Source of the DNA: Leptolyngbyaceae cyanobacterium clean351
Lineage (GTDB): Bacteria; Cyanobacteriota; Cyanobacteriia; DAIDHW01
Direction of reading: 5' to 3'
NCBI GenBank assembly: GCA_027451865.1
Contig: DAIDHW010000001.1
Location: forward strand, 1-64,000
Length of the DNA stretch: 64,000 nucleotides
In this document: positions 1-64,000 of the stretch, piece by piece
Numbering within the stretch: position 1 is the stretch's first letter
Layout of the letters: each line of letters opens with the position of its first letter
Notes under the pieces: model-generated
What the model was told of the DNA's origin: nothing
Databases searched by the model: none
Seen by the model: the letters and a program-made list of their open reading frames with translations, nothing else
Made by a program: the position numbers and the translations under genes

Positions 1-1
1 G

Positions 2-616
2 GTCAGTAGTAGTACTATTAGTGGGAATTCGGCCAGCAACAGTGGCGGGGGGATTTATAACACTGGCACCCTGACGGTCAGCAGCAGTACTATCAGCAGC
101 AATTCGGCCAGCAACAGTGGCGGTGGGATTTATAACACTGGCACCCTGACGGTCAGCAGCAGTACTATCAGCAGCAATACCGCCAGCAACAAAGATGGGG
201 GTGGAATTTTTAACAATGGCACCCTGACGGTCAGCAGTAGTACTATTAGCGGCAATACCGCCAGCAACAAAGATGGGGGTGGAATTGCTAACTATGGCAC
301 CCTGCTAGTCAGTAGTAGTACTATTAGTGGCAACTCGGCTCAGTATGGGGGTGGGATTTACAACTTTGGCACCCTAACAGTCAGCAATAGTTTTATTAGT
401 GATAATTCGGCTGTCTTCAATGGAGGTGGGATTGACAACGCTGCCATCCTGACAGTCAGCAGTAGTTCTATTAGCGGTAACTCGGCTAGCTTCAATGGGG
501 GTGGGATTTTTAACGGTATTGTTCATGCTGGCACCCTGACGGTCAGTAATAGTACTATTAATGATAATACTGCCGGTAATAATGGGGGTGGCATCGCCAA
601 CTACAGCAGCCTTAGT
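2..616 (+). repeat. Tandem 72-87 bp coding repeats
   Basis: Successive units opening with GTCAG begin at 2, 77, 152, 230, 308, 380, 455 and 542. The spacings are 75, 75, 78, 78, 72, 75 and 87 bp, all multiples of three, so the reading frame is kept. Units 1 and 2 are nearly identical at the DNA level, and later units drift. Each unit encodes one beta-helix rung (S-STIS-N-A then GGGI-N). The array probably continues to the left of the window. Confidence 0.9.
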
Positions 617-2281
617 GTCTTGGGCAGCACCATCAGTGCCAACACTGCTAGCACTGGAGCTGGTGGCGGGATCTACAACAGCACCATCAGCCGGGCCACC
701 GCCTCCGTTAGTGGCTCTACCATTACCGCCAACCTGGCTAGCAAGGGGGCTGGCATCTACGCCGGGGGCACAGTTACAGTCACCTCCAGCACCATCACTG
801 GTAATAGTGCCAAGATTAATGGGGGTGGGATCTACGATGCGGGAGTATTGACTCTATCTGGTACCCCCATCAGTGCCAACACCGCCGGCAATAGTGGTGG
901 GGGACTCGAGGTCAAGAGTGGGGTTAGCCTCTACCTCAGCGGCATCACCATCAGCGGCAACACTGCGGCCAACGGCGCCGGCATCGAGAACCACGGCACC
1001 CTGACCCTCACTAACTCCCTGATTAGCAGCAACACCGCTAGCCTCAACGGGGGTGGCATCGCTAACTACGGCAGCCTCAATGTCCTGAGCAGCACCCTCA
1101 GCGGGAACACCGCCACCACTGGAGCTGGGGGCGGCATCCTTAACTACAGTGGGGCCACAGCTAATGTCAGCGGCACCACCATCAGCAGCAACACCGCCAA
1201 GACCAACGGGGGTGGCATCAGCAATGGTGGCGTCCTCAACGTGGTTATGTCCTTCCTGAAACGTAACCTAGCCTTTAGTAATGGCGGCGGCATCAACAAC
1301 AGCGGCACTGCCCTAGTCAGTGGTACCACCATCAGTGCCAACACCGCCCTCAACAGCGGGGCTGGGATTGAAAACAGCAGCACAATTACAGTCACCGGTA
1401 GCACCCTCACCGCTAACTTCTCCGCCAACGGCGCCGGCATCGAGAACCACGGCTCCGCCACCCTGACCAACAGCAGCATTTCCGGCAACACCGCCAAGAC
1501 CAATGGGGGTGGGATCGAAAACTTTGGCAGCACCAGTGTAGTTAACACCCCAATTACCGGTAACTCAGCTGCTAGTGGGGCAGGAGTATTCATCTACTCG
1601 GGGACCGTGAGTCTAGCAGCTACTAGCGGGGACCTGACAATTACAGACCCAATCGCTAAGGGAGGCTCCAACAGTCCTGGGTCCTTGGTAGTTACGGCTG
1701 CGAACGGCAACATCAACGTTGATGCCTCAGTGCTTGACCTGCAAGGGCCACTCCAAGTGTTTATGGAGAGCAGTCAAAATCTGACGATTGCCACCGGGGT
1801 ACAGATATCTTCCCTGGCTCTGGGGAGAGCAATTACCCTGGTGGCCCAGGGGAACTTTATCAATAATGGGGGGCCTGGGGCTCTGTCAGTAATCCAGGGG
1901 GCAAGTTACCTGGTCTACACCCATGACCCAGCTAATGCGGTCCTAGGGGGTCTAGGGGGGTCTGAGCAGTTTAATTCACCCTTCCCAACTCCCCCAGGTT
2001 TTACGGGGAGTGGCTTCTTGTTTGCGGTGCCCTCACCGGTGCCTGGGAGTGGGGCAGTTAAGCTACCGGTTCTGGTCTACGAGCTGGAGCGGGTGAAGTT
2101 TTCTCTGCCGGATGAGGTGTTTGATAATTTCGGTGAATTGCTGTTGCAAGTGTGCGCGAATGTCTCGCCGGCGGAGGGGATTCCGGCTTGTCAGGTGGGT
2201 CAGGTACCTAACTTTGATACGGTTCCTGATTTTCTCCACCATCTGCGGGAGAACCGGGACCTCCCTGAGCCCCTTCTGTAG
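2..2281 (+). CDS. Beta-helix repeat surface protein, 5' partial
   Basis: The frame is open from base 2 to a TAG at 2279-2281 (759 codons), so the 5' end lies outside the window and the TTG near 620 is only an internal codon. The first ~530 residues are tandem ~25-residue repeats of the type LTVSSSTISGNTA / GGGIYN, rich in Gly, Ser, Thr and Asn. This pattern is typical of right-handed parallel beta-helix proteins of the polymorphic outer-membrane or adhesin type. Residues after about 535 change to a haemagglutinin-like section (GDLTITDP, ANGNINVDAS) and a non-repetitive C-terminus with two Cys (QVCANV, IPACQ). A large secreted or surface-attached adhesin is likely. No signal peptide or anchor can be judged because the start is missing. 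Exact ligand unknown. Confidence 0.8.
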   Translation, partial: VSSSTISGNSASNSGGGIYNTGTLTVSSSTISSNSASNSGGGIYNTGTLTVSSSTISSNTASNKDGGGIFNNGTLTVSSSTISGNTASNKDGGGIANYGTLLVSSSTISGNSAQYGGGIYNFGTLTVSNSFISDNSAVFNGGGIDNAAILTVSSSSISGNSASFNGGGIFNGIVHAGTLTVSNSTINDNTAGNNGGGIANYSSLSVLGSTISANTASTGAGGGIYNSTISRATASVSGSTITANLASKGAGIYAGGTVTVTSSTITGNSAKINGGGIYDAGVLTLSGTPISANTAGNSGGGLEVKSGVSLYLSGITISGNTAANGAGIENHGTLTLTNSLISSNTASLNGGGIANYGSLNVLSSTLSGNTATTGAGGGILNYSGATANVSGTTISSNTAKTNGGGISNGGVLNVVMSFLKRNLAFSNGGGINNSGTALVSGTTISANTALNSGAGIENSSTITVTGSTLTANFSANGAGIENHGSATLTNSSISGNTAKTNGGGIENFGSTSVVNTPITGNSAASGAGVFIYSGTVSLAATSGDLTITDPIAKGGSNSPGSLVVTAANGNINVDASVLDLQGPLQVFMESSQNLTIATGVQISSLALGRAITLVAQGNFINNGGPGALSVIQGASYLVYTHDPANAVLGGLGGSEQFNSPFPTPPGFTGSGFLFAVPSPVPGSGAVKLPVLVYELERVKFSLPDEVFDNFGELLLQVCANVSPAEGIPACQVGQVPNFDTVPDFLHHLRENRDLPEPLL

Positions 2282-2306
2282 ACTACAGGAGCCTGTTAAA
2301 GCCCCC

Positions 2307-2942
2307 TCAACCTAGTTTGAAGCTGCGGTGGGGGACCCCAGTAGTGATGATTCCCGCAGAGGTATGGAAGTCCTCCTGCACCTTGGTAGTCAGGCGCCGG
2401 GAAACCAAGTGCACAATTTGGCGGAGGAGTCGGTCGCCCGTAGATTGCAGGAGGGGACGGGATATCCGGTGCATAAACCGGGGAAAGTAGACCGCCACCT
2501 GCAGGTCTAGGTGCCAATCCACCCAAGTCACCTCCCGGGGTCTTTCCACCTCGGGGGAGGCTCCGGCTAGCCCTAAAGCCGCCTGAAAGTCTACGGTGTA
2601 CCCTTGGAAGGCCATGTCAGTGGGAATGGTCTCAATGCGGTAAATGCCCTCTTCTTGAGGCAACAAACATAGGCTGATCCGGGGCTCAACATAGTAGTTG
2701 AAGGCTCCGAACCGACCAATGACTAAGTCATAACCATTGACGCCGATCGGTTCTACCTGCATGGGTTGGGCACAGCGACGAAACCAGCTACTGTGGTTAT
2801 CTAGGTAACCCATGACCTGGGGTACAGGAGCCTGTAATTCCATCACCCCGGCGAAGTGGTTTTGGTAAATAACTGGTTCAGGGCTGGCGGGGGCGATTTG
2901 CGCCTCCTCCTCACCTAAGGAGTCACTGGGTTCGGGATTCAT
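2307..2942 (-). CDS. DUF1997 family protein
   Basis: A 211-aa protein that resembles the cyanobacterial/plastid DUF1997 family, an SRPBCC-like fold of unknown function. The first ~25 residues are acidic and probably disordered. The core begins around FAGVMELQAPVPQVMGYL (position ~30) and holds the conserved stretches IGRFGAFNYYVEPRISL and VTWVDWHLDLQVAVYFP. There is no transmembrane segment or signal peptide. It stands alone, divergent from the glutaredoxin gene across ~137 bp and convergent with the surface-protein gene. No function can be assigned from sequence. Confidence 0.75.
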   Translation of the reverse strand: MNPEPSDSLGEEEAQIAPASPEPVIYQNHFAGVMELQAPVPQVMGYLDNHSSWFRRCAQPMQVEPIGVNGYDLVIGRFGAFNYYVEPRISLCLLPQEEGIYRIETIPTDMAFQGYTVDFQAALGLAGASPEVERPREVTWVDWHLDLQVAVYFPRFMHRISRPLLQSTGDRLLRQIVHLVSRRLTTKVQEDFHTSAGIITTGVPHRSFKLG

Positions 2943-3079
2943 AGGGTCTGCCGCTGCCTCGAAGCCGTGTATCTAGTTCCCTAACTTAGCAAAAAGTGCC
3001 CATAAATCCTTGCCAGCCAGGGGCACTAACAGGCTTAGAATTAAGAGACTGTCCATCTCAAATTAAACTCGAAATTCTG

Positions 3080-3337
3080 ATGGTAGCAAAGGTAGAAATC
3101 TACACATGGCAGACCTGCCCATTCTGCATCCGAGCCAAGGCCTTGTTGGCTCGTAAGGGGGTTGACTATATTGAGTATCGCGTTGATGGTGATGAGAGGG
3201 CACGCGGTAATATGGCTCAAAGAGCTCACGGGCAGCGCACTGTGCCCCAGATTTTCATTAACGATCAACACGTGGGCGGCTGTGATGATCTATACGATCT
3301 AGACCGCCAGGGTGGTCTTGACCCCCTGCTGACATGA
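3080..3337 (+). CDS. grxC: Glutaredoxin 3
   Basis: An 85-aa dithiol glutaredoxin that reduces disulfides and glutathione mixed disulfides in the cytoplasm. The CPFC active site (WQTCPFCIRAKALL) lies near residues 12-15, followed by the cis-Pro motif RTVPQIFIND and the glutathione-binding GGCDDL. An in-frame start further upstream (2996) would add 28 residues that match nothing, so the ATG at 3080 is preferred although no clear Shine-Dalgarno precedes it. A TTGCCA (3010) and TAGAAT (3036) lie upstream but are 20 bp apart, which is long for a promoter. The stop overlaps the gshB start as ATGA, so the pair is translationally coupled and keeps glutathione synthesis next to its user. Confidence 0.92.
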   Translation: MVAKVEIYTWQTCPFCIRAKALLARKGVDYIEYRVDGDERARGNMAQRAHGQRTVPQIFINDQHVGGCDDLYDLDRQGGLDPLLT

Positions 3338-4320
3338 AGATAACTTTCATCATTGACCCAATTCGGGGTTTGGACCCAGGTCATGACACTAGTGTAGCCC
3401 TGATGGAAGCTGCCCAAGAATTAGGCCATGAGGTGTGGATCACCGAGCCTAGATACCTAAGTGTGGCGGAGAGTAAGGCTTGGGCAGAGGTCCGGCCAAT
3501 TCGCTTGTTTCCGGTTGAACTATTGGGAGAGCGCTGGGTTCCCCCGATCCCCTGGTTCGAGTGCGGCGAGTCCCAGCGAGTGCTTCTGGAGTCTATGGAT
3601 GCTGTGTTTATTCGTCCCGACCCCCCCGTTGACACTGCCTACCTTTTTGCCACCTATATCCTCGACTACCTTGATCCCCAGAAGACTCTAGTGATCAACT
3701 CCCCGGCCGGACTGCGGTTGGCTAACGAGAAAATGTATGCGCTGCAATTTCCCCAGGCTATTCCCCAAACCATTGTCACCCACGAAAAAGCCTTAATCAG
3801 GGACTTTGTGGGTCGCCTGGGATCGGCAGTGCTAAAACCCCTAGGGGGAAAGGCGGGAGAGGGGATCCTTTTTCTGGAGGCTGGGGACCGCAACCTTAAC
3901 TCCTTGATCGAAATTAGCACTCACCAAGGCCGCCTGCCGGTAATGATCCAAGCCTATATCCCGGAGGCTCAGGAGGGGGACAAACGGATTATCCTCCTCG
4001 CAGGAGAACCCATAGGAGCGGTCAACCGAGTGCCCACGGGCAGCGAGTTCCGCAGTAACATGGCCGTTGGTGGCCGGGTGGTCCACACCGAGATCACCCC
4101 CCGGGAACGGGACATTTGTGCCCAGTTAGCCCCAGCCCTGGCCCGAGATGGCCTGGTATTTGTAGGCATTGATGTGATTGGGGGATACCTGACGGAGGTT
4201 AACGTCACCAGCCCCACCGGGGTTCGGGAAATTGACCGCTTAGATGGCACTAAACTGGGACGACAGGTAATTGAGTGGCTAGCGGCACAATCTAGCCCGG
4301 GACGATCTGGCCCGCTTTAA
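3334..4320 (+). CDS. gshB: Glutathione synthetase
   Basis: A 328-aa ATP-grasp enzyme that joins gamma-glutamylcysteine and glycine to make glutathione. It starts with MKITFIIDPIRGLDPGHDTS, which is close to other bacterial GshB. The middle holds the ATP-grasp lysine and glycine loop (VLKPLGGKAGEGI, ~residue 166) and the C-terminal part has EVNVTSPTGVREID, which contributes metal and ATP contacts. The length is normal for the family (~315-330). The start overlaps grxC by 4 bp. The 3' end overlaps the converging recF gene by 29 bp, so the two mRNAs are complementary at their ends. Confidence 0.95.
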   Translation: MKITFIIDPIRGLDPGHDTSVALMEAAQELGHEVWITEPRYLSVAESKAWAEVRPIRLFPVELLGERWVPPIPWFECGESQRVLLESMDAVFIRPDPPVDTAYLFATYILDYLDPQKTLVINSPAGLRLANEKMYALQFPQAIPQTIVTHEKALIRDFVGRLGSAVLKPLGGKAGEGILFLEAGDRNLNSLIEISTHQGRLPVMIQAYIPEAQEGDKRIILLAGEPIGAVNRVPTGSEFRSNMAVGGRVVHTEITPRERDICAQLAPALARDGLVFVGIDVIGGYLTEVNVTSPTGVREIDRLDGTKLGRQVIEWLAAQSSPGRSGPL

Positions 4321-5398
4321 CTATTAACACTTGGGCGCAGGTCAACCATTCCTGGGCAAAGGCCCCCAAGTGGGTGCTAGTAATGAGGGTTTGATAGCTT
4401 CCTCCTAAGGATTCGAGCAACTGTTGTTGACGTCGGACGTCCAGTTCCGCTAGGACATCATCCAGAAGCAGCAAGGGAGTCTCCCCCACCACCTGGGCAA
4501 TCAGTTGTAGTTCGGCTAGCTTTATGGCTATCACGGCGGTGCGCTGTTGACCCTGGGAGCCGTACTGCCGGGCAGAGGTTTGGTTAAGGATTAGTTCAAC
4601 TTCATCTCGATGAGGTCCTACTAGAGTGGTGCCTTGGTACAGTTCGGCACTGGAGCGCTCCTGCAGCCGGGACTGGAAAGCTGCCTCGATCTCGGCCGCC
4701 TCTCCTAGACCAAGGCCAGTATTGGGAGCATAGACAACCCGGAGCGATTCCTGGCCGAAACTCAGTTGTTGATGCCAAGTGTTAGCGAGGGGAGCTAGGC
4801 GGTCTAAAGCCCGCTGTCGCCGTCGGATTACCCGGGTCCCTAGGGCAGCTAACTGCTCATTCCAAATTGCCAACTGGAGTGGATCGGGACCATTAGGGGA
4901 GCGCAATAGGGCATTGCGCTGGCGTAGCACTCGGCTATATTCCCCTAGGATGTGGGCGTAGAGAGGTTCAAGTTGAGTCAGTAGCCGGTCCAGCCAAGAG
5001 CGGCGGCGCTCAGGCCCACCACGCACTAATTCCAGGTCCAGACTGGAAAACTGGACTAAATTGAGGGAGCCCAGGAAATCCAGGTGCCGCCGCAGGACTT
5101 CGCGGTTGAGACTAACGGTACGCCGCCCATTACTGCGCAGTACTAAACCCAATTCCAGAGGGCCATTTTCCCGCTGCACTTGGGCTTCTACGTGCGCCAG
5201 GGTAGCTGCTGTGTTAACCAGCTCCCGGTCACGAGTAGTCCGGTGGGAACCTAGGGTAGCCATCAATTCCACAGCTTCCAGGATATTCGTTTTCCCCTGG
5301 GCGTTTTCCCCGAGCAGAATAGTTTTGGGTGCGCAAAAGTCAACGGTCTGCTGGGCATAGTTACGAAACTGCTGCAGGTGCAGGGTGCGCAAAAACAT
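4292..5398 (-). CDS. recF: DNA replication and repair protein RecF
   Basis: A 368-aa SMC-like ATPase that loads RecA at single-strand gaps through the RecFOR pathway. The start is MFLRTLHLQQFRNYA. The Walker A motif GENAQGKT is at ~residues 31-38. The ABC signature region is YGSQGQQRTAVIAIKLAE and Walker B is LLLLDDVLAELD near residue 315. GPHRDEVEL, typical of RecF, lies between them. The length is normal. It is divergent from psaL and is not next to dnaN or gyrB, as is common in cyanobacteria. Confidence 0.95.
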   Translation of the reverse strand: MFLRTLHLQQFRNYAQQTVDFCAPKTILLGENAQGKTNILEAVELMATLGSHRTTRDRELVNTAATLAHVEAQVQRENGPLELGLVLRSNGRRTVSLNREVLRRHLDFLGSLNLVQFSSLDLELVRGGPERRRSWLDRLLTQLEPLYAHILGEYSRVLRQRNALLRSPNGPDPLQLAIWNEQLAALGTRVIRRRQRALDRLAPLANTWHQQLSFGQESLRVVYAPNTGLGLGEAAEIEAAFQSRLQERSSAELYQGTTLVGPHRDEVELILNQTSARQYGSQGQQRTAVIAIKLAELQLIAQVVGETPLLLLDDVLAELDVRRQQQLLESLGGSYQTLITSTHLGAFAQEWLTCAQVLIVKAGQIVPG

Positions 5399-5535
5399 GA
5401 TACGTATATAGTCCTAGAAAACTAACCACGGATAAACTTTTCTGAAGTTGCCGCAAAATTTTGCAGTTGGAGGACCCTTAACTGTTTAGAATGCCACTAA
5501 AGCACTTGTGCAGAGCTTAACTCTAAGGAAAACCT

Positions 5536-6009
5536 ATGGCCAAGGATACTGGACTGATTCAACCCTACGGCGGCGACCCCTTTGCCGGCCACCTGTCTAC
5601 CCCTATTAGCGCCTCAGAATTTACTAAAACCTTCATTGGCAACTTGCCAGCCTACCGCAAAGGCCTCTCTCCACTGCTCCGGGGACTGGAGATTGGGCTT
5701 GCCCATGGATACTTTATCATTGGTCCCTGGGTGAAACTCGGGCCCCTGCGGGATTCCGAAGTTGCTAACCTAGGCGGCCTAATTTCCGGTCTGGCTTTGC
5801 TTCTTATTGCCACTGCTTGCCTTTCAGTCTACGGTCTAGTGTCTTTTCACACTGATGCCAGCTCTGGGGATGAACTGCAGTCTGCCTCCGGCTGGAGTGC
5901 TTTCACAGGAGGCTTCTTCCTGGGCGCAACCGGTAGTGCCCTGGTAGCCTTCCTATTGCTTGAGAACTTCTCAACCGTTGACGGGATCATGCGGGGCTTA
6001 TTTAATTAG
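5536..6009 (+). CDS. psaL: Photosystem I reaction centre subunit XI
   Basis: A 157-aa thylakoid membrane protein that holds PSI monomers together in the trimer. Recognisable stretches are GGDPFAGHLSTPIS, TFIGNLPAYRKGLSP, GYFIIGPWVKLGPLRDSEV and the C-terminal FSTVDGIMRGLFN. Two or three hydrophobic helices lie at ~50-65, 76-103 and 118-142. AAGGA about 7 bp upstream of the ATG is a good ribosome site. A TAGAAT at 5487 could be a -10 element, but TTGCAG at 5461 is 20 bp away. No psaI reading frame was seen on either side. A hairpin follows directly downstream. Confidence 0.97.
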   Translation: MAKDTGLIQPYGGDPFAGHLSTPISASEFTKTFIGNLPAYRKGLSPLLRGLEIGLAHGYFIIGPWVKLGPLRDSEVANLGGLISGLALLLIATACLSVYGLVSFHTDASSGDELQSASGWSAFTGGFFLGATGSALVAFLLLENFSTVDGIMRGLFN

Positions 6010-6020
6010 CGATTGGTGTC

Positions 6021-6054
6021 TAACCTGTTCCTGCCCTTGGGGGGGAATAGGTTA
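6021..6054 (+). terminator. Hairpin after psaL
   Basis: TAACCTGTTCC (6021-6031) pairs with GGAATAGGTTA (6044-6054) over 11 bp with one G-T wobble and a 12-base loop. It lies 11 bp after the psaL stop. There is no T-run, so it may stabilise the 3' end or attenuate rather than act as a full intrinsic terminator. Confidence 0.5.
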
Positions 6055-6166
6055 GCGGTGGAGGGGAGGACCCTGGAGAGCCAAGCCTGTCCCGGTGAAT
6101 CGGAGGGGGAGGTTGTGGCTATCTTTATTGGGCGGGAATGTGAAAGTTGTTCTGGAGGAGAGTGCT

Positions 6167-6508
6167 GTGGATACGTTACTGACGTTTTTGGTCTTCGTGG
6201 CATCCTACGTTTTCTCCGCCTACGTGTCTCAATTGATTTTCGCCCGTCTAGGTGTGCAAAACGCCTGGCTGGCTTGGGTGCCAGTAGCTAACCTATACCC
6301 CACCTATGTGGCAGGGGAGGAAGGACAGCCCGTGCTCTGGACAATTTTGGCAGTCATTCCCCTGGTCAACATTATTTCCGGCATCAAAGCAATCATCGCT
6401 TGGGTCAAAATTCTTGGCAAACTTAACAAGAGTCCCTGGTTGCTGCTGCTACTTTTGGTGCCCTACATTGGCACATTCGTATTTTTCGGTTATCTCGCCT
6501 TCAGTTAG
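6167..6508 (+). CDS. Small membrane protein, DUF5684-like (copy 1)
   Basis: A 113-aa protein with about four hydrophobic segments. A longer in-frame start exists at 6095, but GGAGGAG ends about 6 bp before the GTG at 6167, and that start gives the same length as the neighbouring paralogue. Key motifs are LGVQNAWLAWVPVANLYP, AGEEGQPVLW, PLVNIISGIKAIIAWVKI and LLVPYIG. The pattern of a short aromatic-rich loop and PLVNI resembles DUF5684-type membrane proteins, whose function is unknown. It is ~150 bp from its paralogue and just downstream of psaL, but nothing in the sequence links it to PSI. Confidence 0.75.
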   Translation: MDTLLTFLVFVASYVFSAYVSQLIFARLGVQNAWLAWVPVANLYPTYVAGEEGQPVLWTILAVIPLVNIISGIKAIIAWVKILGKLNKSPWLLLLLLVPYIGTFVFFGYLAFS

Positions 6509-6612
6509 GGTTAGCTTACCGGTCCTTGGCTAGTTTTTAAAAATTTGACTATAAATATTGGACTAGGGGACACAGAGTTAAAGTGGTCTTAGGAAAACCT
6601 TAATCCGTCTAA

Positions 6613-6629
6613 CTATCAGATTCTGATAG
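6613..6629 (+). promoter_or_regulatory. Perfect inverted repeat upstream of copy 2
   Basis: CTATCAG-ATT-CTGATAG is a perfect 7-bp inverted repeat with a 3-base centre, 32 bp before the ATG at 6662. Its symmetry suits a repressor operator or a leader hairpin. It is absent upstream of copy 1, so the two copies are probably controlled differently. Confidence 0.4.
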
Positions 6630-6661
6630 AGTCTCTGAAAGCCTATCCTACTGGAGAATAT

Positions 6662-7000
6662 ATGCATCGTCTTCCCCTTGTAATCAGCCTAGCATCCTAT
6701 ATTTTCGGTGCCTACGCGTCGCAGCAAATCTTTAGTAGACTTGGAGTGCAAAGCGCCTGGTTAGCTTGGATACCTGTCGTCGGTTTGTACCCGACTTTTG
6801 TGGCAGGAGAGGAAGGACAGCCCTTGCTGTGGACGATCCTGGCTTTCATTCCTCTGGTAAACATTATTTCTGGCATCAAAGCCATTATTGCCTGGGTGAA
6901 GATTGCCGGAAAGCTTGGCAAGTCTCCCTGGATATTGCTGGTATTTCTGGTGCCCTACGTGGGCAGTTTCATAGCCTTCTGGTACCTAGCCTTCGCCTAA
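6662..7000 (+). CDS. Small membrane protein, DUF5684-like (copy 2)
   Basis: A 112-aa paralogue of the gene just upstream, alignable end to end with roughly 70% identical residues. The longest shared block includes IPLVNIISGIKAIIAWVKI, and AGEEGQP is also identical. A GGAG ribosome site lies ~7 bp before the ATG. It has its own ~150-bp leader with an inverted repeat, so it may be transcribed separately. About four membrane helices are predicted by eye. Function unknown. Confidence 0.75.
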   Translation: MHRLPLVISLASYIFGAYASQQIFSRLGVQSAWLAWIPVVGLYPTFVAGEEGQPLLWTILAFIPLVNIISGIKAIIAWVKIAGKLGKSPWILLVFLVPYVGSFIAFWYLAFA

Positions 7001-7248
7001 GGGCTTTTCGCATAGACAGCCTTGAGCTCTCACCCAATCCCTGTCGGGTGCAAGCGGGTCTGCTAAATAGGTCCTCCCTTGCGCCCAGACTGCGAACCGG
7101 GAGATTTTTCTCCTCAAGAGACGGGGAAGGGACCTGGAGTCCTACAAGGTTTAGTATTAGTTGACTCGCCTATCTCAGGATCACATCTGGTTTTGGCAGT
7201 TAGTTCAATTACCCTAGAGTCAGTACAGTATCCCCAAGGAAAACTCAC

Positions 7249-7443
7249 ATGCTGAGACTCAAACATCGCCGGCTCCTTTTTCTACTGCTGCTAGCGGTGT
7301 TGGCGGGGGGGTCGATGGCTGCCTATAGTCAGGTGGATGCTGGCTTCCTGAGTAAGACTGTGGTGTTGATAACCTTTCAGCAGCTAGCGGCGATAGCTAT
7401 TTATCTACTTTGCTTTGGCTGGGACCTGCCGCGTACCCGGTGA
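7249..7443 (+). CDS. Small two-helix membrane protein
   Basis: A 64-aa frame with a basic N-terminus (MLRLKHRR) followed by a strongly hydrophobic helix (LLFLLLLAVLAGG) and a second one at ~37-57. AAGGAAA lies ~8 bp before the ATG, which supports translation. I do not recognise the family. The first segment could be an uncleaved anchor. It is followed by a GC-rich hairpin and a converging gene. Confidence 0.55.
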   Translation: MLRLKHRRLLFLLLLAVLAGGSMAAYSQVDAGFLSKTVVLITFQQLAAIAIYLLCFGWDLPRTR

Positions 7444-7462
7444 AACCCAGAACCTGTGCCGG

Positions 7463-7488
7463 CGCCCCCAAGTTCAGGCTCGGGGGCG
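7463..7488 (+). terminator. GC-rich hairpin between converging genes
   Basis: CGCCCCC (7463-7469) pairs perfectly with GGGGGCG (7482-7488) across a 12-base loop. It sits between the 3' ends of two converging genes and could stop transcription from both sides. There is no clear T-run. Confidence 0.4.
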
Positions 7489-7533
7489 GCTTGGCGTGCC
7501 AATCTCAGACTTCTACGAGAGAGACAGTAGAAT

Positions 7534-7764
7534 CTAGATGGTGGGCAGTTGGGCGCTAGCATAGGCGTCCAGGCTGGCGGCAGGTACCCGTTGGCTGTAG
7601 TCAATTCTTACACCCGTGAGGCCTTGGGAAAGCCGTTCAAAGGAGCTAGAGCGCCAGTTGCGCTCGTGAATAGGTTTAGACTGCTCACCTAGAAAGTAGG
7701 CCAGGGAACCAACCAGGGCCACTGCTACCCACCCGACTAGAAACAGGGCTGTCAAGATAATCAT
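7534..7764 (-). CDS. Small single-helix thylakoid-type protein (Psb35-like candidate)
   Basis: A 76-aa protein with one N-terminal membrane helix (LFLVGWVAVALVGSLAYFLG) followed by GEQSKPIHERNWRSSSFE and a polar tail. This is a conserved cyanobacterial small protein. From memory it resembles the Ssl2148/Psb35 type that stabilises the CP47 module, but I cannot confirm the name. AGGAG lies 8 bp before the ATG. Upstream is a strong sigma-70-type promoter whose -10 region is overlapped by an HLR1-like direct repeat, the site of the light-stress regulator RpaB, which fits a photosystem role. Confidence 0.75.
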   Translation of the reverse strand: MIILTALFLVGWVAVALVGSLAYFLGEQSKPIHERNWRSSSFERLSQGLTGVRIDYSQRVPAASLDAYASAQLPTI

Positions 7765-7794
7765 GGGGAGTTCTCCTCTAAGCTATTGTTGCTA

Positions 7795-7812
7795 ACTGTA
7801 AACAAATATAAC
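7795..7812 (-). promoter_or_regulatory. HLR1-like RpaB site
   Basis: On the minus strand GTTATATT-TG-TTTACAGT gives two 8-bp imperfect direct repeats with a 2-bp spacer. Each matches the HLR1 consensus KTTACAWW at 7 of 8 bases. The site overlaps the -10 element and the expected start of transcription, the position where RpaB represses high-light genes in low light. The function here is inferred. Confidence 0.5.
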
Positions 7813-7834
7813 AAAACCTTGCCAGAAATGTCAA
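7805..7834 (-). promoter_or_regulatory. Sigma-70-type promoter
   Basis: On the minus strand the -35 TTGACA is the complement of 7829-7834 and the -10 TATATT is the complement of 7805-7810, with an 18-bp spacer. Transcription would start near 7798, ~34 bp before the ATG of the small membrane protein gene. Confidence 0.65.
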
Positions 7835-7852
7835 CACTTGGTAGAGGGCGCC

Positions 7853-8374
7853 ATGCCTTGGGCTGATCTGCTCCAACCCGACCTAACCTTAACCGGGAAC
7901 ATTTTGAGTCTGGGGCCAGAGGTGGTGGAGCAACATAGACTCAGGGGACTGATTTTAGACGTGGATGAGACTCTTGTGCCTTGGCAGAGCACCCAGGTAC
8001 CAAGGGAAGTGATTGCCTGGGGTAAAATGATGCGTCAACTAGTACCCTTAGTTCTAGTAAGTAACAACTTAAATCGCCACCGAATCGCCCAGATTGCGGC
8101 CGAAATGGGCCCTGTCGCCTTTTTTCACGGGGCAGGTAAGCCCTCCCGTCAGAAAGTACGCGCGGCCGTCTCTGCCTTGTCTCTGGACCCCGACCGCATC
8201 CATAAGCAAGTCGGGATTGTCGGGGATCGATTGCTCACCGACGTGTTAGTGGGCAATCGTCTAGACATGTTCACGATCCTGGTAGAACCGATCACCATAG
8301 CCGGTGCGAGTCAGCCTACCTACTCCTGGCGGCGGGTAGAGTTCTGGCTGTTTCGCACTCTCCAGGGTAGATGA
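7853..8374 (+). CDS. yqeG: YqeG family HAD-IIIA phosphatase
   Basis: A 173-aa protein of the HAD superfamily. Motif I is LILDVDETLVPW near residues 37-48, motif II is LVSNNLN, the lysine motif lies in GKPSRQKVRAA, and motif IV is VGIVGDRLLTDVLVGNRL. Family members dephosphorylate small phosphorylated substrates; plant and yeast homologues act on phosphatidylglycerophosphate, so a role in phosphatidylglycerol synthesis is possible but inferred. A TTG at 7838 would add five residues; the ATG at 7853 is preferred. Confidence 0.85.
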   Translation: MPWADLLQPDLTLTGNILSLGPEVVEQHRLRGLILDVDETLVPWQSTQVPREVIAWGKMMRQLVPLVLVSNNLNRHRIAQIAAEMGPVAFFHGAGKPSRQKVRAAVSALSLDPDRIHKQVGIVGDRLLTDVLVGNRLDMFTILVEPITIAGASQPTYSWRRVEFWLFRTLQGR

Positions 8375-8601
8375 CCCTAGGGGGCGCCTCGGGTAAACCT
8401 GAAAAAATCCTTAAAGGTAAGGGAATGTTGAGAGATTCTTTGGCAGGATGAGAATCGATAATGAAGGGTCAGCCTGAATTTTAAGACCCCATCAATTTAG
8501 TTCCGCTTAAATTAGCCTATTTACCGGCGATGCGCCTAACCCAACCTCTATAGGGGGCTCCGGTGCATCGCTGTTTTATGACTTTCTGTGCATTGTTAGT
8601 T

Positions 8602-11217
8602 ATGCCCCCTACCGACCCCCTGCTTGGAGTCCATGCCACCACCTTGGCTAATGGCTTAACGGTTTTGGCGAAAGCGGTTCCCACGGCCCCCGTTGTCACA
8701 GTACAAGTATGGTATCGGGTAGGCTCAGCCGATGAGAAACCAACCTTAAACGGCATTTCCCATCAGTTAGAACACCTGATGTTCAAGGGTACTAGGAGTC
8801 GCCCTGTCCAGTTCGGCCACTTGTTCAATGCCCTAGGCAGCGATTCCAACGCTTTTACCACCTACGAGCAAACTGCCTACTTTAGTACGGTGGCCAAAGA
8901 GCATATGCATTCTTTACTAGTGCTAGAGGCAGACCGGATGACGGAGACTGTGATCCACGCTGACCTCCTAGCGAGCGAGCAAAAGGTTGTGGTCTCCGAG
9001 TTACAGGGGTATGAGAATGATCCGGGCTATCGCCTTGAGCGCCGCCTCATGAGGCAGCTGTTTCCCCATCATCCCTACGGCTTGCCTGTAGGCGGCCTCA
9101 GGGAACAGGTAGAAGCCTTGACTGCGGAGCAGGTCCGCCACCACTACCGGCAGCATTATCAGCCGGGGAATGCCACTCTAGTAGTAGTGGGGGACTTTGA
9201 GACTGAGCAGGTTTTGGGGGATATAGAGCAGATTTTTGGCCCCCTGCGGGGGACAAGTGCCCGAACCCCCACTCCTGAGCCGGTCCAGGCCACACCCCAG
9301 GACTCTCCTTTAGTGTTGCGAGAGCCAGGGAGTGCCACGCTGCTAATAGCTCTCTATCCTCTACCGCCGATCCATCACGAGGATGTGCCGGCTTTGCACC
9401 TGCTTGATCTGATTCTGACCGAGGGACGCAATGCCCGCCTAGAGCAGGGCCTAGTGGACTCGGGTCTGGCCAGCAGCGTGCAGAGCTACGTGTCCTGTCT
9501 CTGGGCGGGGGGGTGGTATCACCTATCGGTGACCGGCGCAACGGACCAGGATTGGCAACCCATGGCCCAAAGAATTGACAAAACCATAGCTGCCCTAGCC
9601 ACAACCGGGGTTACGGAGGAGGAGCTCAGGCGGGCCCAACGCCAGCTCGAGGTGGGGATGCTACTGGCAACCCGGGACATTACCAGTCAGGGAATGCAGC
9701 TCGGTCATGACCATACCCAGACTGGGGACTACAAATTCAGTACCGCCTACCTAGAACAGGTACTCCGGGTGACTAAGGCTGACATTCAACGGGTAGCTGC
9801 TACCTATCTCACCCCCAACCAGCAGGTGCTCGGGGTGCTAATTCCCACCCAGGGTCAGTCTGCGGTGATTACCAGCCCCCCCGAAAGGGGCTTGACCGAG
9901 GACTTCTGCCCACGGGAGTTTATTGATCCTCTCCAGCTAGCTGCCTATTTGCCCCGAACCCCCCGGCCCCAGTCCCTAGTCACTTCCTGCCAGTGGACCG
10001 ACATTGCCTTGGATAATGGGCTGCGTCTCCTCCTAGTGCCCGACTCGAGTACCCCCACTGTATCCTTGAGCGGGTACATCCCGGCCGGCAGCGAAGCCGA
10101 CCCCTGCGGCAGCGAGGGACTAGCCTTCTTAACTGCAGAAAACCTCCTCAATGGCACTGATAATCTTGATGCCCTTACCCTAGACCGTATCCTAGAGGAC
10201 TGTGGCGCGGATCTAAGCCTGGAGGCCTATCGGGAGGGGGTCTTGATCCAGGGGGCAGCCCTCCAAGCCGACCTGTCAACCCTGCTGGAGGTTTTAGCCT
10301 GGGCGCTACAAAAGGCCACTTTTCCTGCCGACCAACTAGAGTTGACCCGTCAGCAGGCCCTAGTAAATTTGGCCGTGGACCTAGACGAACCAAGCCGGCT
10401 GGCCAAGCGCCTCCTCTACCAGCAGCTGTACAGCCCCGGCCATCCCTACCATGGCTTCCCCACCCAGGCCAGTCTTGAGCGGATTACCCAAGCTGAGGTT
10501 CGGGAGTTCTATAGGAACCACTACCGTCCTGGGGGGAGCTACCTGTGCCTAGTGGGGAATTTCGAGCCGTACCACGTGCACACCCTCTGCGAAGCTCTAT
10601 TTGCTGCCTGGCCTGGGGGAGCTCAAAGCCCATCCGCGCCCCTAGGTCGGCCTGCTGTGGTCGGAGCCCGAATCCAGCACCGGCTAGCTAATAAGGCCCA
10701 GGCGCTTACCTGTCTAGGTCATCCGGGCATCAGTCGCCTAGACCCTTGCTTCCCAGCAGCTTTGGTCCTCAACCAGATCATCGGTGGTGATACCCTCACT
10801 AGTCGCCTGGGGAGTCAAATCCGTGACCGTCTGGGTCTGACCTACGGAATCTATAGTTACTTTCAAGCTCGCCGTCACGCCGGCCCCTTTGTAGTCGAAA
10901 TGCAAACAGACCCTGAGGACACAGAACCGGCAATAGCCCAAACTCTAGCCCTCCTGCGGGAAGTCAAAAGTCAAGGGGTAAGCGCTGCGGAGGTGCGGGT
11001 AGCCCAGGGCTTCCTGGCGAGCAACCATCTGGTGGAGTTAGCCCACCCGGATTCCCTCAGTCAAACCCTGCTGATGAACATGGTGTACGGATTTGGCCCC
11101 CGGGGATTGCTGGAGTTCCCTGGGCTGATCCAGGCCGTCACCCTGGAGGAAGTAAACCAGGCTGCCCGGGACCTCCTCCATCCCGAGTCCATGGTAACAG
11201 TCACCGTAGGCCCCTAG
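8602..11217 (+). CDS. M16 family zinc metallopeptidase (two-domain)
   Basis: An 871-aa protein made of two M16 halves joined in one chain. The N-terminal half carries the inverted zinc motif HQLEH at ~residues 54-58 and the downstream glutamate helix ELQGYENDPGYRLE. The C-terminal half (from ~460, DNGLRLLLVPD) repeats the fold without HxxEH and probably closes the chamber, with the arm region SRLGSQIRDRLGLTYGIYS binding substrate. In many bacteria these halves are two separate genes. GTG and ATG starts upstream (8563, 8578) are possible but add unmatched residues. It probably degrades peptides. Cell location is unclear because no signal peptide is seen. Confidence 0.9.
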   Translation: MPPTDPLLGVHATTLANGLTVLAKAVPTAPVVTVQVWYRVGSADEKPTLNGISHQLEHLMFKGTRSRPVQFGHLFNALGSDSNAFTTYEQTAYFSTVAKEHMHSLLVLEADRMTETVIHADLLASEQKVVVSELQGYENDPGYRLERRLMRQLFPHHPYGLPVGGLREQVEALTAEQVRHHYRQHYQPGNATLVVVGDFETEQVLGDIEQIFGPLRGTSARTPTPEPVQATPQDSPLVLREPGSATLLIALYPLPPIHHEDVPALHLLDLILTEGRNARLEQGLVDSGLASSVQSYVSCLWAGGWYHLSVTGATDQDWQPMAQRIDKTIAALATTGVTEEELRRAQRQLEVGMLLATRDITSQGMQLGHDHTQTGDYKFSTAYLEQVLRVTKADIQRVAATYLTPNQQVLGVLIPTQGQSAVITSPPERGLTEDFCPREFIDPLQLAAYLPRTPRPQSLVTSCQWTDIALDNGLRLLLVPDSSTPTVSLSGYIPAGSEADPCGSEGLAFLTAENLLNGTDNLDALTLDRILEDCGADLSLEAYREGVLIQGAALQADLSTLLEVLAWALQKATFPADQLELTRQQALVNLAVDLDEPSRLAKRLLYQQLYSPGHPYHGFPTQASLERITQAEVREFYRNHYRPGGSYLCLVGNFEPYHVHTLCEALFAAWPGGAQSPSAPLGRPAVVGARIQHRLANKAQALTCLGHPGISRLDPCFPAALVLNQIIGGDTLTSRLGSQIRDRLGLTYGIYSYFQARRHAGPFVVEMQTDPEDTEPAIAQTLALLREVKSQGVSAAEVRVAQGFLASNHLVELAHPDSLSQTLLMNMVYGFGPRGLLEFPGLIQAVTLEEVNQAARDLLHPESMVTVTVGP

Positions 11218-11324
11218 GTAGGCTTCTGAGCCATGAGTTATCCTGTTCTGAGGGGGCCGAAGGCCTCTAAATTCGATAGGCTAGGAGTGGTCCTCGTTCG
11301 CTCCTAAAGGGATTGATAATCACC

Positions 11325-12053
11325 ATGAGCATCAATAGCAATTTCCTCACGGACATCAAAAGTGCCAGACAACAGGCTCTCCTTGGTCCCAACGTAATCT
11401 CCCGGGCTCTGCCCTACCTCGGGGGCGGGTTGTTACTGACTACCCTAGGCACCTACGGCGGGTTGGGGGTAATCAATACCCATCCAGGGTTGTTTATGCC
11501 CACCTTCCTTGTAGCCTTAGTCTTGGAGTTGGTGCTGTTTTTTGCGGCGCGGGGGGCAGCCCAGGCCGCTAATAACGCCCTAGCTTTGCCCATGCTAGCT
11601 ACCTATAGTCTGCTGTCCGGGTATACCCTCACGGGCTTAGTCTACGTAGCCCTAGGTACTCCCGGGGTCGGAATCTACGGCATTGCCCTAGCGGCCCTAG
11701 GCTGCGGGGTCACATTTGTCCTTGCCAGCCCCATCGGGTCTAACCTGTCGGAGCAGGATGGCCAAGCCCTGACTCGGACCCTGTACCTCGGCTTGATTGC
11801 CCTAGTAGTCGTCCTTGTAGGCCAGTTGGTGTTTAGTCTGTTTGGATTGTACACCCCCTCTTGGCTAGAAGTAGCGATCTCTGGGGTAGGCACTCTCCTG
11901 TTCGCTGGTATAGCTGTAGTCGATTTTTACATCCTGCCCCGAGTCTATCGTGACGAGCAGTATATGGCGGCTGCCCTGTCCATGTACCTCACCTATATCA
12001 ACCTGTTCATCTTCATCCTCCGGCTGATTCTAGCCTTTAACCGTCGCCGTTAA
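11325..12053 (+). CDS. Bax inhibitor-1/YccA family membrane protein
   Basis: A 242-aa protein with about seven hydrophobic helices, covering most of the chain after residue ~30. The end of the chain has the family-typical acidic/aromatic pattern AVVDFYILPRVY, then YLTYINLFIFILRLI. Bacterial BI-1 proteins are calcium-leak channels or interact with FtsH; the role here is unknown. A TTG at 11313 would add four residues. AAAGGG lies close upstream. It follows the M16 gene by ~107 bp and is 12 bp before dprA. Confidence 0.85.
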   Translation: MSINSNFLTDIKSARQQALLGPNVISRALPYLGGGLLLTTLGTYGGLGVINTHPGLFMPTFLVALVLELVLFFAARGAAQAANNALALPMLATYSLLSGYTLTGLVYVALGTPGVGIYGIALAALGCGVTFVLASPIGSNLSEQDGQALTRTLYLGLIALVVVLVGQLVFSLFGLYTPSWLEVAISGVGTLLFAGIAVVDFYILPRVYRDEQYMAAALSMYLTYINLFIFILRLILAFNRRR

Positions 12054-12065
12054 CCCCCCCACAAG

Positions 12066-13154
12066 TTGCTAGAAGAGCGTGCCTACTGGTTAGCCTGGGC
12101 GCAGATCCCTGGCCTGGGTCCTGTGACCCTACGTCGGCTACATAACCACTTCGGCTCCCTGAAGACCGCATGGGAGCTGCCGGCCCCGAGCCTAAAAGCC
12201 GTAGAAGGGATTGGTCCCCAGTTGTCGGCTGCTATCCAAGAGCACCGACGGAAACTTGATCCCCCCGGACTGCTGCGGGAGCATTTGGAACGTAACCCCC
12301 AATTTTGGACCCCCGCGGATCCCGACTACCCCCCCCTCCTGCGGGAAATCCCTGACCCCCCACCCCTACTCTACTACCGGGGACAACCAGCCCTGAGTTC
12401 TGCTCCAACGGTGGGGGTAGTGGGCACTCGCGACCCCTCCGATTATGGTCGCCGTTGGACCGAACGACTGACTACTACCCTCACGCATCAGGGGTTTACC
12501 ATCGTTTCCGGTCTGGCCCTGGGTATCGACGCGGCAGCCCACCACAGTTGCCTGGCCGCCGGGGGGCACACCTGGGCGGTCTTAGGCACTGGGGTGGACC
12601 AGGTCTATCCCGCCTCTCACCAGCAGCTTTCCCAACGGATCGCCAATCAGGGTTTATTGTTGAGCGAATACCCCCGGGGCACTAAACCAGACAAGGCTAA
12701 TTTCCCCCAGCGCAACCGCATCATTGCCGCCTTGAGCCGGGCGGTTTTAGTACTAGAAGCCCCGAGCAAATCGGGAGCCCTCATCACTGCTCGCCTTGCC
12801 AATGAGTACGGTCGGGACGTCTACGCCTTACCAGGCTCCCTCGATAATCCCCGTTCCCTAGGCTGCCTAGAATTGATCGCTCAGGGGGCGCAACTGATCC
12901 TCGGGGAAGACCAGCTCCTAGAAGCCCTAGGCGGTCTGCCAGCCCTGGATCCACCACCGCCAGAAACCATCACCAATGTGGACCCACAACTACAACCGGT
13001 CTGGCAGGTTTTAACCATTGAGCCCCAGTCCTTTGACCAGATCTGTCAGGCCACTGGTTTACCGGCCGACCAGGTCTCAAGCACCCTAATCCAGTTAGAG
13101 CTTTTCGGCCTGGCTACTCAGCTGCCCGGTCTGCAGTACCGCCGGGGGGGCTAA
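12066..13154 (+). CDS. dprA: DNA-processing protein DprA
   Basis: A 362-aa protein that loads RecA on incoming single-stranded DNA during natural transformation. It has an N-terminal helix-hairpin-helix (IPGLGPVTLRRLHNHFGS), a Rossmann core with VGVVGTRDPSDYG, IVSGLALGIDAAAH, AVLGTGVDQVYP and FPQRNRIIAALS, and a C-terminal winged-helix part (PQSFDQICQATGL). The start is TTG at 12066. The stop lies 1 bp from the stop of converging nadK. Its presence suggests natural competence, which many cyanobacteria have. Confidence 0.95.
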   Translation: MLEERAYWLAWAQIPGLGPVTLRRLHNHFGSLKTAWELPAPSLKAVEGIGPQLSAAIQEHRRKLDPPGLLREHLERNPQFWTPADPDYPPLLREIPDPPPLLYYRGQPALSSAPTVGVVGTRDPSDYGRRWTERLTTTLTHQGFTIVSGLALGIDAAAHHSCLAAGGHTWAVLGTGVDQVYPASHQQLSQRIANQGLLLSEYPRGTKPDKANFPQRNRIIAALSRAVLVLEAPSKSGALITARLANEYGRDVYALPGSLDNPRSLGCLELIAQGAQLILGEDQLLEALGGLPALDPPPPETITNVDPQLQPVWQVLTIEPQSFDQICQATGLPADQVSSTLIQLELFGLATQLPGLQYRRGG

Positions 13155-13155
13155 A

Positions 13156-14073
13156 TCACCCCTGATTCTCCGTCTGGGGCTTGGCCATGTGGGGTAATCC
13201 CCACCCTAGTTTCTCCCGCAGGACATGGAAAAACTCCCGGGGGCGCAGGCGAATGAAGCGGACAACGTAGGGGGAGCGCTCAAGGTGCACCTGGTCTTCC
13301 GGTAAAACATAACAACCAGCATTGCCATCCACCACCATTACTAGGCGATTGGGGTTAGCGGGGTAGACGACGATTGGCTCACTGTCGGTGAATACTAGCG
13401 CCCGGGAGGCTAGGGAATGGGGACAGATGGGCACAAGCTGGAGCACCGACACGTCTGGGGCAATCACTGGCCCACCGGCACTGAGGGAGTAGGCAGTCGA
13501 GCCAGTCGGGGTGGAAATTATCAGCCCATCGGCAGCTATGTCTACCCGAGCGTGGCCACCGATGTCTACCTCAAAGTGGCACATGCTGGTGAGGGGTTCA
13601 CGGTGAATGACCATTTCGTTCAGACAGAGAGCTTCCCACAGGCGGTAGGTTTGACGGTACAGTCGCACCGCTAGCATAGCCCGAGATTCAATGGTGTACT
13701 CTCCTGCCAACACCTTCTCTAGGGCTCGGGGCAGTAGCTGCAAGTCTGTCTCGGTCAAGAAGCCCATGTGCCCCAAGTTGACGGTTAGAATAGGCACCCC
13801 CAAAGGAGCCAGTTGCCGGGCAGCAGACAGGACGGTTCCGTCTCCCCCAAGGACAAGGGCAAAAGCTATTTCGGCGTCGAATCCCAGGGGGACTAAACTC
13901 TCAATCGGGGTATGACAGATGGGCTTTTCTGGACTAGAGTAGCCGAGAATCCCCCCCGCTCCAGTGGCAAAGCAGACTTCCCACCCCCGAGCCACCAGAT
14001 CCTCCCCCAGGGTCAGCACCGCCTGACAAGCTACCGGCTTGCTGTCGTTGTAGATAATCCCAACTTTAGGCAC
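13156..14073 (-). CDS. nadK: NAD kinase
   Basis: A 305-aa enzyme that phosphorylates NAD to NADP with ATP. It starts at GTG ([13 protein letters not shown]). The catalytic GGDGT is in [16 protein letters not shown] near residue 75. LNEMVIHRE and the glycine-rich [21 protein letters not shown] follow, with DGNAG near the C-terminus. Cyanobacteria usually have two NAD kinases; this could be either one. Its upstream region is a 314-bp gap. Confidence 0.94.
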
Positions 14074-14387
14074 AGAAAATAGGGCAGGCCTTAACGGATA
14101 GGAACAAAAAACTCAGCAGGGGAGGGTTAGCTGAGGGACTTTTGCGGGGGGAGGGAAAGAAGACCCGGCAGTCGAGACTTTAACAAGTGTTTACTCCACT
14201 TACCCTGGGCTGTCCACCCTCCGCGGCCGATCACCCCCCCCTGCACTCACTAGGTGACTATACTAACTGCTCACATTCAGTTTCACCGGCTGATTATGAC
14301 ACGATCCCGGCAAATAGTCCACCTGCAGCCTGCAGATCAAACTACCTCACAAGAGGAGGTCCCCAGGGGCAGCAGATTACCTGGAGC
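14074..14387 (-). other. Intergenic gap upstream of nadK
   Basis: This 314-bp stretch between the nadK start and the ycf39 stop has no reading frame that I can support. The plus-strand frame at 14187-14441 has no ribosome site and no family resemblance. It must hold the nadK promoter, but no clear -35/-10 pair was found. Confidence 0.5.
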
Positions 14388-15350
14388 CTAGCTCCTTTTC
14401 TTGGGGGCCTTGGAACGGGAGCCGGGGCGGCCGTAGTCTAACTCCTTCAACTTCTTCAAGATGCGCCCGAAGTACTCGCGCAAGTAGTCCTCGAGGGTGC
14501 CGATCGTTTGGGGGTCCAGGTCTAATATCCGGTAGACCTCCTGCATCGGGGCACTAAGGGGCTTGCCACTAGCTAACACCTCAGCAAAGGCCAGGCGGTC
14601 CGATAAATTACCTCCCCACTCGAAGAAACGGGCAACTGAGCGAGTAGCCCGCAGGAGATTTAAGGGCAACTGAGTCACCTTGGCGTCTCGTCCAGACATC
14701 CGTTCGCAAAGTTTGATGATTTCGGCAGCGTTCCAGGAGCGCGGACCGACTACGGGGAAGATTTGGCGACTAGTCTCAGGGACTACCAGGGCCCGCAGGA
14801 CTAACCGGGCCGCATCTTGGGTGTCAATGTAGGCAACTGGGGTAGTCTCTCCAGTCACCCAGATGGTCTGGTTCTCCAGCAGAGGAATGGCGTACTGACC
14901 AATCAGACCTTGAAAAAACCCCCCGCAGCGTAAAACCGTATAGTCCAAGTCCGTTTCCGCGAGGAAGTCCTCCGTACAGGCTTTGATGTCCATGAGGGGG
15001 ACGTGGGGGTATTGCTCGGCGTGGAGAATGGAGAAGAAAATAAACCTTTTGATCTGGGCAGTCCTGACGGCTTGAATCAGGGAAACTTTACCGTGCCAAT
15101 CTAAATCCCGAATACTTTCCGTTGGTCGGGCAGTAGCGGTGTCGATGACCGCTGTCCCTCCCTCTAGAGCTGCCGGCAGACTCTCAGGCCGCATTAGATC
15201 GGCCTGCACCAACTCAGCCCCCCACTCCTTGAGGAAAGCCGCTCTCTTGGGACTACGAACCAGACAGCGGACCTTGTGTCCTTCATCGAGAGCCCGGCGG
15301 GTTATCTGTCTTCCCAGGGTGCCGGTGGCGCCCACAATAATTAATGTCAT
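14388..15350 (-). CDS. ycf39: Ycf39/HCF244-type PSII assembly factor
   Basis: A 320-aa atypical short-chain dehydrogenase. The NAD(P)-binding motif TLIIVGATGTLGRQI is at the N-terminus, and DYTVLRCGGFFQGLIGQYA, TPVAYIDTQDAARLVLRAL and the C-terminal DYLREYFGRIL are typical of the plastid/cyanobacterial Ycf39 family. These proteins act with high-light-inducible proteins in putting chlorophyll into D1. The C-terminus ends in a basic tail. It shares a 150-bp divergent region with the NYN gene. Confidence 0.92.
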   Translation of the reverse strand: MTLIIVGATGTLGRQITRRALDEGHKVRCLVRSPKRAAFLKEWGAELVQADLMRPESLPAALEGGTAVIDTATARPTESIRDLDWHGKVSLIQAVRTAQIKRFIFFSILHAEQYPHVPLMDIKACTEDFLAETDLDYTVLRCGGFFQGLIGQYAIPLLENQTIWVTGETTPVAYIDTQDAARLVLRALVVPETSRQIFPVVGPRSWNAAEIIKLCERMSGRDAKVTQLPLNLLRATRSVARFFEWGGNLSDRLAFAEVLASGKPLSAPMQEVYRILDLDPQTIGTLEDYLREYFGRILKKLKELDYGRPGSRSKAPKKRS

Positions 15351-15501
15351 GCCGAAAGAGTGAAGAAATTTTAACTTTTCCCCAGATGGTATCAGAAAAC
15401 CTGCGGGGGCGGATCGCTAGTCCTTGGGACTGGGGTTGGGTGACTAGGCTGATTGGTAAATTTTTGTTATCCTATAACCACTGCTCTGCCGCGGCCACCC
15501 C

Positions 15502-16050
15502 ATGGTTCAGCCCTCTTCTACCCCGGTAACCTTGCTTGTGGACGGCTATAACGTACTGGGCACCTGGCATAACTGCGGCCGTCGCTTTCCGAGCCTAGAG
15601 GAGGGCCGGCGGCAGCTGGTGGAAGCCCTGGTCAACTATAGTGCCCTGCGGGGATATCAAACGCGAGTCGTCTTTGATGCCCACTACCAAAGCTCCGAAG
15701 CTAGCGAAGAAATAATTACGGCGCAAGTGTCGGTCTACTACACGGATTACGGTCAGACCGCCGATACTTATATTGAAAAGTCCTGCGCAATCCTTAAGAC
15801 CCAGATCCAACGCCGTCTGCAGCGGCTGATTGTTGCCACCTCCGACCGGGCTCAAAGCCTTGTGGTGGCTGGCTACGGGGCCGAGTGGATATCGGCGGTG
15901 CGGCTGATGCAGGAGTTGAAGGGGATTAGCCAAGTCCTCAGACGCCAACAGCCCGCCACCAGGTTGAGTGCCGGCCGGTTTCTGGCCCACTCCCTAGACC
16001 CTGTAGCCCAGGCTAAACTGGCCCGGCTCAGACATGGCTTAGAGCCCTAA
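15502..16050 (+). CDS. NYN domain protein (YacP/Rae1-like)
   Basis: A 182-aa PIN-like nuclease-fold protein. The N-terminal acidic residue sits in LLVDGYNVLGTW, and further acidic positions are in VVFDAHYQSSE, YTDYGQTADTYIEK and VATSDRAQS. In Bacillus the homologue Rae1 cuts mRNA in the ribosome A site; a role in RNA decay here is by analogy. The ATG at 15502 is taken. It is followed by tRNA-Asn. Confidence 0.85.
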   Translation: MVQPSSTPVTLLVDGYNVLGTWHNCGRRFPSLEEGRRQLVEALVNYSALRGYQTRVVFDAHYQSSEASEEIITAQVSVYYTDYGQTADTYIEKSCAILKTQIQRRLQRLIVATSDRAQSLVVAGYGAEWISAVRLMQELKGISQVLRRQQPATRLSAGRFLAHSLDPVAQAKLARLRHGLEP

Positions 16051-16069
16051 GGAAATTCCTAGACCCCCC

Positions 16070-16098
16070 TTGCCAAATTCCTTCAATCTCGCTAATAT
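16070..16098 (+). promoter_or_regulatory. Promoter of tRNA-Asn
   Basis: TTGCCA (16070-16075) and TAATAT (16093-16098) are 17 bp apart, and the start of transcription would fall near 16105, ~9 bp before the tRNA. Confidence 0.6.
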
Positions 16099-16113
16099 CA
16101 GATCTGCCTGTAT

Positions 16114-16185
16114 TCCTCAGTAGCTCAGTGGTAGAGCGGTCGGCTGTTAACCGATTGGTCGTAGGTTCGAATCCTACCTGGGGAG
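16114..16185 (+). tRNA. tRNA-Asn (GUU)
   Basis: A 72-base cloverleaf. The acceptor stem TCCTCAG (16114-16120) pairs with CTGGGGA (16178-16184) with one wobble. The D arm starts TAGCTCAGTGG, the anticodon loop CTGTTAA carries GTT at 16146-16148, and the T loop is GGTTCGAAT. The discriminator is G and CCA is not encoded. It ends 1 bp before the stop codon of converging cysE. Confidence 0.96.
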
Positions 16186-16186
16186 T

Positions 16187-16951
16187 TTAAATCCCAGCCC
16201 CGTGGAGGAACTGTTCAATCACCCGGTCTTCCAAGTCGCATTGAGGGTTGGCGATAGGAGTCGTGTCCCTGGAATTTTCCTCGCTTTCTAGGTTCTGTAG
16301 CCTTTTCTCCAAGGCCTCAATCCGGGCTACAAGAATCTTGATTACCTCCGCCTCGGAATCGGGCATCTGACCGTGCTCTAGGGGTCCTACCTTCTCCCCA
16401 GCTCGGTAGACTACTCGTCCGGGGACTCCCACCACAGTGCAGTTAGGGTTTACCGGACGCAACACTACGGAGCCTGCGCCTACCCGCACATTGTCGCCAA
16501 TCTCAATGTTGCCGAGGATCTTAGCCCCCGCCCCGACTACCACGTTTTCCCCCAGGGTGGGATGCCGTTTACCGGTTTCCTTGCCGGTGCCGCCTAGGGT
16601 CACCCCCTGATAGATGAGGGCGTAGTCCCCCACTACTGCTGTCTCACCAATCACCACTCCCATGCCGTGGTCAATAAAGACCCCCCGGCCAATGGTAGCT
16701 CCAGGATGAATTTCGACTCCGGTGAGCATCCGTCCAAGATAGGAAGCTAGGCGGGGGAAAAAGGGTACTCCAAGGCGATGAAGTCTGTGGGCTAGGCGGT
16801 AGATTATCAGGGCCTGAAAGCCGGGATAACAAAAGATTACCTCCAGCCAATTACGGGCAGCGGGGTCTCGCTCAAAGATAATCTGAAAATCAGCAATCAG
16901 AGTTTTCAGCACTGGGGTGAAAGCCAAGGCTACAGGACTTATCTTAGCCAC
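16187..16951 (-). CDS. cysE: Serine O-acetyltransferase
   Basis: A 254-aa enzyme that acetylates L-serine with acetyl-CoA for cysteine synthesis. The N-terminal helical part ([18 protein letters not shown]) is followed by a left-handed beta-helix of hexapeptide repeats, with [13 protein letters not shown] and the active-site loop [14 protein letters not shown] coiled C-terminal tail ([13 protein letters not shown]) extends past the usual end. The GTG at 16951 overlaps the stop of the upstream GGDEF-EAL gene by 8 bp. A second GTG at 16912 gives the more usual family start (VLKTLIADF) and may be the real one. Confidence 0.93.
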
Positions 16952-19874
16952 CCAGGGGGCGGCTTATACTTTGCAGGACCGGCTGGGCGAAACCCTGGCG
17001 AGTCAGAAAGGTGCCCATGGCCGCCCAGTCTAGTGGGGGGGAAAAAAAGTACCCCTGGCCTAATCCACAGCCAATACTTTGGAGATAATTTGCCTGACTG
17101 AGGGTCTCAATCCCCTCGGCCACCACCTGCATCCCCAGGTTATGGGCAAGGGAAACAATGGTCCGGACTATTTCCCGACTTTCTGGCTCCTGGTCCAGAC
17201 AACAAACAAAGCTACGGTCGATTTTCAGCATGTCAAAGGGGAAGGCCCGCAGATAGCTTAGGGAAGAGTAACCCGTGCCGAAGTCGTCGATGCTCAGCTG
17301 GATCCCCCGGGATTTGATTTGCTTGAGTTTTTCAACTGCCCAGTCAGGGTTTTCCATGACTGTGCCTTCGGTAACCTCCAATTTTAGGTAGGCTGGGTCT
17401 ACACCGGTTTGGGCGAGGATCCGGTCAATTTGACCTAGAAAATCCGCCTGGCCTAACTGGAGAGCTGAGACGTTGACACTGATAAGCAGAGGTTGGGGGT
17501 GGACCTGGTGCCAGACTAGGAGCTGTTGGCAAGCTTGCCGGAGGACCCATTCTCCCAGGAGGGCAATTAGGCCAGTCTCCTCGGCAATGGGGATGAAGAT
17601 GCTCGGCGAGAGATAACCCTGCTGGCCGTGGGGCCACCGCACGAGGGCCTCGGCCCCGAGTACCTGCCGGTCCTCCAGGGATACCATGGGTTGGTAGTGC
17701 ACCTGTAACTCGCCGCGCTCTAGGGCCCGCCGCAGACTTGTGTGTAATTCAAACCGCTCCAGGGCCTGGGCTCTCATGGTGCTGTCAAATACTAAATAAC
17801 TGCCGGTGCGCAGAGCCTTGACCCGGTGCATGGCCATGTCAGCAGCCTGGAGAAACTCATCTGCCTGGGAGTAATTCACATCGCTGTGCACTAGACCAAT
17901 GCTGATGGTAGTGAAAACCTCGTAGCTGCCCAGGTTGAAGGGCTCACTGAGGACCTGGTGAATTTGTTTAGCAGTCTGGTCAGCCTCCTCCAAGACCTTC
18001 ACTCCCTCCAAGAGGAGGGCAAACTCATCGGTATTAATCCGGGCTAGGAGATAGTCACCCTGGAAGCAGGACTTAAGGCGGGTTACTACCTCTACTAGCA
18101 ATTGTTGAGCAATCAAGTGACCAAAGCTATGGCGCACTGACTCAAAACGGTCTAGACCAATGTACAGCAACGAGAATAACTGGGGTTGCTCGGGGTGCTG
18201 CTGGCGAAGGTATTGATTTAAGTGGTCAAGGAAGAAGATATGGTTAGGCAACCCCGTCAAGGAGTCGTAGAATGCGTACTGCACCAGTTGGGCTTCCACT
18301 TGGTTGCGCTCCACCGCCTCAATCCCCAGGGCAATCAGATCGGCGATGGAGGCGGCAAACTGTTGTTCCTCGTCAGTCCACTCCCGCTCTGTCCCCACCT
18401 GTTCATAACAAACTATCCCGGCAGTCTGACCGCGCAGATGGACCGGTGCCCCCAGGAAGGCGGTGATGCCCAGAGGCTGCAGGTAGGCACCAGCCAAACA
18501 GGCCGTACGCGGGTCAGTCCAGGGATGGGCAGCGTCAATAATTCGGAATTCCTCTAGGGCTTGAAAGTAGGCTGGATAGGCCTCCACCAGCAACACTAAG
18601 CCATGGGAGTGGTGCCCTTGCTTGCATAGGTTTAGACACTCGAGAACGGTGCGGTCTTCGTTGAAGCGCCAAACCCCCAAGCGGTCAACCCCCAAGGCGC
18701 TGGCGGCCTGCTGACTAATCGACTCGAGGAGGGTTTTAAGGTCTTTTTGCGCTGGGTCTAGCAGCTTGGTTAACTCGAGCAATACTTCGTTCTTGGACTG
18801 GAGACGCTGCTGGCCGATCCTTAGCGCCGCCTGGCTCTCTTCGATGGCACTCATCCGGTTTTGCGCCTCGCTGGCAGAGGTTTGCAGGTGGTGTGCCACC
18901 AGGATCCGCAGGAAAACTGCCAGCCACATCACAACCACAAAGACGGCCAGACTGCTCCGCAGACCGTAAATGTTTTGAAACAACTGAGCCCGGTCTGCTT
19001 CCAGATGCACTACCCACCCCGTTAGGGGCACTGATGTCGTCACGGTGAAGGTGGCTGGCAAACCGGTAGTGCGTTGAAAGCTTTGCAGATGACGCACGCT
19101 CACACTGGTGAGGTGGTTAGTTTTCACCCCGCGCTGGTGGAGATACTGCAACAAGGCTTGGGCTTGGGGATAAGCCAGGAGCTTTCCCTGAGCCGTCGTC
19201 AAATAGACTCGCTCGTAACTAGGCTCCTGCAGCTGGCTAAGCACCCTGGCCAAATCTGGCCGGATGAGATCGACACTCACTACCCCTTGGACTTGGCCGG
19301 AGTGGTTGTAGAAGACTCGCGCCGCGGTGATGTAGGTCCAGTCGTGGTCAAGGTAGGGGCCGACAAAAACGACCCTGCCCCGGCCTTGCTTAGCCTCCCT
19401 ATACCAATTCTGGTCAGTAAACCCGTAGGACTTAGCCGCCCACCGGTGGGTAATTGCCATGCCCCCGTGGTCGGTCCGGTGCGCGTAGAGACCGTAGTAC
19501 TGTTGGTGGGGCGAGAAGTGGTAGGGCTCGTACCAAACCCCGACACCATAGATGTTCTGGGGAGAGGACTTGAGCAGCCCGGTGATCAAGGTCTCAACCG
19601 GGGGGGACTGACCCTGGTGCTGGGGAACCAGGGCCGCGGCAGTCTCGTCGAGCTGGACTGCATCCTGGAGGTACTGACTAAGATGCTCTTGGATATTCTC
19701 AGCTCGGGACCATTGGTCGGCAATCGCCCGGGCGCTCAGGTCCATTGCTTGGTAGCGGTAGTAGCCGTAGATCCCGGCTGTGGCTGTGGCTGCAAGCACC
19801 ACCAGGAGCCAAGAGGGCAGGGGAAACCAAGATCTCTTCGGGGTAGATTTTCTTTTCTGCGGCCAACTTACCAT
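16944..19874 (-). CDS. Cache-GAF-GGDEF-EAL cyclic-di-GMP protein, EAL intact
   Basis: A 976-aa membrane sensor. One helix near residues 22-42 and a second near 305-330 flank a periplasmic dCache-type sensor ([21 protein letters not shown]). A GAF domain (~370-520), GGDEF (~535-695) and EAL (~710-965) follow. The GGDEF site reads INTDEF instead of GGDEF, so cyclase activity is unlikely. The EAL domain keeps [42 protein letters not shown] and VAEGIET, so it should hydrolyse cyclic-di-GMP. The ligand is unknown. The gene is upstream of and overlaps cysE. Confidence 0.9.
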
Positions 19875-20151
19875 GGTCAGGTCCCCTTAGTAAGCAGAAT
19901 CAGAGGGCCCCTAGGGTTTCCAGCGGTCCTCCACCCAAAACCAATCATGTTGCCATGGGTTGGGCAGCGCCAGACCAACGGGGGAATCAAAGGCAAGTCG
20001 TACAATTCAACTTATCCCCAATTTGGCTTGATCCTAACACTGCAAATGCCAACCAACAGGTATCTGAGCCCGCAGAACCAAGAGAGTTGCGCCGGCGAAG
20101 GCGGGGTAAGAGACTAGGTTAAGCTGGTGTTAGACGTTAATCAGGAAACCT

Positions 20152-24544
<4,393 letters not shown>

Positions 24545-24597
24545 GACAAGTTTGAGTAAGCTGACTCCAAGTTCATTCTAGTTACCCCGCCAAGCAT

Positions 24598-25983
24598 ATG
24601 TCATCCATTGCCAATCCGTTGTTGCACTTGACCTACGAGCGAGCCTTCGAATCCCTCGGGGGCGAATATTTCGATCTAGTTACCGCCGCCGAGTTTCCCC
24701 GGCATATTCTGCGCTGGCGCAATGACTCGGTCCTAGAGCTTTTGGGCTTGGATCCCGCGCAGGTAAGCGACCAAGACCTGATCGAAGCCCTAGGTAAGTT
24801 TCATGGGGACAGGCCCTTGTTGGCCCTGCGGTACCATGGCTACCAGTTTGGTGAGTACAACCCCCGGCTTGGGGATGGCCGTGGCTTCCTCTACGGTCAA
24901 CTGCGCGGTCAAGACGGGGAACTATACGACCTGGGAACTAAGGGGTCAGGGACGACTCCCTACTCCCGGGGGGGGGACGGCCGCCTGACCCTCAAGGGGG
25001 GGGTCCGGGAAGTGTTAGCGGCCGAGGTCCTCCACTGTCTCGGGGTCTGTACTTCTCGCTGCCTGACTATGATCGAGACCGGTGACTCCCTGTGGCGGGG
25101 GGACGAACCCTCCCCTACCCGGGCCAGTGTGATGGTCCGCTGTAGTCGCTCCCACATCCGCTTTGGAACCCTAGAGCGCCTCTACCACATCCAACGCCCG
25201 GACCTGATTCCCCCTCTTTTAGATCATGTGATTCAAATTTACTATTCGTACCTGGAACCAGGGCCGGATCTGTACCTGCGCTTCTACACCGACCTGGTGC
25301 AGCGGGTGGCTCGTCTGGTGGCCAGTTGGATGGTGGCGGGCTTTTGTCATGGGGTGCTCAACACCGATAACATGTCAATTACGGGGGAGAGCTTTGACTA
25401 CGGCCCCTACGCCTTTATCCCCACCTACGACCCGGATTTTACCGCTGCCTACTTTGACTACAGCGGCCGTTATAGCTACGGTAACCAGCCGGGGGTCTGC
25501 CGCTGGAATTTACAAATGCTCCAGTACCCCCTCCGTTGCGTCCTAGAACCAGGGATGATGGAGGCGGCCTTAGACGGCTTTGATGAGCACTACCACCAGG
25601 CCTACACCAGTGGTCTGCTGCGCCGCCTGGGGTTCAAAGACCTGCCGGCCTCCTTGGGCATTGACTTAGTGGTCGCCACCCTCCGAGGGATAGCCATGAA
25701 TAAAATCGGCTACCACGAATTTTTTCTCCACCTGCGCTCTCAGGCTCAGGTGACTGGCAACCCTGAAGCTGTCTGCCCGCAAGGCCAGAGCTGGGAGGAG
25801 TGGCAACACTTGTACTGCCAAGCCTGTAAACTGCTGCCCCCGGAGCAAATCCAGCAGACCCTAGTGACCGCTAACCCCCGGGTGGTGCCCCTGCGGCCGG
25901 TGATTGAGGAAGTCTGGCAAGCCATTGACCAGAGGGATGACTGGCAACCATTCCAGACCTTAATCCAGCAAATGCACTCCTAG
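24598..25983 (+). CDS. selO: SelO/YdiU family protein AMPylase
   Basis: A 461-aa pseudokinase-fold protein. In studied members ATP is bound upside down and AMP is transferred to proteins involved in redox balance. Conserved parts are [37 protein letters not shown], the [19 protein letters not shown] helix, [17 protein letters not shown] and DYGPYAFI. The length matches short SelO forms, and no selenocysteine or C-terminal Cys motif is present. ATG at 24598 directly follows GCAT with no strong ribosome site. Confidence 0.92.
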
Positions 25984-26046
25984 CAGACCTGCTAATTCCT
26001 CTGGGGATGGAATAGGATAGACAAAACCTTCTTCTGCGACCCTACC

Positions 26047-26934
26047 GTGCTAAAACGTCGCCTGCCCTACTGGTTTCTTTTCGCCGGCATCCTCGGTTGG
26101 GGATGGATGCCCCTGCCAGCCCGGGCCCAGGCTCTCCTCCCCCACATCCTGCAGCCAGACTTTGGAGCCCTGCAAGAACAGGGCCTGACCCTTGCCCAGC
26201 AAGCAGTCCAGTTGTCTCAGTTTCATCAGTTCAACCAGGCTTTATCCCGGGCCCAGTTAGCTACCCAATTAGCCCCCCAAGTGCCCCAGGTGTGGTCTCT
26301 CCTAGGCAGCCTCTACCTAGAGGCCAACAACTTGGACCAGGGAGTGGCTGCTCTCAAGCACTCTCTCGCCCTGCAGCCCAAGGATGCCCAGGTGTTGTTT
26401 TTGCTTGGGTCTACCTACTTCGAGCAAAAACACTACAACCAAGCGGCCGCCACCTTGGAAGCTGGATTACAGCTAGACCCCAAAAGTCCTGGTGCTTTGT
26501 TCGACTTAGGCAACACCTTCTACGCCCAACAGAAGTACGACCAGGCGATTGCTCAATACCAAAAGGCAGTCCAGCAGGAAGCCAATTTTTGGCCGGCCTT
26601 AAACAACATTGGCCTGGTGGAGTACGAGAAGGGCGAGGTTAGTTTAGCCATGCAACATTGGTTAGCAGCCAGTGCTATCGACGCTAAGGCCACCGAACCC
26701 CGGCTGGCTCTGGCAGTTGCCCTATTTACCCAAGGCCACCGGGACCAGGCTATAGCCCGAGGGATAACAGCCCTCAAGCTCGACCCCCGCTACGGTTCCC
26801 TGAAGTATCTCAAGGAAAACCTCTGGGGCAGCCGGCTACTACAAGATGCCCAGACTTTCCTACAGTTGCCCCAAATCCAGGCTGCTATTGCCACGGCCCA
26901 GGCTAACCAGCCGACGGATAACGATTCTCAATAA
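26047..26934 (+). CDS. Secreted TPR repeat protein
   Basis: A 295-aa protein starting at GTG. It has a basic N-terminus, a hydrophobic segment (WFLFAGILGWGWM) and a likely signal cleavage after ARAQA (~27). The mature part contains about six tetratricopeptide repeats (VWSLLGSLYLEANNLDQGV, LFDLGNTFYAQQKYDQAI, and similar). TPRs are protein-binding scaffolds; the partner is not visible. It precedes the CADD-like gene by 23 bp and may be cotranscribed with it. Confidence 0.8.
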   Translation: MLKRRLPYWFLFAGILGWGWMPLPARAQALLPHILQPDFGALQEQGLTLAQQAVQLSQFHQFNQALSRAQLATQLAPQVPQVWSLLGSLYLEANNLDQGVAALKHSLALQPKDAQVLFLLGSTYFEQKHYNQAAATLEAGLQLDPKSPGALFDLGNTFYAQQKYDQAIAQYQKAVQQEANFWPALNNIGLVEYEKGEVSLAMQHWLAASAIDAKATEPRLALAVALFTQGHRDQAIARGITALKLDPRYGSLKYLKENLWGSRLLQDAQTFLQLPQIQAAIATAQANQPTDNDSQ

Positions 26935-26957
26935 AATCATACTACCCCCCAGGACCC

Positions 26958-27533
26958 ATGGACCTCCTCGTTGCCCTTGACGCTGCCGTAGCCCGGTTTG
27001 ACCTCAACGAACACCCCTTCTACCAAGCTTGGTCCGCTGGGACTTTGCCGGTTGCGAAACTGCAAGCCTACGCCCAGGAATACGCCCAGCTGATTGCCGC
27101 TATTCCCCAAGGGTGGGCCCAGGCCGCTGAGCCAGCCTACGCAGCGGAAGAGCAACGGCACTTTCAGTCCTGGGAACGATTTGCCCAAAGCCTGGGGGTG
27201 ACAGCCCCAGCTGACCAGGGTGGCTACCTGGGAGACACGGCCCGACATCTTTTTGCCCGCTACCCAGATTGCCTAGGGGCTCTCTACGCCTTTGAAGTCC
27301 AGCAGCCCCGCACGGCCGCAGCCAAACTCCAAGGTCTACAAACCCACTACCAAGACCTGGTACCTCCCCCTGGGCAAGAATACTTTCGGCTCCACCTAGA
27401 CAACACTGGCGAACTGGCCCTACTTAAGGATAAAATCCAAGCCCTGTCCACCCCAGCCCCGACCCTGAGTGCCTGCAGTCTGATGGCTAATTTACTCTGG
27501 CACGCCCTGGACGGTTACTGGTACACCATCTAG
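26958..27533 (+). CDS. CADD/TenA-like haem-oxygenase-fold protein
   Basis: A 191-aa all-helical protein of the haem-oxygenase-like diiron superfamily, closest by eye to the CADD type that makes p-aminobenzoate from its own tyrosine. HPFYQAW (Tyr22), FEVQQPRTAAAKLQGL (Glu then Lys ten residues on) and YFRLHLDN match the CADD layout. However, the Asp/Glu and His expected at +4 and +7 after that His are Thr and Leu, and the first Glu ligand also seems moved (EEQRH). Metal binding may be altered or lost. It converges on the RNA helicase gene, 5 bp away. Function uncertain. Confidence 0.7.
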   Translation: MDLLVALDAAVARFDLNEHPFYQAWSAGTLPVAKLQAYAQEYAQLIAAIPQGWAQAAEPAYAAEEQRHFQSWERFAQSLGVTAPADQGGYLGDTARHLFARYPDCLGALYAFEVQQPRTAAAKLQGLQTHYQDLVPPPGQEYFRLHLDNTGELALLKDKIQALSTPAPTLSACSLMANLLWHALDGYWYTI

Positions 27534-27538
27534 GAACC

Positions 27539-30169
27539 TTAGGATACGGCCTCATTAACTGGGAAACGGTCCATCAAGTAGGCAGCCCGCCGGGCATTTT
27601 CCACCAGAGGACTGCCCAGGTGGGGGACGTGGGGGATTTGGGAGAGGAAATCGAGGCTCCGGCGCAAAATCCGCACTACGTCTCCCTCATCAAGACTGGT
27701 CTGAGCACACAGGGTAGACCAGTCAACCCCCAAGGCCCACTGCTCCACTAGGGCTACTAACTCTACCTCTAGCCAGATGGGCATGACCACCTCATGGCGA
27801 CGCTGGGTCTGGAACAGTTGCCGCCGGATCCCTCGCAGATCCCCCAAAGCCGTCTCCGTCTCCGGGGAGAGGTGGTAGCTGGTCCAACTGTCGGGGCGGG
27901 AAACCTCGGTCACCAGAGCTGCCGCCGCTGCCGCCAAGTGGTGGGGGGCGAGGTGGTCGAGGTGGCCCGAGACCAAGGTTAATCCTAACCAGAGCTCATT
28001 GTCTCCCCGCAGGGCTGCCGCCGTTTGGCCGAGGGGAGTGGGTTTTTGTCCCTCCAGACAGCCAAAGGTTTGCAGCACGGCAATAAGCTTGAGAAACTCA
28101 TCCCAGTAATGGTGGGATTTGAGGGCAATTTGGCGCTCCTGGTCACGGATCTTGGTGCCTAGGTCCTGGACCTGTTGCCGTTGCTTGATCAAGGTTGCTC
28201 GGTCGGGATGGCGATGGAGGGGATGGCGGTCAATCCTAGTCTGCAAATCCTCAAGGCGCTCTTGCTGGGCCTGTACCTCTGGGGCTGCCCGCAGGGCTGG
28301 CAGGGGGGGGATCTGTCCGGCCACCTGGAGGGCTTGGGCATCGGCGGGCCAGGTTTCCCCCGGTTTCAGGCGCAACTGCTCTGGCCAGGGCAGGGCAGTT
28401 ACGGAGCGCAGACAGGGAAACTCCCCGTGCAAGGCCACCACATCCGTAACCCTAGTCACTTGCCAGACCCCATCTTCACTCAAACACACTAGGTAGGGAA
28501 ACTGCCCTGAGCCGGGGACTTGTTTTACTAGCACCGCTGCCTGGTCTGAGCGCAGGCGTAGGATCGTCCCGGGTATGGCGTAGAGCAAAGCCGGGGCTAG
28601 TTCGTCCGCCTGCAGCTCTAGGTTTTGCTGCTGGAGGGTGCGCAACAGTTGCTTTTCCTGCTTCACTTGCTGCCGCAGACCCTCGTACTCCTTAACTAGG
28701 GAAAAATCCGGAGCGCCAGTTTGGATCTGCTCGAGTTGGCGAGTTAGTTGGTTAAGGGACTGAATTTGGGGTTGGAGGTAGAGGCCCGCCAGGTACTGAC
28801 CAAAACTGCGCTCAATCAGGTCTTGGGCTTCCTCTAGGGTATGGGTTTGTAGGAGGTTTAGCACCATCCCGTAGCTAGGGGTAAATTGACTAACCAGGGG
28901 GTCGGCCTCGGCGGTGGCTAGGTAGGCCGCCTCCCGAATCCCTTCGAAGGCGGTCTGGACCGTGACCACATGGCCCTGGGCATCCATCCCCCGGCGGCCT
29001 GCCCGCCCAGCCATCTGTAGAAATTCGGATGGGTTGAGGAGGCGGTGTCCCTGGTCAGTGCGCTTCGAAAGACTGGAAATGACCGTAGTCCGGGCCGGCA
29101 TATTGATCCCAGCCGCCAGGGTCTCAGTGGCAAACACCACCTTGATCAACCCCTGCTGAAATAGTTCTTCCACTAGGCTCTTCCAGGCGGGCAAGATGCC
29201 GGCGTGATGGGCGGCGATCCCCCGGTAGAGGGACTCTACTTGGCCATCCCGGGCTGCTTCAGGGTTAGAGGCTAAAAACTCGTCGATGTAGCTGCGCAGC
29301 AGGGCCGCCTCAGCCGGGTTTATTAGGGATAGACCCCCTAGGCTAGCGACAGACTGGTCGCAACCCCGGCGACTAAAAATGAAGTAAATAGCTGGCAGCA
29401 TATCCCGTTGCCAGAGCTGATGCAGGATGAAGGCAGCGGGTGGGGCTGCCTTGGGGTCTCGCCGTCCCCCGGGGTGGGGGGTCTTGGCTTTGATGCGGGG
29501 GTTTGGATGGGTTCCCTCCGGGTTAAGGAGCGGGAACAAGCCCTTGGGGGTGCAGAAGTGAAACTGGAGGGGGACGGGGCGATAGTCTGAGTAGACCAAA
29601 TCCGTTGGCCCGTGGACCTGGGAAATCCATTCCGTGAGCTGGTCACTGTTGGCCACGGTAGCTGACAGAGCCACAAGTTGAATTTCCGGGGGGCAATAAA
29701 TAATGGACTCTTCCCAGACCGTGCCCCGCTGCCGGTCATTCATGTAGTGGCACTCATCGAGGACTACGGTTTCCACGCCACTTAGGGAAGTGCCAACTTC
29801 CCCGATAGGGGTGCCGTAGAGCATGTTCCGGAAGATTTCCGTAGTCATCACTAGCACGGGTGCCTCGCGGTTGATCGAGGTGTCACCGGTTAGTAGACCT
29901 ACTTGCTCTTGACCAAACTGACGCCGGAAGTCCCGCAGCTTTTGGTTAGAAAGGGCCTTAAGGGGGGTCGTGTAAAATACTCGTCGGTTGCGAGCTAGGG
30001 CGCGATAGATAGCATACTCGCCCACCAAAGTCTTACCTGAACCTGTAGGAGCACAGACAACCACTGAGCGCCCTGCATCCAGAGCGCCGATAGCCTGCAG
30101 TTGAAACTCATCAAGGTCAAACGGAAACAGAGTTTTGAGGTTTAAAGCCAAGTTTTCCAGTGGTGTCAC
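27539..30169 (-). CDS. Ski2/Mtr4-like RNA helicase
   Basis: An 876-aa superfamily 2 helicase. Walker A is CAPTGSGKTLVGEYAI (~35-50), then TTPLKALSNQKLRDF, VLDECHYMND (DECH box), LVALSATVAN and QMAGRAGRRGMDAQGHV. The C-terminal half carries the rRNA-processing-arch and DSHCT-type helical regions (ELVALVEQWALG). Cyanobacterial and chloroplast (ISE2-type) members act in RNA processing and decay. Psb34 lies 22 bp upstream on the same strand and may share its promoter. Confidence 0.9.
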   Translation of the reverse strand: MTPLENLALNLKTLFPFDLDEFQLQAIGALDAGRSVVVCAPTGSGKTLVGEYAIYRALARNRRVFYTTPLKALSNQKLRDFRRQFGQEQVGLLTGDTSINREAPVLVMTTEIFRNMLYGTPIGEVGTSLSGVETVVLDECHYMNDRQRGTVWEESIIYCPPEIQLVALSATVANSDQLTEWISQVHGPTDLVYSDYRPVPLQFHFCTPKGLFPLLNPEGTHPNPRIKAKTPHPGGRRDPKAAPPAAFILHQLWQRDMLPAIYFIFSRRGCDQSVASLGGLSLINPAEAALLRSYIDEFLASNPEAARDGQVESLYRGIAAHHAGILPAWKSLVEELFQQGLIKVVFATETLAAGINMPARTTVISSLSKRTDQGHRLLNPSEFLQMAGRAGRRGMDAQGHVVTVQTAFEGIREAAYLATAEADPLVSQFTPSYGMVLNLLQTHTLEEAQDLIERSFGQYLAGLYLQPQIQSLNQLTRQLEQIQTGAPDFSLVKEYEGLRQQVKQEKQLLRTLQQQNLELQADELAPALLYAIPGTILRLRSDQAAVLVKQVPGSGQFPYLVCLSEDGVWQVTRVTDVVALHGEFPCLRSVTALPWPEQLRLKPGETWPADAQALQVAGQIPPLPALRAAPEVQAQQERLEDLQTRIDRHPLHRHPDRATLIKQRQQVQDLGTKIRDQERQIALKSHHYWDEFLKLIAVLQTFGCLEGQKPTPLGQTAAALRGDNELWLGLTLVSGHLDHLAPHHLAAAAAALVTEVSRPDSWTSYHLSPETETALGDLRGIRRQLFQTQRRHEVVMPIWLEVELVALVEQWALGVDWSTLCAQTSLDEGDVVRILRRSLDFLSQIPHVPHLGSPLVENARRAAYLMDRFPVNEAVS

Positions 30170-30191
30170 CCCAAAGTCTCCCTAAACCAGT

Positions 30192-30371
30192 CTAACTGAT
30201 GGCCGAGACCGATACAGCCACCGCCAAGAGACCACCGATAAGAGCCAAACCTAGGCCAGCAAGGACCAGGTATTTTACTTTTTGCGCTTGGGTAGGGGGC
30301 TCGGAGGTATAAACTTGGGGCTCGACGGCGAAATTGTTGAGTCTGTTGCCATCTTCGACGGTGTAGGGCAT
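30192..30371 (-). CDS. psb34: Psb34 (Ssl1498 family) PSII assembly protein
   Basis: A 59-aa frame, too short for most gene finders. It reads MPYTVEDGNRLNNFAVEP, then VYTSEPPTQAQKVKYLVL and one C-terminal helix (LAGLGLALIGGLLAVAVSVS). The N-terminal RLNNFAVEP and the single helix are typical of the Ssl1498 family, which binds CP47-containing PSII assembly intermediates and affects Hlip binding. AAGGA lies ~10 bp before the ATG, and a good promoter lies upstream. It sits just ahead of the RNA helicase gene. Confidence 0.88.
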   Translation of the reverse strand: MPYTVEDGNRLNNFAVEPQVYTSEPPTQAQKVKYLVLAGLGLALIGGLLAVAVSVSAIS

Positions 30372-30405
30372 GGTTGCTTGTCCTTATTTGTGCCAGTACT
30401 CTCCC

Positions 30406-30433
30406 ATTGTAACAAATTATTAAAGATCGGCAA
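30406..30433 (-). promoter_or_regulatory. psb34 promoter with extended -10
   Basis: On the minus strand TTGCCG (complement of 30428-30433) and TACAAT (complement of 30406-30411) are 16 bp apart, with TGT just before the -10 as an extended -10 element. GTTACAAT is a perfect match to one HLR1 half-site (KTTACAWW); the other half is poor, so RpaB control is only possible. Confidence 0.55.
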
Positions 30434-30458
30434 CTAAATCCCTGCAACTCCTTGGGCC

Positions 30459-33329
30459 CTAGAACCCACCCAGGAGAGATTTAGGCCAGTAGAGAAAGTT
30501 TTGATGTCTAGGTCCTCCCTGCAGCAGCTCAATCATTTCTCCCATCCCTAGGGGGGACCCCAACAGGTCACCCTGGATTTCCTGACACTGGAGGTACAGC
30601 AACTTTTGGACGTGCAAAGGACTTGCGACGCCTTCAGCGACCACCCGCAGATTTAACCCCCGCCCCAGAGCAATGATGGCAGCCACAATGGCGGCATCCT
30701 GGACATTAGTGGGCAGATCCTGGATAAAGGCGGGACAGATTTTCAGGATGTCAACGTGCACCTGTTTTAGGCACTCTAGGAAGGTGCGGCCAAAGCCGAA
30801 ACTGTTGATGGACAGGTGAATCCCCAGCTGCCCTAGTTCCGCCAAAACCCCCAAGGCTGTCTCGGGGTTTTGCAAAATTGCCCCTTCACTAATTTCTAGG
30901 GCCAGGCAGGCGGGCTCCACTCCCTTCTGCGCAAGTACCTGCGATAGGACCCGCCCCAGACTGGGTTGCTGAAAATACTGGGGGGAGATGCCAACAGTTA
31001 CGGGTACCTTGGGCAGCCCAGCTTGTTGCCAGACTTCACTCTCCGCACAAACCCGCCCGAGGAACCACTCCCCTAGGGGCAGAATTAAGCCGGTTTCCTC
31101 AGCTACAGGCATGAAGACGTCGGGGGTCAGAAGGCCCAGAGCCGGGTGCTGCCAGAGCATTAGAGCCTCTAGGCCGGTCAGGCGCCAGGTGTTGATGTTG
31201 ACCTGGGGTTGGTAACGTACCAAGAACTCACCCCGTTGCACCGCTTGATGGAGATGGTTTTCTAGGGAGAGACGTTGGTAGGCGGTTGAGTTCATGGCCG
31301 ACAGATAAAACTGGTAGGTGTTACGCCCCTGTTTTTTGGCACGATACAGGGCCGCATCTGCGTTGCGTAGCAAGGTTTCCCCGTCCCGTCCATCCTCAGG
31401 AAACATAGACACCCCTGCACTCCCGGTGGTGTAAACCTCCGTTCCCTCTAGATCGAAGACAGGATTAAGACTCTCAAGCAGGCGGTAGGCAACCCGGGCC
31501 ACATCCTCAGGACCCCCCACCTCTGGTAACAGCAGGGTGAACTCATCTCCTCCCCAGCGAGCGAGGGTATCCTCCTGACGCAGGCAGCCAGAGAACCTTT
31601 TGGCTACCTGTTGCAACAGGAGGTCCCCCACAGCGTGGCCGAGGGTATCATTGATGGTCTTAAAGCGGTCCATGTCTAGAAACAACACTGCCAGGTTGAG
31701 GCTGTTGCGTTGGGCTCGCCGCAGGGCCATGGTCAGCCGGTCGTTGAATAGGCGCCGGTTAGGCAGCCCCGTCAATAGGTCATGGAACGCTTGGTAGCGG
31801 ATAATTGCCTCCGCCTTCTGCTGCTTGAGGGCCCCCCCAATACTAGCGGCCGTGGCCCGGAGGATGGAAATTTCACTCCCAGACCACAGGTCATTACTTT
31901 GACAGCGGTCAAAGCCTAAGAAACCCCAGAACTGGTTATCGACAAATATGGGCATCATCAGCACCCCAACCACATTATCCTGGACTAGGATCTGGCCCTC
32001 GGAGGCGGGGAAACTAAGAGTCGAACCGTGGAGTGCTTCTCCCTTAGCAAAAATTTCGTACCAGCGCCCCATGGCCGGGAAGTAGGGACGGTTTTGCCAA
32101 GGGGGCGGGCCGGTGAGGGGGCGGGCCGGGGCTCTTACCCATTCAAACCGCAAACTCATGGCGATTTCTCCTGAGTTGGGGTGGGGATGGTTTTCAAAAA
32201 TGTAGACTCGGTCCGCGTCGGCCGCTGCCCCCAGAATAGCTAGCACCTTCGGGATCGTCGTCTCGTAATTGGGGTCCGTGAGCAGATGCTGGGTAGCTTG
32301 AGCTACCCCTTGTAGCAACCGGTCACGCCGCTGTAAGGCCGCCTCCGCCTGCCGCCGCTGGGTAATATCTTCCACCGTCCCGGCATAACCAATGAGATTG
32401 CCGCAGGTGTCCCGACGCTCGGAAAAATTCTCCGCCACCCAGATAATGCTGCCATCTCGGCGACGCGCCTGGGATTCCACTGCTCTAGCTTCGCCGTGGC
32501 GTACTAGGAGGTCAACAATCTGCTCTTGGCGCTGGGGGTCTACATAAAAGCTAGGTGAGGCCTCGATCAGCTCCTCGGGGGATTCGTAGCCATAAATCCG
32601 CGCTAGGACAGGATTAGCGGTTATGTAATGCCCATCCAAATTCGCCTGGAATATTCCCCCGACAGCGTTCTCAAACAGACTACGATAACAGGCCTCTGCC
32701 TGCCGGAGGGAGTTTTCCGCCCGTTGACGCTCCTGATGGAGGGATATGGCCGCGGCCGCCGCCCGGAGCATTGTCAGCTCAGCTGTGCTCCAGGTTCGCT
32801 CTGGGGTCCGGTCACCAAAGCCGACAAAACCAATCCATTCCCCCTGAATTGTCAAGGGTAAGATCAAGGCCGAAAGGGTTTCTGGGGGGTCCCCAGGGGA
32901 GATTAGCTGGCCCATGTAGGGCTCCCCCTGACTGAGGGACTGATAAACCTGGGGGAAAAGACTATAAGGGAGATTATCGAAGCAGGGCGGGCTGACCATC
33001 GCTGGGAGAGTCGGCGAGCACCAGCGGGCTTGCTGCCGCATGCGCAGTTCTCCCAGGTTGTTCCAGTAGTTCTCAACTAGACACACGTGACTGATGTCGG
33101 AAGCTTGACCAAGGGGATCGAGGATGTAATCGTAGTCCTTCCAGCCTTTCACGTGGGTGAGCAGGCGACGCTCCATCTCCACCAAGGCAGACAGGTAGCG
33201 CTCCCTTAGAGACGAATGTTTCCCGTGCTGCTCACTCCGGTCCATTAGCCTTCTTGCACCAAAAACTGTTTGTGTCGAGATTTCCATGCGAAACCTCCGC
33301 AGCGGCTTTTGTCTGCCACCCCGAGCCAT
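30459..33329 (-). CDS. GAF-PAS-GAF-GGDEF-EAL cyclic-di-GMP protein, GGDEF intact
   Basis: A 956-aa soluble sensor with no membrane helix. GAF-like (~45-205), PAS (SLFENAVGGIFQANLDGHY, ~215-330), a second GAF (~345-500), GGDEF (~515-680) and EAL (~690-945) follow in order. The cyclase site RWGGDEFTLLLPE is intact, with LDMDRFKTINDTLGHAVGD. The EAL domain is degraded: EALMLW lacks the Arg, VGIS replaces VNLS, INSFGFG replaces DDFGTG, KICPAF replaces KIDRSF and AEGVAS replaces AEGVET. It should therefore make cyclic-di-GMP and use the EAL part for sensing or binding. Confidence 0.9.
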   Translation of the reverse strand: MARGGRQKPLRRFRMEISTQTVFGARRLMDRSEQHGKHSSLRERYLSALVEMERRLLTHVKGWKDYDYILDPLGQASDISHVCLVENYWNNLGELRMRQQARWCSPTLPAMVSPPCFDNLPYSLFPQVYQSLSQGEPYMGQLISPGDPPETLSALILPLTIQGEWIGFVGFGDRTPERTWSTAELTMLRAAAAAISLHQERQRAENSLRQAEACYRSLFENAVGGIFQANLDGHYITANPVLARIYGYESPEELIEASPSFYVDPQRQEQIVDLLVRHGEARAVESQARRRDGSIIWVAENFSERRDTCGNLIGYAGTVEDITQRRQAEAALQRRDRLLQGVAQATQHLLTDPNYETTIPKVLAILGAAADADRVYIFENHPHPNSGEIAMSLRFEWVRAPARPLTGPPPWQNRPYFPAMGRWYEIFAKGEALHGSTLSFPASEGQILVQDNVVGVLMMPIFVDNQFWGFLGFDRCQSNDLWSGSEISILRATAASIGGALKQQKAEAIIRYQAFHDLLTGLPNRRLFNDRLTMALRRAQRNSLNLAVLFLDMDRFKTINDTLGHAVGDLLLQQVAKRFSGCLRQEDTLARWGGDEFTLLLPEVGGPEDVARVAYRLLESLNPVFDLEGTEVYTTGSAGVSMFPEDGRDGETLLRNADAALYRAKKQGRNTYQFYLSAMNSTAYQRLSLENHLHQAVQRGEFLVRYQPQVNINTWRLTGLEALMLWQHPALGLLTPDVFMPVAEETGLILPLGEWFLGRVCAESEVWQQAGLPKVPVTVGISPQYFQQPSLGRVLSQVLAQKGVEPACLALEISEGAILQNPETALGVLAELGQLGIHLSINSFGFGRTFLECLKQVHVDILKICPAFIQDLPTNVQDAAIVAAIIALGRGLNLRVVAEGVASPLHVQKLLYLQCQEIQGDLLGSPLGMGEMIELLQGGPRHQNFLYWPKSLLGGF

Positions 33330-33400
33330 TTAGGCTAAGTAAAAAGGTATTCCGACCATCTTATCTCAAACCTTAAGCATCTTAAACAATTCTCAAACAT

Positions 33401-33637
33401 TCAGCGAGATGTAACCGGCAGGAGGGCCACTAACATCATCAGTATCCCAGCTATAGCACAGGTAACTAGGACAATCCCCAGGGAGACGGGTAGGGAGTAG
33501 ACCAGAAAGTGTACGTCTAGAAGTCGAGGCACTCCCTGGGCATCTAGGACGTAGATGTTTTGCTCGGCGAAAACCGTTAGTACCAAAGTTCCAGTCGCGA
33601 GCAGTCCAAGGGCCAGGATGGTCACCAGATTCTTCAA
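33401..33637 (-). CDS. Small two-helix membrane protein (LapA-like)
   Basis: A 78-aa protein with helices at ~4-24 and ~44-72. AEQNIYVLDAQG between them and the LPVSLGIVLVTCAIAGILM helix recall the LapA/DUF1049 type of small membrane proteins, but the match is weak. The start is TTG and overlaps the stop of the M20 gene as TTGA, so it is translated by coupling with it. Confidence 0.6.
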   Translation of the reverse strand: MKNLVTILALGLLATGTLVLTVFAEQNIYVLDAQGVPRLLDVHFLVYSLPVSLGIVLVTCAIAGILMMLVALLPVTSR

Positions 33638-34854
33638 GGTCTTACCTCCGCTAGTTTAGCTAAGCAACGCAAAAACATCTCCACCCCTAGTCCTAGGGCC
33701 CGTTCATCAAAGTCAAAGCGGGGATGGTGGTGGGGATAGGCCAACCCCTGGTCCGGGTTTGCCGCCCCCAGGAAGAAGTAACAACCGGGCACCGCTTCCA
33801 GGAAGAAGGCCATATCCTCGCCCCCCATGGTTTGACAGTCGCTAGTTAGGCGTGCTGGTACCTCCAAGACCTCCGTCGCCACCGAGTGGACTAGGTCGGT
33901 GATCCACGGGTCATTAACCAAGGGAGGGTAAACCCGTTGGTAATCTAGAACGAATTTAGCTCCGTGGGCGGCACAGACCCCGGCGATAGTCTGCTCTAGA
34001 CGAGGCTGAAAGAAATTGTGCAACGAGGGGTCAAAGTAGCGGACTGTCCCCCGCAAAAAAGCGGTGTCAGCAATGATGTTAAGGGCAGTACCGCTGTGGA
34101 ATTCTCCCACGGTTACCACTCCGGCCTTCAGGGGGTCGAGGTTGCGGCTGACAATGGACTGCAGGGCCCTGACGATGTCAGCCCCCACTAGCACAGAGTC
34201 GACGGTTTGGTGAGGCATGGCCCCGTGCCCCCCCTGGCCTAAAACTTCGCAGGCAAAGGTCTCTACCGCCGCCATAAGGGCCCCCGGGCGGACCCCCACA
34301 GTGCCCAAGGGGAGGTTATTCCACAGGTGTAACCCGATAATCGCCTCGACTGGGGGATTGGTCAACACCCCCGCCTCAATCATCGGCTGCGCCCCCCCTG
34401 GTCCCTCCTCCGCCGGCTGAAAAATAATTTTGACGGTACCAGCTAGCTCCTGACGATGGTGGGCTAAGTAGTAGGCAGTACCGAGGGCAATTGCCACGTG
34501 ACCATCATGGCCACAGGCGTGCATCCGCCCATCCCGGCGAGACCGGTAGGAGACTTCGTTTTCTTCCTGGATGGGCAGAGCATCCATATCAGCCCGGATT
34601 GCCAGCACCGGCCCGGGCCGCTCCCCGGTGATCGTGGCTACTACCCCCGTTTCAGCAATGCCCGCCTGATGGGGCACTCCCCAGGCGGTCAACTCATCGG
34701 TAATCAGGCGAGCAGTAACCTGCTCCCGGAATCCCAACTCTGGTTCCTGGTGCAGACGGCGGCGCCAGAGGCTCAGGCGGGGTTGGAGGACCTGCACGTC
34801 GGGCCGGAGGCAGTGGGAAGGAATTGATAAGGGGGGATGAGAGGTCGCGAACAT
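33634..34854 (-). CDS. M20 family amidohydrolase
   Basis: A 406-aa metallopeptidase of the hippurate/IAA-amino-acid hydrolase type. Metal ligands are in MHACGHDGHVAI, QPAEEGPGGA and the C-terminal HHHPRFDFDE. The dimerisation insert QGGHGAMPHQTVDSV is present. It removes acyl groups from N-acyl amino acids; the natural substrate cannot be read from sequence. It is divergent from the phosphatase gene across 138 bp. Confidence 0.92.
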   Translation of the reverse strand: MFATSHPPLSIPSHCLRPDVQVLQPRLSLWRRRLHQEPELGFREQVTARLITDELTAWGVPHQAGIAETGVVATITGERPGPVLAIRADMDALPIQEENEVSYRSRRDGRMHACGHDGHVAIALGTAYYLAHHRQELAGTVKIIFQPAEEGPGGAQPMIEAGVLTNPPVEAIIGLHLWNNLPLGTVGVRPGALMAAVETFACEVLGQGGHGAMPHQTVDSVLVGADIVRALQSIVSRNLDPLKAGVVTVGEFHSGTALNIIADTAFLRGTVRYFDPSLHNFFQPRLEQTIAGVCAAHGAKFVLDYQRVYPPLVNDPWITDLVHSVATEVLEVPARLTSDCQTMGGEDMAFFLEAVPGCYFFLGAANPDQGLAYPHHHPRFDFDERALGLGVEMFLRCLAKLAEVRP

Positions 34855-34992
34855 AAAACCTCCAACTGAAAGCTATATCAACTATCGTGCCATGGTTCTC
34901 CGGTACAGATGTTGGTTAGATTCCAGGGGACAAACATCAGCGAGAATATAGACAAAGACGAGGTGTAGTTCCCCAAGATTGCGATGCGTTAA

Positions 34993-35784
34993 ATGAATAC
35001 TTTTGAGACTGAAAGCTTATCCAAAAGCTGCCGTCAGATCGTAATTGGGGATGTGCATGGCCACTGGCAGGGCCTGCTGAATCTCCTCGGGGCGGTGGGT
35101 CCGGGCCGGGAGGATGAGGTGTACTTCCTCGGCGATCTGATTGACCGGGGTCCCCACAGTTCCCAGGTAGTGGAGTTGGTGCGGCAAAACTCCTACCACA
35201 GCCTAGTGGGCAACCACGAGGTAATGCTGCTAGATGCCCTTGGCCGGGGGGCCGTAGAGCCGGCGGCCCTCCACACCTGGGCCATCAACGGCGGCAGTGA
35301 TAGCCTGAGGAGTTACGAGGATCAGGTGGATCTGTTGTTCGAGCACGTCCAGTGGATCCAGACTCTCCCCCTATACCACGACCTTGGCCACAGTTGGCTG
35401 GTACACGCGGGCCTCGATCCGGGCCGGGCCTTAGGAGCCCAAACCCAGCGGGAGCTCTGCTGGATTCGCGACCAGTTTCACTACCATCCTCAGCCCTACT
35501 TCACTGACAAACAGGTAATCATCGGCCACACCATCACCTTTACCTTTCCGGGAATTTGCCCCGGTGAATTGGCCCAAGGCCCGGGCTGGCTAGGAGTTGA
35601 CACGGGAGCCTATCACCCCCGCAGTGGCTGGCTAACGGCTATTGACCTGACCAGCCGCCAAGCCTACCAGGTGAACGTCCTCACCGCCGAGCAACGCCTG
35701 CTACCCCTGGCAGAAATTTCCAGGCCAGTCCAGCGCCGGTCCGTGGCGTTGGTAGCTGCCAAGGCCCAGGGGCGTCTGGCATAG
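34993..35784 (+). CDS. PPP family metallophosphatase
   Basis: A 263-aa phosphatase of the PrpA/lambda type. The PPP signatures GDVHGHW (~20), GDLIDRGPH (~51) and GNHEVM (~78) are intact, with IGHT and WLGVDTGAY further on. It would remove phosphate from proteins or small phosphoesters. It is 19 bp upstream of the Rrf2 gene and may be in its operon. Confidence 0.9.
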   Translation: MNTFETESLSKSCRQIVIGDVHGHWQGLLNLLGAVGPGREDEVYFLGDLIDRGPHSSQVVELVRQNSYHSLVGNHEVMLLDALGRGAVEPAALHTWAINGGSDSLRSYEDQVDLLFEHVQWIQTLPLYHDLGHSWLVHAGLDPGRALGAQTQRELCWIRDQFHYHPQPYFTDKQVIIGHTITFTFPGICPGELAQGPGWLGVDTGAYHPRSGWLTAIDLTSRQAYQVNVLTAEQRLLPLAEISRPVQRRSVALVAAKAQGRLA

Positions 35785-35803
35785 TTAACCCGGGAGGCTC
35801 CCA

Positions 35804-36241
35804 TTGAAATTAAGTACCCGCGGACAGTACAGTGTCAAAGCCCTCCTAGACCTGAGCCTGCAAGCTCCCCACCAACCCACTTCGGTCCGGGCAATTGCCC
35901 AGCGTCAGGGGCTACCGGTCCCCTACCTGGAAAAATTACTCGCGCAGCTGAGGCGGGCAGGTTTAGTAACCTCGGTCCGGGGGGTACAGGGGGGTTATGC
36001 CCTAGCCCTCCCGGCTGGCGAAATTTCCGTCGGCCAGATCCTCCGGGCGGTGGGGGAGACCCTCCAGCTTTTCCCTGGCCAAGCCCCTGACCCTTCTCAC
36101 CCAGAAGACTGGGTGACTACTGCCCTGTGGGGCCGCCTGCAGACCAAGCTCCAGGCAGCCCTTGAGGAGATCACCCTAGCGGAGCTTTACTACGATACCC
36201 GCAGCCGCCAAGCCGGAGCAGAGGGTAACTTCCTGGTCTAG
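35804..36241 (+). CDS. Rrf2 family transcription regulator
   Basis: A 145-aa DNA-binding protein. The winged helix starts MKLSTRGQYSVKALLDL, with the recognition part RAIAQRQGLPVPYLEKLLAQL and the wing VRGVQGGYALALP. There is no cysteine anywhere, so the Fe-S cluster of IscR-type members cannot form through the usual three Cys. It starts at TTG, with AGG upstream. A rhodanese gene follows at 32 bp, so sulfur metabolism is a possible target. Confidence 0.9.
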   Translation: MKLSTRGQYSVKALLDLSLQAPHQPTSVRAIAQRQGLPVPYLEKLLAQLRRAGLVTSVRGVQGGYALALPAGEISVGQILRAVGETLQLFPGQAPDPSHPEDWVTTALWGRLQTKLQAALEEITLAELYYDTRSRQAGAEGNFLV

Positions 36242-36273
36242 GGGGCGGGGGCCAAGGTGCTAGGTTGGAGGGG

Positions 36274-37104
36274 ATGATTGAGGCACAGAAAATGACTAGG
36301 GCGGTGGACTTACTAGTGCAGGCCGACTGGCTAAGTGCTCACCTGGAGGACCCCCAGGTAGTGGTGATCGATTGCCGCTACGCCCTGGGCGAACCCGACC
36401 GGGGCCGGCAAGAGTACGACCAAGGCCATATTCCCGGAGCCTACTATCTCTCCCTCGACCAACACCTGGCCGGGCCCCGACAGCTCCACGGTGGTCGCCA
36501 CCCCTTACCAGATCCACACCAGTTGGCGGTTACCCTGGGGGGCTTGGGGGTAAGCGACACCACCCTAGTGGTAGCCTACGACGACTCCCGCTTTGCCTAC
36601 GCTGCCCGACTGTGGTGGCTGCTGCAGTACCTGGGCCATGGGCGGGTATCCCTGCTAGAGGGAGGCTGGGCAGGGTGGCAGGGATATCCCACCACCACCG
36701 CCGTCCCTGCCCCTCGACCGGGACTGTTCACTCCCCAAGTGCAACCTCAACTGGTAGCAAGCCGGGAACAGGTGATGAGCCGCGCCCCCACTACGGTACT
36801 GGTAGATTCCCGGGAAGCATCGCGTTATCGCGGGGAGAGTGAACCCATCGACCCCGTGGCAGGCCACATCCCCGGGGCCCTCAACTACTACTGGTTAGAG
36901 TCAACTACCCCCCAGGGGGGCCTGCTGCCTTTAGCTGCCCAGCGGCAGCGCTGGGAAGACATCACCACCGCCCCGGAGGTGATCGTTTACTGCGGCTCCG
37001 GGGTCACCGCCTGCGTGAATCTCCTGGCCCTCGCCCAGACTGGTTACCAGGGAGGCAAACTGTACCCGGGCAGTTGGAGTGACTGGTGCTCCTACCCGAG
37101 TTAG
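36274..37104 (+). CDS. Thiosulfate/3-mercaptopyruvate sulfurtransferase
   Basis: A 276-aa protein with two rhodanese domains. The first (VVVIDCRYALGEPDRG) lacks a catalytic Cys. The second has the active loop VYCGSGVTACVNLLAL, with Cys in CGSGVTA. CGSGVTA is closer to mercaptopyruvate types than to CRKG(V/I)T thiosulfate types. ATG at 36274 is used; ATG at 36292, preceded by GAGG at good spacing, is also possible. The stop overlaps converging cobI by 4 bp. Confidence 0.9.
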   Translation: MIEAQKMTRAVDLLVQADWLSAHLEDPQVVVIDCRYALGEPDRGRQEYDQGHIPGAYYLSLDQHLAGPRQLHGGRHPLPDPHQLAVTLGGLGVSDTTLVVAYDDSRFAYAARLWWLLQYLGHGRVSLLEGGWAGWQGYPTTTAVPAPRPGLFTPQVQPQLVASREQVMSRAPTTVLVDSREASRYRGESEPIDPVAGHIPGALNYYWLESTTPQGGLLPLAAQRQRWEDITTAPEVIVYCGSGVTACVNLLALAQTGYQGGKLYPGSWSDWCSYPS

Positions 37105-37829
37105 CTGCGGCCGCAGTAGATAATCATCAGGGAGAAGTAGGGCAGCTGTAACTGAGGATGTTCTGTCAAACCACAGTAGATGGTTTCCCCAGGCTGATTG
37201 CCCTCCACCACTAGGTACGTGCGCTCCAAGAGCCCCCGCGCCTGGAGTACCCGCCAGACCTGGTGGTAAACAGACCCTACCTTGAGCAAAACCACTACCT
37301 CCGCCTGGGCCAGAGCGGTGTCCAGGTCGGCTAAGTGATAGAGGGCCGGCAGAACCAGGAGACGTTCGTCCTGTTTTGTTAAGGGGAGTTTCACCAGGGC
37401 CGCTGCCGCTAGGGGTGAACAGACCCCCGGGATGGCTTGAACCTTTACTTGGGGGTATCTTTGGTGGACTGCCCAGGCTAGGTAGGTGAAGGTGCTATAG
37501 AAACTCACATCCCCCAGGGATACAAACCCCACATCCTGACCAGCCTCCAGATAAACCCCCACCCGGGCTGCGGCCTCTCCCCAGGCCTGCTGCAGCTGCA
37601 GCGGGTCCTGTTGGTAGGGAAATTCTAGGGGTACCTGGATTTGATGAGCTTCGATCCAAGGGGCAATGATCTGTTCGGCAAGCCCTGGACATCCCCCCCC
37701 TCCCTGAGGAAAGGCCACTACCGGCACCCGCTGCAGCACTCGCCAGCCCTTGAGGGTAATCAATTCCGGGTCTCCGGGGCCACAACTGATGCCGTAGAGG
37801 GTGGGTGGGGGAGAATTGGCGATACTCAT
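37101..37829 (-). CDS. cobI: Precorrin-2 C(20)-methyltransferase
   Basis: A 242-aa SAM-dependent enzyme of the tetrapyrrole methylase fold, making precorrin-3 (or the cobalt form) for cobalamin. It opens with YGISCGPGDPELITLKG, has VSLGDVSFYSTFTYL and AIPGVCSPLAAAA in the SAM region, and ends in YFSLMIIY. Other cobalamin genes are not in the window. No cobalamin riboswitch was recognised in the ~117 bp upstream. Confidence 0.92.
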   Translation of the reverse strand: MSIANSPPPTLYGISCGPGDPELITLKGWRVLQRVPVVAFPQGGGGCPGLAEQIIAPWIEAHQIQVPLEFPYQQDPLQLQQAWGEAAARVGVYLEAGQDVGFVSLGDVSFYSTFTYLAWAVHQRYPQVKVQAIPGVCSPLAAAALVKLPLTKQDERLLVLPALYHLADLDTALAQAEVVVLLKVGSVYHQVWRVLQARGLLERTYLVVEGNQPGETIYCGLTEHPQLQLPYFSLMIIYCGRS

Positions 37830-37946
37830 GCGGGGCTTGTCCGAGGGAAGAGATTTTAATCTACCACGCCCACCCAGGGTTAGTCTTGGTCTAGATTTAA
37901 GGTCAATCCCCAGGCCGGGTAGCCTTGACCCACCGGGGAGAAAACC

Positions 37947-38909
37947 ATGGGCACTAGAGCTAAGCGCAACCGCACCCTAATCATTCACCCCGAGGAAAAG
38001 GAGGAGCTCCTGGGCCAGACTATTTCCCTCCAGGCTCCCTGTTCCCCGGCCCAGATCGAGAACCAGCTCATCTACCAAGACCTCCTCACCTGCATCGACT
38101 ACTTACCAGACCGATTTATTGACCTAGCCATCCTCGACCCACCCTACAATCTGCGTAAGCAGTTTGGCACCCAAAGGTTTGCCAAAACCTCCCCGACTGC
38201 CTACCAGGCTTGGCTGGAATCCTGGCTGGGCAAGCTCCCCCGCTGCCTCAAGGACACCGCCTCCCTGTACCTGTGCGGTGACTGGCGCTCTTCGACCAGT
38301 ATCCAGCTAGTGCTGGAGAAGTACTTTACCGTGCGCAACCGGATCACCTGGGAGCGGGAAAAGGGACGGGGGGCCAAGGCCAACTGGAAAAATTGTGCTG
38401 AGGATATCTGGTTTTGCACGGTTTCCCCCCGGTACTTCTTTGACCTGCAGGCGGTCAAGGTAAAAAGGAAAGTGGTTGCCCCCTACCGCCAAGGGAATGG
38501 GGCGGCTAAGGATTGGCAACCCTCTGGGAACGGTAACTACCGCCTTACCTGCCCCTCTAATATCTGGACCGACCTATCGGTGCCCTTTTGGTCTATGGTG
38601 GAGAACACCGACCATCCTACCCAAAAACCCGAAAAGCTCATGGCCAAGTTGATCCTCGCCAGCTCCAAGCCAGGGGCGATGGTCTTCGACCCCTTCTTCG
38701 GTTCCGGGACCAGTTGCGTGGTCGCCAAAAAACTTGGCCGCCGCTTCTGTGGGGTAGAGCGGGAGGCTGATTACTGCTGCATGGCTGTGAAGCGCCTCGC
38801 CCTCGCCCAGGAGGCCCCCACCATTCAAGGATATCAGGACGGTTACTTTTGGGACCGCAACAGCAGACCGGCCAAGGGCTCATGGACACAACTGGACTCG
38901 AACCAGTGA
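37947..38909 (+). CDS. Orphan beta-class DNA methyltransferase
   Basis: A 320-aa DNA methyltransferase. Motif IV, LAILDPPYNLRKQFG (~63), comes before motif I, VFDPFFGSGTSCVVAKKLG (~250), with DHPTQKP ahead of it, the beta-group order. DPPY favours N6-adenine, though N4-cytosine cannot be excluded; similar solitary cyanobacterial enzymes exist (DmtB/Sll0729-type by memory). No restriction enzyme gene is adjacent. The last nine residues (QLDSNQ end) are encoded inside the tRNA-Val gene read on the other strand, a 27-bp overlap, so the natural C-terminus may be a result of decay or insertion. Confidence 0.88.
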   Translation: MGTRAKRNRTLIIHPEEKEELLGQTISLQAPCSPAQIENQLIYQDLLTCIDYLPDRFIDLAILDPPYNLRKQFGTQRFAKTSPTAYQAWLESWLGKLPRCLKDTASLYLCGDWRSSTSIQLVLEKYFTVRNRITWEREKGRGAKANWKNCAEDIWFCTVSPRYFFDLQAVKVKRKVVAPYRQGNGAAKDWQPSGNGNYRLTCPSNIWTDLSVPFWSMVENTDHPTQKPEKLMAKLILASSKPGAMVFDPFFGSGTSCVVAKKLGRRFCGVEREADYCCMAVKRLALAQEAPTIQGYQDGYFWDRNSRPAKGSWTQLDSNQ

Positions 38910-38956
38910 CCCCCACGATGTCAACGTGGTGCTCTAACCGACTGAGCTATGCGTCC
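38883..38956 (-). tRNA. tRNA-Val (GAC)
   Basis: On the minus strand GGACGCA pairs with TGTGTCC as the acceptor stem with one wobble. The D arm reads TAGCTCAGTCGGTTAGAGC, the anticodon stem CCACG/CGTGG encloses TTGACAT with anticodon GAC, and the T arm is ACTGG-TTCGAGT-CCAGT. Discriminator A, CCA not encoded. Its 3' 27 bases overlap the methyltransferase gene and its 5' 10 bases overlap the HNH-like gene. Confidence 0.96.
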
Positions 38957-39393
38957 CTAGGTAGCTTCTGATTATGGCATATCTCCTGGGGGCACCGCAA
39001 GCTGGGGTGGAAAATTGCTCCAGCTAGACCCCCTCCTAAGACCATGATCCCCAAGACTGCCTTGAACCAGCAGCGTTGCACACACCACCAGTGAGCTAGG
39101 CGCTGGGCCAGGTTAGGAAAGTGCCGTTGCTTGCCAGCGGGCTTAAACCCGCCTAGGAGCCCGTGAATGACGTGGCGATGGGCAAAGCGGGACAGGGGAA
39201 TCACGTCCCGGCCGAGGACCTCCGAGCCCAGGTGACGATAGTTCATGTGGTGGATGGCGTAGGGCCGGCCCTTACCAATGCGCAGCCAGGGAAACATCCC
39301 ACAGCGGTAGTTGACCCGCTGCAGCCAGGCGGGGTGCTTGGCGTACCACTGCTGGGATTGGATGTAGCTGCGGTAGTTAGGCCGGCGTGCCAA
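38947..39393 (-). CDS. Conserved HNH-like cyanobacterial protein
   Basis: A 148-aa protein. Its N-terminal 90 residues have an HNH-type pattern: YAIHHMNYRHLGSEVLGRDV, then IPLSRFAHRHVIHG. The usual first Cys pair of zinc-type HNH proteins is not seen apart from a single Cys (YRCGMFPW). Residues after ~110 carry a hydrophobic helix (VLGIMVLGGGLAGAIF). The start is TTG with no ribosome site, and it overlaps the SDR stop by 17 bp. The stop lies within the tRNA-Val gene. Nuclease activity is possible but unproven. Confidence 0.65.
   Translation of the reverse strand: MARRPNYRSYIQSQQWYAKHPAWLQRVNYRCGMFPWLRIGKGRPYAIHHMNYRHLGSEVLGRDVIPLSRFAHRHVIHGLLGGFKPAGKQRHFPNLAQRLAHWWCVQRCWFKAVLGIMVLGGGLAGAIFHPSLRCPQEICHNQKLPRDA
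38971..39000 (-). promoter_or_regulatory. Promoter of tRNA-Val
   Basis: On the minus strand TTGCGG (complement of 38995-39000) and CATAAT (complement of 38971-38976) are 18 bp apart; transcription would begin near 38964. The promoter lies inside the last codons of the HNH-like frame. Confidence 0.5.
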
Positions 39394-40207
39394 AGGAGGT
39401 GTCCCTAATCAGATCTTCCCAGGTGGCTAGCTCCTGGGTCATGGCCGTTAACTTAGCCCGTATCCGGTTCAGGGCAACTTCCCCTAGGGGCAGGCGCAGG
39501 GGTGGGGAGGCTGACTCCACCACCTGAATCATGGCCTGGGCTGCCTTAGCCGGGTCACCGGGTTGTTTGCCCGAGTAGCCGTTGAGGGTGGCAATGGTCT
39601 GGTGAGCAGTGGTATTGTAGGTCGGCAGACTCCGCGCCGGCGTAACCAGGGAGTGGCCTGCCCAGTCAGTCCGAAAAGGTCCGGGCTCCACGATCGTCAC
39701 CCGGATCCCCAAGGGCGCTACCTCAAGGGCCAAAGCCTCGGAGAATCCTTCTAGGGCATATTTACTAGCATTGTAGATACCTAAGCCTGGGGTAGCGACG
39801 AAACCAGCCATGGAGGAGATTTGGAGGATATGACCACTGCCCTGGGCGCGCAGGACTGGCAGGACAGCACGGGTAACATTAAGGGCACCAAATAGATTGG
39901 TCTCTAACTGGGCCCGGGCTTCGGCGTCACTAACCTCCTCCACTGCTCCCGCCAGTCCGTAGCCGGCATTATTCACCACCACGTCCAGACGTCCCCCAAC
40001 CTGGGAGAGCACCGAGTTAACTTGCCGTTCATCGGTAACATCAAGGGCGTAGGCTCGGACCCTCTCCGGGGCCAAGGCCACAAGGTCCTCAAGCGTCTCC
40101 AGCCGGCGGGCGGTAGCCACCAGGGAGTCTCCCCGGGCTACCACCGCTTGGGCGAGGGCTTTACCTAGGCCCCGGGAGCAACCCGTAATGAACCAAACTT
40201 TACTCAT
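39377..40207 (-). CDS. Short-chain dehydrogenase/reductase
   Basis: A 276-aa classical SDR. The cofactor motif is FITGCSRGLGKALAQ, with NNAGYG, the catalytic Ser in ISSMAGF and the YNASK (Y-x-x-x-K) pair near 152-156. PGPFRTDWAG follows. It would oxidise or reduce an alcohol or carbonyl with NAD(P). The substrate is unknown. It is divergent from glmS across 159 bp. Confidence 0.92.
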   Translation of the reverse strand: MSKVWFITGCSRGLGKALAQAVVARGDSLVATARRLETLEDLVALAPERVRAYALDVTDERQVNSVLSQVGGRLDVVVNNAGYGLAGAVEEVSDAEARAQLETNLFGALNVTRAVLPVLRAQGSGHILQISSMAGFVATPGLGIYNASKYALEGFSEALALEVAPLGIRVTIVEPGPFRTDWAGHSLVTPARSLPTYNTTAHQTIATLNGYSGKQPGDPAKAAQAMIQVVESASPPLRLPLGEVALNRIRAKLTAMTQELATWEDLIRDTSFGTPA

Positions 40208-40366
40208 AGCTCCTATACATTGAGGATGGGCGAGGGATACTTGGGATAGCCCCTGTTCCCCCAGGCCCCATGGTAGCTCAGGAAAAATGGCCGCGGTTTA
40301 GCCTAAGTCGAGCGAATCGAGCTACCTTGGAGTTGGCTTTTTTAGCTTGCAGAGGGTCAGGTATCC

Positions 40367-42235
40367 ATGTGCGGTATTGTCGGCTACATCGGTCCACGCT
40401 CAGCCCGGGAGGTTTTACTAACTGGGCTAGAAAAATTAGAGTACCGGGGTTACGACTCCGCCGGCCTAGCCACCCTCCATAACCATACCCTTGAGTGTGT
40501 GCGCAGCAAAGGCAAACTGGAAAACCTACGTCGCAAACTCGCCCCCGAATCAGAGCCGGCCCGGGTAGGCATAGGTCATACCCGCTGGGCTACCCACGGT
40601 AAACCCGAGGAACACAACGCCCATCCCCACCTAGATGCCCCGGAGCGCTTGGCTGTAGTCCAAAACGGCATCATCGAAAACTATCTGGAGTTGCGTCGCC
40701 AGCTGCAGGAGCGGGGTTGCCAGTTTCGCTCTGATACGGACACGGAGGTGATTCCCCACTTGGTTAGCAGCTACCTGGAGCAAACCCGTGACCATCCCCA
40801 CCCCCTCCTCGAGGCAGTGCGCCTAGTAGTGAATCAACTGCAGGGGGCCTTTGCCTTGGCAATCCTGTGCGCCGACTACCCGGAAGAGCTAGTAGTAGTG
40901 CGCCAACACGCCCCCTTGTGTATTGGGTTTGGGCCAGGAGAGGTGTTTTGTGCCTCGGATACCCCAGCTTTGGTCCCCTACACCCGCCAGGTCCTCACCC
41001 TAGAGAACGGTGAACTAGCCCGCCTGACCCCTAACGGTGTGGAACTGTACACCTTCGCCGGGGAACCCCTGACCCGCTCGCCCCACCACTTGAACTGGAA
41101 TCCGGTCCTGGTGGAAAAACAAGGCTTTCGGCACTTCATGATCAAGGAAATCTACGAGCAGCCCGGGGTAGTGCGCTCGTGTCTACAGGCCTACGCCCCG
41201 GACCTAGGCCCCGGTCCAATTCACTTGGGTTTGCCCGATGACTGGTACCAAGACCTAGAGCAGGTGCAGATCCTCGGCTGCGGCACCAGTTGGCACGCCA
41301 GTCTAGTAGGTAAGTATCTCCTTGAGCAGCTAGCTGGTGTCCCCACCCTTGTCCATTACGCCTCGGAGTTTCGCTACGCGCCCCCCCCCTTGAGCCCCAA
41401 CACTCTTACCGTCGGCGTCACCCAGTCCGGAGAGACCGCAGACACCCTAGGAGCTTTGGACCTGGAGCGTCAGCGCCGCTCCAACTGCGCCCCTGCCTAC
41501 CGGGCCCGACTCCTAGGGGTAACTAACCGTCCCGAGAGCACCCTAGGCCACTTGGTGCCCCAGCTGATCGATACCCTCGGGGGGATTGAGATTGGTGTGG
41601 CCGCCACCAAGACCTTCATCGGCCAGCTGATGGCCTTTTACCTTCTGGCCCTAGACCTCGGTCAGCGCCGGGGTACCCTAGCTCCAGAGCGCCTCGCGAC
41701 GATCCTTCATGGACTGCAGCAACTGCCGGCGGCCATTGAGCTGATTTTGGAGGGGCAGGAGCACTACATCGCAACTCTGGCCCATCGCTTTGCCGATACT
41801 CAGGACTTTATCTTCCTTGGCCGGGGGATTAACTACCCCATTGCCTTGGAAGGAGCCTTGAAGCTCAAGGAGATTAGCTACATTCACGCCGAGGGGTATC
41901 CTGCTGGGGAAATGAAGCACGGGCCCATTGCTCTCCTGGACGCCAAGGTGCCGGTAGTAGCCATCGCCAACCCCGGGATGGTCTACGAGAAGGTGCTCTC
42001 TAACGCCCTCGAGGCCAAGGCCCGGGACGCTCAGCTCATCGGGGTAACACCCCTAGGCTCCCAGGGAATTGGGGAGGTATTTGACCACATTCTGCCGATT
42101 CCCCCGGTGGAGGAAGTCATCTCCCCCCTGGTGACGGTAATCCCCCTGCAACTGCTGGCCTACCATATTGCCGCCCTGCGGGGCCTAGACGTCGATCAAC
42201 CCCGCAACCTGGCCAAATCCGTAACGGTGGAGTAG
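40367..42235 (+). CDS. glmS: Glutamine-fructose-6-phosphate aminotransferase
   Basis: A 622-aa enzyme that makes glucosamine 6-phosphate for cell wall and lipopolysaccharide. Cys2 (MCGIVGYIGPR) is the glutaminase nucleophile; HTRWATHGKP and NGIIENYLELR follow. Two SIS domains hold GCGTSWHASL and TQSGETADTL, and the end is PRNLAKSVTVE, the conserved C-terminus. No glmS ribozyme was recognised in the 159-bp leader. The GT-C gene starts 2 bp after the stop. Confidence 0.97.
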   Translation: MCGIVGYIGPRSAREVLLTGLEKLEYRGYDSAGLATLHNHTLECVRSKGKLENLRRKLAPESEPARVGIGHTRWATHGKPEEHNAHPHLDAPERLAVVQNGIIENYLELRRQLQERGCQFRSDTDTEVIPHLVSSYLEQTRDHPHPLLEAVRLVVNQLQGAFALAILCADYPEELVVVRQHAPLCIGFGPGEVFCASDTPALVPYTRQVLTLENGELARLTPNGVELYTFAGEPLTRSPHHLNWNPVLVEKQGFRHFMIKEIYEQPGVVRSCLQAYAPDLGPGPIHLGLPDDWYQDLEQVQILGCGTSWHASLVGKYLLEQLAGVPTLVHYASEFRYAPPPLSPNTLTVGVTQSGETADTLGALDLERQRRSNCAPAYRARLLGVTNRPESTLGHLVPQLIDTLGGIEIGVAATKTFIGQLMAFYLLALDLGQRRGTLAPERLATILHGLQQLPAAIELILEGQEHYIATLAHRFADTQDFIFLGRGINYPIALEGALKLKEISYIHAEGYPAGEMKHGPIALLDAKVPVVAIANPGMVYEKVLSNALEAKARDAQLIGVTPLGSQGIGEVFDHILPIPPVEEVISPLVTVIPLQLLAYHIAALRGLDVDQPRNLAKSVTVE

Positions 42236-42237
42236 GG

Positions 42238-43476
42238 GTGGGCAGTAAAGACCGCTGGTCAGGACTGGGCTACGTACTGGCCGTGGGGGGCCTGAGTCGC
42301 CTGGTGGTGGTGGGGACCATGGTGGGGGTGGCGCCCCTGCTGCCCCTAGCTCCCGGGGAACTGGTAGCCAAAACCGGCTGGGCAGTGTTTTCCGCTTGGG
42401 ATAGTCAATACTACGCTGCCATCGCCGAGATGGGCTATCAGCCAGGACCAGTCCCCCTGACAGCTTTTTTTCCTCTGTTCCCCCTGCTGTGTCGCGGGGT
42501 GATGAATCTGGGGTTACCCTTTCAAGTGGCCGCCCCAGTGGTGAATAACCTGACCTTCTTGGCGGCTCTGGGGTACCTGTACAACTGGCTTGAAGATCGC
42601 TACGACCGGGGGACAGCTCGCTGGGGGACGGCGGTGCTGGCCTGGTGCCCCTTATCTTTATTCGCCAGTGTCGCCTACAGTGAAGGAGCCTTTTTGCTGT
42701 GCAGCTGTGCTACCATGCGGGCCTTCGACCGCCACCAGTACGCTCCGGCGGCGGGGTGGGGGATGCTAGCCACCGCCTGCCGGCCTACGGGGGTGGCCTT
42801 GATTCCCGCCCTGCTGATCGCTGCCTACCAGGAAAAGCACCCTGGGAGGGCCTACGTCGCCGGTTTGGCCGCCCTAGGGGGAATAGGGCTCTTTAGTCTT
42901 TACTGCTGGATTTATCTAGGGGACCCCTTGGCCTTTTTCCACGCCCAACGGTTTTGGCGGCCAAGCTTGGGGTTCGACTGGGCGGGCTGGTTGAAGATGG
43001 TGGTGCAAGTGAGTAGCGGGGCAATCTGGGCCGGTTCCGGTGCCCTGAGGGACCCCTGGCATCCGTGGCTGTTTACGGCTAGTCTGACCCTGATGGCCCT
43101 GGCTGGGGGATGGTGCCGCCGGCCCTGGCTGGCCAGGATTCTGCTGGGTTTGGCAGTCCTGGTCCAGTGGCTGGTGGGGGGAGACCCCTGGACTAACCTG
43201 ATGGTGATCGGCGGGGGGGCCTACCTGCTAGGGCGCCACCGGCAAACCCTATCCAGGGTTACCCTGGTCTACGGCGTCTTGGCCCTGGCCTTAATTCTGG
43301 CCTCCGGGAGCACCATCTCCCTCAACCGCCTGGGGTACGGGGTTATCTCCCTCAGTGTGGCCTTAGGTATAGAACTAAAAAACCACCCGGCGGCGGGGTG
43401 GGGGATGCTGGGATTTTTTGGTTTAGTGCTGGTGTCCATGGCTCTGAGGTTCGCCCAGGGCCAGTGGGTAGCCTAG
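42238..43476 (+). CDS. PIG-V-like GT-C mannosyltransferase
   Basis: A 412-aa protein with roughly ten hydrophobic helices. WDSQYYAAIAEMGYQ near residue 54 holds the acidic motif of the PIG-V type. FFPLFPLLCRGV, SVAYSEGAFLL and ACRPTGVALIP follow in the order usual for this family. It would move a sugar from a lipid carrier at the membrane. It starts at GTG, 2 bp after glmS, so amino-sugar and surface-sugar genes are coupled. It is the last apparently core gene before the defence island. Confidence 0.85.
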   Translation: MGSKDRWSGLGYVLAVGGLSRLVVVGTMVGVAPLLPLAPGELVAKTGWAVFSAWDSQYYAAIAEMGYQPGPVPLTAFFPLFPLLCRGVMNLGLPFQVAAPVVNNLTFLAALGYLYNWLEDRYDRGTARWGTAVLAWCPLSLFASVAYSEGAFLLCSCATMRAFDRHQYAPAAGWGMLATACRPTGVALIPALLIAAYQEKHPGRAYVAGLAALGGIGLFSLYCWIYLGDPLAFFHAQRFWRPSLGFDWAGWLKMVVQVSSGAIWAGSGALRDPWHPWLFTASLTLMALAGGWCRRPWLARILLGLAVLVQWLVGGDPWTNLMVIGGGAYLLGRHRQTLSRVTLVYGVLALALILASGSTISLNRLGYGVISLSVALGIELKNHPAAGWGMLGFFGLVLVSMALRFAQGQWVA

Positions 43477-43502
43477 TACTGAGGCCTTAGGGTAGAATTC
43501 TT

Positions 43503-43513
43503 GGGTAGTACCC
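43503..43513 (+). promoter_or_regulatory. Palindrome upstream of the defence operon
   Basis: GGGTA-G-TACCC is a perfect 5-bp inverted repeat, 13 bp before the helicase ATG, and TAGAAT lies just upstream at 43494. It could be an operator for the defence genes. There is no copy in front of the other island genes. Confidence 0.3.
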
Positions 43514-43526
43514 CACTGGCACACCC

Positions 43527-46235
43527 ATGGCGGAGAGTTTTCGTCCCACCCCAGGCTCCCTGGTCACCTGTAGGGGCCGCCACTGGACCGTCCTACCTGG
43601 CGACATCCCTGATCTGGTGCTGCTGCGGCCCCTGAGCGGGGATGAGGACCAGGTCTGCGGCCTCTACACTCCCCTGGAGCTAGACTCCCTGGCCCCGGCC
43701 CAGTTTCCTCTGCCCCACCCGGACCAAGCCCAAGACCACCGCGCCGCTCAACTGTTGCTTGCAGCTGCCCGTCTGAGCCTGCGGGATAGTACTAGTCCTC
43801 TACGTTGTCTTGGTCGTCTGTCCCTGCGGCCACGCCCCTACCAGATCGTGCCCCTACTCATGGCCCTGCGCCTGACGACTGTCCGCTTGTTGATCGCCGA
43901 CGACGTGGGGATCGGCAAGACCATTGAGGCGGGCCTGATCGCCCGGGAGCTGCTAGAGCGAGGGGAGGTGAGGCGCCTAGCCGTCCTGTGCCCACCCCAC
44001 CTGTGTGACCAATGGCAGCAGGAATTGCGGGAGAAATTTCACCTTGACCCGGTGGTGGTCAGCAGCAAAACTGTCGGCCGCCTAGAGCGCGACCTGCCCA
44101 GCTTAGGAGAACACCTTTTCGGCTACTACCCCCACCTTATCCTCAGCCTTGATTACGTTAAGGGCGAGCGTCTGCGCGCGCCTTTCCTGACCCATTGTCC
44201 AGAATTAGTGATTGTTGATGAGGCCCACACCAGCACCCAGCCCGGGGATGGGACTGGGGAGCAACAGCAACGCCACCAACTCCTCAAAGAGGTAACCAAG
44301 GACCCCTCGCGCCACTGTATCCTCTTGACCGCCACCCCCCACAGCGGTATTGAGGCCTCTTTCCAATCCCTACTAGGACTGCTCAAGCCCGAATTTGCCC
44401 AGTGGAATCTAGACCAACTCTCCCCCGAGCAGCAGGCTGACCTGGAGAGCCACTTTATCCAGCGCCGCCGTCAGGATGTGGGTCAAGGGGAACAGACCCC
44501 TTTCCCCGAGCGTGAGTCTATTGACCAACCCTACGCCCTGTCTGAAGAGTACCGGGTCCTGCACGACCAGGTTTTCGCCTACGCCCGGGGTCTGATCCAG
44601 GGCGTGACGGAGCAGATGAGTAATGCCCAACGCCAGGGGTGTTACTGGTCTGCCCTGGCGGTGATTCGCTGTGTCATGTCCTCTCCTGCTGCCGCCGTGG
44701 CTGCCCTTGCTAAACGGGCCGGCCCCCCCATCCCTGAGCCGGTTCCCGACCTAGAGTCGCTGTCGGAGACCTACCTGGACAAGGACGAGCAGGACACCGA
44801 CACCCCGCCCCTCCTGGAGCCGGCTGACCAGTTCCGGGAGTTTGTCCACCTAGCTGAGGGCCTCCAGGGGCCTCGGGACGTCAAGCTCCAAGCCCTGCTG
44901 CAGCTGGTGCGGGAGTTACTCGGCCCACCCCCCCGCCCCCCAATCATCTGGTGTCGCTACCTGGCCACAGCTAACTACCTGGCCCACCGGTTACAGGCCG
45001 AGCTCGGGGAGGGGGTGGCTGTAGCCGCCATTACTGGGGAGCTAAACCAGGAGCAGCGCCGCGCCCGCCTGCAGGACCTAGAAGCCAACGACCAGCGGGT
45101 ATTGGTGGCCACCGACTGCCTCAGTGAGGGGGTTAACCTGCAGGAATTATTCCAGGCGGTGATCCACTACGACCTCCCTTGGAACCCCAATCGCCTTGAG
45201 CAACGGGTAGGGCGAGTAGACCGCTACGGTCAAAGGGTTCCTAAGGTTAGCAGTTACTTCCTCTACGGCCAGGGCAATCCCGTAGACGATGCCCTGCGTA
45301 GTGTGCTCATTCGCAAAGCCATCGAGATCCACAGGACCCTAGGGGTGAGCGTGCCAGTACCTGAGGCAGGGGAAGCGGTGGCCAGGGCAGTGCTCGATTC
45401 CCTGCTTGACCAGGGTCAGGGGTGCTCCGAGCAGCTAAACTATACCTGGGACCAGGCGGTCCGGCAAGAGGAGGTCGGCCGGACCCGGTTTGCCCAGCGG
45501 TGGATTAAGCCTGAGCAGGTAGAGCAAGAGCTCCAGGCCGCAGATCAGGTCCTAGGTACTCCACAGTTGGTGGAGGAGTTCGTCCGGACGGCTTGCCTGC
45601 GCCTGGGGTCTCCCTTGGTGCCAGAGAAGGGCTCTACCTGGCGCTTGGGGTCATTACCCCAGGTCCCGGTCAGCCTGCCACCGCTCATCACCTTTAACCC
45701 GCTGGCCCCCCCGGGGGTGGAGTACGTGGGCCGGAATCATCCCTTGGTGGCGGGGCTAGCCCAGCATCTGCTCGGGGAAGCCCTGGAGAATGCCTCTGAC
45801 CCCACCGCCGCCCGCTGCGGCTTCACCATTACCCGGGCAGTCGAACAGCGCACCACTATTCTCCTGCTGCGAGCCCGTTACCTTTTCACCAGCCCCCTAG
45901 CCGGCCCGCGCTTGGTAGAGGAGTGTTTCACGGCTGGCTTTACGGGGCCTCCCCGGGCCCCCCTCTGGCTAGACCCCGCTCAGGCTCAGGCTCTTCTAGA
46001 GGAGGCCGAACCCACGGGGGATCTAGCCCCGGCGCTGAAGCAGCGGCAGCTAGCCGAGGTGATCGGCAAACTGGAGGTATTGACGCCTGAACTGACAGCG
46101 ATAGCTGACCAACGGGCGCGGGCGGTCCTTCAGGCCCACCGCCGGGTCCGGGGTATTACCCGGGAAGAACAAGTCACCGTGCTCCCCCACCTGCCCCTAG
46201 ATATCCTGGGTTTATTTGTCCTTAATCCCCCATGA
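43527..46235 (+). CDS. drmD: DISARM-type SNF2 helicase DrmD
   Basis: A 902-aa superfamily 2 helicase. The N-terminal 100 residues ([33 protein letters not shown]) are the ones seen in DISARM DrmD. The SNF2 core has [22 protein letters not shown] (Walker A, ~124-132), VIVDEAHT (~228) and LLTATPHSG. The C-terminal lobe has [13 protein letters not shown] and [12 protein letters not shown]. It is somewhat shorter than the ~1000 aa usual for DrmD. The stop overlaps the methyltransferase start as ATGA, which is the class 1 DISARM order (drmD then drmMI). Confidence 0.88.
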
Positions 46236-49200
46236 GTATGAAACCGGCCATCAAGGGAGCGATTACGGTCCAGGGATTCTTGAGTCTTGACTTGGTGATG
46301 GCTATGGGTGATGACCTTGGGAAGCTGAGCGACCAGGTCACCAGAGTCTGGGGGGAGGCGCAAACCCGCTGGCGGGCCCTGACCCCAGACACTCCTCTGA
46401 CCCAGGACCAGTGGGTAATCCCTCTCCTCCAGAGCCTTGGTTACTCCCTAGCTCCCCTGACCGAAACCAAGGTACACGGCCAGAGCTTCCCCATCTCCCA
46501 CCAGGCGGCCGGTGTGCCGGTGCACATCGTCGGGGATGGGGTGGATTTAGACCGGCGGCCCCCCAAGGGTGGTTTATCACCCCAGACCCTAGTCCAGACC
46601 TACCTCGACTGCACCGACCCCCTCTGGGGGGTGGTCACCAACGGTCAGCTGTGGCGCTTGGTGCGCAGCTCGGGTTGCCTAAGTGGTAGCCGTTACCTAC
46701 AGGTGGATCTACGCCAAATCCTCACCGAGGGGGACCTGGCGGAATTTGGTCTATTTTATCGCCTCTTCCACCGCTCTCAACTCCCCCTGTCCTCTGGCCC
46801 CGGGGGCAGCCTAGAGGCCCTCTACCAGGAGTCAGTACACCAGGGGGGAAGGGCACGGGAGAAGCTAGGCGAGGGGGTAGTAGAAGCTCTAAAGATTCTG
46901 GGGAATGGGTTTTTGCAGCACCCCCAAAACCGGACTCTCAAAGAGCACTTGAGTCAGGGCGGCCTCACCCCCCAGGAGTACTACGGACAATTGCTGCAGG
47001 TAGTTTACCGGCTGCTGTTTTTGCTGGTGATGGAGGCTCAGGGCCTGCTGCCGGCTGACCATCCCCAGGCACCTATCTACCGCCGGTACTACAGTCTTGA
47101 GCGCCTCCGGGGTCAAGCCGAGCGGCCTAGTCCCCGGCCAGAAAATTTCTCAGATCTGTGGCAAGGGCTGCGGGTCACCTTCGCCCTGTTTGATGAGCGC
47201 CAACGAGGCCAGCTCCTAGGGTTGCCTCCCCTGAACAGCGACCTGTTTCGGTCCGGGACCCTCGAGGAGCTCCAGGAGTTAGATAACCACTTCCTCCGCC
47301 GGGCCATTAGGGCGCTGGGGGTTTTTGATCAGGACCAGCAGCCCCGGCGGATCAACTACGCAGCCCTGGCGGCCGAAGAGCTAGGAAGCATCTACCAGAG
47401 GCTGCTAGACCTCTATCCGGTCCTGGATCAGCAGGAGTGGGTCTTCGAGCTGATAGCGGCCCCGGAAGTGCAGACTAAGAGTCCCGCCTACTATACTCCC
47501 CCAGAGTTAGTGAAGCAGATAGTCAAAGATACCCTAGAACCAGTGCTGGCCGAGAAGTTAGCCGCCGGTAGGGAACCTGAGGAAGCAGTTTTAGACTTGA
47601 AGGTCTGTGACCCGGCCTGTGGGTCGGGCCAGTTTTTGTTGGCGGCCGCTCGCTACCTAGGCCAAAAACTCGCCGAGGCTCGGGAAGCTGACCCTAGCCC
47701 CCTAACCCTGCGGCAAGCAGTACGTACGGTGATTAGCCAGTGCATCTACGGTGTCGATCTCAACCCCCTAGCGGTAGACCTGACTAGGTTAGCCCTAGGG
47801 ATTGAGGGGTTTTGTCCTGGTCTATCAATGATGTTTCTGGACCACCGGATTAAGTGCGGCAACTCCTTGGTGGGGGTGGTGGACTTAGGCTGCCTAGAAC
47901 AGGGAATCCCTGATGAGGCCTACAAGCCAGGTAATGCTGATGATAGACATGTGGCCACCCAAATGCGAGAAGCAAACAAAGGTGCCTACCGGGAGCGCCG
48001 CCTCCTACCTGACCTGGGCCCCGGGCGGCTGGCCCACCGCCAAGCCCTACTCAACCTAGGGGACCTAAAGGACGACCAGCCGGCGGCGGTGCACCACAAG
48101 CACCAGCAATACATCCAGGGCCGCCAGCTCGGCCTGCGAGACTACCAAGCTTGTAACCTCTGGGTGGGGGCCTTTTTCATCCCCCTGACCCGCACCTACA
48201 CTGACCGAGTACCCACCTGGACGCACCTAGAGCGCTTCCTGCGGGGCCAACCCCTTGACCCGGCTCTCCAGGAACTAGTAGAGCAAACCGCTCTCCGGGA
48301 ACAGTTTTTCCACTGGCCCCTAGAATACCCGGAGGTGTTCGGGGAGCGGGGAGGATTTGATTGTGTGGTAAGTACTCCCCCCTGGGAGTCACTCCAGGTC
48401 CGGGAGTTCGGGTTTTTTGCCGCCCGGGATCCAGCAGTAAGGCAGGCCCAAACCAAGGAGGAGCAGCAGGAGCTGATTCGGCTGATGCCGACGCGCAATC
48501 CGGCCCTAGAGGCGCAATTCGGCCAAGTTAAGCGCTCTGAGGAGGCCCAAAACAAGTTTATCCGCAGCAGCGGCCGCTTTAGGCACACTAAGTCCGGGCA
48601 GCTAAACACCTATACCCTCTTTCTGGAAACTGCCCAGAGGATCACCCGCGGCCGCGCTACCCTGTTGGTGCCGGGGAGTATTCTGGGTGAGGCCAGAGCC
48701 CAGGAGTGGCTGGGGACCCAGCTATCAAACCAGCACCTGTTGAGCCTAGGGGGCTTCGATGCCCAGTCATCCCTGCTAGATTCATCCCTTGCCCCCGATG
48801 GTTTTGGGATTTTGACCCTCACCCACCAGTCAACCCCCCCGGATCTGGTTTTTCACTGTCAAACCCTCAAGGACCTCAAGGACGAGCGCCGACACCACAG
48901 CTACACGATCAAAGAGCTACACCAGATTAGTCCTAACACCCTCAGCCTGCCCCAAGCCCGCACTGACCGGGATGCCCAGCTGCTGAAGAAAATCTACACC
49001 CGGGCACCGGTGTTGGTAAATGAGACTCGCGGGCACAACCCCTGGCAGGTTGACCTGGTCAACCTCAAGGGGGAGGCCGGGAGTAAGTTGATTAGCCGGC
49101 AGGCGGTGGAGCAGCAGTTAGGGGAGCGGTGGCAGCGAGACTGGCTAATGGTGTTGCAGCGGGTGATCCCGAATCCTCGGGAGCGGACTGTACATCTTCG

Positions 49201-49738
49201 GGTCGCCGCCAAGGGTGGCCTAGACGATCAGATTGCCCTAGTGCTCCTGGAAACCAAGAGTTACCCCATTCAGGCCCTGTTTTTGGCCAACCTGAATAGC
49301 CTGGTCCTGGATTTTGTCGCTGGCCAGAAACTAGTCGGCACGGCTTTGACCTTCCCCTTCCTGCAGCAGCTGCCGGTTCTGCCCCCCAAGTCCTACCAGT
49401 CTGGCCACCAAGCGTTTATCCTCCCCCGGGTCATCGAGCTCACCTACACCACCTTTGACCTGAAACCCTTTGCCCAGGACCTGGGCTACTCTGGTCCTCC
49501 TTTCCCTTGGGACCCCCAGCGCCAGGCGCGCCTTAGCAGTGAACTAGACGCCTACTACGCCCACCTCTACGGCCTTAGCTGGGATGACCTGCGTTACCTC
49601 CTAGACCCCAGGGAGGTCTACGGGCCTGACTTTCCCGGTGAAACTTTTCCCCTCCTGCAGGAGCGGGAAATTCAGCAGCTAGGGGAATACCGCACTAGGA
49701 GGCTGATCCTGGAGGCCTGGGACCAACTGGGGTTTTAG
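46232..49738 (+). CDS. drmMI: DISARM-type adenine methyltransferase DrmMI
   Basis: A 1168-aa Eco57I/type IIG-like methyltransferase. The N-terminal ~450 residues are a helical region, typical for DrmMI. Motif I is LKVCDPACGSGQFLLAAARY (~457-476) and the helper motif YGVDLNPLAVDLTRLAL follows at ~505. Motif IV reads FDCVVSTPPWESLQ (~713), with Thr in place of the catalytic Asn/Asp of NPPW. LVPGSILGEARAQEWL and the target-recognition C-terminal part follow. In DISARM this enzyme marks host DNA. The odd motif IV questions activity. The gene overlaps drmD by 4 bp. Confidence 0.88.
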   Translation: MSMKPAIKGAITVQGFLSLDLVMAMGDDLGKLSDQVTRVWGEAQTRWRALTPDTPLTQDQWVIPLLQSLGYSLAPLTETKVHGQSFPISHQAAGVPVHIVGDGVDLDRRPPKGGLSPQTLVQTYLDCTDPLWGVVTNGQLWRLVRSSGCLSGSRYLQVDLRQILTEGDLAEFGLFYRLFHRSQLPLSSGPGGSLEALYQESVHQGGRAREKLGEGVVEALKILGNGFLQHPQNRTLKEHLSQGGLTPQEYYGQLLQVVYRLLFLLVMEAQGLLPADHPQAPIYRRYYSLERLRGQAERPSPRPENFSDLWQGLRVTFALFDERQRGQLLGLPPLNSDLFRSGTLEELQELDNHFLRRAIRALGVFDQDQQPRRINYAALAAEELGSIYQRLLDLYPVLDQQEWVFELIAAPEVQTKSPAYYTPPELVKQIVKDTLEPVLAEKLAAGREPEEAVLDLKVCDPACGSGQFLLAAARYLGQKLAEAREADPSPLTLRQAVRTVISQCIYGVDLNPLAVDLTRLALGIEGFCPGLSMMFLDHRIKCGNSLVGVVDLGCLEQGIPDEAYKPGNADDRHVATQMREANKGAYRERRLLPDLGPGRLAHRQALLNLGDLKDDQPAAVHHKHQQYIQGRQLGLRDYQACNLWVGAFFIPLTRTYTDRVPTWTHLERFLRGQPLDPALQELVEQTALREQFFHWPLEYPEVFGERGGFDCVVSTPPWESLQVREFGFFAARDPAVRQAQTKEEQQELIRLMPTRNPALEAQFGQVKRSEEAQNKFIRSSGRFRHTKSGQLNTYTLFLETAQRITRGRATLLVPGSILGEARAQEWLGTQLSNQHLLSLGGFDAQSSLLDSSLAPDGFGILTLTHQSTPPDLVFHCQTLKDLKDERRHHSYTIKELHQISPNTLSLPQARTDRDAQLLKKIYTRAPVLVNETRGHNPWQVDLVNLKGEAGSKLISRQAVEQQLGERWQRDWLMVLQRVIPNPRERTVHLRVAAKGGLDDQIALVLLETKSYPIQALFLANLNSLVLDFVAGQKLVGTALTFPFLQQLPVLPPKSYQSGHQAFILPRVIELTYTTFDLKPFAQDLGYSGPPFPWDPQRQARLSSELDAYYAHLYGLSWDDLRYLLDPREVYGPDFPGETFPLLQEREIQQLGEYRTRRLILEAWDQLGF

Positions 49739-49801
49739 GGGGCTGAAGTAATTCCCCGGGAGTCGGCCAACTTGAGCCCTGATGTCCTATAGTATTTGGG
49801 G

Positions 49802-49831
49802 TTGCCCACCCACTTTAATTAGTACTAGAAT
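49802..49831 (+). promoter_or_regulatory. Promoter of parA copy 1, predicted leaderless
   Basis: TTGCCC (49802-49807) and TAGAAT (49826-49831) are 18 bp apart. The expected start falls 6-7 bases on, at the GTG of parA (49838), so the mRNA would have no leader. The palindrome TAGTACTA (49820-49827) overlaps the -10 element and is a candidate operator or ParB/ParA site. Confidence 0.55.
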
Positions 49832-49837
49832 ACTTCT

Positions 49838-50710
49838 GTGAAAGTCATTGCTGTTTACCACAACAAAGGCGGCGTCGGCAAAACCACCGTCGCAGTGAAC
49901 CTGGCCGCCGCCCTGAGGATCAAGGACCACAGAGTCCTGCTGATTGACATTGATCACCAAGCTAATTCCACCTTTGCCACCGGCCTGATGAAGTTTCAGG
50001 ATGAAGAGGATGACGACATAGCAGGCAATAACATTCTTCAGGTCATCAGTTCTGAGGATTTTTATCCTATCTCTGAGGTTGTCCGCCCATCAAAGGAGTT
50101 TAATGATCCGGAAATTGACGTAATTCCCTCTCATATTGAACTCGTTAAACAGCAAGATGAATTTTCCGCTTTCGGTGATCTGATTTGGCAGCGTCTACAT
50201 AGAAAATTGCAGGAAGCAAAGTATGACTATGACTGGGTAATCATTGATGCCCCGCCTGCTAAGGATTGGTATGCAAAGATCGCCCTAGGAACTGCTGACT
50301 ACCTAGTTATTCCTTCAGACCTCAAGGCTTTCTCAAATAGTGGATTAGAGATAATCAAGGAATTCGTGGAGGAGATTGACCAAAAGCGCCTCCAAGCTGG
50401 TAGGGAGCGGCTAGAAATTCTCGGGGTCTTACCATCCAAGGTATCTACCAACTTTGCATATGGCCGCACACTGGGCTCGCGCAAGGATGAAATCATCAGG
50501 AAGCACCCCCACGTTAAGTTTCTCGATTCGATCATCTATGAGCGGACTGATCTTGCCCACTGTTTAGATTATCAGAGGTCTGTTAACCCTTGGAGTCAGC
50601 CACTGCCTGCGCCCCGGTCTATATTCAGATATAAGGCTCGTTCCGCCTCAAGTCAGGAATTTCATAAACTCGCTGACGAAATTTTAGCAAAAACAGGAGT
50701 ATACAGGTGA
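49838..50710 (+). CDS. ParA-like ATPase, copy 1
   Basis: A 290-aa deviant-Walker ATPase. The motif YHNKGGVGKTTVAVNLAAAL is at the N-terminus, with LLIDIDHQANST, DWVIIDAPPA (Walker B) and VIPSDLKAFS following. ParA proteins form ATP-dependent dimers on DNA and work with a ParB-like partner, here the next gene, which overlaps as GTGA. Codon use is less GC-rich than that of the flanking helicase and methyltransferase genes. It starts with GTG, apparently on a leaderless mRNA. This gene type is not a standard DISARM part. Confidence 0.88.
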   Translation: MKVIAVYHNKGGVGKTTVAVNLAAALRIKDHRVLLIDIDHQANSTFATGLMKFQDEEDDDIAGNNILQVISSEDFYPISEVVRPSKEFNDPEIDVIPSHIELVKQQDEFSAFGDLIWQRLHRKLQEAKYDYDWVIIDAPPAKDWYAKIALGTADYLVIPSDLKAFSNSGLEIIKEFVEEIDQKRLQAGRERLEILGVLPSKVSTNFAYGRTLGSRKDEIIRKHPHVKFLDSIIYERTDLAHCLDYQRSVNPWSQPLPAPRSIFRYKARSASSQEFHKLADEILAKTGVYR

Positions 50711-51492
50711 ACAGATGCTACATATTAACAGTAAAAAATGTCACTAGTAAGGTGCCTCGCTCCCAGTTCAACCATCAGGAAATTGAGGAGTTAGCCAACC
50801 GTATCTTAGCTGCCGATGGCCTGTTAGCTCCCCTAATCCTCAGGCAGATCGACATGGATACTCTCGAGGTGATCGCGGGCCACAAAGCTTACTACGCTGC
50901 CGTCCGCGCTCGGGAGATCAACCCCCGGGCGGCGGAAATGGTGAATGGCTTCGTGGTGCCCGATGAGCAGGCAGAGGCAGCAGTCGCACAACTTCAGGCC
51001 CTCTACCCTGACTCTGCCCAAACCCTCTTACCGGCAGCCGCGGGCACCGAGGACCGCCTGAGTAATTTAGAAAATTACCTGGGCCGGGTCCTCGACGAAA
51101 TGAGGAAGGATAGTCGCGATATGAGGAAAGATATCAACACCCTGGTGCAGACTATCACGGGATTAGCAGAAAAACTAGATAAGCTGACCTTAGCATCCCC
51201 CAAGCCAGCTGGGAAACGTAAAAACCTACCCCCGGATCTACTACTCTACGACCAAGACCCAGAGTTATTGAAGGTTGCCAATACATCTGAGGATCTGGAG
51301 GCCAGATTTAACCAGGCTGAGATTAAGGGACAAACGGCTTGGAAAATTGTCAACTTCATAAAAGAAGCACGTCAGGTAACCCCCTTTACTTCCTTGACCG
51401 ATATCTACAATCGGGTAAAGGACTTGGGTCCTGCGAGGATCCCTAAATTTGTCGAGGCCTTGAGGTTGGACCCCGAGAACCTGCCCTTCTAA
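50707..51492 (+). CDS. ParB-like protein with HhH-like C-terminus, copy 1
   Basis: A 261-aa protein starting at GTG and overlapping parA by 4 bp. Residues 15-75 resemble the ParB/Srx N-terminal fold: FNHQEIEELANRILAADGLL, then APLILR and EVIAGHKAYYAAVRARE, where GHKAYYAA replaces the usual GERRYRAA. A coiled coil (~115-160, RKDSRDMRKDINTLVQ) follows. The C-terminal ~55 residues (TPFTSLTDIYNRVKDLGPA) look like a helix-hairpin-helix DNA-binding unit. No DNA-binding HTH of classic ParB is seen. It is probably the partner of the ParA-like ATPase. Confidence 0.75.
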   Translation: MNRCYILTVKNVTSKVPRSQFNHQEIEELANRILAADGLLAPLILRQIDMDTLEVIAGHKAYYAAVRAREINPRAAEMVNGFVVPDEQAEAAVAQLQALYPDSAQTLLPAAAGTEDRLSNLENYLGRVLDEMRKDSRDMRKDINTLVQTITGLAEKLDKLTLASPKPAGKRKNLPPDLLLYDQDPELLKVANTSEDLEARFNQAEIKGQTAWKIVNFIKEARQVTPFTSLTDIYNRVKDLGPARIPKFVEALRLDPENLPF

Positions 51493-51569
51493 TCGATATT
51501 TACAATCGGGTAAAGGGCTCGGGTCCTAAAACGATCCCTAAATTTGTCAAGGCCTTGAGGTTAGACCCC
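51399..51569 (+). repeat. 95-bp tandem duplication at the parB 3' end
   Basis: The stretch 51399-51474 (CGATATCTACAATCGGGTAA and following, to GGACCCC) is repeated at 51494-51569 with ~10 differences, starting 95 bp later. The second copy comes after the parB stop (TAA 51490-51492) and is not part of a gene. It encodes a stray HhH-like tail in a shifted frame, a relic of earlier copies. Confidence 0.85.
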
Positions 51570-51783
51570 CACCCCCCCCGCTGCACCAGTAGCAGATTTT
51601 GACCGCCCAGGCCGCCGCCAGTTCTGGGAACGGTTCAGCCTACCTTATCCAGTCCAAGAGGGCTAGGGGATCGCCATTCTGCCCCCTGCGCCCTGGCCGT
51701 AAACCCACCTCCTCACTAAACTCCGGGGAGTATCAGTAGTAGAGTCGGCTAATGCGAGTCCGGATAGTCTATAGTATTCAGGG
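51570..51783 (+). other. Spacer between the two ParA/ParB modules
   Basis: Together with the relic before it and the promoter after it, this makes a 327-bp gap without a gene (51493-51819). It starts with a C-rich run (ACCCCCCCCG) and has no frame I can support. Its last ~60 bp resemble the region upstream of parA copy 1. Confidence 0.6.
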
Positions 51784-51813
51784 TTGCCCACCCACCTTAA
51801 TTAGTACTAGAAT
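51784..51813 (+). promoter_or_regulatory. Promoter of parA copy 2, predicted leaderless
   Basis: TTGCCC (51784-51789) and TAGAAT (51808-51813) are again 18 bp apart, 6 bp before the GTG at 51820, with TAGTACTA at 51802-51809. The conserved positions in both copies support real function. Confidence 0.6.
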
Positions 51814-51819
51814 ATCTCT

Positions 51820-52725
51820 GTGAAAATCATTACTATCTACCACAACAAGGGCGGCGTCGGCAAAACCACCATCGCAGTTAACCTGGCGGCCGCCCTAAGG
51901 ATTAAGGGCAAGAAAGTCCTGTTGATTGACATTGATGAGCAGGCTAATTCCACCTTTGCCGCCGGCCTGATGAAGTTTCAGGACGAAGATGAAGACTATA
52001 TTAGATATAACAATATTCTTCACGTTATCAGTTCTGAGGAATTCCATCCCATCTCTGAAGTTGTTCGCCCATCAGATGGATTTAATGACCCAGAAATTGA
52101 CATAATTCCCTCTCACATTGAACTTGTTAGGGGTCTAAAGAGTCAAGATGGAGACTTCTTTTACCAAGGTGAGCTCTCCTTCTATGGTGATCAAATCTTG
52201 CTGCGCCTGTACAGAAAATTGCAGGAAGTAAAGTCTGACTACGACTGGGTCATCATCGATGCCCCACCCGCCAAGGGTGTCTACGCAAAGATTGCCCTTA
52301 TGACTGCTGACTACCTAATTATTCCTTCAGACCTCAAGGCTTTCGCAACCTATGGATTAGAGATTGTTAAGGAGTTTGTGGAGGAGATCAAGCCCAAGCG
52401 CCTTGAAGCTGGTAGGGAGCCCCTGAGAGTTCTCGGGGTCTTGCCCTCCAAGGTATCCACTAATTTTGGATATGTGCGCAGTATACTAGAACCCCGAAAA
52501 AAAGAAATTATCAGGAAGCATCCCCACGTTAAATTTCTCGATGCGATTATCTATGAACGGACTGATCTTGCCAATTGTTTAGATAACCTCAAGCATGAGA
52601 AGCCCTGGAGCGAGCCGATACCCGCTCCCCGGTCCATATTCAAACATAAGGCTCGTTCCGCCTCAAGTCAGGAATTTCATCAACTCGCCGATGAAGTTTT
52701 GGAGAAGACGGGAGCAAACAGATGA
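51820..52725 (+). CDS. ParA-like ATPase, copy 2
   Basis: A 301-aa paralogue of the upstream ATPase, about 80% identical by eye. It keeps YHNKGGVGKTTIAVNLAAAL, LLIDIDEQANST, DWVIIDAPPA and VLGVLPSKVSTNFGY. It has a short insertion near residues 105-122 (GLKSQDGDFFYQGE). The stop overlaps the following parB-like frame as ATGA. Because its own partner gene is broken, it may work with the ParB of copy 1 or be on its way to loss. Confidence 0.88.
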   Translation: MKIITIYHNKGGVGKTTIAVNLAAALRIKGKKVLLIDIDEQANSTFAAGLMKFQDEDEDYIRYNNILHVISSEEFHPISEVVRPSDGFNDPEIDIIPSHIELVRGLKSQDGDFFYQGELSFYGDQILLRLYRKLQEVKSDYDWVIIDAPPAKGVYAKIALMTADYLIIPSDLKAFATYGLEIVKEFVEEIKPKRLEAGREPLRVLGVLPSKVSTNFGYVRSILEPRKKEIIRKHPHVKFLDAIIYERTDLANCLDNLKHEKPWSEPIPAPRSIFKHKARSASSQEFHQLADEVLEKTGANR

Positions 52726-53484
52726 ACAAGTTCTCCATGGTAAGAGTAAAAAATGTCACCAGTACAGTGCTTCGCTCCCAGTTCAATCACCAGGAAATTG
52801 AGGAGTCGGCAAACAATATCCTAGCCACTGACGGCCTGTTAGCTCCCCTAATCCTCAGGCAGATCGATATGGATACTCTCGAGGTGATAGCGGGTCACAA
52901 GGCCTACGATGCCGCCGTTAGAGCTAAGGAGATAGACCTCGAAGCGGCGGCAATGGTGAATGCCTTCGTAGTGCCCGATGAGCAGACAGAGGCAGCAGTC
53001 GCACAGCTTCAGGCCCTCTACCCTGACTCCCTCCCAACCCCCCTAGCGGCGGCCACCAGCATCGAGGACCGCCTGAGTAATGTGGAAAGCTACCTAGACT
53101 AGGCGCTCAACGAGATGAGGAAGGATATCCACACCCTGGCAAAGACTATCACGGGCCTAGTAGACCAACTGGAGAAGCTGACCTTAGCATCCCCCAAGCC
53201 AGCTGGGAAACGTAAAAACCTACCTCAGGATCTACTACCCTACGACCAAGACCCAGAGTTATTGAAGGTTGCCAATAGGTCTGAGGATCTATAAGGCCAG
53301 ATTTGACCAGGCTGGGATTAAGGGACAAACGGCTTGGAAACTTGTCAACTCGATAAAAGAAGCACGTCAGGTAACCCCCTTTACTTCCCTGACCGACATT
53401 TACAATCGGGTAAATGCCTTGGGTGATACTGCGATGCGGAAACTTGTCGAGGCCTTGAGGGTAGACCGCTACACCCCCACCTGA
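52722..53484 (+). pseudogene. ParB-like protein, copy 2, broken
   Basis: It aligns with the intact copy (50707-51492) over its whole length. The first 126 codons are intact (FNHQEIEESANNILATDGLL). A TAG then interrupts the frame at 53100-53102, where copy 1 reads GGCCGG. After it the frame continues (LNEMRKDIHTLAKTITGL) to a TAA at 53292-53294 caused by a one-base insertion: GATCTATAAGGCC here, GATCTGGAGGCC in copy 1. The last 60 codons (ARFDQAGIKGQTAWKLVN to RYTPT) are then open in the shifted frame to the TGA at 53482. The N-terminal piece could still be made. Confidence 0.88.
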
Positions 53485-53497
53485 GTCCCCCCTAACC

Positions 53498-55615
53498 ATG
53501 ACCACCCGTGCCCTGACCATTACCTCCACCTTCCTCAATGAGCTGTTGAAGTCCCCCCCAGCGGTTCAAGGGAAGGTGTTTAAAACAGTCAAGGCCCTGG
53601 GGGCTGAGGCGGGCAACCTGCCCGGAGACGTGGAAAAAGTCAAAGGCTTTGAGGGAGACATCTACCGGACCCGGGTGGGAGAGTACCGCCTGTTCTTCTG
53701 CCAAAATCAAGGCTGGATCAAGTTTTTGAGTGTGCGCAAGCGCGATGAGCACACCTATAAAACTAAAATTCCCGATGCCGGCCCGCCGCCCCCCTTACCC
53801 GCTGCTCAAGCCCAAGAGGTCGATCTAGACCAACTTCTGGCCACTGCCGAGGCCGAGAGGCAACAGATAACAGTTGACCCAGACGAGCTTCTGGCCCTTG
53901 CTAGCATCGAGGGGCCACCGATAACAACCGAGCCAGAGGCGCCAGACTCAGAGGCTTTTCCCCTCACTCCAGACCTGCTGCACCAGTGGCAAATCCCCCG
54001 CGAGTACTGGCCAGGGCTCATCGCCGCCCCTACTCCTGATGCTCTGCTGGAACTGGATCAGGCGGTCCCCCCCCTCTACCTTAGCCGCATCCTCGACAAC
54101 CTCTACTCCAAGGCCCTCCCGGAGGTGTTGACTGAGCATGAATACCTCCTCCAGCAACCCGAGGACCTAGAGCGCTTTGTGGAGGGTAGTCTAAGCGCTT
54201 TTCTGCTCAAGCTAGACCCTGACCAGGAAAAACTCCAGAACTTTGGTCGGCAAGGCCCGGTTTTAGTTAAGGGAGGCCCCGGCACCGGTAAATCTACCCT
54301 GGCAATCCATCGGGTGCGGCGGCTGCTTGAGCTGGGTTTTGAGTCGGTGCTCTTTACCACCTATACCAAAGCTCTAGTCACCTACTCCGAGCAGCTGCTC
54401 AGGCAACTCCTTGGGCAGCCCCCCGGCCAGGCGGGGGTGAAGGTAACCACCGTGGATGCCTTAGCCCTAGAGTACTTTCGCCGGGCCCACGGTAAACCCA
54501 AGTTTGCCACCGATGCCCAAGCCCAGAATTTGCTGCAAACAGCCCTACATACCGCTGAGTTGTCTTGCAGTCATGAGTTTGACCGCCAGGGCCGTCTCCA
54601 GTCCTTGGAGCGCCTCGGCCTGCCTTACCTGTGGGATGAGATCCGGGAAGTCCTAGAGGGGTGGGGGATCGCTACCCTAGCTGACTACCTGGCGATAGAG
54701 CGCCCCGGCCGCAAAACCCCCCTCCCAGCCAAACTCCGGGAAGCCCTCTGGAGCGTCTACCAGACCTGGCAGGCTCTGATGGCTGAGGGGGGCTACATCA
54801 CCTGGGGGCAGATGCGGTGGCGGGCCCTAGAGTTAGCCCGCTGCGAGCCTCCCCCCTACCAGGCCTTGGTGATCGATGAAGCCCAGGACCTCTCACCGGT
54901 TGCCCTGCGGTTCCTCTTGGCCCTGGTACCAAATCTGGAAGGGGTGTACCTAACCGCCGACGCTGCCCAGTCTATTTACCGGCGCGGCTTTAGCTGGAAC
55001 CAGATCCACCAGGAACTGCAGGTGAGGGGCCGCACCCTCATCCTCAAGCAAAACTACCGCAACACCGCCCAGATTCTGGCGGCCTGCCATCAGATCCTCA
55101 CCGGGGAAGTTGAGGAGTTTCCTACCTCCTCTCGATGCCAGGGGGAACCCCCGCTCTTGGTGCTGACGGACCAGGCTGAAGACGAAATCAAGGCCATCAC
55201 GGAGTTCTTACGGGGGGCGGCCAAACACCATCGCCTACCCCTTGCTGGGGGAGCTCTCCTATGCCCGAATACCAGTCTGGGTCAGGAGATGGCTGAGCGC
55301 CTCTCTCGAAGCGGTCTAAAAGCCCAGTTCCTCACCAGCAACCAGATCGACCTGGATGACCCCCACGTCAAGGTTTTGACTATCCACGCCGCCAAGGGTC
55401 TAGAGTTCCCCTTTGTGGTGGTCGCCGGCCTCGAGGAGGGGGTTTTCCCCAGTACCAAAGCCGGGGACCCGGAACTAGAGGCCTCTGTAGAAGCCCAGCG
55501 GCGTCTGTTCTACGTGGGCTGCTCCCGGGCCATGCGGGCGCTGCTAGTGTGCGGTTCAGCCCGTCACCCTTCCCCCCTGCTGGCGGGTCTCAGGCCCCCC
55601 CACTGGCAAACCTAA
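53498..55615 (+). CDS. RelE-like domain fused to UvrD-type helicase
   Basis: A 705-aa protein. Residues 1-88 resemble RelE/ParE toxin folds (FLNELLKSPPAVQGKVFKTV, IYRTRVGEYRLFF, FLSVRKRDEHTYK). A linker with two similar segments (VDLDQLLATAEAERQQIT and VDPDELLALASIEGPPIT) follows. The superfamily 1 helicase has Walker A GGPGTGKSTLAIHR (~258), DEAQDLSPVAL (~459), KQNYRNTAQILA, TIHAAKGLEFPFVVVAGLEEG and FYVGCSRAM. No nuclease motif is visible. The start ATG is 13 bp after the parB relic and the stop is 5 bp before the next gene, so it is in the same operon. Confidence 0.9.
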   Translation: MTTRALTITSTFLNELLKSPPAVQGKVFKTVKALGAEAGNLPGDVEKVKGFEGDIYRTRVGEYRLFFCQNQGWIKFLSVRKRDEHTYKTKIPDAGPPPPLPAAQAQEVDLDQLLATAEAERQQITVDPDELLALASIEGPPITTEPEAPDSEAFPLTPDLLHQWQIPREYWPGLIAAPTPDALLELDQAVPPLYLSRILDNLYSKALPEVLTEHEYLLQQPEDLERFVEGSLSAFLLKLDPDQEKLQNFGRQGPVLVKGGPGTGKSTLAIHRVRRLLELGFESVLFTTYTKALVTYSEQLLRQLLGQPPGQAGVKVTTVDALALEYFRRAHGKPKFATDAQAQNLLQTALHTAELSCSHEFDRQGRLQSLERLGLPYLWDEIREVLEGWGIATLADYLAIERPGRKTPLPAKLREALWSVYQTWQALMAEGGYITWGQMRWRALELARCEPPPYQALVIDEAQDLSPVALRFLLALVPNLEGVYLTADAAQSIYRRGFSWNQIHQELQVRGRTLILKQNYRNTAQILAACHQILTGEVEEFPTSSRCQGEPPLLVLTDQAEDEIKAITEFLRGAAKHHRLPLAGGALLCPNTSLGQEMAERLSRSGLKAQFLTSNQIDLDDPHVKVLTIHAAKGLEFPFVVVAGLEEGVFPSTKAGDPELEASVEAQRRLFYVGCSRAMRALLVCGSARHPSPLLAGLRPPHWQT

Positions 55616-55620
55616 CCCCC

Positions 55621-58600
55621 ATGGAAACTTTTTATCTCCCAGAACTGCTCAAGCACAATCCACGCACCCAGGAAGCTTTTCAAGCCGCGCTCACCCAGGG
55701 CCAGGCGTACCTAGACTGCCGGGGGGTAGCCTGCCTAACCTCCTCCCAGCTAGTAACCCTCGATCACCTCTTCCCGGCCACCTGGGATGTGGCGGACTTT
55801 TGGGCCTTAATTGACTCTGATACCCTCAGCCCCGCCCTGGCTGACCAACTACTCCTCTGGATCCGCCAGCGCCGGGGGGCTGCCGCTAAGAACCCCTCAC
55901 CTCCCCCAACCATGGCCAAACCCTGCCTTGACATCTTCCAGCTGCGCGACGCCATCGTCCAAGACTACCGTGACTACACCACCAGCTTTGTCTACGTGCG
56001 CGACCCGGCCCTGGCGGAATTTATCGAGGCGCAATTTAACCAGGGCGCTCTCTGGCCGGAACCCCTCGTCCAACTCAGCCCCACCTACCAACTAGGGGCC
56101 AGCCTGCAGCACTTAATTGACGAGGGTGTTCTCCACCGGGGCTGTCGGGACTACTTTCCCACCTACCTCCAGCAGCGTAGGTTTTATTACCACCAAGAGC
56201 GCGCCTTCCGGGCCGCCCGCCGCCAGGAACCCTACGTGCTGACCACTGGCACCGGCTCCGGTAAAAGTCTCACCTACGTGGTGCCCATCCTTGACGACCT
56301 GCTGCGCCACCCCGGCCCCGGTGTCCGGGCAATCCTGGTTTACCCCACAAATGCCCTGATTAACAGCCAGGAGGAGGAATTTAACAAATACCTCCAGCAC
56401 TCCTCCAACTCGCAGATCCGGGTGGAGCGCTATACCGGCCAAGAGAGCCTCCAGGAGAAAACCCGGATCCAGGCTAACCCCCCCCAGATCCTCCTGACTA
56501 ACTACATGATGCTGGAGCTGATGCTCAGCCGTAACCTGGAGCGGAGTCTGGTGGAAAGCCCCAGCCTCAAGTTTGTGGTCCTCGATGAACTGCACACCTA
56601 CCGGGGCCGCCAGGGGGCCGATGTGGCCCTCCTGATGCGTAAGCTCCGCCGGGGTCATAGCCAGGAGCTCCTTTACATCGGCACCAGTGCCACCATGGCC
56701 ACCGGCGGCGACCAGGCTGAGCGCCGCCAAACAGTAGCCCGGGTGGCAAGTAAGCTGTTTGGGGTGACCATCGACCCAGACAACGTCATAGACGAAACCC
56801 TCCAGCGGACCATCCCCGGGCCAGACCCCACCGCTGATCAACTGCGCCAGGCTTTGGCAGAGGGTTTGTCTGCGGAGCGCACCAAGGCTAGCTTTTGCGA
56901 CCACCCCCTGGCGGCCTGGATCGAGATGAACTTTGGCCTAGAGGAAAAGGACGGCCACCTGACCCGCCGCACCCCCATTTCCCTCGCCCAGGGAGCCTGC
57001 CGCCTGGCGAGCGAAACTGGTCTTGACCCGGAGGTCTGCCGCCAGGCCCTGAGGAGTCTGTTCCTCTGGGGCAGCAGTACAGGCAGTCTCCCCTTCCGGC
57101 TACACCAGTTTATCGCTAAGGGGGGCAACGTCTACGCCACCGCCGAGCCCCGGGAGTCTCGGTTCTTGACCCTAGAGGGCCAGTACAGCACCACGGATGA
57201 CCGGTTGCTCTACCCTGTACTCTGCTGCCGTGAGTGCGGTCAGGATTACTACGCCGTGCGCTACGACCCCCAGCGCAATCAGATTTTGCCCCGCCCCCTT
57301 AGTGCCCTCAATGGAACCCTAGAGGACCAAGACTCCCAGGCGGGCTACTTCACCCTCAATGAGCCTGGGCTAGAGGAGGAGCTTGACCTACCCCAGAACT
57401 GGTTTAAGGAAACTAAAAGGCGCGGCAAGGTCCCTAAACCTGAGTATCAGTCCTCGATTCCCCGAGCCCTAGAGGTGCTCCCCACCGGCCAAATTGCCCC
57501 CGAGGGTTCCGGAGTCAGGGGCTGGTTTGTGTCCGCACCCCTAGCCATGTGCCTGAACTGCGGCATCCTGCACCCCCAAAAAGGTCGGGAACTCAACCGC
57601 CTAGCCTCCCTCGGCAGTGGCGGCCGCAGCACGGCTACCACTCTTTTGTGCGTCACCGCTGTCGAGCAACTGCGCCGGAGTAGGGCTGTGGATCCCGAGG
57701 CCTGCAAGATCCTCAGCTTCACTGATAACCGTCAGGATGCCTCTCTCCAGGCCGGGCACTTCAACGACTTTGTTCAAACTAGCCTCCTGCGGCGGGCCCT
57801 CAACCGGGCTGTCCAAACCCAGGATCAGCTTACCTACCGAGACCTAGTGCCAGCAGTGGTGAGGGAATTGAACATCCCTCAGCAAGAGTACGCCCGGCAA
57901 GAGACGAGGAACGACGACCGCAAAAATCAGCAGGCCTGGGAGTGCCTAATTGAATACCGCCTGTACCAGGATCTGCGCCGGGGCTGGCAGATTACCCTGC
58001 CCAACCTAGAGCAGTGCGGCCTCCTAGAGATTGGGTACGACGGCCTGGAGGCAGTTTGTGGGGAAGCCACCCTGTGGCCAACTGATTCGCTGCTGAGGCG
58101 CGCCACCCCCGAAGAGCGTCATCGGGCCTGCCGTGTCTTCCTAGACCGACTGCGCCGAGAGCTGGTCCTCGACGCCTACCATCTCCAACAAGCCCAGCTT
58201 GAGTCCTTGAAGCGGCAAGTCCAGCAGCTGATCCGGGAGCCCTGGGGGTTTGACGACTCCGAGTACCTGCAGGCGGCTCGCTGGGCCACCTGGGTGGGGG
58301 GGCCAGGGAATGCCACGGTCAAGCTCACCGCCCGCAGCAAAATCGGCAAGTTACTGTGTGCCCCCACTACCTGGCCCAGTCAAAACCTCTCTGGTGCCCT
58401 AGTCGAACCCGAGTACCAGGAACTCCTTGAGGGCCTAGTCTACACCCTAGTCGAGGCCGGCTTTCTCCTGATCCAGGACCAGCAGGTCCAGGTGCGGGTG
58501 AGCTCCCTGGTTTGGCAGGCCCGCAAGTGGGCCAGTCTGCCCCCTGACCCCCTCTCCTCGGGGCGCGAGGACAAGCCTCAGACTCGCCCGGTCAATCAAT

Positions 58601-60858
58601 TCTTCCAGCAGTTCTACAACCAGGACTCGGAACTCGAGGGCCAGGTCGGCGGCGAGCACACTAGTCAAGTGAACAACGAAGTGCGGCAAGCGCGGGAGAC
58701 TGACTTCCGGAAGGGTAAGCTCTCCGCCCTGTTCTGCTCCCCGACTATGGAACTGGGGATCGACATTGCTGACCTGAGCGTAGTCCACCTGCGCAACCTC
58801 CCCCCTAACCCGGCTAACTACGCCCAGCGCAGTGGGCGGGCCGGGCGCAGTGGCCAGGGGGCCTTGATCCTCACCTACGCCTCGGCGGAAAGCGGTCACG
58901 ACCAGTACTTCTTCCGGCGCCCGGAGCAGATGGTAGCCGGGGCTGTACTCCCCCCTTGCCTGGAACTAGGCAATCAAGACCTGATCAAGGCCCATATCCA
59001 CTCCCTGTGGTTGGCCTACACGGGCTGTTACCTAGACGACTCCATGAATAAGGTCCTCGACCTAGAGCAAGATGAGTACCCCCTCAAGGCCAGCCTCAGG
59101 GAACAGCTCACCCTCAAACCTGAGGCGGTGCACAGATGTTTCCAGGCAGCTGAGGCCCTGCTCGCTGACCAATTCTGCCAAGCGGACCTTGCCAAAATCA
59201 GCTGGTACACGGGGGAATTCCTCGGTCGTGTCCTAGAGCAGGCCCAGCACAGCCTTGACCGGGCTTGCGACCGCTGGCGCCGCCTCTACCACCAAGCCGA
59301 TACCCAACTTCAGGAGGCGCGCCGGGCAGGTGACCGCTGCCGCCGCGGTGCCGGGACCCAAAGGCAGCAGGAGGAAGCCCGGACCCTCCAAGCGGAGGCC
59401 GAACGGCAAATTAATGTACTAGTAGGACAATCCAAGAGGTCTAGTCAGTCCCAGTTTGACTTCCAACCCTACCGCTACCTGGCCAGTGAGGGGTTCCTAC
59501 CCGGCTACAATTTCCCCCGCCTGCCGGTGCGGGCCTACATTCCTAACCAGACCGGTGGCGAGTTCATTACCCGGGCCCGCCCCTTGGCGATCCAGGAGTT
59601 CGGCCCCAGAAATATCTTGTACTATGAAGGGAGAAAGTTCCAGGTCAGCAAAACTTGCCTCCCCCTCCAGGGCCTGCCGAGCGGTTATCGGCGGGCATCC
59701 CTGTGCTCCGGGTGCGGCTACTTCCACGAAGGGAAAGACTTCCAGCGGGACCTGTGTGAACACTGCCAAGGCCACCTAGGTGCAGATAGGCTCAATCATC
59801 TCCTGGTCATGGACACCATGGTGACCCGCCGGCGGGAACGGATCACCTGTGATGAGGAGGAGCGGCTCAAGTCGGGCTATAAAGTAACTACCCACTTTCG
59901 CTTCACTGGAGTGCCCCAGCCAACAGTCACTGCCAGCACCCCCGAGGGGACCAAACTGCTAGAACTTACCTACGCCAATAGCGCCAGCCTCTGGCGGATT
60001 AACCGGGGGCTATCGCGACGGAAGACAAAGGGATTCGCCCTCGACCCGGGGTCGGGAGATTGGGGGGAAAAGGAGGGTGCAGACACAGAAGTGTGTCTGA
60101 TGGTGGAGGATACAACTAATGTACTTTTAATGAAACCCTCGGGCCTAGACCCGGCTGCCCAGGTGAGCTTCCAGGCCGCCCTAGAGCAGGCGATCCGCAT
60201 CCACTTCAAGCTAGAGGAAGCCGAACTAGATTCTGAATGGCTCGGCCAAGGGGCCTACCTCCTGTTTTGGGAGGCCGCAGAGGGGGGGGCTGGGGTCCTC
60301 TCCCAAATCCTCCAATATCCGGAAACCCTCGCGGACCTAGCCTGGGTCGCCTTGGAGATTTGTCACTTTGGTGAGCAACCCGAGGCGGGCTGTGGCAAGG
60401 CCTGCTACCGCTGCCTCCTCTCCTACCACAATCAACCGGCCCATCCCCACCTAGACCGCCACACCATTAGGGCCTACCTCGAGCAGCTGACCACTAGCCA
60501 GGTGGGGGCCGATGCTCCTAGTCCGTCTCGAGACGAGCAGTACCAGTGGCTGCTTAGGCACACTGACCCCCAGTCTGACTTTGAGCGCGAGTTCCTCGGG
60601 GAGGTCTATCGGCAGGGAAGGAAGCTACCCGATGTGTCTCAGGAGTTAATTCCCCAGGCCAACCTTAAGCCAGACTTTATCTATCGGCAAAGCAAAACGG
60701 CGATTTTCTGTGACGGGGCAGCCCACGACCACCCGGAGCGCCGGCACCAGGATGAACTCAGCCGCGAAGACCTCAAATACACCGCCGGCTATGAAGTGCT
60801 CGTGTTTCGCTACGACGAGGATTGGCGGGCGGATTTGCCGCTCTTGGATGAACTGTAA
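55621..60858 (+). CDS. Giant DEAH helicase with DUF1998 and nuclease-like C-terminus
   Basis: A 1745-aa protein. The ATG at 55621 lies 5 bp after the previous stop; an upstream in-frame start (55549) would overlap it and adds unmatched residues. Helicase motifs are TTGTGSGKSLTYVVP (~206-215), VVLDELHTYRG (~321), YIGTSATMA and QRSGRAGRSGQGALI (~1070). Zinc-binding Cys clusters are CCRECG, CLNCGIL and CSGCGYF-CEHC. The DUF1998 region has GGAGVLSQIL and CGKACYRCLLSYHNQPAHPH (~1585-1610). The last ~100 residues (KPDFIYRQSKTAIFCDGAAH, DLKYTAGYEVLVFRYDED) look like a PD-(D/E)XK/DUF559 nuclease. It combines roles given to DrmA and DrmB in DISARM. Confidence 0.88.
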   Translation: METFYLPELLKHNPRTQEAFQAALTQGQAYLDCRGVACLTSSQLVTLDHLFPATWDVADFWALIDSDTLSPALADQLLLWIRQRRGAAAKNPSPPPTMAKPCLDIFQLRDAIVQDYRDYTTSFVYVRDPALAEFIEAQFNQGALWPEPLVQLSPTYQLGASLQHLIDEGVLHRGCRDYFPTYLQQRRFYYHQERAFRAARRQEPYVLTTGTGSGKSLTYVVPILDDLLRHPGPGVRAILVYPTNALINSQEEEFNKYLQHSSNSQIRVERYTGQESLQEKTRIQANPPQILLTNYMMLELMLSRNLERSLVESPSLKFVVLDELHTYRGRQGADVALLMRKLRRGHSQELLYIGTSATMATGGDQAERRQTVARVASKLFGVTIDPDNVIDETLQRTIPGPDPTADQLRQALAEGLSAERTKASFCDHPLAAWIEMNFGLEEKDGHLTRRTPISLAQGACRLASETGLDPEVCRQALRSLFLWGSSTGSLPFRLHQFIAKGGNVYATAEPRESRFLTLEGQYSTTDDRLLYPVLCCRECGQDYYAVRYDPQRNQILPRPLSALNGTLEDQDSQAGYFTLNEPGLEEELDLPQNWFKETKRRGKVPKPEYQSSIPRALEVLPTGQIAPEGSGVRGWFVSAPLAMCLNCGILHPQKGRELNRLASLGSGGRSTATTLLCVTAVEQLRRSRAVDPEACKILSFTDNRQDASLQAGHFNDFVQTSLLRRALNRAVQTQDQLTYRDLVPAVVRELNIPQQEYARQETRNDDRKNQQAWECLIEYRLYQDLRRGWQITLPNLEQCGLLEIGYDGLEAVCGEATLWPTDSLLRRATPEERHRACRVFLDRLRRELVLDAYHLQQAQLESLKRQVQQLIREPWGFDDSEYLQAARWATWVGGPGNATVKLTARSKIGKLLCAPTTWPSQNLSGALVEPEYQELLEGLVYTLVEAGFLLIQDQQVQVRVSSLVWQARKWASLPPDPLSSGREDKPQTRPVNQFFQQFYNQDSELEGQVGGEHTSQVNNEVRQARETDFRKGKLSALFCSPTMELGIDIADLSVVHLRNLPPNPANYAQRSGRAGRSGQGALILTYASAESGHDQYFFRRPEQMVAGAVLPPCLELGNQDLIKAHIHSLWLAYTGCYLDDSMNKVLDLEQDEYPLKASLREQLTLKPEAVHRCFQAAEALLADQFCQADLAKISWYTGEFLGRVLEQAQHSLDRACDRWRRLYHQADTQLQEARRAGDRCRRGAGTQRQQEEARTLQAEAERQINVLVGQSKRSSQSQFDFQPYRYLASEGFLPGYNFPRLPVRAYIPNQTGGEFITRARPLAIQEFGPRNILYYEGRKFQVSKTCLPLQGLPSGYRRASLCSGCGYFHEGKDFQRDLCEHCQGHLGADRLNHLLVMDTMVTRRRERITCDEEERLKSGYKVTTHFRFTGVPQPTVTASTPEGTKLLELTYANSASLWRINRGLSRRKTKGFALDPGSGDWGEKEGADTEVCLMVEDTTNVLLMKPSGLDPAAQVSFQAALEQAIRIHFKLEEAELDSEWLGQGAYLLFWEAAEGGAGVLSQILQYPETLADLAWVALEICHFGEQPEAGCGKACYRCLLSYHNQPAHPHLDRHTIRAYLEQLTTSQVGADAPSPSRDEQYQWLLRHTDPQSDFEREFLGEVYRQGRKLPDVSQELIPQANLKPDFIYRQSKTAIFCDGAAHDHPERRHQDELSREDLKYTAGYEVLVFRYDEDWRADLPLLDEL

Positions 60859-60983
60859 AATAGCCCAAATAGCCCCCCTAGGGCCGTATGAAGAATCGAG
60901 TACCCCCCGTCTCCGCTACCTAGACCCCTACCTAGAATGGGGTTAGAAGGACAAAAGTTAGGTAAACTCAGGAGGTCGTGGCC

Positions 60984-61961
60984 GTGGCTAAATTACTTGA
61001 ACCGCACTTGGCCCTGGGGGAGCAACCTAGTCGGCCGTCGGGTGCATCGGTCCTCGTGGGCACCGCCGCTGGGCTGGAGTACCTTAGCTCTGACCAACCC
61101 CCGGAGTTGGCTGGCCACTCCATTACCTCCTTGGCCCCGGATGGGGTTGGCCTGTGGGCGATCACTGATCAAAACACCATCTGGTATCGCCCCTGGCAGG
61201 GTACCTGGCAAGTCATGGCCGCTAGCCACCAGTGGCGGCTGACCTGCCTGAGGCCCCTCGGGGCTACGCTCCTAGTGGGTACCTCTGAGGCTCACCTGCT
61301 GCAGCTGGTAGATGGTGACCTACAACCGCGAGACCACTTTGAGCACCTAGAGGACTACCAGGGATGGTATACCCCTTGGGGTGCCCCCCCGGAGGTGAGG
61401 TCCCTGGCCTTGGGGGCCGAGGGGGAATGGTATGTCAACGTGCACGTGGGGGGGATTATCCGCTCTAGCGACCAGGGCCGGACCTGGCAGTCTACCCTGG
61501 ATTTCCATGCCGATGTCCATGAAGTGCGCACGGTTCCCCATCGGCCTGGTTGGGTCGTAGCGGCCACCGCCCAGGGGTTAGCTAGTAGTACCGATGGGGG
61601 CCATACCTGGGCCTTCGACCGGGCTAACCTCCACTCCTCCTACGCCCGGGCGGTGGCTGTCGGTCAAGATACCCTCCTGATGAGCAGCTGCACAGGCCCC
61701 CACGGAGGGCAGGCGGCGGTATACCGGCGCTCCCTTGACCAGGCCGGTAGCTTCCAGAAGTGTAGTCAAGGGCTGCCGGAGTGGTTTGCCGACAACATTG
61801 ACACGGGGCGCCTGGATGCCTGGGGGGACTTTGCCGCCTTTGGGACTCGGGATGGGCAAGTCTTTCTGTCTGAGGATGCCGGTCAGTCCTGGCGTCAGCT
61901 GGTCTCTGGCCTGCCCCCAATCCTGGGTCTGTGCCTTGTGGTCCCGGGTAACCTCAACTAA
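60984..61961 (+). CDS. BNR/Asp-box beta-propeller protein
   Basis: A 325-aa protein. AGGAGG at 60970-60975 lies 8 bp before the GTG at 60984, which is preferred to the GTG at 60978. Asp-box repeats are SSDQGRTWQS, STDGGHTWAF and SEDAGQSWRQ; blades such as VGTAAGLEYLS and VAATAQGLASS fit a sialidase-like propeller. No signal peptide and no sialidase active-site set are visible, so a cytoplasmic scaffold or sensor is more likely than a glycosidase. It follows the giant helicase by ~125 bp on the same strand and may be part of the defence system. Confidence 0.78.
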   Translation: MAKLLEPHLALGEQPSRPSGASVLVGTAAGLEYLSSDQPPELAGHSITSLAPDGVGLWAITDQNTIWYRPWQGTWQVMAASHQWRLTCLRPLGATLLVGTSEAHLLQLVDGDLQPRDHFEHLEDYQGWYTPWGAPPEVRSLALGAEGEWYVNVHVGGIIRSSDQGRTWQSTLDFHADVHEVRTVPHRPGWVVAATAQGLASSTDGGHTWAFDRANLHSSYARAVAVGQDTLLMSSCTGPHGGQAAVYRRSLDQAGSFQKCSQGLPEWFADNIDTGRLDAWGDFAAFGTRDGQVFLSEDAGQSWRQLVSGLPPILGLCLVVPGNLN

Positions 61962-62438
61962 TCAAGTCTACAGAGAACCGCAGGAAGGCAATAGGAGGCC
62001 CCCGGTTAAGCCGGAAAGCTCCTGGCCCATTTCCGTAGTAGCCTTAGGTCCCTCCGGATTTTGTTCCCGGTTGAGCCTGTCGGAGGTGGCAACCCAAGGA
62101 CAGACCAAACAGAAACCCCAGGGCGGACACGGGGGGCAAACTGTTGCGCACCCCAGGACGGGCTCGGCCACACGCTAAATGTTCCGGGACCCATCCCCAA
62201 AGGTTATGGGTACGGCCAGCAGGGAAGGCCAAGCCTAACTAGTTTGGGGAGGCGCCAGCCTTGCCGCTGCTCAAGGCGCCCCCGCTTAAAAGGGAAACAG
62301 GTTACCCCGGAGTCCGGTGGGGATTAGTCAGGGGCAGGCAAGGGGCAGCTGGGCCTAGCGCTGCCCTGTGATTCCCCAAGCCCTAGGGGGAGTGCGAGCG
62401 AACTTTTGAACTACACCAGGGGCGCCCCGCCCCCTTTC
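61962..62438 (+). other. Gene-free stretch after the defence island
   Basis: These 477 bp between the propeller gene and the hydrolase pseudogene contain several overlapping short frames in all directions, none with a ribosome site or family resemblance. A GC-rich hairpin lies at 62343-62366. No tRNA, riboswitch or structural RNA was recognised. Confidence 0.6.
62343..62366 (+). terminator. GC-rich hairpin between converging units
   Basis: GGGCAGC (62343-62349) pairs perfectly with GCTGCCC (62360-62366) across a 10-base loop. It lies between the defence island and the oppositely oriented pseudogene. No T-run follows. Confidence 0.4.
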
Positions 62439-63235
62439 CTAAGCCCTAATAAACTCCCACAGGTCGGCGTTGAACTGCTCCGGTTGGGTGCTGGTGAGGC
62501 CATGACTACCACCGGGATAGACCTTGAGAATTGGATCTTTGACCAGCTGGTGGGAGAGTCTGGCCGTGATATCAATCGGCACAATTTGGTCGTCGTCCCC
62601 GTGGATGATCAGAGTCGGCACGTCGAACCTCCGGAGGTCGGCGGTGAAGTCAGACTCGGAAAAGGCCCGAATACAGTCGAGGGCCCCCCTAAGGCCTACT
62701 TGCATACCCCATAGCCAGAACTGCTCGAGGAGACCTGGGGATACCTGGGCCCCGGGCCGGTCGGCTCCGTAAAAGGGTGTACTAAGGTCCCGATAAACTT
62801 GGGAGCGGTCCCGAGCCACCCCCGCCCGTATGCCATCAAAAACCTCCAGGGGGACGCCACCCGGATTAGCGGCCGTCTTGAGCATCAGGGGGGCTACGGC
62901 CCCCACCAGCACCACCTTGGCAACCCGCCCAGTGCCATGCCGGCTAATGTAGCGGCTAATCTCTCCGCCTCCCGTCGAAGGTCCAGGGTTTCCAGCAGGG
63001 CGGCTAGGTCATCAACGTAGGTATCCATATCGTTACCCTTCCAGGGCTGGTCGGAGCGGTAGTGACCCCGCCGGTCGTGGGCAATGGCCCGATAGCCCCC
63101 CTCAGCCACAAAAACCCCCTAGCTATCCCATGCATCGGCGTTGAGGGGCCAGCCATGGCTGAAGACGACGGGCTGTCCTGTACCCCAGTCCTTGTAATAA
63201 ATCTCGGTGCCGTCTCGGGTAGCGATCCGGTTCAT
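62439..63235 (-). pseudogene. Alpha/beta hydrolase (arylesterase/chloroperoxidase type), broken
   Basis: The minus-strand frame starts at ATG 63235 ([18 protein letters not shown], then [16 protein letters not shown]), meets a TAG at 63119-63121, and continues ([39 protein letters not shown]) to ~62980. There the frame shifts and the segment that should hold the nucleophile elbow (GHSTG) is missing. It resumes as [20 protein letters not shown] and runs to LWEFIRA with the catalytic Asp (IIHGDDDQIVP) and His (GGSHGL) intact. Loss of the nucleophile means the enzyme cannot work. A MarR gene lies upstream. Confidence 0.85.
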
Positions 63236-63611
63236 CAGGTTTGTCTCCCTTGGGTTAGTGCAATTCTTTCGGATCTAGCCAGGGAAATACCGGGAACTTA
63301 GCAAGGCTCTGGTGTTGAACTTTGTCTCAGAAGGCCGTGCCTAATCGTCTTAAATTCTAGTCAACCTTGCGGGAGGGGGGCCGTCTACTAGGCGCAGGAA
63401 CCTCTATCAACTGTTCCCCAATCCCCCCGCCCAAACGCCGGGGCAGTCCCACCGCCGAGACTAGGCAGCTTAGCCCCCTGCGCCATGTCGTGGGCCGAGG
63501 TAGTGCTAGCCGGCGGTGGGCCCAGGAAGGAGGGCCATAGCTACCCGGGCGATTACTGTAATCACCGCATGTATATATATTTTTCGATTTTTCGAAAGCT
63601 TTTCCTTGCGA
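63236..63611 (-). other. Gap between MarR gene and hydrolase pseudogene
   Basis: These 376 bp have no supported gene. An AT-rich patch with TATATATATTTTTCG lies at 63571-63586 and TTTCGAAA at 63591, just after the MarR stop; they might help end MarR transcription, but no convincing stem-loop was found. Confidence 0.5.
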
Positions 63612-64000
63612 TCAACTTACGGTTGTCACTTCCGTCAACAGGGTCAAGAGGGTTTGCCATTTCCGTTGACCGAAATGACTCATCAGTTTAGCTTGGGCCT
63701 CTGCCCACAGGGGTAGGGCTTGGGCCAGCAGGGCTTCCCCCTCGGCGCTCAAGGAGACTAACCGTCGCCTTCGGTCCTCCCTATACTTCACCACTACCAA
63801 TCCCCGCCGCTCAAGGAGCTTGAGGTTGCGGGTGATCGTGGATTGGTCTGCATACAACTGTTTAGACAAACCGGTGAAAGTCACCGCCCCCATCAGGTGA
63901 ATCGCCACCACCATGGCAAACTGAGTTTGCGATAGCCTGGTCGAACGGAGAGCATCCCCATACACCTGGGTTAAGATTGTTGCGGCGCGGCGAACATGGC
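63612..64000 (-). CDS. MarR family regulator, 5' partial
   Basis: A winged-helix regulator whose frame stays open to the right edge, so a GTG at 63965 is probably internal. The visible part (129 codons) begins VRRAATILTQVYGDALRST and LSQTQFAMVVAIHLMG. The DNA-binding part is TGLSKQLYADQSTITRNLKLLERRGLV, with the wing KYREDRRRRLVSLSAEGEALL. MarR proteins usually repress a nearby gene; here the hydrolase downstream on the same strand is the natural candidate and is broken. Confidence 0.9.
   Translation of the reverse strand, partial: HVRRAATILTQVYGDALRSTRLSQTQFAMVVAIHLMGAVTFTGLSKQLYADQSTITRNLKLLERRGLVVVKYREDRRRRLVSLSAEGEALLAQALPLWAEAQAKLMSHFGQRKWQTLLTLLTEVTTVS

Follow-up and report, generated by a model that had tools for sequence, protein, structure and literature searches.

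The disARM-related Antiviral Defense Array (ARMADA; Bell et al., 2025, PMC12458937) is described as a set of four proteins: a BrxHII-like helicase (ArmA), a PglX-like methylase (ArmB), a YprA helicase with a Vsr-type nuclease (ArmC) and a RelE-GajB-like helicase (ArmD). In the account given there, phage defence in E. coli required all four Arm proteins and was direct and non-abortive, and anti-phage activity is demonstrated for the E. coli type II system only. Two further systems invite comparison. Class 1 DISARM is recognized by separate drmA and drmB genes, a phospholipase D (PLD)-type drmC and a DrmD above its curated cut-off, while Druantia is recognized by a DruE protein with a PLD-like or inactivated Vsr end, accompanied by Druantia partners.

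Gene content and domain architecture

ORF calling in the 64-kb window, the whole stretch of DNA analyzed here, identified the four genes armA, armB, armD and armC in the order A-B-cargo-D-C and all on the + strand, confirming the one-strand arrangement given in an earlier note on this DNA. Homologous proteins are encoded by E. coli ATCC 8739, with identities over aligned segments of 27% for ArmA, 26–31% for ArmB, 24–33% for ArmC and 29% for ArmD. Judged by sequence, the locus is a cyanobacterial copy of ARMADA, an anti-phage system related to DISARM. The DISARM-related character proposed in the earlier note is borne out, since ARMADA is a DISARM relative and the core genes match the published set. 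Its core idea of a distinct DISARM-like system corresponds to ARMADA as well, and the system class is therefore not new, having already been published and phage-tested (PMC12458937). We consider it very probable that this is a cyanobacterial ARMADA locus of the above gene order with an ArmC from the type I side, and that its ParA/ParB module is most likely a separate passenger. The junctions had been described as mostly 4–13 bp long, which holds for four of the eight (A/B, ParA1/ParB1, ParA2/ParB2 and D/C); the others measure about 99 bp (B–ParA1), 327 bp (ParB1–ParA2), 395 bp (ParB2–armD) and 119 bp (armC–BNR).

The armA gene (43527..46235, + strand) encodes a RapA/BrxHII-like Swi2/Snf2 helicase of 902 aa with SNF2-rel_dom and Helicase_C domains, which is approximately 51–54% identical to most ArmA proteins of other cyanobacterial loci. 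The PADLOC scores were 595 bits for DpdE, 294 bits for DrmD and 193 bits for BrxHI/HII; these scores, the domains and the E. coli homology identify the protein as the BrxHII/RapA-like helicase of ARMADA. Its Walker A (DDVGIGKT) and DEAH motifs are intact, and motif VI reads QRVGR as against QREGR or QRNGR. The adjacent armB gene (46232..49738, + strand) shares positions 46232-46235 with armA, as expected from the 4-bp overlap between drmD- and drmMI-type genes reported before. It encodes a PglX/DrmMI-like class I adenine methyltransferase of 1168 aa with Eco57I and N6_Mtase domains and the motif I DPACGSG, whose best PADLOC profile is DrmMI (247 bits). The protein corresponds to the PglX-like methyltransferase of ARMADA, although its motif IV is STPPW: the Asn is replaced by Thr715 (nt 48374-48376), as against GNPPW in 27 other ArmB rows, including that of E. 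coli.

Another DNA methylase gene, of the N6_N4_Mtase type, lies about 5 kb upstream of armA (37947-38909) and overlaps the end of a tRNA-Val gene (38883-38956, - strand). A 289-aa relative of it was found downstream of ARMADA in two other genomes (G051 and G233).

The product of armD (53498..55615, + strand) is a 705-aa protein with a RelE/ParE-like N-terminus fused to a GajB/UvrD helicase, in agreement with the RelE-UvrD fusion described earlier. It contains UvrD-helicase and UvrD_C domains, matches GajB as its best PADLOC profile (106 bits) and is 46–57% identical to the ArmD proteins encoded before armC in other cyanobacteria. The RelE part alone gave a weak match (E = 0.08), and the orthologue in genome G116 matches ParE_toxin with E = 5.9e-5. 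The locus thus possesses the RelE-GajB/UvrD ArmD of type II ARMADA. A RelE-UvrD protein approximately 34% identical to this ArmD over nearly its whole length is encoded on a plasmid of Deinococcus sp. NW-56 (L148:13980-16001), within a BREX locus, where it is flanked by brxC and a gene for an N-6 DNA methylase.

For armC, two start codons are available, GTG at 55549 (1769 aa) and ATG at 55621 (1745 aa, 5 bp past armD), of which the latter is preferred because the orthologue alignments begin there. With this start, armC (55621..60858, + strand) encodes a YprA-family helicase-nuclease that combines DEAD, Helicase_C and MZB domains in one protein, like the YprA helicase with fused OB-CON-DUF1998 of ARMADA, and the 1745-aa DEAH-DUF1998-nuclease protein of the earlier note is confirmed. 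The zinc-binding MZB/DUF1998 domain, a DrmB-like region, is encoded at 60169..60417 (+ strand; PF09369, E = 1.3e-7). It is followed at 60520..60855 (+ strand) by a C-terminal PD-(D/E)xK nuclease of the Vsr/DUF559/MTES_1575 superfamily, in which E, PDF and DG residues are invariant. These last 112 residues match DUF559 with E = 9.6e-4 in the window protein and 2e-6 in an orthologue and MTES_1575 with values down to 9e-7 in an orthologue, while the Vsr match is marginal in several orthologues. A Foldseek search of the ArmC N- and C-termini against the PDB gave no usable match, and the assignment as a Vsr-type nuclease is accordingly based on the Pfam matches and the conserved residues.

The first ~100 aa of ArmC (55621..55920, + strand) form an N-terminal extension that is found in the cyanobacterial clade and in Pseudanabaena sp. 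ABRG5-3 and is absent in other type I-like relatives; non-cyanobacterial relatives match ArmC only from residue ~102 onward. Residues D32-C33, P52 and W55 are conserved within it. A resemblance to STAS domains, suspected by eye, was not supported.

The BNR propeller downstream of armC had been counted among the genes of the system. No BNR homologue was found near the other scanned ARMADA loci, and one good relative (54%) is encoded in a genome without ARMADA. The propeller is not conserved with ARMADA loci and was rejected as a component; by these comparisons it is a neighbor. The gene set of the earlier note stands for the core arm genes, but was over-read in that the ParA/ParB genes are probably optional cargo with a broken second ParB and the propeller is unlinked.

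Relatives and position among ARMADA types

In a set of 386 genomes from the phylum, a close ArmC (about 50–57% identical), complete or in large parts, was present in about 18, and a few others encode more distant ArmC proteins. Further ArmC proteins were found in genome and plasmid collections, including those of Chroococcidiopsis, Nostoc, Planktothrix, Dolichospermum and Pseudanabaena plasmids. The operon recurs in many cyanobacteria on both chromosomes and plasmids, and armA, armB and armC occur together in many genomes, a recurrence far beyond chance. The earlier proposal would have failed if no other genome held these genes together, and it survives this comparison for the core genes.

In a quick tree with long, flagged E. 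coli branches, the window ArmC and 25 other rows form a 26-row cyanobacterial clade (SH-aLRT 100), whose loci have the order A-B-(slot)-(D)-C. This clade is nested in a 61-row set (support 100) that includes C-A-B-ordered loci, while the E. coli type II ArmC, the ABRG5-3 ArmC and E. coli DruE fall outside the set. Its position among C-A-B loci suggests that the window ArmC belongs to the type I side of ARMADA. The clustering of its ArmC would fit type I, but the locus differs from that type in the RelE-UvrD ArmD between armB and armC, the ArmC extension, and the variable slot with its ParA/ParB cargo, none of which the main text of PMC12458937 mentions for type I. Despite its probable type I-side ArmC, the window carries ArmD, which the same source ties to type II. 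The type II systems of E. coli ATCC 8739 and NCTC 12900 share ArmA to ArmD, including the RelE-UvrD protein, but their order is strictly A-B-C-D whereas D precedes C here, and their ArmC has 2113 aa. The window ArmC also lies outside the type II branch.

An armD gene immediately precedes armC in 11 loci (the window, L051, L052 with a truncated copy, L053, L073 with its end only, G116, G093, G587, G607, P. galeata and ABRG5-3), and in none of the remaining cyanobacterial ARMADA loci examined. The divergence of ArmD is correlated with that of ArmC (Spearman rho 0.79, with ABRG5-3 left out and with non-independent pairs). On the ABRG5-3 plasmid, a cyanobacterial-type ArmD (51–60% identical) accompanies an ArmC that is just 25–29% identical, and because of this pairing ArmD can move between ArmC lineages. 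The system on this Pseudanabaena plasmid (L147:2605-19799) is a type II-like ARMADA with ArmD before ArmC, and its armA and armB are separated by a VapBC pair.

Two assignments outside ARMADA were weighed. In a true variant of class 1 DISARM with fused DrmA, DrmB and DrmC, the ArmA and ArmB proteins would be DrmD and DrmMI, whose profiles they indeed match and whose adjacency and 4-bp overlap they share. However, ArmC scores 301 bits with DruE, its best PADLOC profile, and 43 bits with DrmA, and the NCBIfam DrmD score of ArmA reaches 333 of 610 bits, far under the cut-off. Separate DrmA, DrmB and DrmC are missing, and the window has the fused YprA helicase, DUF1998 and nuclease instead. PADLOC gave no DrmC match, in line with the earlier observation that no phospholipase-D-type DrmC is visible, and the NCBIfam model phospholipD_antiphage matched ArmA via its helicase part only. 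The published phylogeny, as presented in PMC12458937, groups such proteins with ARMADA and Druantia. DISARM membership was rejected on the DruE-type helicase and the lack of separate DrmA, DrmB and DrmC, and we regard it as highly improbable. The suggestion that the giant helicase does the work of DrmA, DrmB and a nuclease agrees with the fusion of helicase, DUF1998 and nuclease and with ARMADA as published; the profile match of this helicase is far better for DruE than for DrmA. The DruE match and the shared YprA lineage would fit a Druantia system with the giant protein as DruE, a reading to which we give almost no credence: the partners are ArmA and ArmB, the nuclease end is Vsr-like rather than PLD-like, E. 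coli DruE lies outside the 61-row set, and DruE has a stronger match (819 bits) elsewhere in the same genome. The locus is thus best assigned to ARMADA.

The latter match is a second YprA helicase, a DruE-like protein of 1706 aa (L165:6678-11798; G000:C2, about 36677-41797; PADLOC DruE1), whose gene is preceded by unassigned ORFs of 934 and 322 aa. ARMADA and Druantia co-occur in this genome, as reported in E. coli.

The slot downstream of armB and its probable ParA/ParB cargo

A median of 1650 bp separates armB from the next arm gene, and only one locus out of 26 has less than 300 bp here, compared with medians of 65 bp between armA and armB and 9 bp between armD and armC; the positions were compiled by hand and some of the 26 loci are close relatives. 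The intervening genes encode PIN/VapC, MNT-HepT, XisH, Uma2, DUF2887/Rpn, Fic, GmrSD (L051 and L137), a Septu-like pair of AAA_21 and HNH proteins, a protein kinase-AAA fusion and transposases. This interval is best described as an insertion slot for accessory genes. The Septu-like pair (L102:10045-12153) occupies the armB-armD slot of G093. The 824-aa fusion of an AAA-like part with a protein kinase, a candidate defense gene, lies beside ParA/ParB genes in the slots of G607 (L137:11617-14091) and G587 (L138:11320-13794). Accessory genes inside defense operons are known from other systems, such as GmrSD-like genes inside Hma clusters (Payne et al., cited in PMC11411939), BrxU with BREX, and TgvAB inside a type I RM operon (PMC11411939). 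Compared with the embedded-gene clusters treated in that source, the host operon here is ARMADA and the cargo includes a ParA/ParB pair among others.

In the window, the slot is filled by a tandem duplication of ~2 kb, found by repeat search, which comprises an upstream region, parA1 and most of parB1 (copy 1, 49760..51481; copy 2, 51742..53476; both + strand). The copies are 78–90% identical at the DNA level (repeats D1-D5). A promoter-like TTGCCC-18-TAGAAT is present at 49802 and again at 51784, although such sites are no commoner than by chance. The parA1 gene (49838..50710, + strand; GC3 0.50) encodes a ParA-type ATPase of 290 aa (AAA_31, 156 bits), and parB1 (50707..51492, + strand) a 261-aa protein with a ParB_N domain, a coiled-coil-like middle and a helix-hairpin-helix (HhH)-like C-terminus. 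The ParB family profile matches Noc/Spo0J N-domains, and the C-terminus matches 2i5h (AF1531) and the DNA-binding protein 27ae, both of which we take to be HhH folds. A 95-nt extra repeat of the stretch coding for the HhH-like C-terminus lies at and after the parB1 stop (51489-51583). Of the two ParA/ParB modules reported earlier, both were detected, but the second is a decayed copy: parA2 (51820..52725, + strand) encodes 301 aa with 76% identity to parA1, while parB2 (52722..53484, + strand) is broken by a stop after residue 126 and by more stops and a frame change before a ParB1-like C-terminal remnant at 53293-53469.

The GC3 of the Par genes is 0.50–0.60 (0.65 for the start of parB2), compared with 0.70–0.73 for the arm genes, and many cyanobacteria carry stand-alone relatives of the pair. 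Because of this foreign base composition, the tandem duplication with a broken second ParB and the stand-alone relatives, the pairs are probably cargo, with recurrent cargo as the simplest reading. The module would most likely be a separate passenger, serving maintenance for example, or forming an independent candidate defense pair embedded in the operon. A known plasmid partition system was rejected, as a tblastn search of ParB1 against PLSDB plasmids gave no match.

Could the ParA/ParB-HhH pair instead be a working part of an ARMADA variant, acting in nucleoid anchoring, distribution or regulation by ATP-dependent ParA-DNA binding? The pair occupies the armB-armD slot of five genomes (the window, L131, L133, L137 and L138) and is co-oriented with armB and armD in 5/5; it is duplicated in the window, and its only close copies in this genome sit in this locus. 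However, it is absent from most ARMADA loci, its base composition is foreign, unrelated genes fill the same slot at other loci, and several ARMADA genomes carry ParA/ParB genes elsewhere (G111, G019, G125, G087, G116 and G095). The ARMADA-linked ParA proteins do not form one clade, and that of the window stands apart from the others. We therefore consider such a role unlikely. Even less can be said for a sublineage in which the pair works within ARMADA while the methylase mark is dropped or altered (STPPW), with self/non-self discrimination or complex positioning via a ParA-DNA scaffold; we view this as a long shot. A decaying, inactive copy of ARMADA is a possibility to keep in mind, though doubtful. 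The N971A exchange in the NPPW motif of E. coli ArmB abolished defence (PMC12458937), and Thr715, together with the altered motif VI of ArmA, could have left this copy impaired; ArmB is also shorter than most orthologues, and ParB2 is broken. Against decay, the four long ORFs are intact with host-like GC3, and the ATPase motifs of ArmA, ArmC and ArmD as well as the nuclease residues of ArmC are preserved. Since STPPW replaces the GNPPW of the other rows, methylation by this ArmB is doubtful and may be weak, absent or changed; an assembly error is possible, but two neighboring residues differ. An ARMADA locus with passenger ParA/ParB genes thus remains our preferred reading.

Proposed mechanism and implications

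For this locus we observed which genes and domains are present, the conserved motifs of the ATPases and the nuclease, and the recurrent linkage; that it acts against phage, and in which order the steps occur, is transferred by analogy from the literature on the tested E. coli ARMADA. In the proposed scheme, the Swi2/Snf2 translocase ArmA and the adenine methyltransferase ArmB would inspect or mark DNA, and ArmC would load on single-stranded DNA, unwind it and cut it with its C-terminal nuclease. ArmD would serve as a helicase cofactor or effector, and phage DNA would be blocked directly and in a non-abortive manner. Support for this scheme comes from homology to the tested E. coli ARMADA and from a Druantia III study, in which a YprA-family helicase-nuclease loads on 3' ssDNA-containing intermediates (PMC13192584).

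A system flagged as unknown is now placed within a tested family. Our results suggest that the split between type I and type II ARMADA is blurred in cyanobacteria, where ArmD occurs with a type I-side ArmC and, in ABRG5-3, also with a type II-like ArmC. The fixed slot can be mined for candidate defense genes such as the ParA/ParB-HhH pair, and the STPPW allele, if still active, would put to the test whether methylation is truly required for ARMADA.
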